Assembly: GCA_018806915.1 (NCBI GenBank)
Contig: JAGKQI010000096.1
Location: 2,108,001 to 2,172,000 of the forward strand
DNA length: 64,000 nt
DNA from: Phytophthora colocasiae
Taxonomy: Eukaryota > Oomycota > Peronosporomycetes > Peronosporales > Peronosporaceae
Direction of reading: 5' to 3'
Part shown: positions 1-64,000 of the stretch, one piece after another
Layout: every line of letters starts with the position of its first letter
Numbering within the stretch: position 1 is the stretch's first letter
Position numbers and translations under genes: made by a program
Notes under the pieces: model-generated
Databases searched by the model: none
Seen by the model: only the letters and a program-made list of their open reading frames with translations
What the model was told of the DNA's origin: nothing

Positions 1-129
1 CACCCGGAGAGCAGCTTTGCGCTTATCAATTGGCTGGAGCATGAAGAAGTGCACGTGGTCGACCACAACGCCTACAGGAAAGCGCGGAGATCCGGCAGCT
101 TAAGCGATCGTATTGAAAAGATCGACTGA
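1..129 (+). CDS. 3' end of an unidentified gene (partial)
   Basis: The first 129 bases read in frame 1 without a stop and end at TGA (127-129), giving the last 42 residues of a protein that begins left of the window. The tail is polar and charged, rich in His, Glu, Arg and Ser, and ends in a Lys-Ile-Asp. No family can be recognised from this fragment. It lies tail-to-tail with the minus-strand acetyltransferase gene that ends at 243. Codon use fits the neighbouring host genes. Confidence 0.5.
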   Translation, partial: HPESSFALINWLEHEEVHVVDHNAYRKARRSGSLSDRIEKID

Positions 130-242
130 ATAGTCGGTAGTTTGGGACAGTATATCTGCAAAGACACAAAAAATACACACCTCATAGAGAAATCACCATA
201 CACTTACATGTACTGTACTCGGTACTTGTTAGCATTCTTGAT

Positions 243-1124
243 CTACCGGGTCTTTTTCGTCTCTACTTCGGTTGACGCTGATTCCTCCTTCTGCAGCACC
301 TGATGCAGCTTGTGCTGCAAATGCTCCTCCACTACTCCCCACTCACTGTTAATAGCTGAAAACACAACTGTGTCACAGTTGCAGGTCTTAACAATACGGT
401 GCTTTCGCATGACGCCTTCAAACGTAAAGCCCAACGAGTGTGCAGCGCGTCGAGCCCGCACATTGTGTCCATCACATCGCCACTCCACCCGGCGATACCC
501 TTCACCAAACAGATATTTCAGCAGCAGCAGCACAGTCTCAGTTAGTGCTGCTGTCCCTTGAAATGCTGGAGCGAGCCACAAGTGCATTAGCTCAATGCGG
601 AGATTCCGTGGAGAGTGTTCACCCAACGTCACCATTCCAATCGGTATTTTGCTGTTACTCTCCACCAGTATGAAATGGCGGGCGTCCACCTCTTCGCTAG
701 CATAAAAGCTTTCGAACTCAGCCACAGAGGTGAACGGTCCGTGTGGCAGATATCTCCAGATCATCTCGTCAGCGTCGAATTTCAAGTTACGAAAAATCCC
801 ATCACATGGCTTCCCGCAGGACACAGCGAAGAGGTCAGCGCTGTCCTTAGATGCTTTGAAATCTCTTATACAAATACGCTTCCCCTCCAGCATCTTGCAG
901 TCCCCGAGCGGCTTAGGGCAAAGCTCTAGGTTCTTGGCCCTTTCCAGTAGCTCGTCGTAAAGTAGGGGTTTCTGCTCGCCCAGCGTGGCCGGCAACCCCA
1001 CCGCCTCCTGGGTCATACGGTCGAACGATCCCCCTTGTCGTAGCAGCAGAAATACTGCCAACAGCGAGCCCACAAACACCAGGGCACCCGCCGCGATGCC
1101 TATGAGCACAACTGGTGTCAGCAT
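243..1124 (-). CDS. Membrane-anchored GNAT-family N-acetyltransferase (RimJ/RimL-like)
   Basis: A 293-residue single-exon protein. Residues 5-28 form one hydrophobic segment next to the N-terminus, giving a probable type-II membrane anchor. Residues about 80-260 fit the GNAT fold of the Acetyltransf_3 (RimJ/RimL) kind: a stretch ending PIGMVTL (strand 4), an EL.HLWLAP strand, a segment around FQGTAALTE where the acetyl-CoA pyrophosphate loop lies, and RVEWRCDGHNVRARRAAHSLGF, the usual Asn plus 'A...LGF' strand-helix pair near the C-terminus. The family moves an acetyl group from acetyl-CoA to an amino group. The substrate here is unknown; related eukaryotic proteins are poorly characterised. 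Membrane anchoring is inferred from hydrophobicity only. The start ATG (1122-1124) is the first in frame and lies directly before the hydrophobic segment. Confidence 0.8.
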   Translation of the reverse strand: MLTPVVLIGIAAGALVFVGSLLAVFLLLRQGGSFDRMTQEAVGLPATLGEQKPLLYDELLERAKNLELCPKPLGDCKMLEGKRICIRDFKASKDSADLFAVSCGKPCDGIFRNLKFDADEMIWRYLPHGPFTSVAEFESFYASEEVDARHFILVESNSKIPIGMVTLGEHSPRNLRIELMHLWLAPAFQGTAALTETVLLLLKYLFGEGYRRVEWRCDGHNVRARRAAHSLGFTFEGVMRKHRIVKTCNCDTVVFSAINSEWGVVEEHLQHKLHQVLQKEESASTEVETKKTR

Positions 1125-1246
1125 TATTTATCGTTGTCAAAATGCGTATCTTTGTGGATATCCCATGAAATAAATATACATCATCGTGGCTAGTTTTGTA
1201 AATAGAATCTGAGGTGGTCATCATTTAGGCCATTCCGCATTGAGGG

Positions 1247-1654
1247 ATGAACGCAGCGCAGGCGCCTTCGCAGAGCAAGCGGCCACCCGAGAAGGGCTCG
1301 TTCCCATTGGACCACTATGGAGAGTGCAAACCAGCTATGAAGGAGTTCCTGGCCTGCATGCGCGAGCATGGCAACAGTCATATTGACTGCAAGAAGCTCT
1401 CGGCCGCGTATCTGCAGTGCCGCATGGACAAGTGCGTAAATATTTATTCTCAACATCAATACAGAGTGATGGTCTCACTGTTTCTTTTTCTTGCTGACAG
1501 AGGATTGATGAAGCCTGAGGAACTGGAGAAACTTGGATTCCATGAAGAAGGCATGAAAAAAACGTGGACGGAGCAGACGAATGAGGGACGGAAGGAAGAG
1601 GAGGGCTTCGTGGCAGGTATGGGCGTCAAGAAATCCCGCTACGACAAGAAGTAA
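1247..1654 (+). CDS. COX19: COX19, twin CX9C cytochrome c oxidase assembly factor (two exons)
   Basis: Two cysteine pairs of CX9C spacing are visible: C-KPAMKEFLA-C and C-KKLSAAYLQ-C, the CHCH fold oxidised in the mitochondrial intermembrane space. The downstream GLMKPEELEKLGF matches the conserved COX19 tail. An intron at 1432-1500 (69 bp, GTGCGT...GACAG) interrupts the codon for Lys62. It is a multiple of three and has no stop, so the unspliced reading stays open and would add 23 unlikely residues. Splicing gives the family sequence CRMDK-GLMKPEE and about 112 residues. COX19 works with COX11 and copper delivery during complex IV assembly. The start ATG lies 122 bp from the divergent acetyltransferase start, so the two genes share a promoter region. 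The C-terminus is lysine-rich. Confidence 0.9.
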   Translation: MNAAQAPSQSKRPPEKGSFPLDHYGECKPAMKEFLACMREHGNSHIDCKKLSAAYLQCRMDKCVNIYSQHQYRVMVSLFLFLADRGLMKPEELEKLGFHEEGMKKTWTEQTNEGRKEEEGFVAGMGVKKSRYDKK

Positions 1655-1763
1655 CAGCGCTACTTCTCTCTCTCCTTGCACATGAGAAAGAGATTTTCTC
1701 TAGATATCTATCTCCTGACCAGACAGAGTCAACTAACAATCAAAATGAGGGCGACGTCACTCT

Positions 1764-4241
1764 CTATTTCCCAGTTCGACGGATCTCCGCTGCCTCCAGC
1801 TCCAAGATACGCAGACGTAGCGAACTCATCTCAGCTGCAGCTTGGCGTGCATTCGTCTGTAGTTGTTTTTCTAGGACCTGGACGCGCACCCGCAGCAGAG
1901 CTTCCTGCGTATCTGCGACTTCACTATCAGTCTCTGGCGTCTCGGTTCCGGGTTCATGCTGAGCTCGTGCTGGTCGCTCTGATACTTCTGTTGACTGCTG
2001 TGCAACTGTCTGCTCAAATTGACGGATCACTTTCTCCTGCATCCGTACCGCTTTCTGACAAGCGCAAGGAGGTGAGCTTGATGATCAAAAGCTGTTCAGT
2101 AACGAAAGAAAGCTTCACTCACCTTGAGAGTTGCTGCTTGCTGCTTGTCACGCTGTAGGCGCTGCACCAAGGCTGACTGTACAAGATGGGCCTCCTGCAG
2201 CTTGGCGTGGCGCGTGTCTAGGTCAGCGTACGAATCCAACGATTGCTGGGCATCTGCAAGCTGCTGCTTCACATCTTGATAGTCGTGATCCAGCTCCTTG
2301 TACTTCGTGGCCAACAATGTGAACCGTTGGGACGCTGCTTGGTGCTCCAGACGGACAGGAAAAGCCACTCCATTGGGATTGGTGGACGCTAGCAGCTCGC
2401 CTACTTGCTCTTGCTCACGACGTTGCGCAACTTCGACCTGCTCTTTCAGCGTTTGCAGCTCTTCGTCTTTTTGGCGCACCGTTCGCTGTGAATTGATGCA
2501 CGTCAGAAAACGATGTGAAGTCGCAGAATGGGAAACGCTTACCCGCAAGGCTATGATCTCCATACCGCACGACTTGATAGCAGCTAAACGCATATCCAGC
2601 TCACTGTGGAGCTGCGCAAATAGCACGGAGAAAGGTTAGTATCGGATGGATGGATGCGCCATGACGCTAACAACGCACTCTTTCGATTTGTTGGCGCTGC
2701 GCAGTTCCTTCACCTTGCAAGTGGATCAACTGCTTTCTCAACAAGGTATTCGTATCTTCCGCATCATCTGTACTGCATACTTGGGAGCCTAGATTTTGCT
2801 GCTGAAGGTGTGTCGGTCGCTGGTTTTTCATGGCTTCGTCACCAGAGGAAGGTTTGGCAAGTAACTCTGCAACTATACCAGACACACCACCAGCATCGCA
2901 AATTGAAGCGACAGGGTGGCGGTTGAGTCCACGCAAAATTGCTCCCATCCAAGCAATTGCTGGTCGTGGTGAACGCTTCCAGCGGTTTGTGCAGATTACG
3001 CGTCGCGTTGGGGTGCCATCTACAAAGTTGCCCCAGCCAGGAGCGTCCCACCAACGTAATCGCAAGGCAACGTGACCAAAAATACGACTATCGCCGTCAA
3101 GCGTGATCGGAATGACAGTCTGTCGTAACGGTGAGCCGTCCTTCCTAACACCAGCCGAGGAGAGGTGCAGCTTCCCACGACCAACATGGCTGTGGGCCAT
3201 TGGTGAGGTTTTGAAGAGTGCGATATCCACCGCAGATGCTGAAATGTCGTGACTGCTTCCGGCTTGTACGGCAAAATTGAGCGGAAATAACCATTCATAC
3301 ACCCCTGAAGCACTGCCCGTGGTTGGGGACGACGAAGGCGTAATCCCAGTTCGCTTGTATCCCATTCTTGGTATATTTTCTGCAGCGATATTAAAGTCCG
3401 GGAGGGTTTGACCATCTTGAAGGAGAGTGAAGCTGCTTTCGAGTACGGCCATTTGTCCAGTAGGCTCGGGTATGGTTGAATTGGCACCACCATCAATGTG
3501 AAGGTTTACCATGGCGGTAAGGCTTGTGCAGTCAAGTGGTAGTGCTTCGACTTCGCTTCCAGTAATTACAACGGGCGTGAAATACTCCACTGTGATTTCG
3601 ACCTGCTCCAGGGAGTTAGTTCTTGTACTGGAGTTTTGACTTCGAGAAGTGGTGTGCAACGAAACATAAATACTAGCTGGAGAAGTTGAGGCCAACGTGC
3701 TGCTGGTGTCAGATGATGGAAAAGCAAGCGCGAAACGCACCTGTTGAAGCTGGCACCCGGTTTTAGCAAGTGGGAGTACACAGGTTCCAAGCAAGAAATC
3801 TTCTTGATGACTGGCTCCGCGCTCCACTAGCTCAAGCTTTAGCGACAGCAGTGCATTCGCTTGATCATCCCCTGTCCTTGGCCCATTTTCGGCTTCTTGA
3901 TCGAGTAGCTCCGACCATCCTGACGGTAATGTAATCGCTAAAACTTCGTTCCACGAAGGCGATGCACTACCCTCTACAACGCGCGTTGCAGTATATGGAG
4001 GGCAGTTTTGCTCGTACAGTACCCTGCCGTCTGGAGCTGAAGTGGATGCTGTTTTGCCTCCTCGAAAGCATTGAACCAGATCGGAAGATGCGGCAAAAGC
4101 ACCAACTGAAGCTACCACGTATGTGTTGAGCTGTTCTCCCTGGGTACCAGGGCACGAATTTGGGCTGCCCAGCTCCGTTGATTGTTCTTTTGGAACGAGA
4201 ACATTCAGATGCCGTCCGAAATGCACAAGAACCGTGAGCAA
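1764..4241 (-). CDS. C2-domain / coiled-coil protein, possibly CEP120-like centriolar protein (four exons)
   Basis: Four exons join in phase: 4241-2679, 2611-2543, 2485-2123 and 2054-1764, with introns of 67, 57 and 68 bp (donors GTGCGT, GTAAGC, GTGAGT), giving 761 residues. The N-terminal half has two beta-rich stretches fitting C2 domains: residues about 1-200 (with ...SPSWNEVLAITLP, a C2-type edge) and about 240-420 (ending HVALRLRWWD). A low-complexity linker rich in Ser and Thr follows. The last 270 residues are heptad-rich coiled coil with many Gln and Glu. C2 modules followed by a coiled coil are the plan of CEP120, a centriole elongation factor, and oomycete zoospores build basal bodies. 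The identity rests on architecture rather than signature residues and is tentative. It is divergent from the anoctamin gene. Confidence 0.7.
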
Positions 4242-4541
4242 GTCTCCTCCGCTCGAGTCGGTTGCGCTGAATGGTCTATTACGCAGCCACCGTTTAGTTA
4301 CGCCAACGATTCCATGAACACCACAGAAGAGAGTCTACCTTGTACTCCGGAGGTCGTTGGAAGAATCGGTGATGTCTTTCGCAGCCGGCTGCAGCGCCAG
4401 ACCGACTTGCGGCTTGTGCAGAGAGGACATGCATGCCCTCCCGCTGACTGCTCGGCCCGGTACTGTGTCGCGCGACTCGTCGGGAACAGCCAATCTTGAA
4501 ACGGCGTTTGGCGATCTTATCAAGTCAAAGGTGGAGCTGCC
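4242..4541. promoter_or_regulatory. 300-bp divergent intergenic region between the C2/coiled-coil gene and the anoctamin gene
   Basis: The two genes start 300 bp apart on opposite strands, so both promoters must lie here or overlap the first exons. An ATG at 4314 opens a 62-codon reading frame in the same frame as the anoctamin but is closed by TGA at 4497-4499. It is either an upstream ORF in the 5' leader or chance. No clear oomycete initiator could be assigned by eye. Confidence 0.35.
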
Positions 4542-7500
4542 ATGTCATACGACTCGGTGGCAGTGGGGATTGTTGCCAGCCCTGGGGCGTCACCCCGTGG
4601 CGAGCATATCAACGAATGTTTCTACTACACACTGGTGTTCCCAGCACCGTCGACTCAAGAGATGCCACGCATCAACTACAGCGAAATTTGTGAAATGCTT
4701 CGTGGAGTGACAGCAGGGGGACCAGCACGTGAGGCTCGTGCAATTGGTGAGCTCCGTAGAGCTTGGGAAACCAAGTTTCGTTCGGGTCCACCAATGGATC
4801 AGGATATGATTCCATTCTCGACTTTGCAAAAACTTATGCGGGACGTTGTTATTGCGCGGTTCTCCGCGTTGTCAGGAATGACGATCCGCGCGGAAACTGG
4901 GAGCCAAGATGACGGTCAGGTTTTGTTGAGCTTTCGTCCTTCTTTGGCACTGTTAAGGGCCACAGCAGATCGACTCAAGATGCGAGTGCCGATTTCAAGC
5001 GCCCTTGAAATTGGGCCAAAAGACAACAACAACAAGGACGAAAAACTCTGGGGACAATCCGAAGCACAGGAAAAGCTCTATCTCCTTTTTCTAGAGGGCA
5101 AAATTGCTGCGGAAGACGCCCAAATTTTCGATTATGAGGACAGCGGAATGTGGTCTCGCCGGCTGTGTGCTCTCAAGCGTTTTTCCGTGGGTCCGATGAA
5201 AGCTGAAGAAGAGGTTGGATATCTTCCGTTCCGCGATTTGTCTGCGCTTCGCTACGTGTACCGACAGATTGATGATGAAGGAGACGGAGGTAGTGACATT
5301 GACGGCAGCACCTTATCGCCATTTCGTGTGGTAGACAAGATCCGGCTGACGAAGGCTTTGATAGACGCAGAGTTCGATTGCGACGCTCTATTGGAGCGTG
5401 GGTTACTGGAACATCATCTTTGTACGCACACTTACAGAACTACAGATGTGGATACGTGCCTGAATGTGCTTCGGGCGCAGTGGCATGCACTCTCAGGCCC
5501 CTGGAGAGATATTTCCCAGTGTTTCCGTCGATCAGAACCGACGACAGACCCCCTCATCCACGTGCGAAACTACTTTGGCGAACAAATCGCGCTCTGTACG
5601 TCTGCTACTAGTCTTTCCTCTCTGTTTTAGTGAACTAACTACCGTGTTCTCTGTAGACTTTGCGTTTGCTTCGTTCCACGCGTCCGCACTGAAAACCCTT
5701 GGGATACTGGCACTCATTCTCGCACTTGTAGCATTGAAGACTTCACCCAAAGAAGCAGAGGCGGTTTTCTGCTTGTGTTCCTGTGCATTCCTCGGTATAT
5801 ATGTGCGCAAATGGGAACTACAGGAGGCACGTCTTGCTGCTCGTTGGTCTGGTGGAACTCCCAAGGATGGCAACAATGCTGTTAACCCGTTGCTACAGTT
5901 ACCAAGACCTCAGTTTCGCGGCAAGATGCGGCGTAGTCCTGTCACTCTGCGTTTGGAACCGTATTCATCGGTGGGGCAAGATATTACCCGGCGTGTGGCA
6001 TCAGCGCTCATGCTTGTGGCGCTTACTTTGCAGCTTGGAGCGAGCAACGCGGTGCTGGTAGCAAGCAATCGCTTCCAGGCTCTCGCATCCGAGACATCCT
6101 CGAGGTTTAACGTGGCGCTGTGTGTGGTCGCACTGATCACGAAATGTGCTATTCCACACCTGGCGCGTTGCAGCCAAGCACTCACGAACTGGGAAAACCA
6201 TCGACTACAGCGTGACTACGACTCCCAATTAACGTTTAAGTTTGCAGTGCTGCAGAGTGCTAATTCTTTTGGCGCGTTGTGGGGATTAGCATTTCTGCGT
6301 CCGTTACGCTGCAAACTTGGTCAGTGCCAGTACCCTGAGCACTCTGGAGTCAGTATCTCAAGTCATGACCAAGCTTCTCGCATGCTGGTGATACTTTTAG
6401 GGCTGGATGTCGCTATAGCTTTGTGGGGGTTACGCTGGGCTGTATGGCGATTCATTTGCAGGATGTGGAACGATTGGAGACAAGTGTTAACAGAGATGGT
6501 AACAAGACGCTATCGAATTATGGGGCGAGAGCAAGGAGGGGCTACTGGATCAACGATAACACTGCTGAAGTCTGCTACCCCCGTTGGATTGAGTATCGAA
6601 TCCGATTTAGCGCTGGCACCGTACGAGGGGGTGCTCTTTGACTATGCTCAGATGTTGATACCTCTGGGATTTGTGGCTTGGTTCGCTCCCTTAGCTCCTC
6701 TTTCAAGTTGTGTACTAGCCTGGATTGTTGCAGCGTTGCAAATACACGCAGATGCACACAATTTGTGCTACGATACACAACGACCCTTTCCGATTCAAGC
6801 ACTCTCTTTGGGTTCGTGGCTTGGCTACTTGCACGTGCTGAGGGTTGGCGCTGTTCTTCACTCTACCATCTTTATGCTGATGATTTTTGTTGATACGACT
6901 GCTGCCGACCTGGATAACAAGACGTTTGAGCAGCGAGTGGTGACGTTGGGTGGTCTATTCACTCTTGTCGGCTGGGCCGCCTATGCGCTAAAAAGCCACC
7001 AAGACTTGACTGACGAGCGTCGTCTTAAGCTACTGAAGGCTAGGCAAGCGGCGTTGGAAAGTAAATATCTTGGACATTTGGGCACACATCTGGCGGCAAG
7101 TGCGAAGGCGTCCTTGCCTCGGGGGCGAGATTTTTACTCTGGGGTTCCTCGCTACGTGGTAATTGGTGACAAGGGCGAGGAAGATGCGGCTGACGAAATC
7201 CGTGAACAACGCGAAAAACTGGAAGACGAAATGAAAAACCTGGAGAAGAATATAAAAGAGCTTCGTGATAGTGCAGACAGTGCCCCAAGTGTGGGTGATC
7301 TCCATGTAAACGTACAAGGAGTGAGTCTACTTCCGATTGCCTCGCCAATTCAATCCCTCGTGCAGTTATGCGTGCAATCTGGGACCACCGGGACAGGAAG
7401 CTCCTTAATGGCTAGCAAGAAAAGAGGAGGTGGATACACTTCGACTTCGTCGACTCCAGTTGAAAACACGTCGGTGAGCAAGAAAAGTCGCTCACCACTG

Positions 7501-8061
7501 TGGCATGAGCCCTTCGTATTGCCTGTAACAGCTCTGGGGGACGTGCTAGCCTTGCGTCTATGTGATGGAGGACCGCTGGCCTCGACAAAGCAACGGGTTT
7601 TGGGACGTGCGCAGCTCTCAATCGAAGATGTCATCTCCCGTACGAGCAACATAGCGCAACCCATAATTGCGGAGCTCCCTGCTGCCACCTCAGAAATGAA
7701 ACCTGACAAACCAATTCCTTCAGAATCGTCGCCCTCTTCATCATCGGACGAAGCAGGTGACATAACTTCACTTAGACCATCCGTACCGAAGCGTCGATCA
7801 TCGAGCTTCAAGCCTTCCTCGCGTACGTTGGAACCACCTATGGCGGCGTACGAGTTACCGTTGGAGCTACCCGCGTCATTACGACGGACGAAGCAGTCGG
7901 AACTGGCCAAGCATGGCCCTCCAAGACTTGCCCTCCGTTGTGGAGTTCGGCTGAACATGCTGGGCTTGCGACTCGTGCAGCTGCGTCGACTACGCGAGAA
8001 GCTTGCTCTCCTACGCTCACAAGAGATTCAGCTATCGAACTGGGGAAGAACGGAGCAGTAA
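4542..8061 (+). CDS. Anoctamin/TMEM16 membrane protein with C-terminal C2 domain (two exons)
   Basis: Exon 1 is 4542-5595 and exon 2 is 5657-8061, with a 61-bp intron (GTACGT...TGTAG) splitting the Tyr of IALYFAF; the product has 1152 residues. Anoctamin landmarks in order: the N-terminal cytosolic dimerisation-type region (1-330), I/V-RNYFGEQIALYFAF at the start of TM1, a W-E-L-Q-E-A...RW stretch after TM2, ALTNWENHR, and the block EGVLFDYAQMLIPLGFVAWFAPLAPL. TMEM16 proteins are calcium-activated chloride channels or lipid scramblases. About ten hydrophobic segments lie between residues 350 and 810. The tail (about 830-1152) has a charged helix, then a C2-like sandwich (VNVQGVSLLP...WHEPFVLPV...VLGRAQLSIEDV), an unusual fusion. 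In the calcium-site helices the usual EYxEM reads DYAQM and EIRLD reads QIHAD, so some ligands are lost. Confidence 0.87.
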
Positions 8062-8152
8062 AACTTGATCAACAGAGTGAAGTGGCTGCTGGTGAATAAC
8101 TTAAGGCGTCCATTGTGAAGTTGTCTATCTGCCTAGTGAGTGGAAGATGGGT

Positions 8153-9376
8153 TCAGCGGAGCTCCATGGATTCGCGGACCCAGCAGAATGCAGGAGATTC
8201 CTGTGCTTCCCGAGCGCTTTGGATCTGTTGTTGGAGATATTGTTGCTGGGCATGAAGCTCCCATTGCGCTCTGGCAATGGCGTTCTCGTCGTAGGCGCGG
8301 CCTGCACTGTCACTACCAGTGCTACCTCTGCTGCTGCCGTCCGAGTCAGGCTCTTCTGTCATGTACTTGGATAACGTTCGCGGAGGTTTGCCCCCGAGGC
8401 CCTTGATGTGGCTCACACCGACGTCACTGCCACCTCTGCCCGTGAGCCTTCTCATGAGATACAGCATGCAGATCGTAGGGAAGACGCTGGGGATGATGTT
8501 GTACAGAATCAGATACACGATCATGGACATGGGAGTGCCTGACTCGTTCAACACCAGGGCCAGCAAGCGCACCACGTCCGACACAATGAAGATGAAGATG
8601 GCAAGCATGAGTTGGTTGAGCGATTTCTCCACACTACTCGCAGGGACAGTGCCACGAGCGAGCAACAGACGGCGGCGCAAACGGAAGCCCTGGTAGCCCA
8701 ACAGAAGGCCGTACGTCAGCACGACTGCCACACCTGAATACGTCAGCACGCCTCGAAGGGTGCTACTCATGAAGCTGTACTGGCCGTAGATGTTGTCACT
8801 GTATTTGGACAGTAGAATGGGCACAATCAGTCCCCAAAGCACGAGCAATGAGTTGAGCACCGCCACGAGTTTGGTCATGCGACGGCGCGCGAGTCGCTGA
8901 CCTGCCGAGACGACACCAGCCCAGCAGATAGCCAGATACGACTTGCAGAACGATAGCAGTAGTAGTGAGTAGAGGCGGCAAATGTACATGGCTTCCCAGC
9001 TCTGGGACGTAGGGTACCATATCCACTCGATGGCTTCAGGAAGCTGCAGCAGTGTCGACACGAGCAGCGTCACGTGGAAGGCCTTCTTAGCGCCTCGACT
9101 CGAGTACAGGAAGTGCAGGGATGTGCGCCAAACCACAGCCAGGGACAACGGGATGTACAGCAGCAGCGCCAGCCAGCCACAGACCCTCAGCGCTGTCAAC
9201 TGCTTCTGTAGCACCGTTTCGCGGTCGTCTTCGTCCGTAGCGCCAGTCGTAGTCGTCGTGGGTGGAGCTCCTGTGTCTGATTCCTGTTGGGTGCTGTTGA
9301 AGGCGCAGCAGACGCCCGAGAGCGCCACCACTAGCAGCAGCAGCAGCAGCGAACAGCTCTGCAGTCCGCGTGCCAT
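8153..9376 (-). CDS. Seven-transmembrane protein with signal peptide (THH1/TOM1-like or GPCR-like)
   Basis: Read from ATG at 9374-9376 this is a 407-residue protein. An in-frame ATG 39 codons upstream (9493) is possible, but the downstream one places a classic signal peptide at the very N-terminus (Met-Ala-Arg-Gly, then an eight-residue Leu/Val run and Cys-Cys-Ala-Phe). A Thr/Asp-rich luminal stretch of about 45 residues follows, then seven hydrophobic segments with short basic loops (for example RLRRRLLLARG between TM5 and TM6). The cytosolic tail is Ser/Gly-rich, then Gln-rich (QQQYLQQQIQ), suggesting a short amphipathic helix. Size and topology suit THH1/TOM1/TOM3-type proteins or an orphan GPCR-like receptor. 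No DRY or NPxxY motif is evident. It is convergent with the anoctamin gene, with 91 bp between stop codons. Confidence 0.75.
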   Translation of the reverse strand: MARGLQSCSLLLLLLVVALSGVCCAFNSTQQESDTGAPPTTTTTGATDEDDRETVLQKQLTALRVCGWLALLLYIPLSLAVVWRTSLHFLYSSRGAKKAFHVTLLVSTLLQLPEAIEWIWYPTSQSWEAMYICRLYSLLLLSFCKSYLAICWAGVVSAGQRLARRRMTKLVAVLNSLLVLWGLIVPILLSKYSDNIYGQYSFMSSTLRGVLTYSGVAVVLTYGLLLGYQGFRLRRRLLLARGTVPASSVEKSLNQLMLAIFIFIVSDVVRLLALVLNESGTPMSMIVYLILYNIIPSVFPTICMLYLMRRLTGRGGSDVGVSHIKGLGGKPPRTLSKYMTEEPDSDGSSRGSTGSDSAGRAYDENAIARAQWELHAQQQYLQQQIQSAREAQESPAFCWVRESMELR

Positions 9377-9713
9377 ACTACTCGGTTCCGCGCTGCTTTT
9401 ACTATGGCGGTCGTTTGCTGCATGGCACTGGACCGGCTCCTGACTCCTTTTTCTAGCTGACTTTAGGGTACAAACACCAACTGTACACCACATTTGCCAT
9501 ACAAAGGAAGGTCAGCCGTATGAACCCATCCTGGCCACGCTCCTGCCGCATGTGCCGCCTGCATCTTCAGCTTCGACGTCGGAGCGGAGACTTGGCCAAC
9601 AGGTAATACATGTAGGCCGCTTATGGCGTACGATGCAGCATAATAATAACATTCCTCCACAGTATATAAAGAGACTGCAAGTATCTACAGGAGACAAGCA
9701 AGCCAGCATCATG
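9377..9713. other. Intergenic stretch, no supported gene
   Basis: About 340 bp upstream of the 7TM gene. Several short frames are open on both strands but none has a recognisable domain. A TATA-like run (TATATAAAG at about 9662-9670) is present without clear assignment. Nothing else is seen. Confidence 0.3.
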
Positions 9714-10124
9714 CTAAGTAGCTGCTGTCACGCGGACAAGTCGGAGGTCGAAGGCTTTGGTCGCGCCGCCACATTGTCGAGCCGCGCCGTGTGTCCTAAT
9801 GGGCCGTCGTAGAGACGGCGCATTGCAATGCTGGCGTCGTCCTGCCGCGGCACAGGCGCGTCCACAAGCGCCGCGCTCAAATCGCCCACGAGCTCTGGCG
9901 CTCGAGGTCGGAAGAGCGTTTGCTTGCCTCGCGCCCGCCTCTGACTCATCTGCCTTTGGTCCACCGACGGCGTCGGCGACGTCGTTGTCGTTGAAGTTGA
10001 CTACGCAACAGAGACTCAAACTCCGCGCCGTATCCGATACCAGTAGCGAGCAAGGTATCAGCAAGTTGACCATGTAAGGCGCAGAGGCTTCAGCTTCACC
10101 GACAAGCGACTGAGCGGTAGCCAT
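9714..10124 (-). CDS. Hypothetical small protein, doubtful
   Basis: An open frame of 136 residues starts at ATG 10122-10124, divergent from the ABC transporter. The first 55 residues look protein-like (hydrophobic stretch YMVNLLIPCSLLVSD). The C-terminal two thirds are Arg/Ala/Cys-rich, as expected of a chance reading of GC-rich DNA. From about 9964 a second minus-strand frame looks more protein-like (FRPRAPELVGDLSAAL...), so an unseen intron or a one-base error may join the first part of one to the second part of the other. No family is recognised. Confidence 0.3.
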   Translation of the reverse strand: MATAQSLVGEAEASAPYMVNLLIPCSLLVSDTARSLSLCCVVNFNDNDVADAVGGPKADESEAGARQANALPTSSARARGRFERGACGRACAAAGRRQHCNAPSLRRPIRTHGAARQCGGATKAFDLRLVRVTAAT

Positions 10125-10457
10125 GATGGAATTGGAGGTCAGTGCTGTCCGATTTGAGCCCTTGCGTTGAAGAAGATAAGAGGCTGCTAGAGAATAGCTA
10201 AATTCAGGGAAAACTAATAACCTTAGGAGATTCTTACTCAGGAAGAATACTGTACCTGAATGTGGATATACAGTACTATCTGTCTTGAGTCACAAATAAG
10301 CATTCTTTACGTAAATATAGAGGGAATAAAATAACACCTGGTCATAAAACCTCCTTTGTCTATCTTTCAAAAATTAGATATTAAAGGTTATGTGGTTTTA
10401 GGCAGAATGTTGCTGGACTAATCTAGCAGTAGTGAAGAAGCTCGGGAGCCAGGAAGG
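10125..10457. promoter_or_regulatory. Divergent upstream region of the ABC transporter
   Basis: 333 bp, noticeably AT-richer than its flanks (for example runs around 10270-10390), between the doubtful minus-strand frame and the transporter start. It is the likely promoter of the transporter. No specific site is identified. Confidence 0.35.
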
Positions 10458-13400
10458 ATGCTGCTGCCCGCGCGCCGCAGCACAGCGAGCACTGGCGCCG
10501 ACAGCGACATCTTTGGTCGCTCCTCCATCTTGTCCACCGCGTCTGCAGCCCGTGCCGAGCGCCAGCCGCTGCTGTCCGGTGCACCGCCGCCCCAGGTGTT
10601 CACACATCCGATCGAGTGCGCGTCACTGACCAGCCGCTTGCTGCTCCAGTGGGTCACGCCGTCGGTCTCACTTGCCAACCGGCTGCAGACTCAGACGCAG
10701 GTCCAGGTCCAGCCTCTGCAGTATCAGACGCATTACCAGGCCCAGCAGCAGCGTCAAGGCCGAGGATCTGCCAAGCGTGGACTCCAGCAAGCGGATGTAT
10801 GGGAACTGCCGCCGAGTGCACGTGCCGAGCCTGGCGCTAACGCGTTGCAACGTGCGTGGATCACTAGTGGATCTTTATCGCTGGCGTTCCTCAAGGCGCA
10901 CGGCCTGCAATTCGCAGGCCTTGGTGTCCTGCACGCCGTCGTGCAGCTCTGCGACCTCTTTGGGCCTTACGTGCTGTTCCGCAGCGTGCTGCTGCTGGAC
11001 CAACATGACAGCGAAACTGGTCGTAGCCTGCTCTTTTGGCTTGGCATACTGATCTTCTCCCGCCTGTTACGAGCACTGCTGTCGGCATTTGTGCACGCAG
11101 AGCTGCAGGCGTCAACGTTGCACCTCACTGCTGCACTGCAAAGTCTGGTCTTCCAGAAAGCACTGAGGCTCTCCAATTCCTCTGCTCGAGATGTGGATGC
11201 ACTCTATGCTGCTGATGTGACGCAGCTCCTGCGAGGTGCAGCGTGTCTACACGAGCTGTGGGCGGCGCTGTTGACGCTGGCCTTGAGTTTGGCTCTGATC
11301 GAGAAGTTCGTTGGCGCCGCAGCGTGTGGAGCAGCTGTCGGAGCTGTAGTAGTGACGCTCGTGGGTTCTCAAGTGCTGGATCAATTGCAGTTCCGGTCTC
11401 TGGATCGACTACGACGAACGCGGGAGGACAGACAGAGCTCTACCAACGAGATGGTACACGCTATGCCTGCCGTCAAGCTGCACGCGTGGGAACCTGCTAC
11501 AAGATCACGCGTGAATGCCACGCGCGGACGAGAACTCGCAGCTTTGTGGCGCTTCCAGGTGCGAGGCGCTACCGAAGCTGCGTTCAACTACGCCATTCCA
11601 GTGTTGATAGCTACAGCAGCTCTAGCAGTGGGGTACCGGCATCATTCGTCGACACATCCGCTCACAGCAGCATCAGCTTTTGCTACACTAGTGCTCGTGC
11701 GTCTCATGCAGACGCCACTACGGACTCTGCCTGAGGCCGCATTGGGGACTCGTGCTGCATGGAAGTCGCTCCACAACCTCTCGCAGTTTATGAACCAGGA
11801 AGAGCTGAACCCGTACGCTGTCGCTCGACGTGACAGTCTGGGTCTGGTAGCAAAATACGATCCGCAGGATGTCGTGGTAGCAGTTGAAGATGCCACGTTG
11901 GGTTGGGCGATCAACGGCCCGGTCGTTTTCCAGCACTTGGACGTGACTGTGGGGGCGGGAGAGCTGCTAGTGGTTCACGGTCGTCCTGGTAGTGGCAAGT
12001 CTTCTTTTCTTTCGGCTCTACTGGGTGAAATGCAAGCGCGTGACGGAAGCGACGGAGGTGGTGGGCGTGTGTATGTTGGTGGTTCTGTGGCTTATTGTCC
12101 ACAGCAGTTCTGGCTTCAACAAACGCAGTCTGTGCGCGACAACATCCTGTTTGGGCTTCCATTCGACCGACGTAAGTACCAGCGCGTGCTGGATGCTTGT
12201 GCACTCGTCAACCCATTTGCGATGCTGTCTGCGGGTGACAACACCCTGGTCCAAGATTGGAATCCGACCTCAGGACAACAGGCGCTCGTCAGTCTGGCGC
12301 GTGCTTGCTACAGTGACGCGGACGTGTATCTACTTGATGAACCTCTGGCACGAGTTCACCCCAGATCGGCGGCGCGGGAGATCTTTTCTCGTTGTTTACT
12401 GGGGCTTCTGCGCAACAAGACTCGAGTTGTTGTTACGACGCGTGCAGAGTTCATCAATTCGGAGTTTGTAGACGATGCTATTCGCTTTGAAGATGGTGGT
12501 CGACTCGTGCACACTCGGGATATCTATGAAGCAAAGGGACGCAAGGAGCAAGAGGGTGACGAGGATAGTGACGAGGAACAGGAAGATATTGAGGAAGACT
12601 GGATTCACTGTTCTGCTTCTGGTGTAGACGTGGTGCGCCCGTATGAACCACCGTACGTCCCAACAGAGGATGCAGCAGACGTGGAGCAGCTGTCCATAGA
12701 CAATATTCTCGGCACGACGCGCAACTCACTAAGTGAGCGACCGCTTCGTGAGTATCTTTCGTGTGAAACAACAGCAGAGGCAGGGTGGAATGAAAGTGAA
12801 TGGCTCCACAAGTCGATCCGGGGCTACACGCAAGTTATTGGAGGCGTTCGTGTCGCAGTGGTACTCTTCGTCGTGCTGCTCGTTTGGCAAGTTTTACAAT
12901 TGATGAGTGAGTTGTGGATAGTGTACTGGGTGCACTCCACCAACCAGACGAGCTTGGCAGGTGATCAACTCATTTATTCCTCCTTAGCATTTGGTGCTGG
13001 ACTTCTGGGTCTGGGATATTCGCTTGGTATCTCTGTGGCAGCAGTTGAAGGATCGCGTCGGGCCTTCTTGTCGCTAGCGTCCGCATTTCTCCACGCCCCG
13101 CTGGTTTTCTTTGATGCATTTGGTGCAGGAAGTGGTAGAGCCCGATCGAAGAGGCTGAGTCTTGCCAGGAGACGCGAGCTTGAACGAGCGTACACTGACA
13201 AGGACCTCACTAACGTGGATACCCGGCTTCCTCTTGCGGCTGGTGCTGTGGTAGCGCTAGGGGCTTCGACATTGACAGCGTTGCTGACTGCAGCTGTGGT
13301 GACTCGTTACTACGCAGTGCTTCTTGTCCCTGTAGTCTACATGTACGTGCAAGCGGGGAGGTTGTATCTGCGACCGGCTCGTGATTTACTTCACTTAGAG

Positions 13401-14906
13401 CGCACAGCAAGACAAGCGGCACGGCTGCACACAACTGAGACTCTGACAGGAGCCCGCGTTGTGCGAGCTTTTGGACTGGCGCATGTGCACCGCGTGCTAG
13501 GCCATCACTTCTGGCTGTTGGACGTAGCTGCTCGCGATGCTCATCTCGGTCTTCACATTGACCAGTGGCTGGCGTTGCGTGTGCAGTTGTACGGAGCTGT
13601 GGTTGTGGGGATTGTGGCGGCTTCATCGTTCTTAGCACTGCGAAACACGCTGAGCACTGGGGCGTTAGCTTTGGCGCTATACGAAGCTCTGGTAGTGGAT
13701 GCTGGCGCCCTCGAAGCTCTTGTGCGCGCTTGGGCTTGGCTGAGTCCCGTCTTGCCGACTGCTACTCGAATCCAGACTGCAGTGCGAGGTGCGGAGGTGA
13801 TCACGGAGACTGCAGCCTACTCCACTGCAGCAGCAAGACGCGCCTCGGCCCCCATCACACCAAACGAAGTCAACCCGTCCCTGTCGTGGCCCACAAAAGG
13901 CGATTTACGGTTCGATGCCGTGAGCTTCCGAGACCCTGCTGCTGCTATTGTTGACGACCTGACCGACATGTTCGAGATCGGCGATGGCGGTGCGCCACCT
14001 TTAGCTCTCAAAGGTGTGTCGTTCCGCCTGCAGGCAGGGGAGAAGGTGGCCATTCTGGGGTCGTCCGCGGCATCTTCAGTGTCGTCTGTTGGTCGCGCGT
14101 TGCTACGCCTTCATGAGCTGACGGCAGGACGAGTCGTCGTGGATGGCGTCGATATCGCCACTCTAGGCCTGCGAACACTTCGCTCGCGTGTGGCTTGTGT
14201 ATCTGCAGCGGTGCCCAATGATGGACTGTACGACAATACGGTGCGTACGCAGCTCGACCCAAGTGGCGCTGATATTGAGGACGAGCGTCTGTGGGGTGCA
14301 CTGCGAGCCGTGGGGCTGGCAGCCAATGTCGCTACCCTGGATGGCCCATTGCCTGGCGCGTCGAGTCTCCGACAAAACCCGACGAAGCGCTTCTTGTTGA
14401 GCCTCGCTCGTGCTCTGTTAAGCGAGCCGTCCTTCGTGGCTCTTGCTGTAGCTCCAGTGCTTGTTCCTCCACCGGAAGATGAACTGCGTCTGCAACCAGA
14501 GCCGAAGTTTGCTTTGGATGATTCGACGCTTGAGGTTTTGCAGCGCGTGGTGCACGAAGAACTCCGTGACGCTACTGTGCTGCTACTACTGCCGTCCGCT
14601 ACAGCGTCACCCCAACACGATCAAACACAGCGAGCGATGCTGCTGAAGGCGGTGGACCGCGTCCTTGTCGTGGTGGACGGTGAGATGGCTGAGCTTGGGG
14701 CTCCTTCAGACCTGACTGTGCCTGAACCAAGCCCTGATCGACTGGAAACTCTCGCGGAGGTGCCGAGTCGATTGGAGCTGGCCGATCTCGAACACCCGGA
14801 AATGCAGGCAAGTGAAGCTGAGTCCGTCACGAGTGGAGAGTTGGTGATAGATACGACCGATAGCGCAGTTGAGTTCGATACCGACAGCGCTGTGGAGACT
14901 GAGTAA
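10458..14906 (+). CDS. ABC transporter, ABCC/MRP type, with degenerate second nucleotide-binding domain
   Basis: A single exon of 1482 residues with two halves, each a six-helix membrane domain followed by a nucleotide-binding domain (NBD). The start (LLPARRS) is followed by PIECASLTSRLLLQWVTP, the motif preceding the first core domain in oomycete MRP-type proteins. NBD1 (about 480-690) has Walker A GRPGSGKSS, Q-loop PQQFW, a weak signature TSGQQALVSLARA and Walker B DVYLLDEP, but the H-loop His is Arg (VVVTTRAEF). NBD2 (about 1150-1400) has lost Walker A (GSSAASSVS in place of GxTGxGKS), Walker B acid residues and the H-loop; only FLLSLARALL recalls the signature helix. ABCC proteins export glutathione conjugates and drugs and usually keep a competent NBD2, so this protein is either regulatory or works with one catalytic site. 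A retrotransposon sits 17 bp beyond its stop. Confidence 0.88.
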   Translation: MLLPARRSTASTGADSDIFGRSSILSTASAARAERQPLLSGAPPPQVFTHPIECASLTSRLLLQWVTPSVSLANRLQTQTQVQVQPLQYQTHYQAQQQRQGRGSAKRGLQQADVWELPPSARAEPGANALQRAWITSGSLSLAFLKAHGLQFAGLGVLHAVVQLCDLFGPYVLFRSVLLLDQHDSETGRSLLFWLGILIFSRLLRALLSAFVHAELQASTLHLTAALQSLVFQKALRLSNSSARDVDALYAADVTQLLRGAACLHELWAALLTLALSLALIEKFVGAAACGAAVGAVVVTLVGSQVLDQLQFRSLDRLRRTREDRQSSTNEMVHAMPAVKLHAWEPATRSRVNATRGRELAALWRFQVRGATEAAFNYAIPVLIATAALAVGYRHHSSTHPLTAASAFATLVLVRLMQTPLRTLPEAALGTRAAWKSLHNLSQFMNQEELNPYAVARRDSLGLVAKYDPQDVVVAVEDATLGWAINGPVVFQHLDVTVGAGELLVVHGRPGSGKSSFLSALLGEMQARDGSDGGGGRVYVGGSVAYCPQQFWLQQTQSVRDNILFGLPFDRRKYQRVLDACALVNPFAMLSAGDNTLVQDWNPTSGQQALVSLARACYSDADVYLLDEPLARVHPRSAAREIFSRCLLGLLRNKTRVVVTTRAEFINSEFVDDAIRFEDGGRLVHTRDIYEAKGRKEQEGDEDSDEEQEDIEEDWIHCSASGVDVVRPYEPPYVPTEDAADVEQLSIDNILGTTRNSLSERPLREYLSCETTAEAGWNESEWLHKSIRGYTQVIGGVRVAVVLFVVLLVWQVLQLMSELWIVYWVHSTNQTSLAGDQLIYSSLAFGAGLLGLGYSLGISVAAVEGSRRAFLSLASAFLHAPLVFFDAFGAGSGRARSKRLSLARRRELERAYTDKDLTNVDTRLPLAAGAVVALGASTLTALLTAAVVTRYYAVLLVPVVYMYVQAGRLYLRPARDLLHLERTARQAARLHTTETLTGARVVRAFGLAHVHRVLGHHFWLLDVAARDAHLGLHIDQWLALRVQLYGAVVVGIVAASSFLALRNTLSTGALALALYEALVVDAGALEALVRAWAWLSPVLPTATRIQTAVRGAEVITETAAYSTAAARRASAPITPNEVNPSLSWPTKGDLRFDAVSFRDPAAAIVDDLTDMFEIGDGGAPPLALKGVSFRLQAGEKVAILGSSAASSVSSVGRALLRLHELTAGRVVVDGVDIATLGLRTLRSRVACVSAAVPNDGLYDNTVRTQLDPSGADIEDERLWGALRAVGLAANVATLDGPLPGASSLRQNPTKRFLLSLARALLSEPSFVALAVAPVLVPPPEDELRLQPEPKFALDDSTLEVLQRVVHEELRDATVLLLLPSATASPQHDQTQRAMLLKAVDRVLVVVDGEMAELGAPSDLTVPEPSPDRLETLAEVPSRLELADLEHPEMQASEAESVTSGELVIDTTDSAVEFDTDSAVETE

Positions 14907-14919
14907 GATTCAAGCGAAG

Positions 14920-14923
14920 TGTG
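14920..14923. repeat. Target-site duplication, left copy (TGTG)
   Basis: The four bases TGTG precede the LTR start at 14924 and recur directly after the other LTR at 21898-21901. Five bases do not match, so the duplication is 4 bp. The low complexity of TGTG leaves some chance of coincidence. Confidence 0.6.
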
Positions 14924-15848
14924 TGTCGGCTTTACTTCTTTTTACGCCTTGAAATTCCAACTTCGAAGGGAGCCAGTGGTCACGCAAGCAGGAACTAGAG
15001 TCAGCACGTCACCAGAGAGGGACCCCGGCGGACATTGTCCAGTAGAGACGGCTAGGGAGAAGACGTTTTGTAGCAACTACAATCTTGGGTAGATCTGTAG
15101 CTTGTCCTCGTGCTAATCCCAATATACAACATGTACTATACAAGATGAATGTAACACCTCATTGAAGTTGAAGTGAACACTCTCTAGTCGAGACGCTATC
15201 GATAAGCACCACAACTGCACGGTTTCTAGCCGCGTTCCCCGCCACACTACGCATGCATCCTCATCGTCGTACCTCAGAACTCCGTGCCTCCTCAGCGTAT
15301 TACCCTAGAGGTCCTCGCCGGTCAGTACACCGCAGAACAAGGCCACTCCCCCAGATAACCCTCAAAATGCTGTTGGGTGAAGCCGACCAGTTGCCGCACT
15401 CCACGCGTAAATCACTTCTTAGTTACTTAACTCTGCACGGTTGCGCAAAATCGTAACTGAGAGTTTTGACGGCCAGCCGCACGCCACATAGCTCTCCTAA
15501 CTACCGTAGCCCCGCTATCTCTACACCTATCCTAAGTATAGTGCCTGCCACCGTCAGGATCCTCCCTCGGCGACTTCTTGGGTGCCTTCTCCTCCGTTCA
15601 TTGCCTTGTGTTCATGTCGCCTCGCCTCTCTGATCCACTGTGTCCTTGCTTGTCTGGTGCCGTGTCATTCCTCCCATTGCGATCTTCGAAAGTCACTGAC
15701 TTCAACTTCAAGGTCTCCACTATCTTCCTGCAATTTCCGATTGACTGATATCCGCGTCACTGTCGCCAGTGAGGTCAATTATCACTGCTACCCGAACTTC
15801 TTCCAGCGAAAGCCGCTCTTCACGAATGAATGTTGACATTTGTCCACA
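14924..15848 (-). repeat. Long terminal repeat, 3' LTR in element orientation
   Basis: 925 bp, matched base for base by eye to 20973-21897 except one T/C difference. On the minus strand it begins TGTGGACAAATG and ends CCGACA. It starts 18 bp after the ABC transporter stop codon, so transcripts of that gene may end or read through here. Confidence 0.93.
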
Positions 15849-15863
15849 CGCCATCCCCCGCCT
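15849..15863 (-). promoter_or_regulatory. Polypurine tract
   Basis: On the minus strand the bases directly before the 3' LTR read GGCGGGGGATGGCG, a purine-rich run of the type used to prime plus-strand DNA synthesis. Confidence 0.6.
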
Positions 15864-17161
15864 GAAGATCGTCCCCGTTCTTTCCTTGGTCGAATAGTGT
15901 CTCGAACTGCTTAGCTGCGAGCCAGGCAGATACCACTGGTCTACCTGGTCGATTTTGGTACTCCACTCGGTACTGCGTCTCGTATCGGCCAGCTATGTTT
16001 CTGACTTTTCGTTGTCCTCGTTCAATAACGGTTCCAGCTGTAGCCTCCTCCATGATGGTTTTAGCTGCGGATGGCCATCGCGATTGTCCGTGTCCTCGAA
16101 GAGCTCGCGTAATTCCGTCCCTTGGTGCTGCGTCACCGTGACTAGTGCCTTCCGAGTCTCCTCCTGGTCGTTGTTGTTGTTCTCTAACTTCCTCGTTCGT
16201 ACCTAAAATTCCGTAGTACTTGATACCCCCTGCAATCTGCATCTGAATCCATCGTTTCGGCTTCTGCTTGTGTCGATCGGTCACGAAGAGCACTCCGTCT
16301 CGCTGCTCGTGCTTCACGTGCCGCCGTCTCCGCGCGTCGTTTAGCCTGTTGCTCTTGTTGGTTACCGCTGTGCACTTCGTCATCGCGCCTTCTCTTGCGC
16401 TGCTTATTCGTCACTGCAGTCTGTGAGGTAGTTGTAGTCGTCGCAGCCGGCGTTGGTATCTTACTTCCAACTGACTGTTCACTTGCTGGGGTGTTGGAAC
16501 GTCCTGCTGCCGCACTGTGCTGATCGCTCGAGGACGTTGCTGGTACGTCCGTGGGTTTCGTAGCTATTCTTGCAATTTCCCGTTGAGTGACTTCCGTTCT
16601 TGTCGTCGTTGCAGTACGTTCAACGGGTTCCACGGTTGCTGTCGTGCCATCATTACCACCTGTCCTCTCGACGTCCTGCTGGTGCTGCCCTGCTGAAGAT
16701 ACACGGACTGCTTCTCCTCGACTTGTTCCTTGAGTCCGTTCTTCTCCAGGCCTTGGTACTCGTCCTTCACCTTCAATGAGCTCGTCGTCCTTGGCTAGAT
16801 CTTCCAGTATCCGATCTGCCACTACTGCTAATTGACTGCGAGGTCGGTAGTAAGAGACTAGAAAGCTACAATGGGCCACTAGCTCTTCCCCTGTATCTTC
16901 TCGACGTACAATCCAGTTGTCAAACCCTCCATCGGTCGTGATCTTTGCTGGTCCGATCCATTGGTGAGCGAGTTTCGTCACTCCCGTTCCACGTGGCGGT
17001 CTGAAGATCCAAACCATGTCTCCAACCTTGAAATGCACGTTGTTTCTTACTTTGTGGCTGTAGTACCGTTCCCTTCTCAACTGATCCTTCTCCAGTGCCT
17101 GCTTCGCGATCTTCGCTGCCGACTCCATGTTTGCCACCAGTTTCCGGTGGTATTCGGGCCA
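15849..17161 (-). pseudogene. Remnant integrase C-terminal domain and chromodomain-like tail
   Basis: The minus-strand frame from about 17161 to 16184 encodes the integrase C-terminal SH3-like region (KVGDMVWIF, IGPAKI, NWIVRREDTGEELVAHCSFLVSYY), then a Gln/Thr/Arg-rich linker. A second frame (16383 to about 15850) ends with RNIAGRYETQYRVEYQNR...AWLAAKQFETLFDQ, resembling a chromodomain with its final helix. The frames differ, so at least one frameshift separates them. No HHCC zinc-binding or DDE catalytic part of integrase is present. Confidence 0.75.
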
Positions 17162-17165
17162 ACCT

Positions 17166-18657
17166 TCAATCTGCTACGCTGTACTGCGCCCCAGTATCAA
17201 GCTTCACCGTCACGGTTTGGCCTCTGACGTTAACCGTGGCTGTCGGTAGCTGGTCAACCGCTTGGGCTTGTACTGCTCGCAACTTCCCTGTTGTGCACTG
17301 CCGCTCATCTGCTTCATGCCACTCGGAACTTGCACTACAGTACGTGCTCTGGCTGTGATACTCGTAAGTATTTGTGACCTTATGATTCTTGGTCGCTTTC
17401 ACCTGCTTGACTGACGCTGGTTCAATGTACTCGATTCCTTCGGTCTCAGAACTCGTACGTAAACTCGCCCGGCCGTGTGTCCGTCGGTGCTCGTCATACT
17501 GGTAATAGCTATTGGGCGGGTAATTCGACTGTGCATCACGGTGCTGAAGTTCCCTCTGTTCCTTAGCGTGCGCCTTCCGTTCCCGTTTCTCTTGTCGTCT
17601 TCGAGCTCGTGACGCCCGTACGTGCACGTTGTCCCCTTCCAATTGCTTCTCACTGACATATCCCGTGGTTCGTCCGTCTGAAACCTCCTGAGTGTCAGAT
17701 GTAGCTGTCCCGTCGAGGTTTGTCACTGTAGAGGACCCTCCGTCGGATTTCTTGGCCAGTCGCACAGCTCCGTGTCGTTCTCTCCGTGTTTGTCGTGCTA
17801 GCACATTTCGTTCCCACCGACGTTCAGCTTCTGCTTCACTGACATCCCGTCGTCGTTGTGCTGCCCGTAGCTGTAAGACCCTTGCCCGTGGACTATCTTC
17901 GATACTCATTTCCTGTCCGAGGATCTGCTGGGTTCTGTCATGAGCTCCGCCATCCCCAGTGATCAACACTTCTGGGCGTCGCGAAGTTCCGTCGGTAGCT
18001 TCTGGTCCAGACTTTGTTTCTTCGTCGGTATCGTCCGCATTCCTTTTGCCTTCGGCGTCCGAGTTCATGCATTCGTCCACTTGGTCGTCAGTTCCTGACG
18101 TAACTTCATCAGTGCCAGTTCCGACTTCTCGTGACTCGTGCTGTACCAGTTCCGACTTCTCGTGACTCGTGCTGTACCAGTTCCTCGGTGTCACTTGTCC
18201 GTATGTCGTTGGTAGGCCTGGGCGTAGCGAAATCTCCATCGTTGGCGTCGACCCGTTTCACCAGGCCATCTCCCGTTGCCGTGGTTCCGCCATCCCCATT
18301 GTCCAACCCGTCTGTAACTTCAAAATGCACGCGACGTCCCTTCTTTCTGTCGTGTCCCGCGTCCGTGTCTCCGTCGTTCTCCTTATCTTCTTGTTTGGTC
18401 ACCGCCGTTGTACCAGTATTGCCCACCGCCGGTGCCGTAGTATCTTCCGGCCGCACACCACTGTTGCTCGGTGCCACCGTGCCGTTCTCATCCTGAGCCG
18501 TTGGGACGATTTCCACTGTCCTCGTGACTGGATCTCGTACTCCACAACCCGCCTTCTTCCTCTTCCGTTTCCTCTTCCGTCCGGCCAACCGGGCCTCGTT
18601 CCGCAGTTGCCGCCCTCCAGGTGCCGCCACTGCATCTGCCAGTCGCTGGAACTCCAC
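17166..18657 (-). pseudogene. Gag-protease linker and truncated aspartic protease, frameshifted by a 31-bp duplication
   Basis: Two overlapping minus-strand frames (18657 to 18109 and 18239 to 17166) carry a Lys/Arg-rich, then acidic linker and end in a retropepsin start, VNVRGQTVTVKLDTGAQYSVAD, with the catalytic DTGA. A tandem duplication of 31 bp at 18116-18177 separates the frames; removing one unit would put them in phase. Directly after the protease active site the sequence jumps to integrase. Confidence 0.75.
18116..18177. repeat. 31-bp tandem duplication (2 copies plus 7 bp)
   Basis: The unit starting CAGTTCCGACTTCTCG occupies 18116-18146 and again 18147-18177, followed by CAGTTCC. 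Because 31 is not a multiple of three, it shifts the reading frame, and the same peptide start (ELVQHESREVGTGT) appears in both overlapping frames. Confidence 0.95.
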
Positions 18658-18746
18658 TTGCCGTTCTGGTCCCTGTCGCCTGATGCCGTGCTTACCTGTT
18701 TCTTCCTCTCCCCGTGGGCTTGATGCGCGATGCTGGGCCGGGGCCC

Positions 18747-20636
18747 CTACATCCGCTGTCCGTTTCCCGTGCTTCCGGTGGTAGCTTGGTTGCTGGTATC
18801 ACTCCTCTGGTTCACCACTGGACTGGACTCCTCTTTGTCTTCCTTCCTGAGGGCACACGCGTGGTGTCCATACCCATGACAATAGAAGCACATATCATCT
18901 GGCCGTGCTGTAGACGCTCTTGTTGGCTGCTGCTGCTGTGATCGTCTGTCCAGATACTGTTGGTGGTTACGCAGTCGGTCTTCCTTGGTTCTCAGTGGTT
19001 CGGAGTTTCCATATTTTCGGCCGCCATTCCACCGTTGTTGCTGAGACTGCTGTTGAGACTGCTGTGATCCTTGGGCTTCCATCTGTAGTGCGCGTCCTGG
19101 TCGCTGAGCCTGTTTGCCATTACCATCTGCACGTTGGTTCGAAGAGTTCTGCTGCCGGTTCTGAGTCTGTCGCGTCGGCGTCGCCGCAGTTGTCGTATTG
19201 GCTGCTTGACTTGCTGTCGTGGCCTCTTCCGGTACAAGCCGGTATCCTGCTGGGATTACTGCGTTCCACTGGCTTCCACTTTGAAGTACAGTGCCACCTT
19301 GAGGCACCATTAACCGTCCTTCAACATCGTATCTGGGTGGAGGTCCTGTAGCTAAGCCAACCGTGTCGTAGCCCGTCACAACAGTCCCCAAGTTTCCACC
19401 TGCCGTCGAGACCTGCTGAATCGTCGCCAAATTGGGGACCAACGCCGTCGGTGCAGCACCGGCTGATGCCGTTCGCTCGTCATGGACTCGCATCGCCGTC
19501 GCGAGGTCAACACCGTAGCCTTCCCCGTACTCGCCGACTTGATCCACCGCAAAGTTCACTGCCTCATTCAGCGTAGTTGGTCGGTGTCCCCGTACTAGAG
19601 TCGAGCACCAAGCGTTACTCATACCCGACAAGAACGAGTCGACTAGCCATTCTTCGTCCACTGGATTCGTCGACGCAATCTCCCGTAGCTTCTGTGCGTA
19701 TTCTACCAGGGACTCTCCTCGTTGCTGGCATCGCTGTCTCAGTCTCGCCACCACCTCTGGATTCGAGCGCTTAACCATGTAACGATCCTTCATCATCCGA
19801 CTCAGGTTACCAAACGTCTGGTCTTCGCGTTTACTGAACGCATCTTCCACCGTGTCATACCACATGAGAGCTTCACCTTCCAGACTTGCCACCATCTCAA
19901 TGAAGACTTCATGTTCACGCCACTCAGTATGCAGTATAGCTGTTTGACGACGCAGTTCATTCCTGACTGCCTTCAACCATGCTTTGACTGCAACTTTTGG
20001 TTCTCCTAGGCCCTTGAACTTCGGCAGACGCAACTTCTTCTCCCGGGTCGGTCTGAGGTGCTTGCGGTACTGCGAAGAACTGTGGGGCAACTTGTACAGG
20101 TGGAGTTGGTGGTACAGGTGGTGCCATCGCTGCTTGATCCACAGGGGCTCCTACTCCTGCTCCGCCTCCTACCGGTACTGCTGCTGCTTGACCCTGTCCA
20201 GTATCACCACCGTCTCCAGCGTTGTCCTGACCCTGGTTCCCATTGCCATCACCGTTGTTACCGTTGTGACCACCGTTTCCGCCTCCTCTTCGTTACCGTT
20301 ACCTCCAGGGACTGCTGCTGCCCCGGGTGCTGGTATAACTGGAGCTACCGGTGCTTGTCGTCCTCCTCCGGAGACCGGTACGTAACCCATCAGAGCTGCT
20401 TCTCCGCTTCCACCGCTTGCTCGTGGAGTCTGACTCGCCGTTACCCGTAGGTTTACTGACGGCGGTACTGTGTTTCCTCCTGCGTCATGCAGGGCCGCCT
20501 GTGGAACTTGCTTTCCTCCTCCGTGAGCTATTCCTGGGCCTGCAGATACATGTGCCGCCTCAGCCACTGCGTCATGAAACGAAGCACGCCTCTCAGCTCG
20601 CTCGTCTCGTGCAGCACTAGCCGATCGTCGAACCAT
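18747..20636 (-). pseudogene. Retrotransposon Gag (frameshifted)
   Basis: The Gag begins at ATG 20634-20636 (MVRRSASAARDERAERR), followed by a Gly/Ala-rich head and a Gly-Asn-Gln-rich low-complexity segment. The frame changes near 20290 and again near 20045; it then stays open to 18747. The core has LPKFKGLGEPKVAVKAWLKAVRN, WREHEVFIEMVASLEGEALMWYD and FLSGM, the helices of a gypsy capsid, then a Gln-rich stretch and a cysteine knuckle CFYCHGYGHHAC. The knuckle spacing is CX2CX4HX2C, two residues shorter than usual at its end. Confidence 0.8.
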
Positions 20637-20957
20637 GCTCTTCAGCTAAACTTCCTTATCCGTGTCCGTGTCCGTGTACTTCTGTAATACAAAACTCATC
20701 CGTATGTTCAGTATCCGCACTTTCCGTGTCAAAATCTAATTCTGTAAACTGTGCAGTGCTTAAGAACTCAGTAATGGCTCTCATCTGTGTCTCTGTCTGA
20801 TACAGGCCCTTATTGCCCATTCTGCTAACGGATAGACCAGTGTTGTCTAGTGCCAGTATCGCACCATCCCCAGTACAGGATGTCCCCGCTTATGGTTCTT
20901 GCCCACTGTGACTAGGCTCGCAAAGTCTACCATTATTGCAAACTTGCCCAGAAAGCC

Positions 20958-20972
20958 CCTGTATGACCACCA
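20958..20972 (-). promoter_or_regulatory. Probable primer-binding site
   Basis: Directly after the 5' LTR on the minus strand the sequence reads TGGTGGTCATACAGG. It starts with TGG, the complement of a tRNA CCA end. Which tRNA it matches cannot be decided here. Confidence 0.5.
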
Positions 20973-21897
20973 TGTCGGCTTTACTTCTTTTTACGCCTTG
21001 AAATTCCAACTTCGAAGGGAGCCAGTGGTCACGCAAGCAGGAACTAGAGTCAGCACGTCACCAGAGAGGGACCCCGGCGGACATTGTCCAGTAGAGACGG
21101 CTAGGGAGAAGACGTTTTGTAGCAACTACAATCTTGGGTAGATCTGTAGCTTGTCCTCGTGCTAATCCCAATATACAACATGTACTATACAAGATGAATG
21201 TAACACCTCATTGAAGTTGAAGTGAACACTCTCTAGTCGAGACGCTATCGATAAGCACCACAACTGCACGGTTTCTAGCCGCGTTCCCCGCCACACTACG
21301 CATGCATCCTCATCGTCGTACCTCAGAACTCCGTGCCTCCTCAGCGTATTACCCTAGAGGTCCTCGCCGGTCAGTACACCGCAGAACAAGGCCACTCCCC
21401 CAGATAACCCTCAAAATGCTGTTGGGTGAAGCCGACCAGTTGCCGCACTCCACGCGTAAATCACTTCTTAGTTACTTAACTCTGCACGGTCGCGCAAAAT
21501 CGTAACTGAGAGTTTTGACGGCCAGCCGCACGCCACATAGCTCTCCTAACTACCGTAGCCCCGCTATCTCTACACCTATCCTAAGTATAGTGCCTGCCAC
21601 CGTCAGGATCCTCCCTCGGCGACTTCTTGGGTGCCTTCTCCTCCGTTCATTGCCTTGTGTTCATGTCGCCTCGCCTCTCTGATCCACTGTGTCCTTGCTT
21701 GTCTGGTGCCGTGTCATTCCTCCCATTGCGATCTTCGAAAGTCACTGACTTCAACTTCAAGGTCTCCACTATCTTCCTGCAATTTCCGATTGACTGATAT
21801 CCGCGTCACTGTCGCCAGTGAGGTCAATTATCACTGCTACCCGAACTTCTTCCAGCGAAAGCCGCTCTTCACGAATGAATGTTGACATTTGTCCACA
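20973..21897 (-). repeat. Long terminal repeat, 5' LTR in element orientation
   Basis: 925-bp partner of 14924-15848. It would contain the element's promoter, reading leftwards. It ends 58 bp before the ATG of the gene at 21956, so its antisense side faces that gene's promoter. Confidence 0.93.
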
Positions 21898-21901
21898 TGT
21901 G
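21898..21901. repeat. Target-site duplication, right copy (TGTG)
   Basis: Matches the four bases before the left LTR at 14920-14923. Confidence 0.6.
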
Positions 21902-21955
21902 AATAGGCAAACTATTTTATGAACCTCAAGTCTGTTATTGGAGACCGATTAAGCT

Positions 21956-22990
21956 ATGGGGAATCGTCTCACCAGGAAGAAGAAAGCAGTAGCTGTTTCT
22001 ACTGAAGAAGGTGATGTGGTCGCTCTCAGCTCAAAGCAGTTAGATCTACCACTGACCAGTCTATCGGCACGGAAGGACGAGGCTTTGCCAGATAGAAATG
22101 ATGTTGAACAGCCACTGTCAGCTCGCCAAGCTCCCCTGACAGCGCGAGATGGTGATCACAACAATAAGAAAGATCCAGTCGAATTCTTCCGACGCTGCTA
22201 CGAACTGGAAGAGGATCCATTCACTCTGTATACACAATCGCTTGTGCTCAAGAACCAGCGGCAGTTTGCTGCAGCCAGCGACCTGTTGCGTTGTCTGGTG
22301 GCGAATCCAAAGCTGACTCTGGAAGCGCAACATCACTTGGCTCAGTGTCTAATTGCACAAGATCCTACATTAAACTGGTGTGCTAAAGAGGCTACGCGAT
22401 GCCTCGAAGTGGTAGTGGAAGTGACTAAGTCGCTATCCAACGATGCCGATGTCCACTACTCCATGATGTATCGAGAAAGCCTGGTACTGCAGGCTTTACT
22501 TCTCTCCACTATCAATGGTATCTAATCGCTTTAAATGATCATTAGGAGCTGCTGGCTTATGTGATGATCGCTGGGAGGCACTTTGATCGTGCTCTGCAAC
22601 TACTCGAAGCATTGGTAGCGCTCCAAATCTTACTGGCGGTGGAACTCAAATTTGCTTAATCTGGTTTCTATTTTGTCTTTACAGCAAGGTGAAATCGACA
22701 AAGTATTAGTTTCGACTTCTCAGCTATCAGCTCGTCGACAGCAGCAAACGTTGGTGAGTTTCCAAGTTGCTTTCTGTCGATTCGCACGCGGAGACTCCGT
22801 CGACAGTGTCTCGTCCGAGCTGCTCCGCGCTTTACCACAAAAAAATGATCTTAAACTGGAACAGCAACAAGCAAAAGATGAACAAGAACCTGAGGTTATT
22901 GACGCTCTTGAGGGTATAGAACTCTTGCTGCACGCTGACATAGTGAATCTGCGCCACGGATTAGCTCTGCTGGCTTCCACTTCAACTTGA
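21956..22990 (+). CDS. Helical-repeat (TPR-like) protein with N-myristoylation signal; reading frame broken near 22520
   Basis: Exon 1 starts at ATG 21956 with MGNRLTRKKK: Gly2 and a basic run fit an N-myristoylated, membrane-attached protein. After a disordered 60 residues come paired helices (FFRRCYELEEDPFTLYTQSLVLKNQRQFAAASDLLRCL), which resemble TPR units. The frame stops at 22525. Coding resumes in another frame from about 22546 (ELLAYVMIAGRHFDRALQLLEALVAL), then crosses a good 46-bp intron (22639-22684, GTGGAA...TACAG) to QGEIDKV and a stop at 22990. The only GT...AG at the break is 28 bp long and does not restore phase, so either a one-base error or a real frameshift lies between 22517 and 22546. 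The function is unknown. The gene sits directly beside the fresh retrotransposon. Confidence 0.6.
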
Positions 22991-23058
22991 AGTATGTAGC
23001 CATTTTAATCTCAAAGCCCCATTTAATATTTTGTACCCATCTTTAACGCCACTTGATA

Positions 23059-24238
23059 ATGGTGGTGCTGCGCTTCTCGGCTTCCAAAGTGGCGCTCGTC
23101 ACGGGGCTTCACGACTTCGGAGACGTAGTGGAGGAGCTTTTGGACTGCATTTACCAGGATAGAGAAGAGCTACTGGCACGTGATGCCGCTCGGCTGCGTC
23201 TGCGGATCGTAACTAAGGACGAAGAGTTGGAACTTTTGGTGCAGAAGAGCGGGAAGGCAGCAGCTCCACAGCTTCGAGCGGCTCTGCGCTGGGCCCAAGG
23301 ACGAGCTCCTGCTCACGTAGGAGCAGCTCAGAGACTGCTACAGGGCGTGGACAAGCGGCTACAGGAGGCTCAAAAGAGCAGGAAGATCGGGAGCGACGAA
23401 GCACAGGAGGTGCGGAAGTTACTGGCTGAGAAGATCCACACGAGCGTCGGCACTCGCAATGAGTCACTGGCTATTGAGGTGGGAGGTTGATGTAGTGTTA
23501 TGGGAGCTGGTTGTAGATGTGTTTAACGTTTGGTGTGTGATGCAGGCTTATGAGCGACAGACTGGGGCTAAGGTACGACTTACAAACGAACATTTCTACT
23601 TCCTCACGTTCCCAACTCCACCGACAGTCGATCAATTGGAGACTCCTGTGGACTACTCGAAGCTGACAGAGCAGAGTCAACGCTCGGTAGTTCTAAAGCG
23701 ACAATCTAAACGAGTTCCTGACCCTAAAACGGTGGATTTGACGGTGGAGAACAGCGAAACAGAGGAAGAAGAAACCCCTGCAGGCTTTTTCTCCATCTGT
23801 GGCATGGTCGATGGCGTGGCAGATGCACTGACTATCTCTACAGACGACGAATGGCTGTTGACGCCTGTGGTGGTCGAGATCAAGAACCGAATGCGAGGCT
23901 TCCGGAACCCACCGCCACTCTACGACCACATCCAGTTGGCTGTCTATATGAAACTGCTGGGCGTGGAGCATGGCGATTTGGTGCAGTGTATCTATGGTGC
24001 TGATCAACCTGCTATTCAAGTATCTCGTGTGTCCTTGGGTATCGCTCCCTTGTGTCTTACTGTGTCTCCAACGGGCGAAGTGCGAGATCTCTGGACGGAA
24101 GTGATCATACCTCGACTGTACACCTTCACTTCAACTGTGCAAAAGCTACGCGATAACGAGCTACTGCGACTTGCTTTCCTCAATGGGACGGCAGAAGAGC
24201 GCCTCGCAATCGTTCGGAATGAGTGCGATTTCTTGTGA
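23059..24238 (+). CDS. PD-(D/E)XK nuclease-fold protein (two exons)
   Basis: Exon 1 is 23059-23478 and exon 2 is 23546-24238, with a 67-bp intron (GTGGGA...ATGCAG) between SLAIE and AYERQTG; 370 residues in all. The N-terminal 140 residues are mostly helix with many Arg, Glu and Leu. The C-terminal part carries the nuclease core: GMVDGVADALTI (acidic residue of motif II), PVVVEIKNRM (the E-x-K of motif III) and DHIQLAVYMKLLG, the helix with Gln seen in Cas4/RecB/DNA2-type nucleases. A DNA or RNA processing role is therefore likely, but no partner domain points to a pathway. The ATG at 23059 is the first in the frame. The gene is convergent with RAB28, with 31 bp between the stop codons. Confidence 0.75.
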
Positions 24239-24269
24239 AGAGATTTTTTGTGTTGTTTAATGCAGATTT

Positions 24270-24980
24270 CTACATGACGAGGCATCGGTGCTGCGTTGCT
24301 TTCCGAGACTTGCGCGCCTCATTGGCTCTGTCTTCTGCCTCGATCTCGTCCGCCATCGCTGTGCGCGCCTCCTGCTCACCCCCGTCCCCGTTGCTGGCAT
24401 CAGGTATCACTGCGCGCACCACCTTATCGCAGAAGGAGAGCTCGAACTCGGATACGCGGATGTTCGCTGCAGCGGCGGAAATGCGGTACACGGTCTTCAG
24501 CACGTTGTCACCGCTCTGAGCCGACACGAGGAAGCCACCAGGTAGTTTATGCTGGCGGATGAAGGCCTCGTGCTTCTCATTGGAGATGACGCGGTGGGCG
24601 ACAAGATCTGTCTTGTTGCCCACGAGGTACAGGTTCATCTGCTTGCCGCCGTTTTCTCGTGCTACTCGCAACCAATCCTCGACGTCGCTAAAGGACTGGG
24701 CGTCCGTGACGTCGTAGCAGAGCAAGGCGACGTGCACCCCAAAGAGATACTTGCTCAGCATCTTGCTGTTGATTGTTTGGCCGCCGATATCCCACACCTG
24801 CAGCACAATGCGCTGGTCCCGAGGCAACTGCAGCTTCTTCTCGAAGAAGTCCAGGCCGATGGTCTGCTTGTACACGCGAGCGAAGCCGTCGTCCACGAAA
24901 CGAGCGATGAGGCTCGATTTTCCCACTGATCCGTTTCCGAGTAACACGAGCTTGATCGCTGGGTCTCCTCGCGCCTGCAT
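24270..24980 (-). CDS. RAB28: RAB28-like small GTPase
   Basis: From ATG 24978-24980 the protein has 236 residues. G boxes: GNGSVGKSS (P-loop), YKQTIGLDFF (switch I Thr), WDIGGQTI (switch II, the RAB28-typical IGGQ), VGNKTDL and VSAQ. QTIGLDFF...LQVWDIGGQTI...KYLFG follows RAB28 rather than other Rabs, and the protein ends CLVM, a CaaX box, as RAB28 does in place of the usual double cysteine. RAB28 associates with intraflagellar transport and the BBSome, fitting an organism with flagellate spores. A longer form is possible: a frame from 25161 could splice (donor GTTGTT, acceptor CAATGCAG) in phase onto ARGDPAIK, removing this ATG. The shorter form was chosen because that donor is weak. Confidence 0.88.
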   Translation of the reverse strand: MQARGDPAIKLVLLGNGSVGKSSLIARFVDDGFARVYKQTIGLDFFEKKLQLPRDQRIVLQVWDIGGQTINSKMLSKYLFGVHVALLCYDVTDAQSFSDVEDWLRVARENGGKQMNLYLVGNKTDLVAHRVISNEKHEAFIRQHKLPGGFLVSAQSGDNVLKTVYRISAAAANIRVSEFELSFCDKVVRAVIPDASNGDGGEQEARTAMADEIEAEDRANEARKSRKATQHRCLVM

Positions 24981-25477
24981 TGTCAGTATCAAAGCAGAGA
25001 GACAAGGAAAAGTGAAGCAGGTGAACAGTGAGAACAACCTCCGTCGAGGCGCTGCATTGCTGCCTGCCTAAAATAGTGCCACCACTCCATGGGCTGCTGC
25101 TGCTTGGCGTCTGTCGAGCTCTTGCGTCCTGCACTGCTTGTTTATTGTCGTCAGTCGGCACAGCGTTGTGTGTGACGCGGTGTCCCGATCGCAGTTAATG
25201 AAACCGTGCCAGTCATCTTAAGAGCATCGAAACAAGCGCGGTCCACAGCTCCCTCGCTCTGCTTTGCGCTCACCTGAGGACACCAGGACCAGCTCCTGAT
25301 CGCCGTATCTGCCCACTACCACCTGTTGGCGCGTGCGAGTCGGTAGTGACTTTCTCGCCGATTTCTGTCAACTGCCTGCACCTTCACACCCCGCTGCTGC
25401 CATTCCGCTTTGTCCTTTTGGCATGCTATTCCCACTGACTCAGTGGATAGCTCGCTTCCATTGGACGACGAAGGAAA
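24981..25477. other. Intergenic region upstream of RAB28
   Basis: About 500 bp between the RAB28 start and the UPF3 stop. It contains the RAB28 leader or an upstream exon (25161-25042 is open and Ser-rich) and the UPF3 3' end. No other gene is supported. Confidence 0.3.
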
Positions 25478-27140
25478 TCAACTCTTGGCAGGGGTGCCCT
25501 GCGAAGTTGCATCCTTTGGCGCGAACACTTTCTTCTTCTGCAGAGGACGTAGCATAAAAAGTTAGCAGCAGAAGGAGAATAAAAATTAGAGAAACAAATG
25601 GCCACAAGTGCACGCACCCGTTCGCCCTTGTTGGGCTCTTTCTTTCCACTGTTGCCTGTCTTACGGCGTGGCTGTTGCTTCGAGTCGGGCTTACTAGTAC
25701 CATCAGCACCAGGCCCTTCCCCTCCATCTTTGCCTTTCTTGAAGCTGTTGCGCCCACGACCACCATTTTTCTTGACACCTTTGGGCCCACGCTTCTCAGA
25801 GCCGCGTTCTGACGGAGTGTCTGTAGATGGCGCAGTCCCGTTCAACTTGGCACTGGAAGTAGGAGTTGAAGTACTTGACGCAGCAGCAGCAGCAGATTTT
25901 GGTGTCATAATACGAAGCACCCCAGGTTGGGCGGGTTCTGCCTTGGCTGGCTCCTGGTTCGTCAACTCCTTCTTCGAAGTCGCTCTGCCCCGTTGCTTGC
26001 GGGTTTTAGAATCTATCAACATGCCATGAGTAAAGTGACTGTCAATACAAAAAAAACAGAGCTTCATCCATACCTTGTGCGTTAGCCACGTCGCCGCTGG
26101 CCTTCTTCTGACGATCCTTTAAAGACTTTGACTTTTCTTTCGACGACTTCTGCTTTGATCCCTACAAAGATCAATCACCAAGGTTAGTGTTTCTAGTTTA
26201 CAGATAAACCTCACTGCAGTGCAAACCCACCTCCTTCTTCCCCTTCAGCCGACGTCCATTCTTGTCCAGCAACTTGCTAGCTTTCCCCTAGAGCAGAAAT
26301 TTTAGAACCATGCCAACGTGCCACTAAAATTCAACCGTCCTAACTCACTTTGCCCTTGTCACGACTGTGGACCTTCCGCTCGTTCAGGTACTTAACCAAC
26401 GCTGCCACAGGTTTCTCCACCAGTTCGCCCTCCGCCATATCTGCAACTGCCTCAGCACTCGGTAGTTTCTTCCGAAATACAAAAAACTGTTAGCTCTATC
26501 CTCTAATGAAAAGGTCAGGAGTTCAACTCACGTCTTTTGGCTTGGCCAACTCTTCCAGGAACGCCACAAACTCCGGATCTTTATCAATCGTGCCAACTTT
26601 AGCGTCCTTGCGCTGCTTCTCCTTCGGAACCTTCTGGAAAGGGGCGAACTCCACATCCAACGGCTTCAAATCGGCATTTTCCTTAGCATCCGCGTAGAAC
26701 ATCTGCCCATGAAGCGCCGCAACGAGCTTACGTGCCTTCTCTGGCTCCTTCTTCATGTCCAGATACAGACGCGCGGGCGTCGGCGAGCGGTTGTTGCTGC
26801 GCTTGCGGCCAGGCACGAAGCGCCACACGAACTCATCGCCAACGCCATGCGCCAGTAGAAAATCGCGCACCTCCTGCTCCGAGGCCGTCGAGGGGATGTT
26901 ACGCACCACCAACTTCTTCAAAACAGTCGTCACGGCTCGCGTGGGCCTCGCAGTCGCGACTGAAGAGGAAGCGACGGCCGAAGCTCCTCCGCCCCCGCGT
27001 CCCCCGCGCTTGCTGTTGCTGCCACGCTCGCGCTTCTTGAGCTTTGAGTTGGATCCTTCCAGTGGGTTCCCATTGCGGTCGCCTCCTCGACCTCCACGCC
27101 CGCGGCCTTTGCCTGAGCCGCGGCGAGGCGGCGGCGACAT
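25478..27140 (-). CDS. UPF3: UPF3, nonsense-mediated mRNA decay factor (six exons)
   Basis: Exons on the minus strand: 27140-26532, 26468-26349, 26287-26231, 26161-26074, 26012-25618 and 25537-25478, with introns of 61-80 bp, all in phase, giving 442 residues. After an RGG-type Gly/Arg-rich head of 65 residues comes the Smg4/UPF3 RNP-like domain: KLVVRNIPSTASEQEVRDFL...FVPGRKRS...RLYLDMKKEPEKARKLV and the hallmark VEFAPFQKVPKEKQRKDAKVGTIDKDPEFVAFLE. The remainder is Lys/Glu-rich and disordered, ending KKKVFAPKDATSQGTPAKS. UPF3 bridges UPF2 to the exon-junction complex to trigger decay of transcripts with early stops. This gene has five introns, many for this neighbourhood. The C-terminal EJC-binding motif is not obvious. 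Confidence 0.9.
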
Positions 27141-27278
27141 GATGGCTGGAGCTTGAATAGGTTTGGGTGGGGGTTGTCTCTTGTATTGGTATTTTATAAA
27201 ATGAGAAATGAAATAGCCAATGAGAACTCTATATTATATAAGATAAGTGACGTTGAAGTGCCTTTTTAACTGACAGGT

Positions 27279-28369
27279 CTAGACTGCGAAGGTGATGCCG
27301 CTGGATGTGATGGTTGGCCGCATAGGAGGAGCCTTAAAGACGTCGCGGAGGGAGCCGAACTCGTCTAAATGAGCGTCTCGGCACCACGTGCATTGCCAGT
27401 GGTGCGCCGCGTGGGTTCTGTTCGTGAATTCGCCCTCGGGGAACCTCTGGAGCCAGCCACAGACCTCTTGTGCTGCTTCGTCATCGCCTTCTGCATGGAT
27501 TCAATGTTCCAATAGGCGATTTCAGGGTAGAAATACTCGGAAGGGAAGACCACTATGTCCGACTTCTCCAAGTTGGACGTCCTGTTCCGAGACAAGTACG
27601 TCTGCTTCACCATGCGCGGGCCAGTGAGCTCCACTGGGTCGCTTTTGAGTAGTTCTCGGTCGAATTTCTCCTTGATGTTGTCCAGCACACGCAGCCAGAA
27701 CGGATGTCCAGGAGCAGAAGCCATCAGCGCGTTGCAGAGAGCAGCCGAGTTGGAATTCTCCAGCAGAATTGTGTGCACCAGAGGCTCCGAGCTAAGGAAC
27801 AGCTCATTCTCTCGATGCAGATCGTCGAACGGCTGTAAACACTCGAAGTCTGCGTCCACGTAGAGGCCTCCGACCTGGTGCAACAGCGCGTACCTTGTCA
27901 TATCTGCTAGACTCACTTTCGTGACAGCTTTGGCGACGTGTAGATATTGCGGATATAACTGTTCGAAGAGCTGGAGATTGTCTTGGTCCGTCCAGAAGAC
28001 GTACGTCCACGTAGGATGGAAGTCCACCCAGCTCTTCATCCACGGGTGGAAGCGCTTCGGGATCCGGTAGGTATTTTTCCAGGACTGGTGGATGATACGA
28101 GGGATCACGAAGTCGTTGTGTTTGTCGATCTCTGCTGATGCCGTCTCCATTGGCCTCTTCTTCATAGCCGCTACAAGCACTTTGTGAGGCGACTGCAGCG
28201 CTCTGAATCGAGTTGCGACCCCCATGCGAGACGAAACAACGAGGACACTCAGTACGGACAGTGAGATGAGCGCGAGGAAGACGTATCGGAGACGAGGGGC
28301 AGACGTCCACGTGTATGTGGTAGTAGAACTGGTAGGGGATAGCTGTCCACGCGCTGTAGGCGGTGGCAT
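27279..28369 (-). CDS. GT32 glycosyltransferase, OCH1-like, with an apparent frameshift near the 3' end
   Basis: Starting at ATG 28367-28369 (an upstream in-frame ATG at 28453 is less likely), the protein has a short cytosolic tail, one membrane anchor (RLRYVFLALISLSVLSVLVV) and a luminal domain beginning IPRIIHQSWKN. That start, with the metal-binding DXD in GGLYVDADFE, defines the glycosyltransferase sugar-binding family of OCH1 and related mannosyl or hexosyl transferases in the Golgi. The frame containing these motifs runs to a stop at 27365, but its last 40 residues look random. A neighbouring frame, from about 27500 to TAG at 27279-27281, reads GWLQRFPEGEF and HHWQCTWCRDAHLDEF, a natural end for this family. 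A one-base indel around 27460-27505 (mutation or sequencing error) best explains this. Confidence 0.8.
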
Positions 28370-28641
28370 GATACAGTACTGGAAGGGTGCGTTAGCGTAG
28401 TTAAACGGATGCAACGACCTGTGGGCTAGATGACTGACTGTAGCGGTTCCCACTTGTACAGCAAGCCACCGCTACGTTTCTTAACTCCTGGTGCACGTGT
28501 GCGACTCGTAAGGCAAGGCACGACCTCGCCCTGGGCTAACAAACAACACATGATGCAACGGAGGGGATTAGCCTTCATGCTATGAAATGCACAAAGGGGG
28601 CTTATATTCGAGTTATCAAGCATCTACACTCCGATTGTTGA

Positions 28642-29320
28642 TTAGGATTTCGTCGGGGAGCCCAAGTTGAACTCCTCAAGCCTCCGCATCATGGGCAGCG
28701 ACCCACCATCATTCTCAAAGCTTGTGTTGGTGATCTCGATACGTTCCCGCATTTTGTCCAGCGTCTCTTTGAGCATATCACCGAATTCCTGCGCCATCTC
28801 CTCCATCTTGGCCTTGAGTTCCTGAATCTCCAAATTCTTGGCAGCGAGGAGGCGGTCCTTGTCGTGCTTCATCTCCTCGAAGTTCACTCGAGCCAGCTCT
28901 AACTGGTCACGGAGCTCTGTGTTGGTATTCTCGAGCGTATTGACCCGATTCAGTAGCTCTTCCTGCATGCTCTTGTACTGCCGCGTCATGTCTTGCGTGA
29001 TACCGAACGTCTCCTTCCGCTCCCGCTCAAAGTCTTTCTGCAGATCAGCCACGCGCTCCTGCAGCTCTCGCTTGGACTCCAGAGTTTTGACTGCGATCTC
29101 GTGGCGTTCGGCCAATTGCATCTGAAGCGACCGGTTCGCTGACTGGAAGAGCTTGGCCTGCTCCTCCGCAGTGAGAACGCCTCCGTTCTCCGCACCATCA
29201 TCTGGTCATAAGGATTACAGTCGTGATATTAACACTACAGTGCATGAAGGTAGAAGTACCGTCGCTCTCACCTTTCTTCTCCTTTGCCTTCTTCCCTTTC
29301 TTCTCCTTCTTGGGTCCCAT
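28642..29320 (-). CDS. Coiled-coil protein, DRC12/CCDC153-like subunit of the nexin-dynein regulatory complex (two exons)
   Basis: Exon 1 is 29320-29272, exon 2 is 29201-28642, with a 70-bp intron (GTGAGA...GACCAG); 202 residues. The protein starts MGPKKEKKGKKAKEKK, a basic head as in human CCDC153, then is almost wholly coiled coil: ITQDMTRQYKSMQEELLNRVNTLE, a LRDQLE heptad, a helix with MAQEFGDMLKETLDKM, and a tail ending LEEFNLGSPTKS. The order of these blocks follows DRC12, which sits in the axoneme and regulates dynein. This assignment is from remembered family layout, not a search. It lies 85 bp from the kinesin stop, in the same orientation. Confidence 0.72.
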
Positions 29321-29405
29321 CGTGACGCAGAACACGAATTGGCGAAGGCGAAACCACCTTCATTTGGATAAAAATAAAAGCACATTCTACAACTTAAAGC
29401 ACAGC

Positions 29406-32400
29406 TCATGGACGATCCTTCCTGGACTTGATCTGCCGCTTGGGTTTGCCTAGCTCGCACTGGTTCACTTGCTTTGCAAACCTCAAAGAGCAGAGACTCT
29501 CGCTTGCAGACTCCAAAGTCGGGGACAGATTCACCATCATGAGCGTTTTACCATCACCCGACAGACTGCTTTGAAGCAGATACGTCAATTTGGAGTTGCG
29601 GAACGGAATCTACAGTTGAACAGCAAACAGTCAGCGTACGGGAAGAGATACAATACTACGAGCCATGAAGACTTACATGGGAGGCTTTGTTTCCAATGGC
29701 GTTGAAGACGTCAGCCAGACAGCTGAGACTTTTGTTGATAGCTTGCGTCTCCTTCAATCGGTCGCCGGAAACATTCGACCGTGAAGCACGTTCACTTCCA
29801 GCTAGGTCGACCAGATTCAGCTGACCATTCAGCATAACTCCGTCCTTGTTGTTCACCCCTTGCAGGTGCAAAGTGAACACGCTGTGAGAGCGCGATGATT
29901 GAGCATTCATGTCTGTACAGGCCACACTGCGCGCTCTGCTTGCTCGCTCCATAAGAACTTCAACTTGATCCGTAGCTGTTACATCCGCCATGGTCAGCCC
30001 TGGGACGTATACGCCTCCTTTTGCATCTTTCTTAATGCTAAGCTTCTCGTCAGTATTGTGCTTCGTGCTGAGCAAGTCCTTCAACGTCTCGTTGTAGATT
30101 TCCAGGAACGAAACTTTCATCACGTAGTTCCATCCCTGCTGCTTTAATGTTTCACACTCTTGGAGAATCATTTCAATCGCTCGAGGGATGATACCACGCA
30201 TTTGGCCGTTGCCACTTCCTTGCATCTGTAAAGCAAAAACGCAAGAGTCTGTTAGCATCATTAACGTAAAGTTTGATACCAACAAGGTACGACAGGTAAC
30301 TTGCCGTGTGAGTCTTGCCGGAGCCAGTCTGTCCGTAAGAAAACAAGCAAACATGGTACCCATCCAGAGAAGATTGAACAAACTCGGCGACCTGTTCAAA
30401 GACAGCATCTTGGCCAGCAGACGGAGCGAACACCTTGTCAAACGTGAAAGCAAATGTATCTGGCTCCGAAGGTTTCTTCCCAGGTCGAAGTAACTTGAGA
30501 CTTTCTCCGTCAAAGTCGCACGAGATCACAGGTGTCGTTACACTGGGGTCGCAATGATCAGAAGGAAGGAATGGGCGTGTTCTAGCGAACACCCGGACAT
30601 TTCCACGTAATTCCTATCAATATAATACAATGAATTCAGTATGCGTACCTCTTCCTTTCACAGATATAAAATGAAGGAGCACTTACCTGGATAGTGTTGT
30701 GCATCGCTCTCCTGAGTTTGTCGCCTTGTTTAATCTTCTGCTCGAGTTCCAATATGATATTGTCCTTTTGAGCGATCGATTGCACACCCTGATTCGTCAG
30801 TTCGGTAAGCCGCCGGCGCAGAATGTCAGCCTCACGTTTCACTTTGCACAACTCCTCAATGTCTCCATCACGAACTGTGGAGGCTCGTGTCCGCAAAGTC
30901 TGCACCTCACTCTCCAAGCTGACCTTCTCTTCCTGCAAAGTGTCGATCTGGCTCTTGAAACTCTCCCTTTCTCGCTGGAATTTTTCTTCCAGGGTGCCCA
31001 TTTGCGAGCTATGCTGCTGCTTGGAGTCCACATTGGCCGACTGAAGACGCTTCATCTCTGCCTTTACTGCTTCCATTTGAGCATTTACAGCCACATGCTC
31101 CGTTCGAAGTTCTCGAACTTGATCCTCGAGCATTTGACGAACACCCCCTTCTACGCCTACCTTTTGCAGGTTTTCTTGAAGCTCGCTCTCTAACTGTTTC
31201 ATTCGAGTACGCACTTCCTGTTCACTCTGCTCAGCCTCTTTTCGTGCCTTGACTTCAGCCTTCTCAATCAGCAGATAAACACACTCATTAGTATCCAACT
31301 CATTCACGTGCACACAAAAAAGAAGCACATACCTTGAGTTGGTTCTCAAGGTCACGCACTATCGTAGAACTCGACGTTTCCTGCCGCTCAAGGTCTCGAA
31401 TGGTGCCATGAAGCCGTTCAACCTTGTCAGCTAACTCCTTCTTGTCAGCTTCAACCTTGGAGCTCGCAGACGCGTTAAACTTCTGGATCTCAGTTAAACT
31501 CTTTACGAGATTAGAAACCTCGTTGTCCTTCTGCTGAAGCTTTTCCTTCAGCTCCGCCACCTCATCCACTGCACTGCTAACACGAGACTCCAACGCCTGG
31601 TTCTTCGCTTCAAGAGTGCACTTATCCATCTCGGATTTCGTGCGTCGTTCACGTTCGTTGTTGAGGTTGTTAGCAGCCTCCACCGCCTTGTCTTTGTAGT
31701 TGTTCAGCTCTTTGTGAACTGAAGCGAGTTCTTCACGAGTCTTACCGAGCTGTTCCTGTAAGTTCTCCAACTCGGCCTGCTTGCGCTTGTCCTCATCAAA
31801 CCCTTTTTTCTCGTAAAACTTCTCTAGTTCCTGTTTTCTCTCCTCAAAGTGCCTAGACTCGTCCTGTATGCGCGTCTCGTGGGCCTTCAGGTCCAGTTTC
31901 AGCTGCTCATTCTCTTTACGGGTCTCTTCCAGCTGGATTTCAAGTTTTACCGTGTTATCCCGAAGACTTGCGTTGCTGCGAACAACTTCCTGCTCCGACG
32001 CCCGCACCCGCACGATACTTTTCTCCATGACTTCTTTCTGTTGACGAAGTTGCTTCAACTCCGCCTCTGACTGGTCCTTGTTCCTCGCCGACTGCTGCAG
32101 CACAGCCAATCTTCGCTCCAGTGTCGCCTTCTCCGATGTGAGTTTGTCATCCATTTCTGCAGAGATTTTACCGAACTCCTGGATCTGCAACAGACAACCA
32201 ACTCTTCGTCAGCAACAACATCATTAACCAACACTTTGTCTGACAGCACCTTAGTCACAACATCTCGTACACCAGCCTTAAGTTGCTTGATATAGTTAAT
32301 CTGCTCCTCCTTCCGCGCCTTGACTGCAAACTTGTTCGTTTTGTGACGGAACGCCAGCAGCTGCTCGAGTGTGGCCAGTGTCTCGGGACTGAAGCTTTCG

Positions 32401-32690
32401 TGGAACTTCTCCAGCACGTGGATATCCAGATCAATAGGTTCCACCGCAGCAGACACTGCCAATCTGTCGTTTGTCAGTAGTTCTCCATGCGCTGTGGTGC
32501 TTGGCGTTGGAAGTTGGGTGATCGAAGGTCCTTTAAAGCCAAACCGACGAAGATTAGACGAAGACGCAGCGATTGTTGCAGTCTTAGGGATCTTCGCAGG
32601 TGGCGGACGTTCTGTAGCTGAGTATGAGATGCTCGAGGCGCCTCTGGAGCCCGTCGGTAGCTCACCTCCCTTCCTTCGTTTGGTGCCCAT
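29406..32690 (-). CDS. Kinesin-14, C-terminal motor (six exons, one GC-AG intron)
   Basis: Minus-strand exons: 32690-32250, 32184-31333, 31262-30687, 30613-30305, 30225-29677 and 29609-29406, giving 976 residues. The head is a basic tail domain (MGTKRRKGG), followed by about 470 residues of coiled coil and then a neck and motor starting [14 protein letters not shown], as in Ncd/HSET/KIFC1. Motor motifs: P-loop [10 protein letters not shown], switch [12 protein letters not shown], switch [10 protein letters not shown], and [17 protein letters not shown]-terminal motors walk to microtubule minus ends and help focus spindle poles. The intron 30226-30304 begins GCAAGT and ends TTTACAG: only GC-AG splicing gives the invariant GKTHT-M. 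The first intron could alternatively start at GTTAAT, adding seven residues. Confidence 0.92.
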
Positions 32691-32799
32691 TATAAAGTTT
32701 CGTCTTGAAAATTCAAAATGAAATTCGATTGAGTGACTTGTATTCACTTGAGTGACATATGAAATGCATGTTGCACCTGTAACTATTTCACTGAAGTCT

Positions 32800-34145
32800 T
32801 CAGGGCAGATCCCAACGCCAGACTGTCGCGTCGTCCGAGCATGTGATAATGGTACGCCCACTCTTGCTGAAACACACTTGACGCACTGTGCTCTTACAGC
32901 TGTTGTGAGTCAACTTGCAGATTGACCGCTCCTGCTCGGCGTCCAGGTCGAAGACGCTCACGAGTCCCTTCTTGTTGCCCACAGCCATGACCTCCAGCTG
33001 CGAGTCCAGTCCAAACTTCATAAACCACAGATCTGCATCCTTGTAGTGGTATTCGCGCAGGACCGTTACAGCATCCTTGCCCCGCGAAGGGTTGGGCTTC
33101 CAGAAGATCACCTTGTTGCCAGTCGACTTGGACAGGATCAGATCGCCCACCATGCGCACACAGTCCACGTAGTCAGCATGCACTTTGCTGGTGCAGAATG
33201 CTGGAAACTGAATGAACTTTGTGTCGAATGGACGATCCTTCGGACGCGGCTCCGTGTACGACTTCTTGATAGCAGTTTGGACAACCTCATCCTCCAAGTC
33301 CCAGATCTTAACTGTGTTGTCCATGCCAGAAGATACAAAGCACGAGCCCTTCAGATGGATATCCAGGCTCAAAACGTCGTCTCGGTGGCCCATATGACCA
33401 GCGAAAATTGCAACGCACACGCCCGTGAGTGTGTTCCACAGACGAATCGACTCGTCCTTGCTGGCCGAGAACAGCAAGCTTGGGTCGACCGGATGGAACT
33501 TGAGCTCGTTCACCGCATTACCGTGTCCTGATAGCACGATAACTACTGACTGCGTGATGCAGTTGATGACCTTGATATGACCACGGAATCCCGCAGCCGC
33601 CAGCAGTGGAGATCCCGTGAGCACGTCCACCGTCCACGCAGCTGTAAAGTACTGCTCTTCCTGGTCACCATCGCAATACACTTGGATCACATCTAGCCCA
33701 CCATTCTCGAGACATTCGTAGACCGTCAGCTGCTCAATGCACACACAACATAAAATGCATAAATAAATCAATAATGCGGCAATATTTATCGTCTTTCCAA
33801 TTCCTACTCGGTTGCCGCCAGCGACTGCAAACATGCGCTCGTAGATGGGTAGGACATTGCAGAAGGCGACGCAGTACAGTGCATTCCCATGGTCCTCTCG
33901 GGCGTAGGCTGTGCAGTAAAAGAACACAACAATAGCCACAGTATGTTAGTATAAATCCCATCCAGCCAATTGCGATTTACACTTTCCGTTGTAGCCAGTT
34001 ACTTACACGAAAACTTGTATGCTTTCTTACGCAGGCGCGGGAGAAGCGACGTTGGCACAATGTCAGCGACGTCCGCCCCGACACTGTCTACCGCCATAGT
34101 CTCGCTTAGCACCGGGGGCATTAAGGTTTCGTTGGTCTCGCTCAT
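32800..34145 (-). CDS. EED: EED / ESC homologue, WD40 subunit of Polycomb repressive complex 2 (three exons)
   Basis: Minus-strand exons: 34145-34007, 33908-33808 and 33729-32800, with introns of 98 and 78 bp; 389 residues. The sequence follows EED through all blades: KFSSYAREDHGNALYCVAFC, GGNRLTVYECLENG, EEQYFTAAWTVD, LLAAAGFRGHIKVIN, GHGNAVNELKFHPVDPSLL, SKDESIRLWN, VDCVRMVGDLILSK, ADLWFMKFGLDS and DDATVWRWDLP. EED binds trimethylated H3K27 and stimulates the EZH2-type methyltransferase, spreading facultative heterochromatin. The Trp and an aromatic neighbour of the peptide cage are kept (LWF). The gene is the last one before the repeat block, 570 bp from the first complete E1 LTR, and 109 bp from the kinesin start. 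Confidence 0.94.
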
Positions 34146-34159
34146 GTTGCTCTTTTTAA

Positions 34160-34246
34160 AATCCTGCCTAAAATAATTCACAAATCCAAATCCTGTCTAA
34201 AGCGATTCATGAATCCAAATCCTGTTTAAAGCGATCCAAATCCTGT
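34160..34246. repeat. Degenerate tandem repeat, unit about 27 bp, in the EED upstream region
   Basis: AATCCAAATCCTGT[CT]TAAAGCGATTCAT-like units recur about three times, with a more diverged copy at the left. It begins about 15 bp upstream of the EED start codon, so it probably lies in its leader or promoter. Confidence 0.6.
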
Positions 34247-34545
34247 TTGTACAGTACACAGAAACCCTTGAGGGCAACGTATGACAGAGCCTGCTCCAAC
34301 GTGGCCCATATCGAGGAAGCAGGTACAGCCGCGTCTGGCAGACCTGGATGCGTAACGAGACAGCCAGAACGACCGTATTCGCGACACACGACGCCTATAC
34401 GACGCATCTCTTCAATCAGGGGTACAATACGAGCGTCTAGCCCAGCTGAGCATGAACCAGGCCGTGCGACGCACCATCTAGGCCTGCCAGACAACACTAG
34501 GCCTATTGCTACTGTTCCTACCGCTGCAACTTCAGCCAATGCGAA
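34247..34545. other. Gene-less stretch at the host/repeat border
   Basis: Open frames of about 110 codons exist on both strands (34207-34539 minus and 34247-34600 plus). Neither has a recognisable domain, and they are mirror readings of the same DNA. It may be an old repeat fragment. Confidence 0.3.
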
Positions 34546-34620
34546 TGTGGTGGAGCGGATCTGCTGTAATGGGTCTCTTAGATCGCGTTCACGTGTATGA
34601 GGAAGCGTGCAATTGAGAGT
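34546..34620. repeat. Adjacent remnants of E2 and E1 LTR ends
   Basis: At about 34546 the 19 bases TGTGGTGGAGCGGATCTGC equal the start of the E2 LTR at 58510. They are followed at once by TGTAATGGGTCTCTTAGA and GTGTATGAGGAAGCGTGCAATT, which match the E1 LTR start with an internal loss. They mark older insertions at the edge of the repeat block. Confidence 0.65.
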
Positions 34621-34713
34621 TCGAATGGAATCCCCAGGGGTTTACTTGCTAACACCACCTTTATGCTCACGTCCCTTTACTATCCGGCATTATGGTCAAT
34701 TACGGCGATGGTG

Positions 34714-35165
34714 TGTAACGGGGTTACACGTACACGTGGTTGTACCACTTGTAACTCTAACAGTTAGGATAACTGTTAGAGGTTGGAAATGGGCCTCAGA
34801 CCTTGGTGTGCTGTACACACCAAAGGATACATGGGCGAACCACATTACTGGGTGGTTCGTGTGCATTTGTGCATATTATTGGTAGAATTTCTACCAATCA
34901 CTGAGCAGAGTTTCTGCCAACCACACGTTGGCAGACCCTTTAGAAATAGATAACAAACAGTTTTAGGAGGTCCATAATTGGCTTATGCCAAATTCAATAA
35001 CAGTTCTCATTTTACGGTATTTTTGCAGTTTAATTTAGTTATATTTGATTTAATTATACTTATTTAAATAAGTATACTTAAATTAAGTCTATTCTAATTG
35101 CACGCTTCCTCATACACGTAAGCGCACGTGTACGCCACCTAATAGGTCTAAGTAGACCCATTACA
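34714..35165 (+). repeat. E1 LTR (452 bp), copy 1 left
   Basis: Starts TGTAACGGGGTTACACG and ends GACCCATTACA. It is the reverse complement of 40466-40917 with few differences. Inside it are perfect hairpins such as the pair at the positions corresponding to 40851-40875. Confidence 0.93.
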
Positions 35166-35167
35166 CC

Positions 35168-35182
35168 TGGTAGCACTTCGTA
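35168..35182 (+). promoter_or_regulatory. Probable primer-binding site of E1
   Basis: TGGTAGCACTTCGTA lies 2 bp inside the LTR and resembles the TGGTA start complementary to initiator-Met tRNA ends used by many gypsy elements. The match beyond TGGTAGCA is weak. Confidence 0.45.
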
Positions 35183-35214
35183 GTCCGTCCCACGACCGAC
35201 TGCTGTTCGTTCGT

Positions 35215-36807
35215 ATGGAGTCATACGAACGCGGGGTAGAGAACTCCCCAATGGATGAGGGATCCGCTGGGACCCCTCACATGTCCGTGACGCGCACGGA
35301 CTGTGCCCACCTGTCAGATCCAGAGTGGGAAGCTCTCCAAAGACTTTCACAAGTCATTGGAGAGGCAGCGGTAGCGACGATGCTTCGTACGCTATCGCCG
35401 ACAGAGCAACACGGTGTTGCTCTGGGGTACATTGTTAAGGAGCAACGAGATGTTGCTGCTTCGGTGGCTTCCCCTAAGCCACGCGTGGAGTCGTTGAAAC
35501 TCCACGTGAGTACCTACACGGGGAAGGAGGACGAGACCCTCCTTCGGTGGCTTGTCGAACTCGACACAGCCGTTGCGGCTCGACGTATCGTCGATCCGAT
35601 GTCGAAGGTCGCGTTCGCCATGTCATGTCTTGGCGGACGTGCGAGGAGTTGGGCCTATGGGCGCCGACTCTCGGATCCTACGTGCTTCAGCACGTACGAG
35701 GTGTTCAAGGAGGAACTCAATCTTGCGTTTGAGCCTCCGAAGAACGAGTTCAGATCGAGAGCAGAGTTTCTCGATCTGCAACAGGGCAAGGATGATGTTC
35801 ACACCTTTGCCCAGCGTGCTCGATACTTGGTATCGAACATAGTGGCCAACCCGATCGACGAGGCGACCAAGGTCGTCACGTTCATGAAGGGACTAAGAGA
35901 TGGTCCCGTCAAGACGTATCTCTTCCGAGAGTATCCGAATACTCTCGAGGAGGCGATCAGCCTTGCAATGCAAGAGGAGTTTAGCCGGCGTCAAGCTAAA
36001 CTCCATGCGAACGCGCCGAAGCCGGCGCGTCCTGTTGTGAAAACGGGAGGTCCGGAACCTATGGACCTCTCGAGTGCTACGACTGCTGGTCAACAGCAGC
36101 GTAGGAACAGCGCGTTCGATGTTACAAGTGTAGTAACATCGGTCACTATGCACGCGAGTGCACAGCGGGCGGGCGTTCAAAAACGCTGGCGACCAGTAGG
36201 CGCGGGGCGTCCTACTGGTGATGCAGTCTCGCGTGTCGAGCTTGGACACGCGACGATGAGGACTGCTGCCCCCAGCGAGAAGGTTTCTCGCTGTAAGCTG
36301 CAAGATGACAAGCCAAACCTTGTCATCCTGAACGTGATGTCGAAGAGAGCGAACTCTCTTCGTGCCCTAGTGGACTCGGGCGCGTCGAACAACTTTGTTC
36401 GACAGGGAAGTCTTCGAAGGCTTGACTTCGAAGAGGCCGATACGCCTCGCGGCGTGTTGGAGGTGCGGTTGGCAACAGGTGCCACCGTGAGGACTGAGAA
36501 GCGCGTAGTCCGTGTGCGCTTCTCTTACAAACGAAGGACGTTTGTAGAAGATCTTATCGTCTTGGATCTAGACGATAAGTTCGACTTGGTATTAGGCATG
36601 CCGTGGCTTGCACGGCATGACCCGGTGATCAACTGGGAGAAGCGTACACTCGTACGCTTCAACAACACATGCACGACAGAGAGCGATGGCCCTGTCAGTG
36701 CTGCACATGCACCGCCGGTGCATGTGGATCCCCAGTTGAGGCAGCAGCGGCCGCCGCTGCCTCCGATCGCCGCCGGCGACCATCAACGACTCCGGGAGTC
36801 GTTGTGA
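35215..36807 (+). pseudogene. E1 Gag-protease, copy 1 (530 codons, zinc knuckle lost)
   Basis: Opens at ATG 35215. The capsid-like core has the gypsy pattern (LRWLVELDTAV, VAFAMSCLGGRARSWAYG, FRSRAEFLDLQQGKDDVHTFAQRARYLV, VVTFMKGLRDGPVKTYLF) and is followed by PEPMDLS. The cysteine knuckle seen in copy 2 (CYKCSNIGHYAREC, about 58430-58490 minus) is read out of frame here between two compensating indels. The protease has LVDSGASNNFV (active site DSGA), then VLGMPWLARHDPVINW. The DNA of the whole frame consists of consecutive short inverted repeats; seven lie in 36192-36403 alone. Confidence 0.85.
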
Positions 36808-36878
36808 GAAAATGTGTGTCGACTCAGAAATCTGAGCCGAAGGGTCGCGGTCACATGAGTGATGGTCAGGTGAATGTG

Positions 36879-37023
36879 TTCCTGGTGCACTGGGTTGGTT
36901 ACGATGAGCTGACTTGGGTCGACGAAGCTGATCTTAACTGTGGAGCCATATTAAGCGCGTTCCTACGTGATCATGCTAACCGGAATCGGTTTGGCGTGAT
37001 GCAGTCGCACGAAGAAGTGTAGG
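36879..37023 (+). pseudogene. E2 chromodomain tail, separated from its pol by the inversion
   Basis: Reads FLVHWVGYDELTWVDEADLNCGAILSAFLRDH and ends at TAG 37021-37023 after QSHEEV. It is the C-terminal half of the E2 chromodomain; the other half ends at 44368 on the minus strand. E2 copy 2 carries the whole domain at 63060-63250. Confidence 0.85.
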
Positions 37024-37371
37024 AGGGGTCAGGCGAGGTAACAGGGTTGCCCCGCCGTGATCGAAGGAGCTGATGTGGAGGGGAATCCAGATCAGAGCGA
37101 GAGTTTATATTTGTGTATATGCATGTGAGCAGGGAATTTGACGTTGGAAAATAGTGATCCGGGATGTCGAGATGGAGATGAAAGGGGATCACGTTCCCAA
37201 AACGAATGGAGATTACGAGAATCACGAATGGAGATTACGAGAATCACGAATGGGGATTGTGAGAGTTACGAATGGAGGTGGGAGAATGCAGAACGACCCT
37301 AGACGGAGTTCCGAATCCGAACTCGGGGAGAGGCCCCGAGCTTTGCTGCAGGTGATTGAGGTTAGCACGAC
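37024..37371. other. E2 spacer between pol end and antisense gene
   Basis: No gene seen. It holds the 22-bp tandem repeat at 37202-37267. The corresponding stretch in E2 copy 2 is 62707-63059, on the other strand, with diverged repeats. Confidence 0.4.
37202..37267. repeat. 22-bp tandem repeat, three units
   Basis: Unit ACGAATGGAGATTACGAGAATC occurs twice exactly (37202-37223 and 37224-37245) and once with five changes (37246-37267), then fades out. Confidence 0.9.
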
Positions 37372-40124
37372 TTACGGAGAAGCGGCCCCAGCGGGAGGAG
37401 GATTGAACTTGCCGATAAGGCGGGGGATCCTGGTAGCAGGGTGGTTGACCGGGTCTTGCCGATACTGGTTACGCCACGGATCCGCCTCGTCACACTCCTC
37501 CAGAGCCTCGATCAGGTTCGCCGGCTCTGGGACGTTCGCGTTAGGATCCGCCCGGTTGGCACGCCGAGAGACCACGCCGGGATACCAACGAACCGCATCC
37601 ACGGCCGGAATGGGGAGGTGAAGGAAGAACGGATCCAACAGGATGTCGAGATCGAACCACTGGTCGCGCATTATGGCAGGGAAGGAGGCGAGGAATTGGC
37701 GCCAAGCAGACCCAGCCCGACTCCGCCTAGCCTTGCGAGCGACGTAATATCGCTGCAGTTCGAGATCCGCATCTTGCATGGCAGAGGTGATCTCGAGGTT
37801 ATGGGTGGCCTCCCAAAATGCCTGACGGTGCCGTTCCTCCAGGACGCGATAGGTGGCGGCCACGGCCGCGAGGGGTGTTCCCTCCCTCTCGTGCAAATCG
37901 AGGTCGAACGTGAGGGGACCCGGGTTCGCGAAGTCGTTCCACGGCTCCCGAGCCAACAGATCGAGTACGTTCACGCCCGTGATCAACTCGTTGAGATAGC
38001 CGGTGCCGGGGGTCGGCGCGAGTCCAGCCTGCACCCGAGAGGGGAACAGCCAACCCGAAGGGATCAACAACCGTTTGCCCAAGGAGCTGGCAATCAGGCC
38101 CACGATCGAATACTGCCCGATCACCTGCGGATCCCACGGTTCGATGTCCGCGGCCGCGAAGGTACGCTGCCTATCGTACCATGGGATGAAAGAGGCGACC
38201 GGGAACAGAGGTGGTTGGAGTCCGAGGGGCGGAGAACCGCCGAGAGAAGGTGACGGCGGTGACGGGGAACCCGGAGGTGATCCGGGAGACGGTGGGCCTG
38301 ATCCATCCGGAGATGGGCTTGAGCCGTCCGGAGACCCCGATCCACGAGCGCCAGAAGATCTGCCTCTTGGAACCTGACCAGACTCGCGCCGGTGCGTCGA
38401 GATAGATCGTTGGCGGCCCATGTGTAGAATCTCGTCCTCCTCGGAGTCCTCCGCCTCGTTGGAACGTTCCGATTCGGCCTCAGAACTAGTTCCATTGCTG
38501 GGTTCTGGACTCTCGTCCTCTTCGGACGGCGATGAGAATGGGTGCTCGGGATCGTAATCGGAGTCTTCCTCTTCCTCGTCCTGCGAATCACCATCGGCGG
38601 GGGGCGATCCAGGCTGATCCGTCGGCGCCGGGGTCGGATCAGGGACTGGAGTGTCGGTCTCCTCCCCTCCAGCCTGCCCAGAAGCTTGATCCGCCAACAG
38701 ATCCAACGGGCTCGCCGTTGATCCTGCTGAGGTCGGAACCGCCGTTGGCGGGGCGGGCTGGGTTGATCCGGGGGCTTCGGTAGCAGCGGTTCCTGGATCA
38801 CGGGGGGCTGAGGAGCTCCGAGCTGGACGCTTGCGCGAGGAAGGAGGAACGGCGGGGGAAGCGGAGGCGCTTCGAGATCTCTTGGTGGCACGAGCCGCCC
38901 GTCGGTCCGCGATCCACGAGGACAACCGAGCAGAGGAATCCTCGGCGTGATGCAGCTGTTGTTCGGCTTCTACATAATCGGCGTCCAGCTCCTGATGAGC
39001 CTGTCGGAGCTCTGTGTTCTGCTGCTGGAGTTGGTCGAGTTCCTGTGTCGCTGCGTCCCGGGCGGCACGGGCCACGTCAAGGTCCGCGAGAGTTGATAAG
39101 CGATCTTGGGTGGCGTTGTCCAGGTCGACCTGGATCCGATCCCGATCCACCGTGACTCGATCGATATCCTGCATCGCCCGATCCCGGTCGAGGCGGGCCT
39201 GGTCCAGGTCCGCGACGACCTGATCTCGCTCGGCAATTGCGGCACGATGCTGGACGGAGAGCTGGTCCCGGTCGTGCTGGATTATTTCCAGATTTCCCCA
39301 GGCGTCCGCTAGATCTTGCTCCAGACTGGATACGGCGGCGGCATCGGCGGTTGCATCCAAAGGCGGGGCGCGAGAATCCGGTACGGACACGTCCTCCAAG
39401 GCGAGGTGTGCCCGGGCCAGTTCAGCCTGGTGGTCCTCTGCCTCACGTTCCAAGTACGCGACCTCGGCTCGAGCGGCGAGCAACTCCGCTTGTGATCAGC
39501 GGGCATGGCCATGGCCGTTTGTGGACCTTGGGAGGAATCGTTCCTCTGCCAGCGATCAAGGCTACGCTGAGTGAGGGTCAAGTCATGACGCACGGCGGCG
39601 AGCTCCCGTTCGCGATCCTGAAGCTCATCCCGGAGTTCAATCTCCGTCTCCCCTGCTACGCGAAGTTCGGCCAACCGGAAGTCGAGATCCTCGAGCGCAG
39701 AGTCTAACCGCGCCTGGATCCGGGCCATCCGCCGTTCAGATTCCCGCCGTTCAGCGTCGTATTGAGCCCGCTGATCTTGCAAGGCGGCGATCGTGTCCCC
39801 ACCGATACTGTCCCCGTTTCCCGACCGCATACGAGCAATTCCGGCGGTCAACCGCAAGATCTCCTCCGCCTGGTCATCCCGGAAGCGCTCCATATCCTCC
39901 ATGTCGGATCGCAACCGGCGAACGGTGTCATCCAGGTGGTCCCGATCGCGACCCAAGGTCTCGCGCACCCGTTGGCTATGGGCCAACCTCGCTTGCAAAG
40001 TGACCAGCTCAGGGTCTACCCCAGGAGTTGAGAAGCGTGAGGTGGTGGATCGAGCTGACCGGATCGAGTGCTCGCTCGAGGGAGTTCTCGGCGTCAAAGG
40101 GGGCGAGGGAGGCGGATCAGACAT
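37372..40124 (-). pseudogene. E2 antisense gene, copy 1: about 900-residue coiled-coil protein of unknown function
   Basis: Within E2 this gene lies between the end of pol and the 3' LTR and runs opposite to gag-pol. From ATG 40122-40124 it reads MSDPPPSPPLTPRTPSSEHS, then about 170 residues of coiled coil. About 60 bp present in copy 2 are missing near 39490, shifting the frame. The second frame (39483-37372) continues coiled coil with repeated (V/L)DRDR-type heptads, a basic patch RRAARATKRSRSAS, a Pro/Ser then Glu/Asp-rich region, a Gly-Ser-Pro stretch and a 270-residue globular C-terminus (IPWYDRQRTFAAADIEPWDPQVIGQYS...WRNQYRQDP) like no family I know. Copy 2 (59915-62706) keeps the same protein, so it is a regular part of E2. 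Confidence 0.75.
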
Positions 40125-40311
40125 CGCGGAAGGGTGGTGGTGTTTGAACGACTTGTATTCCAGGTGGCAAATGTGGAAATAAGCCCGAAGTGAGCTGCGG
40201 CAGCCCAACTTCCGTGCTGGAGGCGGATGTGGTGAAGCGAACGAGAATTTTTCCCGGAGAGGCGATATCAGCCACGAACCCGAAGAGAGCCGGAACAAGC
40301 GACGGGGGACC

Positions 40312-40465
40312 TGTGATCCCCAGATCTGAGTCGAATCAGACAAAGGTACGATGGGTCCCGCCGGGGAACAGGCAACGGAGACACCAGCGGAAGACAAAGG
40401 TATGATGGGTCCCGCCGGGGGAACAGGCAACGGAGACACCAGCTGAAGTTCAAGTAGAGCGATGT
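40312..40465 (+). repeat. E2 LTR fragment, copy 1
   Basis: TGTGATCCCCAGATC at 40312 follows a purine run (GGGGGACC) and equals, reversed, the end of the E2 LTR at 59727. The LTR is cut off after 154 bp by the E1 LTR at 40466. A 58-bp segment containing GATGGGTCCCGCCGGGG is tandemly repeated inside it (about 40337-40441). Confidence 0.75.
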
Positions 40466-40917
40466 TGTAATGGGTCTACTTAGACCTATTAGGTGGCGTA
40501 CACGTGCGCTTACGTGTATGAGGAAGCGTGCAATTAGAATAGACTTAATTTAAGTATACTTATTTAAATAAGTATAATTAAATCAAATATAACTAAATTA
40601 AACTGCAAAAATACCGTAAAATGAGAACTGTTATTGAATTTGGCATAAGCCAATTATGGACCTCCTAAAACTGTTTGTTATCTATTTCTAAAGGGTCTGC
40701 CAACGTGTGGTTGGCAGAAACTCTGCTCAGTGATTGGTAGAAATTCTACCAATAATATGCACAAATGCACACGAACCACCCAGTAATGTGGTTCGCCCAT
40801 GTATCCTTTGGTGTGTACAGCACACCAAGGTCTGAGGCCCATTTCCAACCTCTAACAGTTATCCTAACTGTTAGAGTTACAAGTGGTACAACCACGTGTA
40901 CGTGTAACCCCGTTACA
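40466..40917 (+). repeat. E1 LTR (452 bp), copy 1 right
   Basis: TGTAATGGGTCTACTTAGACC to CCCCGTTACA. Perfect stems include TCTAACAGTT/AACTGTTAGA (40851-40860 and 40866-40875), ATTGGTAGA/TCTACCAAT (40733-40741 and 40745-40753) and TCTGCCAA/TTGGCAGA (40696-40703 and 40711-40718). The adjacent polypurine tract GGGGGGATGG is on the minus strand at 40918-40927. Confidence 0.93.
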
Positions 40918-41018
40918 CCATCCCCCCGTTAAGATTCGACGTATCGGTCTCGATACGTCAATCAACAGAACTTGACAAGACCGTCAAGTTCCCAAGAGAA
41001 ATCCGAGTTCATTTCGCA

Positions 41019-42562
41019 ATGGACTCGCCAACGCCCACGTCTCCGTCCGCTTCTGCGGACGCGCAAGCCTCTCCTGCTGCCTCTGCAGCAGGAACAACGA
41101 CCTCAGCAGTGCCCACTAGCACTGCTGCTTCCAGCGGTCCGACAGAGAAGCTCTCTGTCACCAAGTACCATGCTCTCCATAAGGAGAAGCATGAGAAGAA
41201 GAATAAGTCTTCTTCTCTAGCAGAGATTAAGAATCCTGCTGTCCCTATCAAAGAACTCTTTGGAGAGGACTACGAAGACATCCTCGACTACGAGGAGGAT
41301 GTCGAGGAGGGGGAGGTTGATGTCAAGGCTCCCGCTCCCGTGTCTTCGTCCGAAGACACGTCAGACCCACCTGTGGGATCTCGACGACCTCGTGATGAGG
41401 CCTCGGACGCTTCAAGCTCGAAGCGTCCGCGCAGTGATGATGAAGCGTCCCCCATGTCGAGGGCGCTTACTGCACCGCGCACTGATCCGCCAGTGCGCAC
41501 GCCATGGATGCCTACTGAGGCGGAGATCCATGACCGGTTCGGTGCTAGTGCACCACCGAACCCGATACTGTTGTACTCATGCAACAGTATCAACGACGAC
41601 GACGTCGCCGCTAAGGTTGTCTTTGAGTCCGAGACTCAAAGACGCGACTACTATATCGGGCTCTTCCACGAGCTCCGATACTATGCAGCGAAGAAGACTT
41701 CGCGCAAGAGCAAAGTGCCAGAGTGGCAGGCACTTTGTCAGTCGTGGAACGCCTTTGTTGATAACTTCAACAAAGACCCGAAGGCATATCGCGATCGCGT
41801 TGCTGCGGCTCGCGATCGCTACTACACTTACACTACACGTGGTAAGTGTGAACGCCTCCATGATCAGTCCATGGAAGCGGGGATCCCATGTGCCGTTCCC
41901 TTTGGCACACCCTGTCCGTGTTGCTCACCCTGGCAACACGCCTCACCGAAAGTGATCTCCTGGGGTACACGGTCGTCCGTGTACCCGATCACATCAAAGA
42001 ACTCCGTGGTCGTATTGTGCCACGCGAAGCTCCGAGTGCTGTGGCTGACCGCAGCACTCCTCGTGCAGGGTTTAACCCTGCAAGTTATGGTGGGCTTTGT
42101 ACGCCCTCACCATTTCCGGAACGTCCTCCATCAGGACGTTCCGCGGCTCCATGTATCTCGATGGGGAGGAAATCCTCTCCAACGAATACGAAAACGAACC
42201 CCTTGAGAGTTCGTTCTCTTATGAGCCACGATCCGCTCCACAATCCAGCGGATCGCTCCACGCGCGTCGCGCAACGGCGGCGGAGGGGTGGGAACACTCC
42301 TCCGCATGGTCAACGCTATGATTATGACGATCGTGCCCTGCACGATCGAGTTGCTGCGCTGGAGCAGACACAGAGCGCTGAGATAGCTGCTCTGAAGCAG
42401 GAGGTTCGTGTCCTCCGTGCTGAGGTCTGCGAGGCAGCTCAGACTGCCTCGAACCTCTCGTCCGGTCTTGGGACGAGAGTGAACCAGTTGATCGACCGTG
42501 TCGACGGTCTCGAGAAGGCCTTCCAGGCCTCTCGCACTCCTCAGTCGGACTACCAACCCTAG
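41019..42562 (+). CDS. E1 antisense gene, copy 1 (opposite strand to E1 pol)
   Basis: From ATG 41019: MDSPTPTSPSAS, a Ser/Thr/Ala-rich head, a Lys-rich patch, an acidic stretch (YEDILDYEEDVEEGEVD), a basic motif SSKRPRSDDE, then a conserved-looking helical domain (ILLYSCNSINDDDVAAKVVFESETQRRDYYIGLFHELRYYAAK...DRYYTYTTRG). A frame change of -1 in the 540 bp after about 41840 is needed to reach LTESDLLGYTVVRVPDHIKELRG; both E1 copies show it. The gene then runs to TAG 42560-42562 through a coiled coil (RVAALEQTQSAEIAALKQEVRVLRAEV). Copy-specific indels near 42151 and 42290 break it here. Its last 490 bp lie opposite the pol chromodomain. No relative is recognised. A nuclear or RNA-binding role is only a guess from its charge. 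Confidence 0.7.
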
Positions 42563-44367
42563 GTAGTCCGTGCTGCACGTACGGCTTCAACCGCCCGACG
42601 TAGAAGGTCGGGTGGAGTCTCATGCTGGACGGTATGTCCAGCCGGTACGCGTTGCCGTGCCGTTAAAGTACTTTGAACGGCCCAATGAATCTTGGAGCAA
42701 GTTTGCTTGCTCCAAAGTCAGACACTGCATGTTTAGGCAGGTTTTGTGTAGCTAACAAAACTAATGAACCCACTTTGAATTCATTTATGTTGCCTCTACC
42801 AACAGTATCAGCGTTCAGCTTCTGTCGATCGACAGAAGCTGCGATAGCATCTTGGACAAACCGTATGACGGCTTGTCTTCGCTGGACAAAAGTCTAGCGC
42901 ACCCGAGCTGAATCCTTTCAGCTTGTCGCCCTTGTCAGCAGCAGGCCCTGCCTGCTCGCTATCATCTTTCATGTCTGTGCCCGGCACAGACATCGCGCGC
43001 TCGTTCCTGCTCGAACGAGACGTCGCACGCGTCACCGCAGCTGATAGTGTGCTGCTATCAGTTGCATTCTGCGGTTGTTCGACGCAACCGTAGATCCTCC
43101 CCACTTAAGGAGTGAAGCTACCCCGCCGAGCATGCTCGGCAATCGTGGATGCCTCATGGCGTTCACGTAGAACGGTGTATGCCCTGTCGAGGCATGCACC
43201 GAGTTGTTGATGGCAAACTCTGCCATCGGCAAGCACTCGCTCCAATGCGGGAACGAGTGAGCGTAGCTCTTCAACGTGTCACCCAGTACACGGTTGACAC
43301 GTTCGGTCTGTCCGTCCGTCTGCGGATGATCCGCAGTCGACATTGATAACTGTGAGCCAAGAAGTGTAAACACTTCTTGCCAGAACCGCGCTGTGAAGCG
43401 TGGATCACGGTCCGACACAATGTCGAGCGGCATGCCATGGTGTTTGAACACCATGTCAACAAACAGTCGCGCAGTCTGCGCGGCTGTAACAGTAGGGACG
43501 GCAGCAAGATGAACCATCTTGCTGAATCGGTCCACAAAGACAACGATGCCCGTCCTCCGCTTGCTGTCAGGCGGAAGACCGAAGACAAAGTCCATGGACA
43601 TGGACTGCCAACACTCCGACGGAGTCAGTGATTGAAGAGGAGCCTGCGAGAACTGCGCAGGCTTCACGCGTTGACAAACCTCGCAAGCACGTACGTACTT
43701 GCGCACCCACTTGTACTGGTGGTGCCAGTAGAAGTCACGCGTGAGAAGAGTGTATGTCTTCTCACGACCCGGATGCCCTGCCGTGGGGCATCGTGATACT
43801 CGAACATGATCCTCAACCGGAGGTCATGATCATTCGGAACGACAATGCGATCCGCATTGTCGTCTACTGCACTGTATAACAGTAGGCCTTCGTGTACACG
43901 ATAGCGGTGTACACGAGCTCGAAGATGAGGGGTTAGCTTCCGACGTGCCACGTCGGAAGGTGCTGCGAGGAACTCCAGCAGCCCCTTCGCGTCTGCATCC
44001 CTTGCATACGCGTTCTTCACGTCGTCAATCAACGTTGACGACGGCACACTTATCCTCACGACGCCAACGCTGTTGGCGTCGACCGTCTCCGCATAGTCAG
44101 GTCGACGCGATAACGCGTCGGCCACTACATTGAGTCTTCCGGGTTTGTACTCCACCCGGAAGTTGTACTCCGCGAAGAAGGACAACCATCTCGCCATACG
44201 TTGCGAGATGTGCGGCGACTTAATCGCCGTACGCAATGATGCGTGGTCTGTATAGACCACGAACGGTCTACTCCCAAGTAGATACCTTCGGAATTTTGCG
44301 AGTGCATACTTCATGGCAAGGAGCTCCTTGTCATGTACAGGGTAGTTACGCTCAGCTGGCTTCAGCT
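42072..44367 (-). pseudogene. E1 pol, copy 1: part of RNase H, integrase and chromodomain (broken)
   Basis: Minus-strand pieces: RNase H from 44367 (AERNYPVHDKELLAMKYALAKF...YTDHASLRTAIKSPHISQRMARWL, ending VVADALSRRPDYAE), the integrase zinc-binding region and core (VCQRVKPAQFSQAPLQ, MDFVFGLPPDSKRRTGIVVFVDRFSKMVHLAAVP, DPRFTARFWQEVF, ADHPQTDGQTERVNRVLGDTLKSY: the D,D,E catalytic set is present), the C-terminal HPTFYVGRLKPYV, and a chromodomain (WIVERIVAHKRTNSQGVRFRIRWRGFPPHRDTW). At least five frameshifts occur. The undamaged frame would end at TAA 42072-42074. RT is absent, deleted at the 44367 junction. Confidence 0.85.
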
Positions 44368-47300
44368 TTCACGATAGATCCTGCCGTAGCGAGTTCGTTT
44401 CCCACTTCGCATGTCCGAGATCCGTTCGACTTCGTACTCATCGGCATCTAGATCTGGGACCCAACTGTCCTCCGGAAGGAGGATCTCATCGAAATCGAGC
44501 CGATCTGCTTCATCCACCGTCAACTCGACCCGCGGTCGGTCCGTAAAATCCCGTACAAGCTTTAGCTTAGAAACGTGGACCACTGGGAAGATATGGTAAT
44601 CCGATCCCGCGATCTCCAGCCTGATCGTGAATTCATTGATCTTCTCTGCAACACGGAACGGGCCGTGCCAAAGGTGAGCGAGTTTACGCGCATATCCTTC
44701 TTTCACACGATCTAGATACAGCCAGACTCGTGATCCAACTTCGATTTGATGGGGATCGACATCCTCATTGTGCCGATCGGCTCGGTCCGCGATCGCTTCT
44801 CGTAGCTTAGCGTTGACCTGTTCTCGTGACTGCTGGTAGTATCTCTGAACCCGATATCTCCATCGTCTTGGATCGCGATCGTGGCGTCTGGTCGACCCAA
44901 TCGGAATCGTTGCTTCCAACGTCGATCTCGGATCCCATCCGTGTACCAAATAGTGAGGGGTATCTCCCCGAACCCGATCGTAAGCCGTGTTAATAGCGAA
45001 CGTCAGTCGCTCTGCGTATTCATCCCAGTCCTTCTGGTCGAGATCTTGGACATACATCTTGATCGCCCTAGTTGCCGTTTGTACCATCCGTTCTGCGGTC
45101 CCATTGGCTTGTGGTCGGTAGGCCATCGTCGCCCGTTGTCGCTGGCCCAGGATCTTATTGAACGATCTGAAGAAGTCGGACATGAAACCCGGTTCTCGAT
45201 CGTGCCTGATCATCTCGCTAGCACCGAATCTGCGGAACACGCATTCTTCATAGGATTCTGCGACGGTCTGGGCCGATCGGGAAGAACTGGCCTTCGCGAT
45301 CACATTTCCCGTGAACAGATCTACCCAGATCAGTAGTTCGGTGTTGCCTTTGTTAGACCTGGGTAGGGAGGGTATGTGATCCATCGATATGATCTGGAAT
45401 GGGTATGTCGCTTGCAGATTCCCCGGCGACTCGCCCCGGATCGTGGGTCTCCCCTTTCCAGTCTCACAGTCTACACACTCGCCTACGTATCGCTGCACGC
45501 TCCGATATAATCCCCTCCAGTGGAAATGATCTCGGATCCGCTGATAAGTGCGTCCAATCCCTGATGTCCCCTCCAGAGTCGTATGGTAGTGGTGGAGGAC
45601 ATCCTGCTGTAGCGTTTCTGGAACTACGAGTCTCATCAGGCGGTCGCGATCACCACTTGATCTCGGCCCTGGTGGGCAGTAAAACAGCAGATCCTGTTCA
45701 TCTACCTCGTACTCGGAGGCGATCTTGGCGTAAGATCCAGATTCGGCTCGAGTAAGATCCGCGATCTGCCCAGCCAGGTACTTCTTTAGTCCGGCGATCC
45801 AGACCTCCTCGTCCTGGGCTCGCCTGATCCGATCCACCCGCATCTCCCGGATCAGTTCCTCTCGCAGGACGGCGGCATCGGGTCGCGCTCGGGCTGCACG
45901 CGTGGCTACTGCCGACACTTGCACAGTTCGATCTTCAACTCGAGGGATCAACACCTCATTAAGCCGATTCAGGGTGATCAGATCACACCGATCTGCCTCA
46001 TCGTGGACCTCGATCCCGCTTCCTCTCTGCAGCGCGGCACTCGCCAAGCTATCTGCGCTCCCATTCCAGTCTCTCTTCACATGGACAAGCTCATGATCTC
46101 CCCAATTCCGCAAGTGATCTAGCACCTTCTGTTTCAGTAACGTCAATCCTGGCGCCTTACAGTCGATCTCGCCCCGGACTTGTCGGATCACTAGGTTCGA
46201 ATCGCCGCAAACCATTAGGCGGCGGCGTTCTAACTGTGCGATCACACTGAGACCCAGCAAGAGTCCACGGTATTCCGCTTCATTGACAGTAAGGCTCTCC
46301 GTATAGTCTGATCTAGCCTTGATTACTTTCCACTCCGGCAAACTCCACACGATCGCGCTAAAAGCGCCCCCTCCTCGTTTCACGCGTGCCGATCCGTCGA
46401 AACTTATAACCCACAGCTCCTCATCTGGGTCTACGGTGGGGATCGGCATCTGGATCCGACGTTTTGGTTCCTTCCGTGGCGCGATCGCGATCAGGGCTTC
46501 GTCGATCTCCGATCTAGGCGTTATATTAGCTGCGATCGCCCCCAGTATTTCATCCTCTCCCTTCGTACACTTCGTGATCTCGAGCGTCCATGGGGATAGA
46601 AGTGCAGACCATTGTCCTAGGCGCCCTTGGAGGCCGGCAGACTTGAACAGCCAGGCAAGCGTGGAGTGTCGGGTTAGGACCTTGATCCGACGTCCCACCA
46701 ACAAGGTGTAGTGTAGATCCAAGATCCGAAGTAGAGCCAACACCTCCTTTTCGGCAACATTATAATTCAGCTCGTTAGTCTTCAAGGTTCGGCTGGCAAA
46801 CGCGACCGGGTGGTAGATCTGGTCGTGTTCCTGCATCAGTGCGGCGGAAATCGCACAGTCACTAGCATCCACAATCACCACGGGCAATTTCGCCATGTCG
46901 AAGTGACGGAGGATCGGGGTCGACGCGATCTTGGCTTTCAAGGCTGTAAACGCCCTGTATGCCCTACCCCACCTCTCGTCACCAGTCTTTAGGCCCAGGT
47001 TGGTTCCGATCTCGCTTGAACAGGGTGAAGACATCGCCCCCAAGTCAGGATCCGTTGTACTATCGCTTCTTTGAGTCGGGATATCTAGCGATCTATCCCG
47101 ATCCGACTTAAGCGCGACGGGATCTTGAGTGATCAGGTCCATGCTATCCATGATCTTTCGTAGATCTGGTCGCTTCTTCAGTTCTGCGAACTCCACCTCA
47201 CGTAGTTCATATAGGACCGATGCATAGATCGCATAATCCTCGATGAACCGACTATAGTAATTCAAACTTCCAAGGAACGATTGCATGGATCGGAGTGATC

Positions 47301-49095
47301 CAGGGAATGGTAGATCCGTCAGAGACTTCAGGTCCTTCGGGTTTGCCTCCAATCCATCGATCGACACTTTGTGTCCGAGATATTCCACCTTATCCATGCC
47401 CCAGAAGCTCTTTGCCACACTGATCGAGAGATTCCACTTATCGCAGGCCTCCAATAGGCCTTCCACCCGATCGCACATTTGATCCCATGATCCAGCCGTG
47501 ATCAAGATATCGTCGATGTATGATCTCCGACCTAGCACCGACGGACGACCGGGATCTTCCGGGATCCCTGATTCGAACACATCCGCAGAGCCTTCCACAT
47601 CTCCGGACTGGGAGATCTTCAGAAATCCATATAGGGCATTGTCCACAAGGCGTTGATAGATCTGAGGAGCGTTCTTCAGCCCGAACGGCATGCGATTCCA
47701 CTCGAAAAGGCCAAATGGAGTGATGAAAGCCGAGATCGCGCGAGCTCGATCGGTCATTGATACGACCCAGAATCCACTCGCCATGTCTAATGAACAATAC
47801 CACAGAACCTTGTCAAGATCTTCTAACAGGTCATTGATCAAAGGCATCGGGTAGATCATCAGCCTTGTGAGACCGTTCACCAGCCGATAATCGATACATA
47901 GTCGGATGTCTACACCGTTCTTCTTTATGATCACCACGATCGGAGATGCCCATGGCGATGTCGATGGCCGAATGATCTTGGCAGCTAGGAGTCCTTTGAT
48001 AAGATCCGATACTTTCTCGCGAAACTGTGGCGCCACCTTTCGGACTCGTTGTGCGATCGGCTTTGCATCACCCACGTCGATATCGCATATAACACCCTTG
48101 GCCGCTGGAGGAAGTGCGTTTCCCTTTCCGATCAGGAGATGTCGCTTCTTCCAAATAATCTGTCGAAGTTTCTCGATCTCCTCCGGGGTAGCCGATCCCG
48201 GATTCCCTACTTGCAGATCTTCAATCCTGACTTCTTCGGTGGTGGAGATCTGGATCTCTGGTACTACTGCGAGATTATCGGCTAGATCTTCGGTCGAAAA
48301 ATCACCACTTTCGTGTAAGTGGGTCTGATCAGCGTTTTCGATCCCTTTAGGAGGTGTCGGATCGGGTTCGTTCGTCGATGGATCACGGAGTCTATCGTCC
48401 TTGGCCATCAGGATCGGGGTGTCCTCAACCGTGGGGCCGACGTCGGCGTCGGATACATGTTTGATCTCGATTTGAAAATCTGGTTTTTCTGTTTTTACCT
48501 CGATCTCTTCTTCGCGTGTCCGATCTGTCCGATCTGGGGCCTGATCTGGCAAGCTCTCATTCGTCTCAGTTTCACCGCCCCCAGCTTCGCCACTCGGGGT
48601 CTTGTCGGAACTGATCGTAATCGGTGGGGTATCCATGGGATCCGGTTGGGGATCGATGAATGCGACCTTGACTTCGGCCGTATCGGTTGGTGATCGAGGT
48701 TCCAATGTCGATATTTGCGCAGGATCAGGATCGGTCTTGGTTGTCCCACCTCGGCGGAGTATGGATCGTGGCGTAACGTAGGTCGGCCGTTCGACTGACG
48801 GTAAGGGGGTCTCTACGGATTCCTGAGGTTCTGGCCTTGCGTCCACAGTCGCTTCTAGAGCTAGATTCTGCCACTCCATGTAGCGCCGGGATCCGACCGA
48901 CACAAACCCGGGGAATCGGGGCACTTTTTCTTGATCAAGTACCATCCCGACATGTAATCTGTGATCCAATCGTAAGATTTTCTCGCTCAAATTCGTGATC
49001 ACTAAGTACCGAGTTCGGCCGGGTCCATTTACCACGGTGGGTACCCATTGGTCGCCTCTGGTCACCCACAATTTCTCCGTCGCCGATAATTTCAC
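44368..49095 (-). CDS. E2 pol: reverse transcriptase, two RNase H domains, integrase, start of chromodomain
   Basis: One open frame of about 1575 codons. Residues 1-300: linker with Pro/Thr/Asp-rich disorder. RT about 330-620: VRKVAPQFREKVSDLIKGLL, SPWASPIVVI(I)KKNG, LCIDYRLVNG, FGLFEWNRMPFGLKNAPQIYQR and the catalytic YIDDILI near 526. First RNase H about 735-840 (IVDASDCAISAALMQ...LLVGRRIKVLTRHSTLAWL). Second RNase H about 895-1025 with FDGSA, NEAEYRGLLLGL, VCGDSNLVIRQV and RDWNGSADSLA, giving the D-E-D-D set of a cellular-type enzyme. Integrase about 1165-1400: H2C2 zinc region, IISMDHIP, HDREPGFMSDFF, QANGTAERMVQ. A second RNase H is reported for plant Tat and some oomycete gypsy elements. 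The end is replaced by RES-stop at the inversion junction. Confidence 0.9.
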
Positions 49096-49159
49096 TCTCG
49101 ATGCGGTCTCTTCAGATCCCCAACTGGGATATGTAGATCTTCCTCCAACTTTACCGATC

Positions 49160-49650
49160 TTACCTTTTCCCCGTATAATCTCTTGCGACCACTAAGTGGG
49201 ATCCCCACTTCATTAGGTAAGCACATCGATCCCTTCGCAAGATCCATCCGACCCCAGCCGGGATCATGAAATCCATACCCAGGATCGCATCTTGCCCGGA
49301 TAGATCCCCGATCCAAATATCAAAAACGTAGACCAGGTATCCCGCAAGCGTGATCTTGATCCTCGTTCTTCCCTCGGTGGTGTATACATTACCACCGATC
49401 CCAACACACTCCTGTCTCTGACTAGTATCAAAGTGGCACCCAACCTTACGAGCAAAGGTGGTATCCAAGATGGATACCTCGGCGCCAGTGCCAGGAGCAA
49501 GATCGCTCTTTCATGATTGATCTTGCCTGAGATCTTGGCTTGGCGGAACCATTTTCCTGGTGCGTGGTATTTCCAGTACCCTGGATTCTCCTTCCTTGAG
49601 ATCCAAAGCCACTTCCGCACCAGATCGCGAGAACTCATCGACACGGGGAA
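49160..49650 (-). pseudogene. E2 aspartic protease region (frameshifted; active-site Asp apparently Gly)
   Basis: The frame 49468-49160 has TTFARKVGCHF, the retropepsin body and a flap-like GIGGNVYTTEG, then GQDAILGMDFMIPAGV (the second ψ-loop ILGMDF). Just upstream the expected DTGAEVSIL reads GTGAEVSIL (about 49495), and TGA stands closely upstream in that frame. The preceding part continues in another frame from 49644. RT follows in yet another frame at 49095. Confidence 0.65.
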
Positions 49651-49899
49651 GACTCGCGATCTTAGCCGTATACGAATGCAACTTACATGTATTACTGCGC
49701 AGATCCGAATTCTCCCTATCTTGATCTCTCGATTTCTTGTTCACATATGCATAGATGCAGTACTCAGAACGCTCGGCTCGTACCGGTTTCCAAACCGGCG
49801 AGCGTCCTAGTTTAACATCTTTTCCACCTTCTCGGGGAACAATCCGGCATGTCGGGTCGGATCGTACCACTTGCGGATCTGGTTGTAGAATTCTTCCAT

Positions 49900-51500
49900 A
49901 GGGCATTATCCAGCTTCATGGATCTCCCCACAACCACGGCAGGTATACAGACAGCGATCCGTTGGGTGACCCCTCGTCCCGCACTTATCACAGGTTAGAC
50001 GTCTCCAGCAGTCTAGATCCGTATGCGTCCGCGATCCACAGTGTGAACAGCGACCTCGATCGTGGTCCGACGTACCCCCTGCGATCTGCGATTCGGCCTC
50101 GATCTTGCGCGTTCACCTGCGATCACGACTGATCCTGTTGGTGGGGAACGCCCCCAGTACCGATCTGCTTGTCTTCCGACGCAGCAAGATATATCCTCCG
50201 GAGATCGCCTTCAGAATCGGATCCGTCCGATCCGGATATTTCCTCTGATTCCGAGCTCGGATCTTGGGTTTGGATCGCCCGTACCACCGCTCGGGTGGGT
50301 GCTGCCGGGGCACTGGCCGGTGCCTTTTGTCTGTACTTCGATCCGAACGCAGATTTACGCTGTCTGCTTTTCGCCCGTTCCCGGGCACGAAGTACTTCCT
50401 CAAGTTCATCGACGTCATTCAGCCGGAGTAGGGTCAGCCGATCCGCTAACTCCGGATCTCCCAATGTCTCGATATAGTGATCTACATGTTCCCGGCGGGC
50501 CTTAGGGCTCCCATCCTTGATTTTCAGTCTAGCACGTAAAGCCGCCACGTTGAGCCGGTAGAGATAGTCAAGGGGAGTCTCTTCCGATCGCTTGCGAGCG
50601 TGATAGTATTGCCACGCGACCGACATACCCAACCCACAATACTGGGTCTGGAAACTGTCCAACAGATCTGCCCACTTGGTTTTCGTCGTTCGACTGAGCT
50701 GCCTGTACCAGTTCTTTGCCGGTCCCACCATCAGATCTGCAAATGTGAGGCATTTCTCTTCTTCCGTAGCCTGATCGCGCTGAAATGCTGACTTGACTTT
50801 ACTGATCCAGGCCCGAGCGCGATCTTCGTCCAGATCTTTACCCGCAAAATCTTTCAGATCCGAGATCGCTGAGATCCGGACCCGCTGGATCATCGACGAT
50901 CCTCCTTGCCCGATCGCCGCGGATGCGATCGTTGCTCGGCTCGACATCTGTCCACCGGAACTTGGTACGCCCAGATCGTCCGGATCGTATTCCCATGCAT
51001 CCGGATCCGAGGCCGTAACGGACTCCATTTCAACATCCAACTCCCCTTTGATCGGCGATCGGGGTGTCGCGAGATTCCGTTCTTTTAAGAAACGATCCAT
51101 CGCCATTTGAAAGTAGTCGTCCAACTTGTTGCTCGATCCAGTGGAATTAGTCGTCGGCGCGGTCTTGTCTGTCCGGATCTGGCGATTTTCTTGCTGATCA
51201 GGTGTCTTAGCCCCCAGTTTCCGTGCCCACCGTTCGTGTATCTTGTTTCTTCATACACGATTTCAGGAATTTGGCACCGGAGGGGCCCAGCGACATGCGT
51301 TGCAGCCTTCTCGGGCTGTCGGAATCTGGTTCCGAGGTTGCGGACGCGTAGCAGGACGATCCAGTCTGATAGCCTGGATCGGGCGTCAGTGGGCGTTCGC
51401 CGACCAAGATCTTGAGAGAGTTGAATAGATCATGGGTCGCAGATTGAATCGCTTCCAGTTCCAGGTCAAATAGAGAGTTTGGGTCGAATTCTCCAGCCAC
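49900..51500 (-). pseudogene. E2 Gag with two zinc knuckles (frames broken)
   Basis: From ATG near 51500: GEFDPNSLFDLELEAIQSATHDLFNSLK. A second frame from 51124 (MDDYFQMAMDRFLKERNL) has the capsid-like core DLKDFAGKDLDEDRARAWISKVKSAF, LTFADLMVGPAKNWYRQLS, WADLLDSFQTQYCG, TPLDYLYRLNVAALRA and RLTLLRLNDVDELEEVLRARE. The next frame carries CSHCGSRTHTDLDC and CDKCGTRGHPTDRC (both CX2CX4HX4C), then CRGCGEIHEAG. At least two frame changes separate these parts. Confidence 0.8.
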
Positions 51501-51593
51501 TAAACCAGCTTCTGGAGCAGATCAAGTAGAATCTTCACCGCGTTCAGGCGGTCCGAGCTAGTCCGGGGCTTCGACACCGGGCCGGTGAGGTTA

Positions 51594-52056
51594 TGTAATG
51601 GGTCTACCTAGACCTATTAGGTGGCGTACACGTGCGCTTACGTGTATGAGGAAGCGTGCAATTAGAATAGACTTAATTTAAGTATACTTATTTAAATAAG
51701 TATAATTAAATCAAATATAACTAAATTAAACTGCAAAAATACCGTAAAATGAGAACTGTTATTGAATTTGGCATAAGCCAATTATGGACCTCCTAAAACT
51801 GTTTGTTATCTATTTCTAAAGGGTCTGCCAACGTGTGGTTGGCAGAAACTCTGCTCAGTGATTGGTAGAAATCCGTTACTTTCTACCAATAATATGCATT
51901 AAAATGCACACGAACCACCCAATAATGTGGTTCGCCCATGTATCCTTTGGTGTGTACAGCACACCAAGGTCTGAGGCCCATTTCCAACCTCTAACAGTTA
52001 TCCTAACTGTTAGAGTTACAAGTGGTACAACCACGTGTACGTGTAACCCCGTTACA
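51594..52056 (+). repeat. E1 LTR (463 bp), copy 2
   Basis: As 40466-40917 but 11 bp longer. The extra bases lie in hairpin loops: the stem ATTGGTAGA/TCTACCAAT is unchanged (51861-51869 and 51882-51890), while its loop grew from 3 to 12 bases. A neighbouring loop between TGCA repeats also changed. Confidence 0.93.
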
Positions 52057-52157
52057 CCATCCCCCCGTTAAGATTCGACGTATCGGTCTCGATACGTCAA
52101 TCAACAGAACTTGACAAGACCGTCAAATTCCCAAGAGAAATCCGAGTTCATTTCGCA

Positions 52158-53740
52158 ATGGACTCGCCAACGCCCACGTCTCCGTCCGCTTCTGCGGACG
52201 CGCAAGCCTCTCCTGCTGCCTCTGCAGCAGGAACAACGACCTCAGCAGTGCCCACTAGCACTGCTGCTTCCAGCGGTTCGACAGAGAAGCTCTCTGCCAC
52301 CAAGTACCATGCTCTCCATAAGGAGAAGCATGAGAAAAAGAAGAAGTCTTCTTCTCTAGCAGAGATTAAGAATCCTGCTGTCCCTCTTAAAGAACTCTTT
52401 GGAGAGGACTACGAAGACATCCTCGACTACGAGGAGGATGTCGAGGAGGGGGAGGTTGATGTCAAGGCTCCCGCTCCCGTGTCTTCGTCCGAAGACACGT
52501 CAGACCCACCTGTGGGATCTCGACGACCTCGTGATGAGGCCTCGGACGCTTCAAGCTCGAAGCGTCCGCGCAGTGATGATGAAGCGTCCCCCATGTCGAG
52601 GGCGCTTACTGCACCGCGCACTGATCCGCCAGTGCGCACGCCATGGATGCCTACTGAGGCGGAGATCCATGACCGGTTCGGTGCTAGTGCACCACCGAAC
52701 CCGATACTGTTGTACTCATGCAACAGTATCAACGACGACGACGTCGCCGCTAAGGTTGTCTTTGAGTCCGAGACTCAAAGACGCGACTACTATATCGGGC
52801 TCTTCCACGAGCTCCGATACTATGCAGCGAAGAAGACTTCGCGCAAGAGCAAAGTGCCAGAGTGGCAGGCACTTTGTCAGTCGTGGAACGCCTTTGTTGA
52901 TAACTTCAACAAAGACCCGAAGGCATATCGCGATCGCGTTGCTGCGGCTCGCGATCGCTACTACACTTACACTACACGTGGTAAGTGTGAACGCCTCCAT
53001 GATCAGTCCATGGAAGCGGGGATCCCATGTGCCGTTCCCTTTGGCACACCCTGTCCGTGTTGCTCACCCTGGCAACACGCCTCACCGAAAGTGATCTCCT
53101 GGGGTACACGGTCGTCCGTGTACCCGATCACATCAAGGAACTCCGTGGTCGTATTGTGCCACGCGAAGCTCCGAGTGCTGTGGCTGACCGCAGCACTCCT
53201 CGTGCAGGGTTTAACCCTGCAAGTTATGGTGGGCTTCGTACGCCCTCACCATTTCCGGAACGTCCTCCATCAGGACGTTCCGCGGCTCCTATGTATCTCG
53301 ATAGGGAGGAAATCCTCTCCAACGAATACGAAAACGAACCCCTTGAGAGTTCGTTCTCTTATGAGCCACGATCCGCTCCACAATCCAGCGGATCGCTCCA
53401 CGCGCGTCGCGCAACGGCGGCGGAGGGGTGGAACACTCCTCCGCATGGTCAACGCTATGACCATGACGATCGTGCCCTGCACGATCGAGTTGCTGCGCTG
53501 GAGCAGACACAGAGCGCTGAGATAGCTGCTCTGAAGCAGGAGGTTCGTGTCCTCCGTGCTGAGGTCTGCGAGGCAGCTCAGACTGCCTCGAACCTCTCGT
53601 CCGGTCTTGGGACGAGTGAACCAGTTGATCGACCGTGTCGACGGTCTCGAGAAGGCCTTCCAGGCCTCTCGCACTCCTCAGTCGGACTACCAACCCTAGG
53701 TAGTCCGTGCTGCACGTACGGCTTCAACCGCCCGACGTAG
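52158..53740 (+). CDS. E1 antisense gene, copy 2
   Basis: Same gene as at 41019 with more than 95% identity by eye. Here the middle is less damaged: the second frame reads on through APMYLDREEILSNEYENEPLESSFSYEPRSAPQSSGSLHARRATAAEG into the coiled coil. A 2-bp loss (near 53615) then shifts the frame, so the stop falls at 53738-53740 instead of 53697-53699. It shares the frame change downstream of about 52980 with copy 1. A perfect-looking donor, G|GTAAGTG at 52979, lies just before the change, but no acceptor giving the right phase was found. Confidence 0.7.
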
Positions 53741-56700
53741 AAGGTCGGGTGGAGTCTCATGCTGGACGGTATGTCCAGCCGGTACGCGTTGCCGTGCCGT
53801 TAAAGTACTTTGAACGGCCCAATGAATCTTGGAGCAAGTTTGCTTGCTCCAAAGTCAGACACTGCATGTTTAGGCAGGTTTTGTGTAGCTAACAAAACTA
53901 ATGAACCCACTTTGAATTCATTTATGTTGCCTCTACCAACAGTATCAGCGTTCAGCTTCTGTCGATCGACAGAAGCTGCGATAGCATCTTGGACAAACCG
54001 TATGACGGCTTGTCTTCGCTGGACAAAGTCTAGCGCACCCGAGATGAATCCTTTCAGCTTGTCGCCCTTGTCAGCAGCAGGCCCTGCCTGCTCGCTATCA
54101 TCTCTCATGTCTGTGCCCGGCACAGACATCGCGCGCTCGTTCCTGCTCGAACGAGACGTCGCACGCGTCACCGCAGCTGATAGTGTGCTGCTATCAGTTG
54201 CATTCTGCGGTTGTTCGGACGCAACCGTAGATCCTCCCCCACTTAAGGAGGGAGCTACCCCGCCGAGCATGCTCGGCAATCGTGGATGCCTCATGGCGTT
54301 CACGTAGAACGGTGTATGCCCTGTCGAGGCATGCACCGAGTTGTTGATGGCAAACTCTGCCATCGGCAAGCACTCGCTCCAATGCGGGAACGAGTGAGCG
54401 TAGCTCTTCAACGTGTCACCCAATACACGGTTGACACGTTCGGTCTGTCCGTCCGTCTGCGGATGATCCGCAGTCGACATTGATAATCTGTGAACCAAGA
54501 AGTGTAAACACTTCTTGCCAGAACCGCGCTGTGAAGCGTGGATCACGGTCCGACACAATGTCGAGCGGCATGCCATGGTGTTTGAACACCATGTCAACAA
54601 ACAGTCGCGCAGTCTGCGCGGCTGTAACAGTAGCCGGGACGGCAGCAAGATGAACCATCTTGCTGAATCTGTCCACAAAGACAACGATGCCCGTCCTCCG
54701 CTTGCTGTCAGGCGGAAGACCGAAGACAAAGTCCATGGACATGGACTGCCAACACTCCGACGGAGTCGGAAGTGATTGAAGAGGAGCCTGCGAGAACTGC
54801 GCAGGCTTCACGCGTTGACAAACCTCGCAAGCACGTACGTACTTGCGCACCCACTTGTACTGGTGGTGCCAGTAGAAGTCACGCGTGAGAAGAGTGTACG
54901 TCTTCTCACGACCCGGATGCCCTGCCGTGGGGGCATCGTGATACTCGAACATGATCCTCAACCGGAGGTCATGATCATTCGGAACGACAATGCGATCCGC
55001 ATTGTCGTCTACTGCACTGTACAACAGTAGGCCTTCGTGTACACGATAGCGGTGTACACGAGCTCGAAGATGAGGGGTTAGCTTCCGACGTGCCACGTCG
55101 GAAGGTGCTGCGAGGAACTCCAGCAGCCCCTTCGCGTCTGCATCCCTTGCATACGCGTTCTTCACGTCGTCAATCAACGTTGACGACGGCACATATCCTC
55201 ACGACGCCAGCAGCTGTTGGCGTCGACCGTCTCCGCATAGTCAGGTCGACGCGATAACGCGTCGGCCACTACATTGAGTCTTCCGGGTTTGTACTCCACC
55301 CGGAAGTTGTACTCCGCGAAGAAGGACAACCATCTCGCCATACGTTGCGAGATGTGCGGCGACTTAATCGCCGTACGCAATGATGCGTGGTCTGTATAGA
55401 CCACGAACGGTCTACTCCCAAGTAGATACACTCGGAACTTTGCGAGTGCATACTTCATGGCAAGGAGCTCCTTGTCATGTACGGGATAATTACGCTCAGC
55501 TGGCTTCAGCTGACGCGATTGATAATAGACTACACGATCACGCCCTTCGTGATCGTGTTGCATCAATGCACATCCGATTGCAAAGTCGGATGCATCGCAC
55601 ACTACGTGGAATGGACGATCTTGGTCCGCCACGGCCAAGATCGGCGCTTCAGTCAAGCCCTGCTTGACTGCACCGAATGCCTCCTCGCACTCGGTCGTCC
55701 AAATCCACTCAGCTTCTTTCTTAAGAAGCTGTGACAACGGGCGAATCTTGCCCGCATAGTTGTCCACGTACTTGCACAAGTACGTGGCAAGCCCAAGGAA
55801 CTGCCTCAGTTCCTTCACATTGGATGGCGTGGGCCATTCATTGATCACTCTGACCTTCTCTGGGTCAGGGCGCACGCCGTCTTTCCCCACGAGACACCCC
55901 AGCACGGGTATCTCGCTCGCCCCGAAGATACACTTCTTCAGGTTCGCATAGAGCTTATGTTTCCTCATAAGCTCTAGTAGCTTCCAGAGATGCACCTTGT
56001 GCATCTCAATGTCCGTCTTCCCGTTCACAGCCCGGCTGTGGACGAACACGTCGTCGAAGTAGCTCGGTGCGAAGTCGCGCACCGAGCGCAATAGATGTGT
56101 CACGCATCTATTGAACGTCGCAGGGGCGTTCTTAAGCCCCTGTGGCATGACGAGCCACTCCCAAAGCATACCGCTTGGAGTGCTTACCGCTGTGAGAGGG
56201 ATGTCCCTCTCACGCATGAGGATTTGATAGAATCCATCACGCAGATCTAGAGCACTGAAGATAGTGCTCAAGGCCATCGAATCGATGATAACATCTTTTC
56301 GCGGTATCGGCGTCTGCGCCGGTATCGTCGCATCGTTCAGCTTGTTATACGCATGAACGATGCACCAGCCGCCCTGTGGTTTCTTCACACAGAACGTTGG
56401 AGCACTGTGCGGGGACGTTGACTCCCGCACTTGACCTGCAAGACGACGACTTTCAAAGAAGTCGTCGATCGCTTGCACTTGTTCACGCGGCAGTGGTCAC
56501 TGCCGTAACACAGTACTTCGTGCCCGGCACGAGATCAATCTCGTGCTGTACGCCCTTATCCTTCGGAAGCTCCGAAGGAATCTCGTCCGGGAGTACATCC
56601 TTGTACTCCCGCAGAACTTCGTAGTAGGGACTCGACCTCAACGAGTCCCAACTCTGCTCCTCGAAGCGCTGCTTCTTAGTCTTCGCACTGAGGGAGTCAT

Positions 56701-57073
56701 CACCCTCAGTGATCCCATCGACGACGAGCTGCTTCAGCTCTTCGGCTTCGCGATCCACTCTCTCGATATCCGAGAGAATGCAAATTTGTTCGATGCGTCC
56801 ATCGTACAAGTCTCGTGCGAAGCGCTTCCAACTCATCGTTGGAAGTGCGGTCAACGCCGACGCACTCGTCGGCGGATTCTCCAACCGCATCCTCTGGTAC
56901 TGTAACCCAGTACCAGTACGTGTCAAGACGTTCAACGTCTCGACACTCGGTGTCTGCACTGCAGATACACCCGTCTCAGTCCCGGACTGAGACTCGCGCA
57001 GCTCCCTGAGCTTGCGCCGCGAAGGTCTACCGTGGAGCCCGGCTCCAGGTGCTCCACGTCCAAGGCATCGCAC
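53211..57073 (-). pseudogene. E1 pol, copy 2: RT, RNase H, integrase, chromodomain (frameshifted)
   Basis: Frames: 57073-56483 (RT lead-in, ...VLPDEIPSELPKDKGVQHEIDLVPGTKYCVT), 56478-55174 (RT with SPHSAPTFCVKKP, MPQGLKNAPATFNRC and the catalytic YFDDVFV, then RNase H with VCDASDFAIGCALMQ and YTDHASLRTAI), 55192-54416 (integrase zinc and core) and 54729-53800 (integrase end), then HPTFYVGRLKPYV and the chromodomain (WIVERIVAHKRTNSQGVRFRIRWRGFPPYRDT). In the chromodomain the conserved Trp codon is TAG, a nonsense change that is silent (Pro) in the antisense gene. Lesions differ from those of copy 1. The ancestral frame ends at TAA 53211-53213. Confidence 0.87.
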
Positions 57074-57260
57074 CTTGACGGGACGTTATCGCAATCGTCA
57101 GCGGATTCCTTCCGCTGACTCGCACTATCAAGCCCGGCTTGAGTGCCGCTCATCGCGTGCAGCGCTGCTGCACGTGAGCACGCAGGTTGTTCGGGTGCTG
57201 GGCGTTTGCAACCGCCAGCACCTCCTGCCGCGCAGTCGGGTCCCTGAACTGCTGCGCCAC

Positions 57261-57572
57261 CATCCGCTCCCGGAGCGGATGAAGCAACCGCATCGTCGAC
57301 TCCCGGAGTCGACGTGCTCTCGCTAGCTTCCTGCGCTAGCGAGTGTTCGCTTGTACACATATCATCCGTTCCCAGAGCGGATGTACGATCGCTAGTTCCC
57401 GGAACTAGCAGCGACTATTCGCCTATACACGTCTCATCAGCTCCCAGAGCTGATGACCGATCGCCAGTTCCTGGAACTAGCAGCGATGTGCCAGTGGCGT
57501 CAGCTCCCAGAGCTGACGCACGCCTTTCGGTTCCCCGAATTTTATTTTTATCGTCAACTCTCAGAGTTGACG
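57261..57572. repeat. Array of nine hairpins with a common CCC[AG]G loop
   Basis: Stems (5' arm, loop, 3' arm): 57261-57281, 57294-57314, 57319-57343, 57363-57383, 57391-57409, 57435-57455, 57463-57481, 57498-57518 and 57552-57572. Six have exactly the plan seven bases, T, CCC[AG]G (once CTCAG), A, seven complementary bases. Stem sequences differ, and CATCAGCT/AGCTGATG against CGTCAGCT/AGCTGACG is a compensated pair. The fourth has a wobble and the seventh one mismatch. The array lies in the linker between protease and RT. Confidence 0.85.
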
Positions 57573-57730
57573 CGACGTCGTCGGCGCGACCCTTGGGGCT
57601 TGAAGTACCTCCAAGGATACCGGTATTTTACCTTCTCTCAGGTGAATCGCATTCACCTGACCATCACTCATGTGACAAACATCATTCAGATGTTTATGCG
57701 TCAGGTGATTCACATTCACCTAACCATCAC

Positions 57731-58509
57731 TCATGTGACCGCGACCCTTGGGCTATGATTTCTGATTCGACATACATTTTCTCCCAACGACTCGAGAGTC
57801 GCTGGCGGTCGCCGGCGGCGATCGGAGGCAGCGGCGGACGCTGCTGCCTCAACTGGGGAATCACATGCACCGCCCGGTGCATGTGCAGCACTGACAGGGC
57901 CATCGCTCTCTGTCGCGCATGTGTTGTTGAAGCGTACGAGTGTACGCTTCTCCCAGTTGATCACCGGGTCATGGCGTGCAAGCCACGGCATGCCTAATAC
58001 CAAGTCGAACTTATCGTCTAGATTTAAGACGATAAGGTCTTCCTCAAACGTCCTTCGTTTGTAAGAGAAGCGCACACGGACTACGCGCTTCTCAGTCCTC
58101 ACGGTGGCACCTGTTGCCAACCGCACCTCCAACACGCTGCGAGGCGTGTCGGCTTCTTCGAAGTCAAACCTTCGAAGACTTCCCTGTCGAACAAAGTTGT
58201 TCGACGCGCCCGAGTCCACTAGGGCACGAAGAGAGTTCACTCTCTTCGACATCACGTTCAGGATGACAAGGTTTGGCTTGTCATCTTGCAGCTTACAGCG
58301 AGAAACCTTCTCGCTGGGGGCAGCAGTCCTCAACGTCGCGTGTCCAAGCTCGACACGCGAGACTGCATCACCAGTAGGACGCCCCGCGCCTACTGGTCCT
58401 TGGCGTTTTTTGAACGCCCGCCCGCTGTGCACTCGCGTGCATAGTGACCGATGTTACTACACTTGTAACATCGAACCTTGCTGTTCCTACGCTGCTGTTG
58501 ACCAGCAGT
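57731..58509 (-). pseudogene. E1 protease and truncated Gag end, copy 2
   Basis: From 58509 leftwards: Gag C-terminus with the zinc knuckle CYKCSNIGHYAREC (CX2CX4HX4C), a short linker, then LVDSGASNNFVRQGSLRRF, TGATVRTEKRVVRVRFSYKRRTF, DDKFDLVLGMPWLARHDPVINW. The rest of gag and the 5' LTR are displaced beyond the E2 insertion, outside the window. Confidence 0.85.
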
Positions 58510-59727
58510 TGTGGTGGAGCGGATCTGCCAAAATCTCGTTAGGGCAGGTCCCGATCACCACTTGCGCCCAGACACCGACTAACGGAGGGGGTCCCCCGAT
58601 GATCCGTGATCTAGCTGTGTGTAGTTTCACCTTGTGTACCCGTCGGTAGGCGGGTTACGCTCTTCCAGGTGACTTCTGAAGGTGTCTTGTAGGTCGGAAG
58701 AAAGTCTTGGGTGACGCAGGGGTTTGAGGCGGCGTGGAAGTTCTTCACTCCACCTCGGGGTACTTGATCCCCGTCGTAGGCGAGTTCTCGAGCCCTGATC
58801 CGGGTACCTGGTTCTTGATCCAGGTCTTCCAATAATCCAATGTTTGGGATTCAGTCCCTTCCTTTCTGTTGTTTTCCGCTTCCGATAGCGGGGGTCTTGA
58901 TAGGGCGAGATTCGACTGGATCCTTAGGCTAAACAACCAATTCCTTCCGATCCGATGTATGCACTTAAAGGATAGTTCACTAGATAGGGCAAAGCTGGCC
59001 AATATATTATCCAGACTTAACCGCTATACTAGGTCACGTATCCTTACCTCCTTGACGCCTGTAGGGCCAATGTAGTTCCCGGTTCCAGGCGCAGCGAAGA
59101 CACTTGAGTGGTTCAGGGCAAATTCGATTCTGTTTATGGTTATTCCTATGCCTACTAATCCCATCCTGATTTACTATCCTACGATCACATGACACTGGCT
59201 ACAGAGCTGATCCCTAGCTTGGTTCCCCTAACCCTGATCTTGAGCCGATTCCGCACTTAACCGAAGCTTGATCTCGCACTTAACCGAGGCTTGATCGCTG
59301 CCTGATCCCGCTTGGTAATCCTTCAAAGAATCCGGATCAGGCCACCAGAAGAGTCTGCGCCACGCCTGGGGCTGACCTTGATCCGGAGCTGATCTCGTAC
59401 TCATACCGGAGAGGATCATTGCGTGATCCTGCGTGATCCCGCTTCGTCGCCGCCCGGGGAAGTAGGATCGTGCTGATAGAGGCTTCGGGGCGCCAGGGTA
59501 AGCCGATCGTGCTCACTTGGGACCCCGTCATCGTTGATCGCGCGAGAACATCCTTGATTTCCCCATTCTTCCTCCGGCAGGATTCGGATCACCCACGAAC
59601 ACCGCGACAGGATTCGGATCACCCACGAACACCGCTCCACTTGCTCCTCCGCCGGTGTCTCCGTTGCCTGTTCCCCGGCGGGAACCCTCGTACCTTCGTC
59701 TGATTCGACCCAGATCTGGGGATCACA
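58510..59727 (-). repeat. E2 LTR (about 1218 bp)
   Basis: Left end TGTGGTGGAGCGG is fixed by the junction with E1 gag. The right end GGATCACA is chosen because it gives TGTG...CACA termini and is followed by GGTCCCCCC, the complement of a polypurine tract, also present in copy 1 (40304-40312). No second LTR of this copy is in the window to prove the right border. Inside, 17-18-bp units around GATTCGGATCACCCACGAAC are tandemly doubled (about 59580-59635). Confidence 0.7.
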
Positions 59728-59914
59728 GGTCCCCCCTGTCGCTCGTTCCGACTCTATTCGGGTTCGTGGCTGATATCGCCTCTCCGGGAAAAATCTTCGT
59801 CCGATTCACCATCCGCCCCCAGTACGTAAGTTGAGCTGCCGCAGCTCACTTCGGGTTTATTTCCACATTCACCACCTGGAACACAAGTCGTTCAAGTGCC
59901 ACCACTCCCTCACG

Positions 59915-62706
59915 ATGTCCGATCCGCCTCCCTCGCCCCCTTTGACGCCGAGAACGCCCTCGAGCGAGCACTCGATCCGATCCGCCCGATCCACGGCCTC
60001 CTGCTTCTCAACCCCGGGTAAACCCCGAGCTGGTCACCTTGCAAGCGAGGCTGGCCCACAGCCAACGGATGCGCGAAACCTTGAGTCGCGATCGGGACCA
60101 CCTGGACGACACCGTTCGCCGGTTGCGATCCGACATGGAGGATATGGAGCGCTTCCGGGACGACCAAGCGGAGGAGATTTTGCGGCTGAACGCCGAAATC
60201 GCTCATCTGCGATCGGGAACCGGAGATGCTATCGGTGGGGACACGATCGCCGCCTTGCAGGATCAGCGGGCCCAGCACGACGCCGAACGACGGGAGTCTG
60301 AGCAGCGACTGGCCCGGATCCAGGCGCGGCTAGACTCTGCGCTCGAGGATCTCGACTTCCGGCTGGCCGAACTTCGCATAGCCGGGGAGACGGAGATTGA
60401 ACTCCGGGATGAGCTTCAGGATCGCGAACGGGGAGCTCGCCGCCGTGCCGTCATGACCTGACCCTCACTCAGCGTAGCCTTTGATCGCTGGCAGAGGAAC
60501 GATTCCTCCCAAGGTCCACAAGCGGCTATGGCCATGCCCGCTGACTCAGACTCGTCCGACGGCAGAGGAGGCTCGGTTGAGGTTGGAGTTGACGCGGACC
60601 CAAGCGGAGTTGCTCGCCGCTCGAGCCGAAGTCGCGTACCTGGAACGCGAGGCAGAGGATCACCAGGCTGAACTGGCTCGGGCACACCTCGCCTTGGAGG
60701 ACGTATCCGCACCGGATTCCCGCGCCCCGCCTTTGGGTGCAACCGCGGATGCCGCCGCCGTATCCAGCCTGGAGCAAGATCTGGCAGACGCCTTGGGAAA
60801 TCTGGAAATAATCCAGCACGACCGGGACCAGCTCTCCGTCCAGCATCGTGCCGCCATTGCCGAGCGGGATCAGGCCGTCGCAGACCTGGATCAGGCCCGC
60901 CTCGACCGGGATCAGGCGGTGCAAGATCTCAATCGAGTAACGGTAGACCGTGATCGAATCCAGGTCGACCTGGACGATGCCACCCAAGATCGTTTATCTG
61001 TCCTCGCAGACCTTGACGTGGCCCGTTCCGCCCGGGATGCGGGGCGACACAGGAACTCGACCAACTCCAGCGACAGAACGCGGAGCTTCGACAGGCTCAT
61101 CAAGAGTTGGACGCTGATTATGCCGAAGCCGAACAACAGCTGCATCACGCCGAGGATTCCTCTGCTCGGTTGTCCTCGTGGATCGCGGATCGACGGGCGG
61201 CTCGTGCCACCAAAAGATCTCGAAGCGCCTCCGCTTCCCCGGCCGTTCCTCCTTCCTCACGCAAGCGTCCAGCTCGGAGCTCCTCAGCTCCCCGTGATCT
61301 AAAACCTGCAGCTACCGAAGCTCCCGGGTCAACCCAGCCTGTCACGCCCACGGCGGTTCCGACCTCAGCAGGATCAACGGCGAGCCCGTTGGATCTGTTG
61401 GCGGATCAAGCTTCTGGGCAGGCTGGAGGGGAGGAGACCGACACTCCAGTCCCTGATCCGACCCCGGCGCCGACGGATCAGCCTGATCGCCCCCGCCGAT
61501 GGTGATTCGCAGGACGAGGAAGAGGAAGACCTGATTACGATCCCGAGCACCCATTCTCATCGCCGTCCGAAGAGGACGAGAGTCCAGAACTCCAGCAATG
61601 GAACTAGTTCTGAGGCCGAATCGGAACGTTCCAACGAGGCGGGAGGACTCCGAGGAGGACGAGATTCTGCACATGGGCCGCCAACGGTCTATCTCGACGC
61701 ACCGGCGCGAGTCCGGTCAGGTTCCGAGAGGCGGACCTTCTGGCACTCGTGGATCGGGGTATCCGGACGGCTCAAGCCCATCTCCGGATGGATCAGGCCC
61801 GCCGTCTCCGGGATCACCTCCGTTCCCCGTCACCGCCGCCACCTCCTCCGGCGGTTCCCGCCCCTCGGGCTCCGACCACCCCTGTTCCCGGTCGCCTCCT
61901 TCATTCCAGGGTACGATCGGCAGCGTACCTTCGCGGCCGCTGACATCGTGCCGTGGGATCCGCAGGTGATCGGGCAGTATTCGATCGTGAATCTGATTGC
62001 CAGTTCTCTGGGCAAACGGTTGTTGATCCCTTCGGGTTGGCTGTTCCTTCCCAGATACAGGCCGGGCCTGCACCGACCCCGGCACCGAATACTCCACGAG
62101 TTGATCACGGGCGTGAACGTGCTTTGATCTGCTGGCTCTGGAGCCGTGGAACGACTTCGCGAACCCGGGTCCCCTTACGTTCGACTCCTCGATCTGCATG
62201 AGAGGGAGGAACACCTCGCGGCCGTGGCCGCCACCTATCGCGTCCTGGGAGGAACGGCACCGTCAGGCATTTTGGGAGGTCACCCATAACTTCGAGATCA
62301 CCTCTGCCATGCAGGATGCGGATCTTGAACTGCAGCGGTATTACGTTGCTCGCAAGGCCAGGCGGAGTCGGGCTGGGTCTGCTTGGCGCCAGTTCCTCGC
62401 CTCCTTCCCGCCATAATGCGCGACCAGTGGTTCGATCTCGACATCCTGTTGGATCCGTTCTTCCTTCACCTCCCCATTCCGTCGGTGGATGTGGTTCGTT
62501 GGTATCCCGGCGTGGTCTCTCGGCGTGCCAACCTGGCGGATCCCAACGCGAACGTCCCAGAGCCGGCGAACCTGATCGAGGCTCTGGAGGAGTGTGACGA
62601 GGCGGATCCGTGGCGTAACCAGTATCGGCAAGACTCCGGTCAACCATCCCGCTACCAGGATTCCCGCCTTATCGGCAAGTTCAATCCTCCCCCGCTGGGG
62701 CCGCTT
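59915..62706 (+). pseudogene. E2 antisense gene, copy 2 (several frameshifts)
   Basis: Same protein as the gene at 37372-40124: MSDPPPSPPLTPRTPSSEHSIRSARS, coiled coil (RLRSDMEDMERFRDDQAEEIL; DLDQARLDRDQAVQDLNRV), basic patch (RAARATKRSRSASAS), acidic and Pro-rich part, then the C-terminal globular segment (QAFWEVTHNFEITSAMQDADLELQRYYVARKARRSRAGSAW, FDLDILLDPFFLHLPIP, ECDEADPWRNQYRQD). The frame changes near 60020, 60450, 61050, 61500, 61580, 61800-62260 and 62410. It includes about 60 bp (near 60550-60610) that copy 1 lacks. Confidence 0.75.
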
Positions 62707-63059
62707 CTCCGTAAGTCGTGCGAACTCCGATCACCTGCAGCAAGTGCTCGGGCTCCCGAGTTCGGATTCGAACCCCTCCAGGGCCGTTCTACATTCTTCC
62801 ATCTCCATTCGTAATTCTCATAATCTCCACTGTGATCCGTAATCTCCATTCCCACAGTCATTCCATCGTACTTCATCATTTTAGGAATGTGATCCCCTTT
62901 CATCTCCATTTCGCCATCCCGGATCACCATCTTCCAAACGTCAAATTCCCTACACACATGTATATACACAAATATAAAACTCTCGTTCTGATCTGGATTC
63001 TCCTCCACATCAGCTTCCTCGATCACGGCGAGGCAACCCTGTCACCTCGCCTAACTTCC
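62707..63059. other. E2 spacer between antisense gene and pol end, copy 2
   Basis: Counterpart of 37024-37371 on the opposite strand, with diverged copies of the 22-bp repeat (TAATCTCCATTC-type) and no gene. Confidence 0.4.
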
Positions 63060-64000
63060 TTACACTTCTTCATGCGACTGCATCACGCCGAACCGGTTCC
63101 GATTAGCGTGGTCACGTAGGAACGCGCTCAATATGGCCCCACAGTTAAGGTCAGCTTCGTCGACCCACGTTGGCTCATCATAACCGACCCAGTGCACCAG
63201 GAATTCACGATAGATCCGGCCGTAGCGAGTTCGTTTCCCACTTCGCATGTCCGAGATCCGTTCGACTTCGTACTATCGGCATCCAGATCTGGGACTCCAA
63301 CTGTCCTCCGGGAGGAGGATCTCATCGAAATCGAGCCGACTCTGCTTCATCCACCGTCAACTCGACCCGCGGTCGATCCGTAAAATCCCGTACCAGCTTT
63401 AGCTTAGAAACATGGACCACTGGGAAGATATGGTAATCAGATCCCGCGATCTCCAGCTTGATCGTGAATTCATTGATCTTCTCTGCAACACGGAACGGGC
63501 TGTGCCAAAGGTGAGCGAGTTTACGCGCATACCCTTCCTTCACACGATCTAGGTACAGCCAAACTCGTGATCCAGCTTCGATCTGATGCGGATCGACATC
63601 CTCATTGTGCCGATCAGCTCGGTCCGCGATCGCCTTCGCAGCTTAGCGTTGACCTGTTCTCTGACTGCTGGTAGTATCTCTGAACCCGATATCTCCATCG
63701 TCTTGATCGCGATCGTGGCGTCTGGTCGACCCGATCGGGATCATCGCTTCCAACGTCGATCTCGGATCCCATCCGTGTACCAAATAGTGAGGAGTGTCTC
63801 CCCGAACCCGATCGTGAGCCGTGTTAATAGCGAAAGTTAATCTCTCCGCGTACTCATCCCAGTCCTTTTGATCGAGATCTTGAACATACATCTTGATCGC
63901 CCTAGTGGCCGTTTGCACCATCCGTTCCGCAGTCCCATTGGCCTGTGGTCGGTAGGCCATCGTCGCCCGTTGTCGCTGCCCCAGGATCCTATTGAACGAT
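63060..64000 (-). pseudogene. E2 pol 3' part, copy 2: integrase C-terminus and chromodomain (partial)
   Basis: From the right window edge: AYRPQANGTAERMVQTATRAIKMYVQDLDQKDW (integrase core end), FAINTAHDRVRGDTPHYLVHGWDPRSTLEA, then YARKLAHLWHSPFRVAEKINEFTIKLEIAGSDYHIFPVVHVSKLKL (the GPF/Y-type C-terminal module) and a complete chromodomain, RISDMRSGKRTRYGRIYREFLVHWVGYDEPTWVDEADL...SHEEV, with a stop at 63060. Frameshifts lie near 63275, 63340 and 63640. The continuous IYRE-FLVHW here shows what the 44367 and 36879 junctions have split. Confidence 0.85.

Follow-up and report, generated by a model that had tools for sequence, protein, structure and literature searches.

The closest described systems are found in persistent RNA viruses and in nematomorph mitochondria. 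Genome-scale ordered RNA structure (GORS) has been proposed as a shield in persistent RNA viruses, although the function of such large-scale viral structure is likewise called uncharacterized in a survey of such viruses (PMC7642675). As the survey describes them, these viruses carry hundreds of local stem-loops through their coding sequence at positions poorly conserved among relatives, single mutations are spread evenly, repeated changes avoid paired sites and no loop motif is shared, all of which also holds for E1, the Phytophthora retrotransposon considered here. In nematomorph mitochondrial genes, according to the account in PMC6649704, many perfect inverted repeats lie in conserved coding sequence with both arms coding, and they are gained and lost between species; E1 resembles them in each respect, its gains and losses being among copies.

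Neither likeness is complete. E1 has a whole-length folding energy well below that of dinucleotide shuffles, as in GORS, and its shared variants avoid paired sites, except outside gag-pol, where copies are few; however, it is an LTR retrotransposon whose perfect Watson-Crick stems step up in number at 9 bp and do not favor G-U, and so differs from the viruses as the survey presents them. The nematomorph arms are reported as 15-142 bp long, mitochondrial and without an excess of imperfect repeats (PMC6649704), whereas those of the nuclear E1 are ~9 bp, the longest stem in its copy L039 is 13 bp, short of the perfect repeats of at least 15 bp, and one-mismatch 9-bp stems in that copy number 73 against ~7 expected. 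Literature searches, with subscription papers and most preprints outside their scope, brought up no earlier description of such a transposable element, in agreement with the preliminary description of this DNA.

Identity and Map of E1

E1 belongs to the Ty3/gypsy LTR retrotransposons, bears a chromodomain and an antisense gene and measures 8.3 kb at full length. In the window, the whole 64,000-nucleotide stretch of Phytophthora colocasiae DNA that was analyzed, positions 34714-58509 had been taken for a single element, but they prove to hold three E1 pieces in both orientations, with pieces of the gypsy element E2 between them:

34713..36878, forward strand: E1 piece 1 (31 hairpins with stems of at least 8 bp and loops of 2-15 nt), made up of an LTR and the gag-protease part; cut by E2 sequence at 36878
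34713..35165, forward strand: LTR of piece 1, 100% identical to 40918-40466 and 97% to 52057-51594
35152..36804, forward strand: gag and protease open frame of piece 1, 551 aa stop to stop (Pfam Retrotrans_gag, Ty3_capsid, RVP_2)
36192..36403, forward strand: example gag run of six hairpins, stems 9 bp
40466..44367, reverse strand: E1 piece 2 (53 hairpins), made up of an LTR, the antisense gene and the 3' part of pol; 98.5% identical to 51594-55511
40908..42206, forward strand: antisense open frame of piece 2, 432 aa stop to stop
51594..58509, reverse strand: E1 piece 3 (98 hairpins), made up of an LTR, the antisense gene, pol and a portion of gag
52047..53525, forward strand: antisense open frame of piece 3, 492 aa stop to stop
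53800..57085, reverse strand: pol of piece 3 in four broken frames (integrase and SH3 part; H2C2 and rve; RT and RNase H; upstream part)
57338..57486, reverse strand: tandem repeat of 72 bp, 2.1 copies, with its own hairpins, between protease and RT

The first 12 bases of 34713..35165 may lie outside the LTR proper, and the LTR of piece 1 offers an example of a hairpin at 34755-34781, with a 12-bp stem. Piece 3 is 97.6% identical to L039 over 6940 alignment columns. The frames of L039 encode, in order, gag with a zinc knuckle, protease, RT, RNase H, H2C2 integrase, SH3 and a chromodomain by Pfam, and the chromodomain at the end of pol (PF00385) scores 43.6 bits, above the cut-off of 25.1, which assigns the element to the chromovirus branch. 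In this single copy that was checked, the LTRs are 449 bp and 99.8% identical, and the target-site duplication TGGGA is present on both flanks. E1 thus has the domain set, LTRs and target-site duplication of chromovirus-type Ty3/gypsy elements and differs from them by its antisense gene, whose homologous region in L039 has 523 protein homologues, and by its chain of hairpins. Many copies are present in the 92.5-Mb host genome, and the closest named relatives are from Phytophthora. Eight candidate intermediate families (L051-L058), together with L040 and L041, all proved to be copies of E1, and two scans of viral contigs, one using the E1 frame and the other an alignment of ten relatives, yielded no relative.

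Hairpin Density

Hairpins were counted as perfect inverted repeats with a stem of at least 8 bp and a loop of 2-15 nt. All 16 stem pairs named in the preliminary description are perfect where it placed them (13 judged by their letters, three by coordinates and length), and the densities of pieces 1, 2 and 3 are 14.3, 13.6 and 14.2 per kb. The remaining window is near chance: five stems occur in 1-34712 (0.14/kb), none of them in 14924-21897, two in 36879-40465, six in 44368-51593 and two in 58510-64000. Dinucleotide shuffles of the three pieces gave 0.5, 0.7 and 1.6 stems of at least 8 bp (observed: 31, 53 and 98) and 0.1, 0.1 and 0.4 of at least 9 bp (observed: 23, 39 and 74). The ~0.2/kb expected by chance was therefore well estimated, shuffled E1 giving ~0.2/kb against ~14/kb observed, as was the figure of 20-30/kb with shorter stems included, which came to 22.6-25.9/kb at stems of at least 6 bp. 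Fifty synonymous-codon shuffles of the 1753-aa frame of L039 yielded a mean of 2.2 and a maximum of eight stems of at least 8 bp against the 76 present, and control counts of like geometry found only three mirror repeats and nine direct repeats per 8.3 kb.

All 117 hairpins of L039 fall within the element bounds, the antisense gene is as dense in them as the rest of E1, and each of 30 fetched RT loci on many contigs holds 12.6-15.5 stems of at least 8 bp per kb. That chance, base composition, codon usage or an assembly artefact produced the hairpins is scarcely credible: the dinucleotide and codon shuffles exclude the first three, copies across many contigs exclude the last, and sister families and the proteins of other species bear traces of the same trait.

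Stem Geometry and Predicted Folding

Stem lengths accumulate at 9 bp, and from there upward the excess (48, 28, 14 and 3) resembles that under random extension (52, 26, 10 and 3). A stability threshold predicts that stems of 8 bp should be GC-rich, as was found, with a GC content of 0.665 (n=22) versus 0.556 for stems of 9 bp (n=40); among stems of at least 9 bp there is no relation between length and GC (p=0.30), the relation arising only through the 8-bp class. Loops are mostly 0-8 nt and, apart from the tandem array at about 2400-2650 in the element, showed no shared motif of the packaging type. Among the one-mismatch 9-bp stems of L039 that were covered, 56 are fixed in the family, with 14 G-U and 24 A-C mismatches, hence no preference for G-U and a weak excess of A-C (one-sided p=0.03).

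Predicted folding of both strands is more stable than that of shuffled sequence: MFED was 39.2% for sense and 43.6% for antisense (12 windows each, six shuffles per window), and 92% of the stem pairs occur in the predicted minimum-energy folds. Antisense exceeded sense in 31 of the 33 E1 windows of a second set, but because native folding energies are equal on both strands, this surplus is probably an effect of the shuffled baseline on the G-rich strand. By comparison, the survey of viruses puts SARS-CoV-2 at 15% and states that values reach at most 23.4%, with a shuffle similar, although not identical, to ours (PMC7642675).

Variation Among Copies

Our test of record was an allele-symmetric comparison of singleton, low-frequency and shared variants among E1 copies. 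Variants that break a stem make up 248 of 999 singletons (25%), 36 of 211 low-frequency and 27 of 180 shared variants (15%; p=0.010), and at third codon positions 71/303, 12/106 and 5/66 (8%; p=0.005); variants that make a stem rise from 26/999 (2.6%) through 12/211 to 15/180 (8.3%; p=0.002). Copies thus do not break the stems freely, and the pattern of natural variants suggests active upkeep of the hairpins, although shared losses show no depletion outside gag-pol (13/58 vs 35/191 singletons), a part represented by few copies. Singletons fall in stems nearly as often (24.8%) as sites do (27.8%); stems are thus protected little in dead copies, which implies that upkeep acts during replication. 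Losses seen in several copies comprise 22 G-U, 23 A-C and 17 transversion changes, and gains lie in 5' arms 11 times and in 3' arms 16 times. Two further tests were dropped: a single-reference comparison of shared variants (8/1098 stem sites vs 79/2806 outside, a four-fold depletion) was biased by the choice of reference, and a stem-union version (p=0.13) was biased in the opposite direction.

Compensated double changes, sought among copies as had been proposed, gave a divided answer. Within the family they were found in only four places, mostly in or near the tandem array, plus one hairpin in a separate comparison, whereas against the sister families they are in excess (260/613, 210 expected).

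Sister Families, Other Species and Other Retroelements

The statement that the trait belongs to E1 holds for the E1 family but was too narrow, as sister families share it more weakly. These families, ~67-76% identical to E1 in the main RT pieces, carry 0.9-3.8 stems of at least 8 bp per kb and have sense MFED of 6-26%, compared to ~3% for E2 and host DNA, although of the 336 hairpin cases mapped, only five are perfect there. In a protein-level test limited to sites where the amino acids under a hairpin differ, nine of 16 relatives, all named Phytophthora and not independent samples of one another, could encode the hairpin at 35-67% of sites versus 17-31% for controls (p 1e-6 to 0.03). Relatives of the antisense protein show a slight imprint (13/120 at z>2).

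As had been described, E2 is without the chain, and the same is true of the gypsy elements L007/L008 (with E2, 23-35% RT identity to E1); the trait was absent from the remaining retroelements tested. Hairpin density in E1 therefore far exceeds that of other gypsy elements as well as that of shuffled sequence. E2 also appears to be ambisense, by an antisense gene of its own, and we therefore rejected an antisense gene as a sufficient cause: an ambisense layout by itself does not require hairpins.

Discussion

What, then, turned an entire retrotransposon into a chain of hairpins? The explanation we favor, although we would give it about an even chance of being right, is that strand-symmetric fold-back units have been selected across the whole of E1, LTRs, gag, pol and antisense gene alike. 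Judging from the sequences, the element would have taken the form of separate hairpins set one after another, each built on a perfect stem typically of at least 9 bp and serving the local folding of its single strands in the active life cycle. Selection for chained hairpins was among the causes first proposed and is retained here in modified form, for pairing is strictly Watson-Crick without a G-U preference and the data do not single out sense RNA; this suggests a need for folding in both strands (sense RNA together with antisense RNA or the first cDNA strand) or in single-stranded DNA.

Two other explanations need to be weighed against it. Selection might act on the structure of the sense genomic RNA alone, to serve its packaging, its stability or the control of translation, and the strong predicted sense folding, the zinc knuckle of gag and the well-folded core described for yeast Ty3 RNA (PMC11381356) are consistent with this. 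We nevertheless consider it improbable, as neither the fixed one-mismatch stems nor the variants favor G-U, native energies are equal on the two strands, loops share no motif beyond the tandem array and the antisense gene is equally dense in hairpins. A mutational drive, also proposed at the outset, has more in its favor and yet seems to us rather unlikely: the E1 reverse transcriptase would switch onto its own nascent strand at near-palindromes, copying one arm as the complement of the other, so that hairpins would be created and mended at every retrotransposition with no function needed. Perfect pairing, the indifference of losses to mismatch type and of gains to arm, and the little protection of stems in dead copies all fit such a mechanism, and the same mechanism has been put forward for the nematomorph palindromes (PMC6649704). 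However, compensated double changes should not then be so scarce within the family, conversion should erase the one-mismatch stems that are instead common and often fixed, stems in LTRs and genes alike stop at a 9-bp core plus chance, and E2 and other retroelements replicate in basically the same way yet lack hairpins.

If the hairpins are indeed selected on both strands, their likeliest use, by analogy, would be to prevent the strands from pairing with one another or with 25-nt small RNAs, which in Phytophthora are reported to derive mainly from transposable elements (PMC3804510); perhaps, then, they are a shield against RNA silencing. In its fullest form the proposal is that E1 would be the first transposable element known to have its whole sequence, coding regions too, selected across host species as a chain of perfect hairpins held on both strands to a fixed minimum strength, armouring its single-stranded RNA and cDNA against silencing by 25-nt small RNAs, and in that form it is decidedly doubtful. 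Within this reading, since an A-C mismatch is G-U on the complementary strand, the weak A-C excess even hints at a leading role for the minus strand, whether as antisense RNA or as the first strand of cDNA.

With nearly one third of its bases in perfect stems and an imprint on its amino acids, E1 represents an extreme nucleotide-level constraint on coding, and its predicted folding exceeds the values for vertebrate RNA viruses in the survey compared (PMC7642675). The protein-only test of that imprint can be used to screen collections of predicted proteins for the hairpin trait. Finally, the many young copies, graded sister families and hairpin-free gypsy elements in one genome amount to a natural experiment that bears on whether such hairpins are a means of silencing escape, a packaging device or a by-product of reverse transcription.

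Structure and copies of E1

The preliminary description had taken 34714..58509 for a single element, but we found there three pieces of the Ty3/gypsy family E1 mixed, in both orientations, with pieces of a second gypsy element, E2. Over 34713-64000 the two are rearranged: the first E1 piece is inverted relative to the second and third, and E2 pieces recur in both orientations.

Features of the window and of the reference E1 copy, L039
34713-36878, 40466-44367, 51594-58509: E1 pieces, Ty3/gypsy family
40908-42206 and 52047-53525, plus: E1 antisense protein
L039:1217-2836, plus: E1 antisense frame, 540 aa
36879-40465, 44368-51593, 58510-64000: E2 pieces, gypsy element
14924-21897: LTR element, LTRs 925 bp, 99.9% identical; gag-like frame 18750-20150, minus
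10422-14903, plus: ABC transporter, host-type gene
27368-28471, minus: glycosyltransferase with DXD-motif sugar-binding region, host-type gene

L039 (contig C6) has the full E1 anatomy, with 449-bp LTRs (99.8% identical), TGGGA on each side, and gag with zinc knuckle, protease, RT, RNase H, integrase and chromodomain. At least 96 E1 matches were scored in the genome by protein search, and several copies have frames of at least 1700 aa, which suggests that E1 was recently active. A P. citrophthora protein matches the pol protein at 95% identity across 69% of the query, and proteins of P. cinnamomi, P. ramorum and P. rubi reach 83-85%, values that very probably place the host in Phytophthora or close to it. 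The antisense protein, which has no Pfam match above cut-off, has 523 homologues, which form an extensive group of hypothetical proteins from Phytophthora; among the 120 matches listed, those named to species are from Phytophthora (identity 42-88%). Between protease and RT lies a 72-bp tandem repeat (window 57338-57486; L039:6517-6665), each unit of which carries hairpins and in which several compensated changes fall. E2 has an apparent antisense frame downstream of pol (37375-39495 minus; 60478-62127 plus), a layout inferred from the one junction, 63203/63204, at which frame and pol sequence adjoin. No similarity was found between the E2 and E1 antisense proteins.

The hairpin chain

All 16 stem pairs listed in the preliminary description lie where it placed them. 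Counted as perfect inverted repeats (stem at least 8, loop 2-15, as hereafter unless stated), the E1 pieces hold 31, 53 and 98, or 13.6-14.3 per kb. As the description had anticipated, these numbers far exceed shuffled sequence: dinucleotide shuffling left 0.5, 0.7 and 1.6, and synonymous-codon shuffling of the 1753-aa frame of L039 left a mean of 2.2 where there are 76. Its observation that host genes, E2 and the LTR element do not show the chain also stands, with 0.14 stems per kb in 1-34712, none inside the LTR element at 14924-21897, and E2 without hairpins. In L039 all 117 stems lie within the element and none in the ~1.2 kb flanks; at a minimum stem of 7 bp, 31% of the element's length falls in stems and 41% in complete hairpins.

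Relative to Markov expectation (loops 0-15), L039 has an excess of 34 stems of 7 bp, 26 of 8, 48 of 9, 28 of 10, 14 of 11 and 3 that are longer. For stems of 9 bp and more these figures approximate the 52, 26, 10 and 3 of a model with a 9-bp core and a 1-in-4 chance of extension at each end. Among non-redundant stems, those of 8 bp have a GC fraction of 0.665 (n=22) versus 0.556 at 9 bp (n=40), with no relation between length and GC above 9 bp. Because the 8-bp stems are GC-rich, a stability threshold describes the hairpins better than a length threshold. Gaps between hairpins are approximately random (coefficient of variation 0.87), and no shared loop motif was seen outside the tandem array. 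One 75-nt gap, at element positions 417-491, takes in the stretch just inside the 5' LTR, the expected place of the primer binding site.

Maintenance among E1 copies

We aligned 50 further segments on L039 (loci L010-L037, L040, L041, L051-L067 and the three window pieces), nine of which extend already sampled elements; L009 and L038 were omitted as duplicate places. Variants were scored at sites covered by at least 8 copies, with stem membership tested for either allele; reference-based polymorphism counts were set aside because they inflate the depletion effect. Stems make up 27.8% of sites, and copies do not break them freely: stem-breaking variants account for 248/999 singletons, 36/211 low-frequency and 27/180 shared variants (third codon positions: 71/303, 12/106 and 5/66), and stem-making variants for 26/999, 12/211 and 15/180 (Fisher, shared versus single: p=0.010 for loss, 0.005 for third-position loss, 0.002 for gain). 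Outside gag-pol, where copies are few, shared losses are not depleted (13/58 versus 35/191 singletons). Private changes strike stems nearly in proportion, at 0.110 per site versus 0.140 outside, so stem upkeep seems to operate while E1 replicates, not in the chromosome.

Sister families and other Phytophthora

A search pattern avoiding E1 codons gave 146 places, some of which belong to E1 subfamilies; the 11 fetched comprised two E1 copies and nine sisters (~67-76% identity in the main RT pieces). The sisters carry 0.9-3.8 stems per kb, with a shoulder also at 9 bp (excess of 49, 39, 16 and 7 stems for lengths of 8, 9, 10 and 11 bp). Excess folding stability over shuffled sequence (MFED), computed for eight of the nine (L047 omitted), was 26% on the sense strand for L042, 13% for L043 and 6-12% for the other six, compared with ~3% for E2 and host DNA and -3.6 to 3.8% for other retroelements (L001-L008). 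L042 (G000:C4:130700-135700) reaches 24-26% on both strands at only 2.8 stems per kb, and its structure must therefore rest on shorter or imperfect stems. At a few places (e.g. element positions ~1492, 5840 and 6048) E1 and sisters both have a hairpin but differ in its sequence, and where both members of a stem pair differ between E1 and a sister, the two are complementary in 260/613 cases (210 expected). Only 5/336 mapped hairpin cases are perfect in a sister, which implies high turnover.

Across species we worked on amino acids, taking 16 pol relatives from the 120 matches listed and scoring, wherever a real 9-bp E1 stem coincided with changed residues, whether the stem was still encodable; controls were windows where a stem is feasible but not real in E1. 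For nine relatives the controls gave 17-31% (p 1e-6 to 0.03, values that are optimistic since windows overlap and relatives share kinship).

Encodable stems in the nine significant pol relatives
P. citrophthora: P0009, 67%
P. ramorum: P0003, 62%; P0007, 57%; P0014, 50%
P. cinnamomi: P0002, 51%; P0004, 48%
P. megakarya: P0011, 51%
P. palmivora: P0006, 47%
P. rubi: P0005, 35%

P0008 was not significant (33% versus 23% in controls, p=0.13), and of the remaining six relatives five gave no signal and P0016 had 24% versus 11%. Residues wholly in stems are more often conserved than those outside hairpins in P0002 (171/189 versus 484/633) and P0003 (180/199 versus 410/518), an extra conservation absent in the seven more distant relatives tested. 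From this protein pattern, most E1 hairpins appear to match the Phytophthora E1 group in age and to postdate its separation from the sisters. A protein-only imprint test gave z>0 in 113/120 pol relatives (z>2 in 51/120), which share ancestry and are not independent, and in only 71/120 antisense relatives (z>2 in 13/120); 15 controls averaged 0.07, L006 reaching 3.0.

Origin of the hairpins

What forces could have produced such a chain? An antisense gene does not by itself suffice, since E2 appears ambisense and is hairpin-free. The preliminary description had offered selection for an RNA of chained hairpins, or template switching during reverse transcription. We favor selection, but not on sense RNA only, which would favor G-U pairs: fixed one-mismatch stems in the family are GU in 14 cases, AC in 24 and transversions in 18, and losses present in several copies number 22, 23 and 17, respectively. 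Native folding stability is equal on both strands. Such strict pairing points to both strands, single-stranded DNA or arm-to-arm copying. Conversion by template switching, as proposed for nematomorph mitochondria (PMC6649704), would explain both perfect pairing and blindness to mismatch type; however, it leaves unexplained the 9-bp pile-up, the scarcity of compensated changes within the family (four places plus one further hairpin) and the abundance of stems with one mismatch (73 in L039 versus ~7 expected), and we think it rather unlikely to have made the E1 hairpins.

We give an even chance to selection that holds the hairpins of both strands to a minimum strength; it would account for the step at 9 bp and the GC-rich 8-bp stems, and for a purging of stem-breaking variants with little compensation. 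E1 resembles genome-scale ordered RNA structure, although its MFED of 39-44% (12 windows per strand, 6 shuffles each, by a shuffle similar but not identical to the survey's) lies above 23.4%, the highest value in one survey (PMC7642675). As to what selection would serve, we prefer a shield against silencing, because transposable elements are the chief source of Phytophthora 25-nt small RNAs (PMC3804510) and because hairpins with stems of at least 9 bp mostly span 21-27 nt (72/93); the hairpins of E1 may thus protect it from the silencing of its host.
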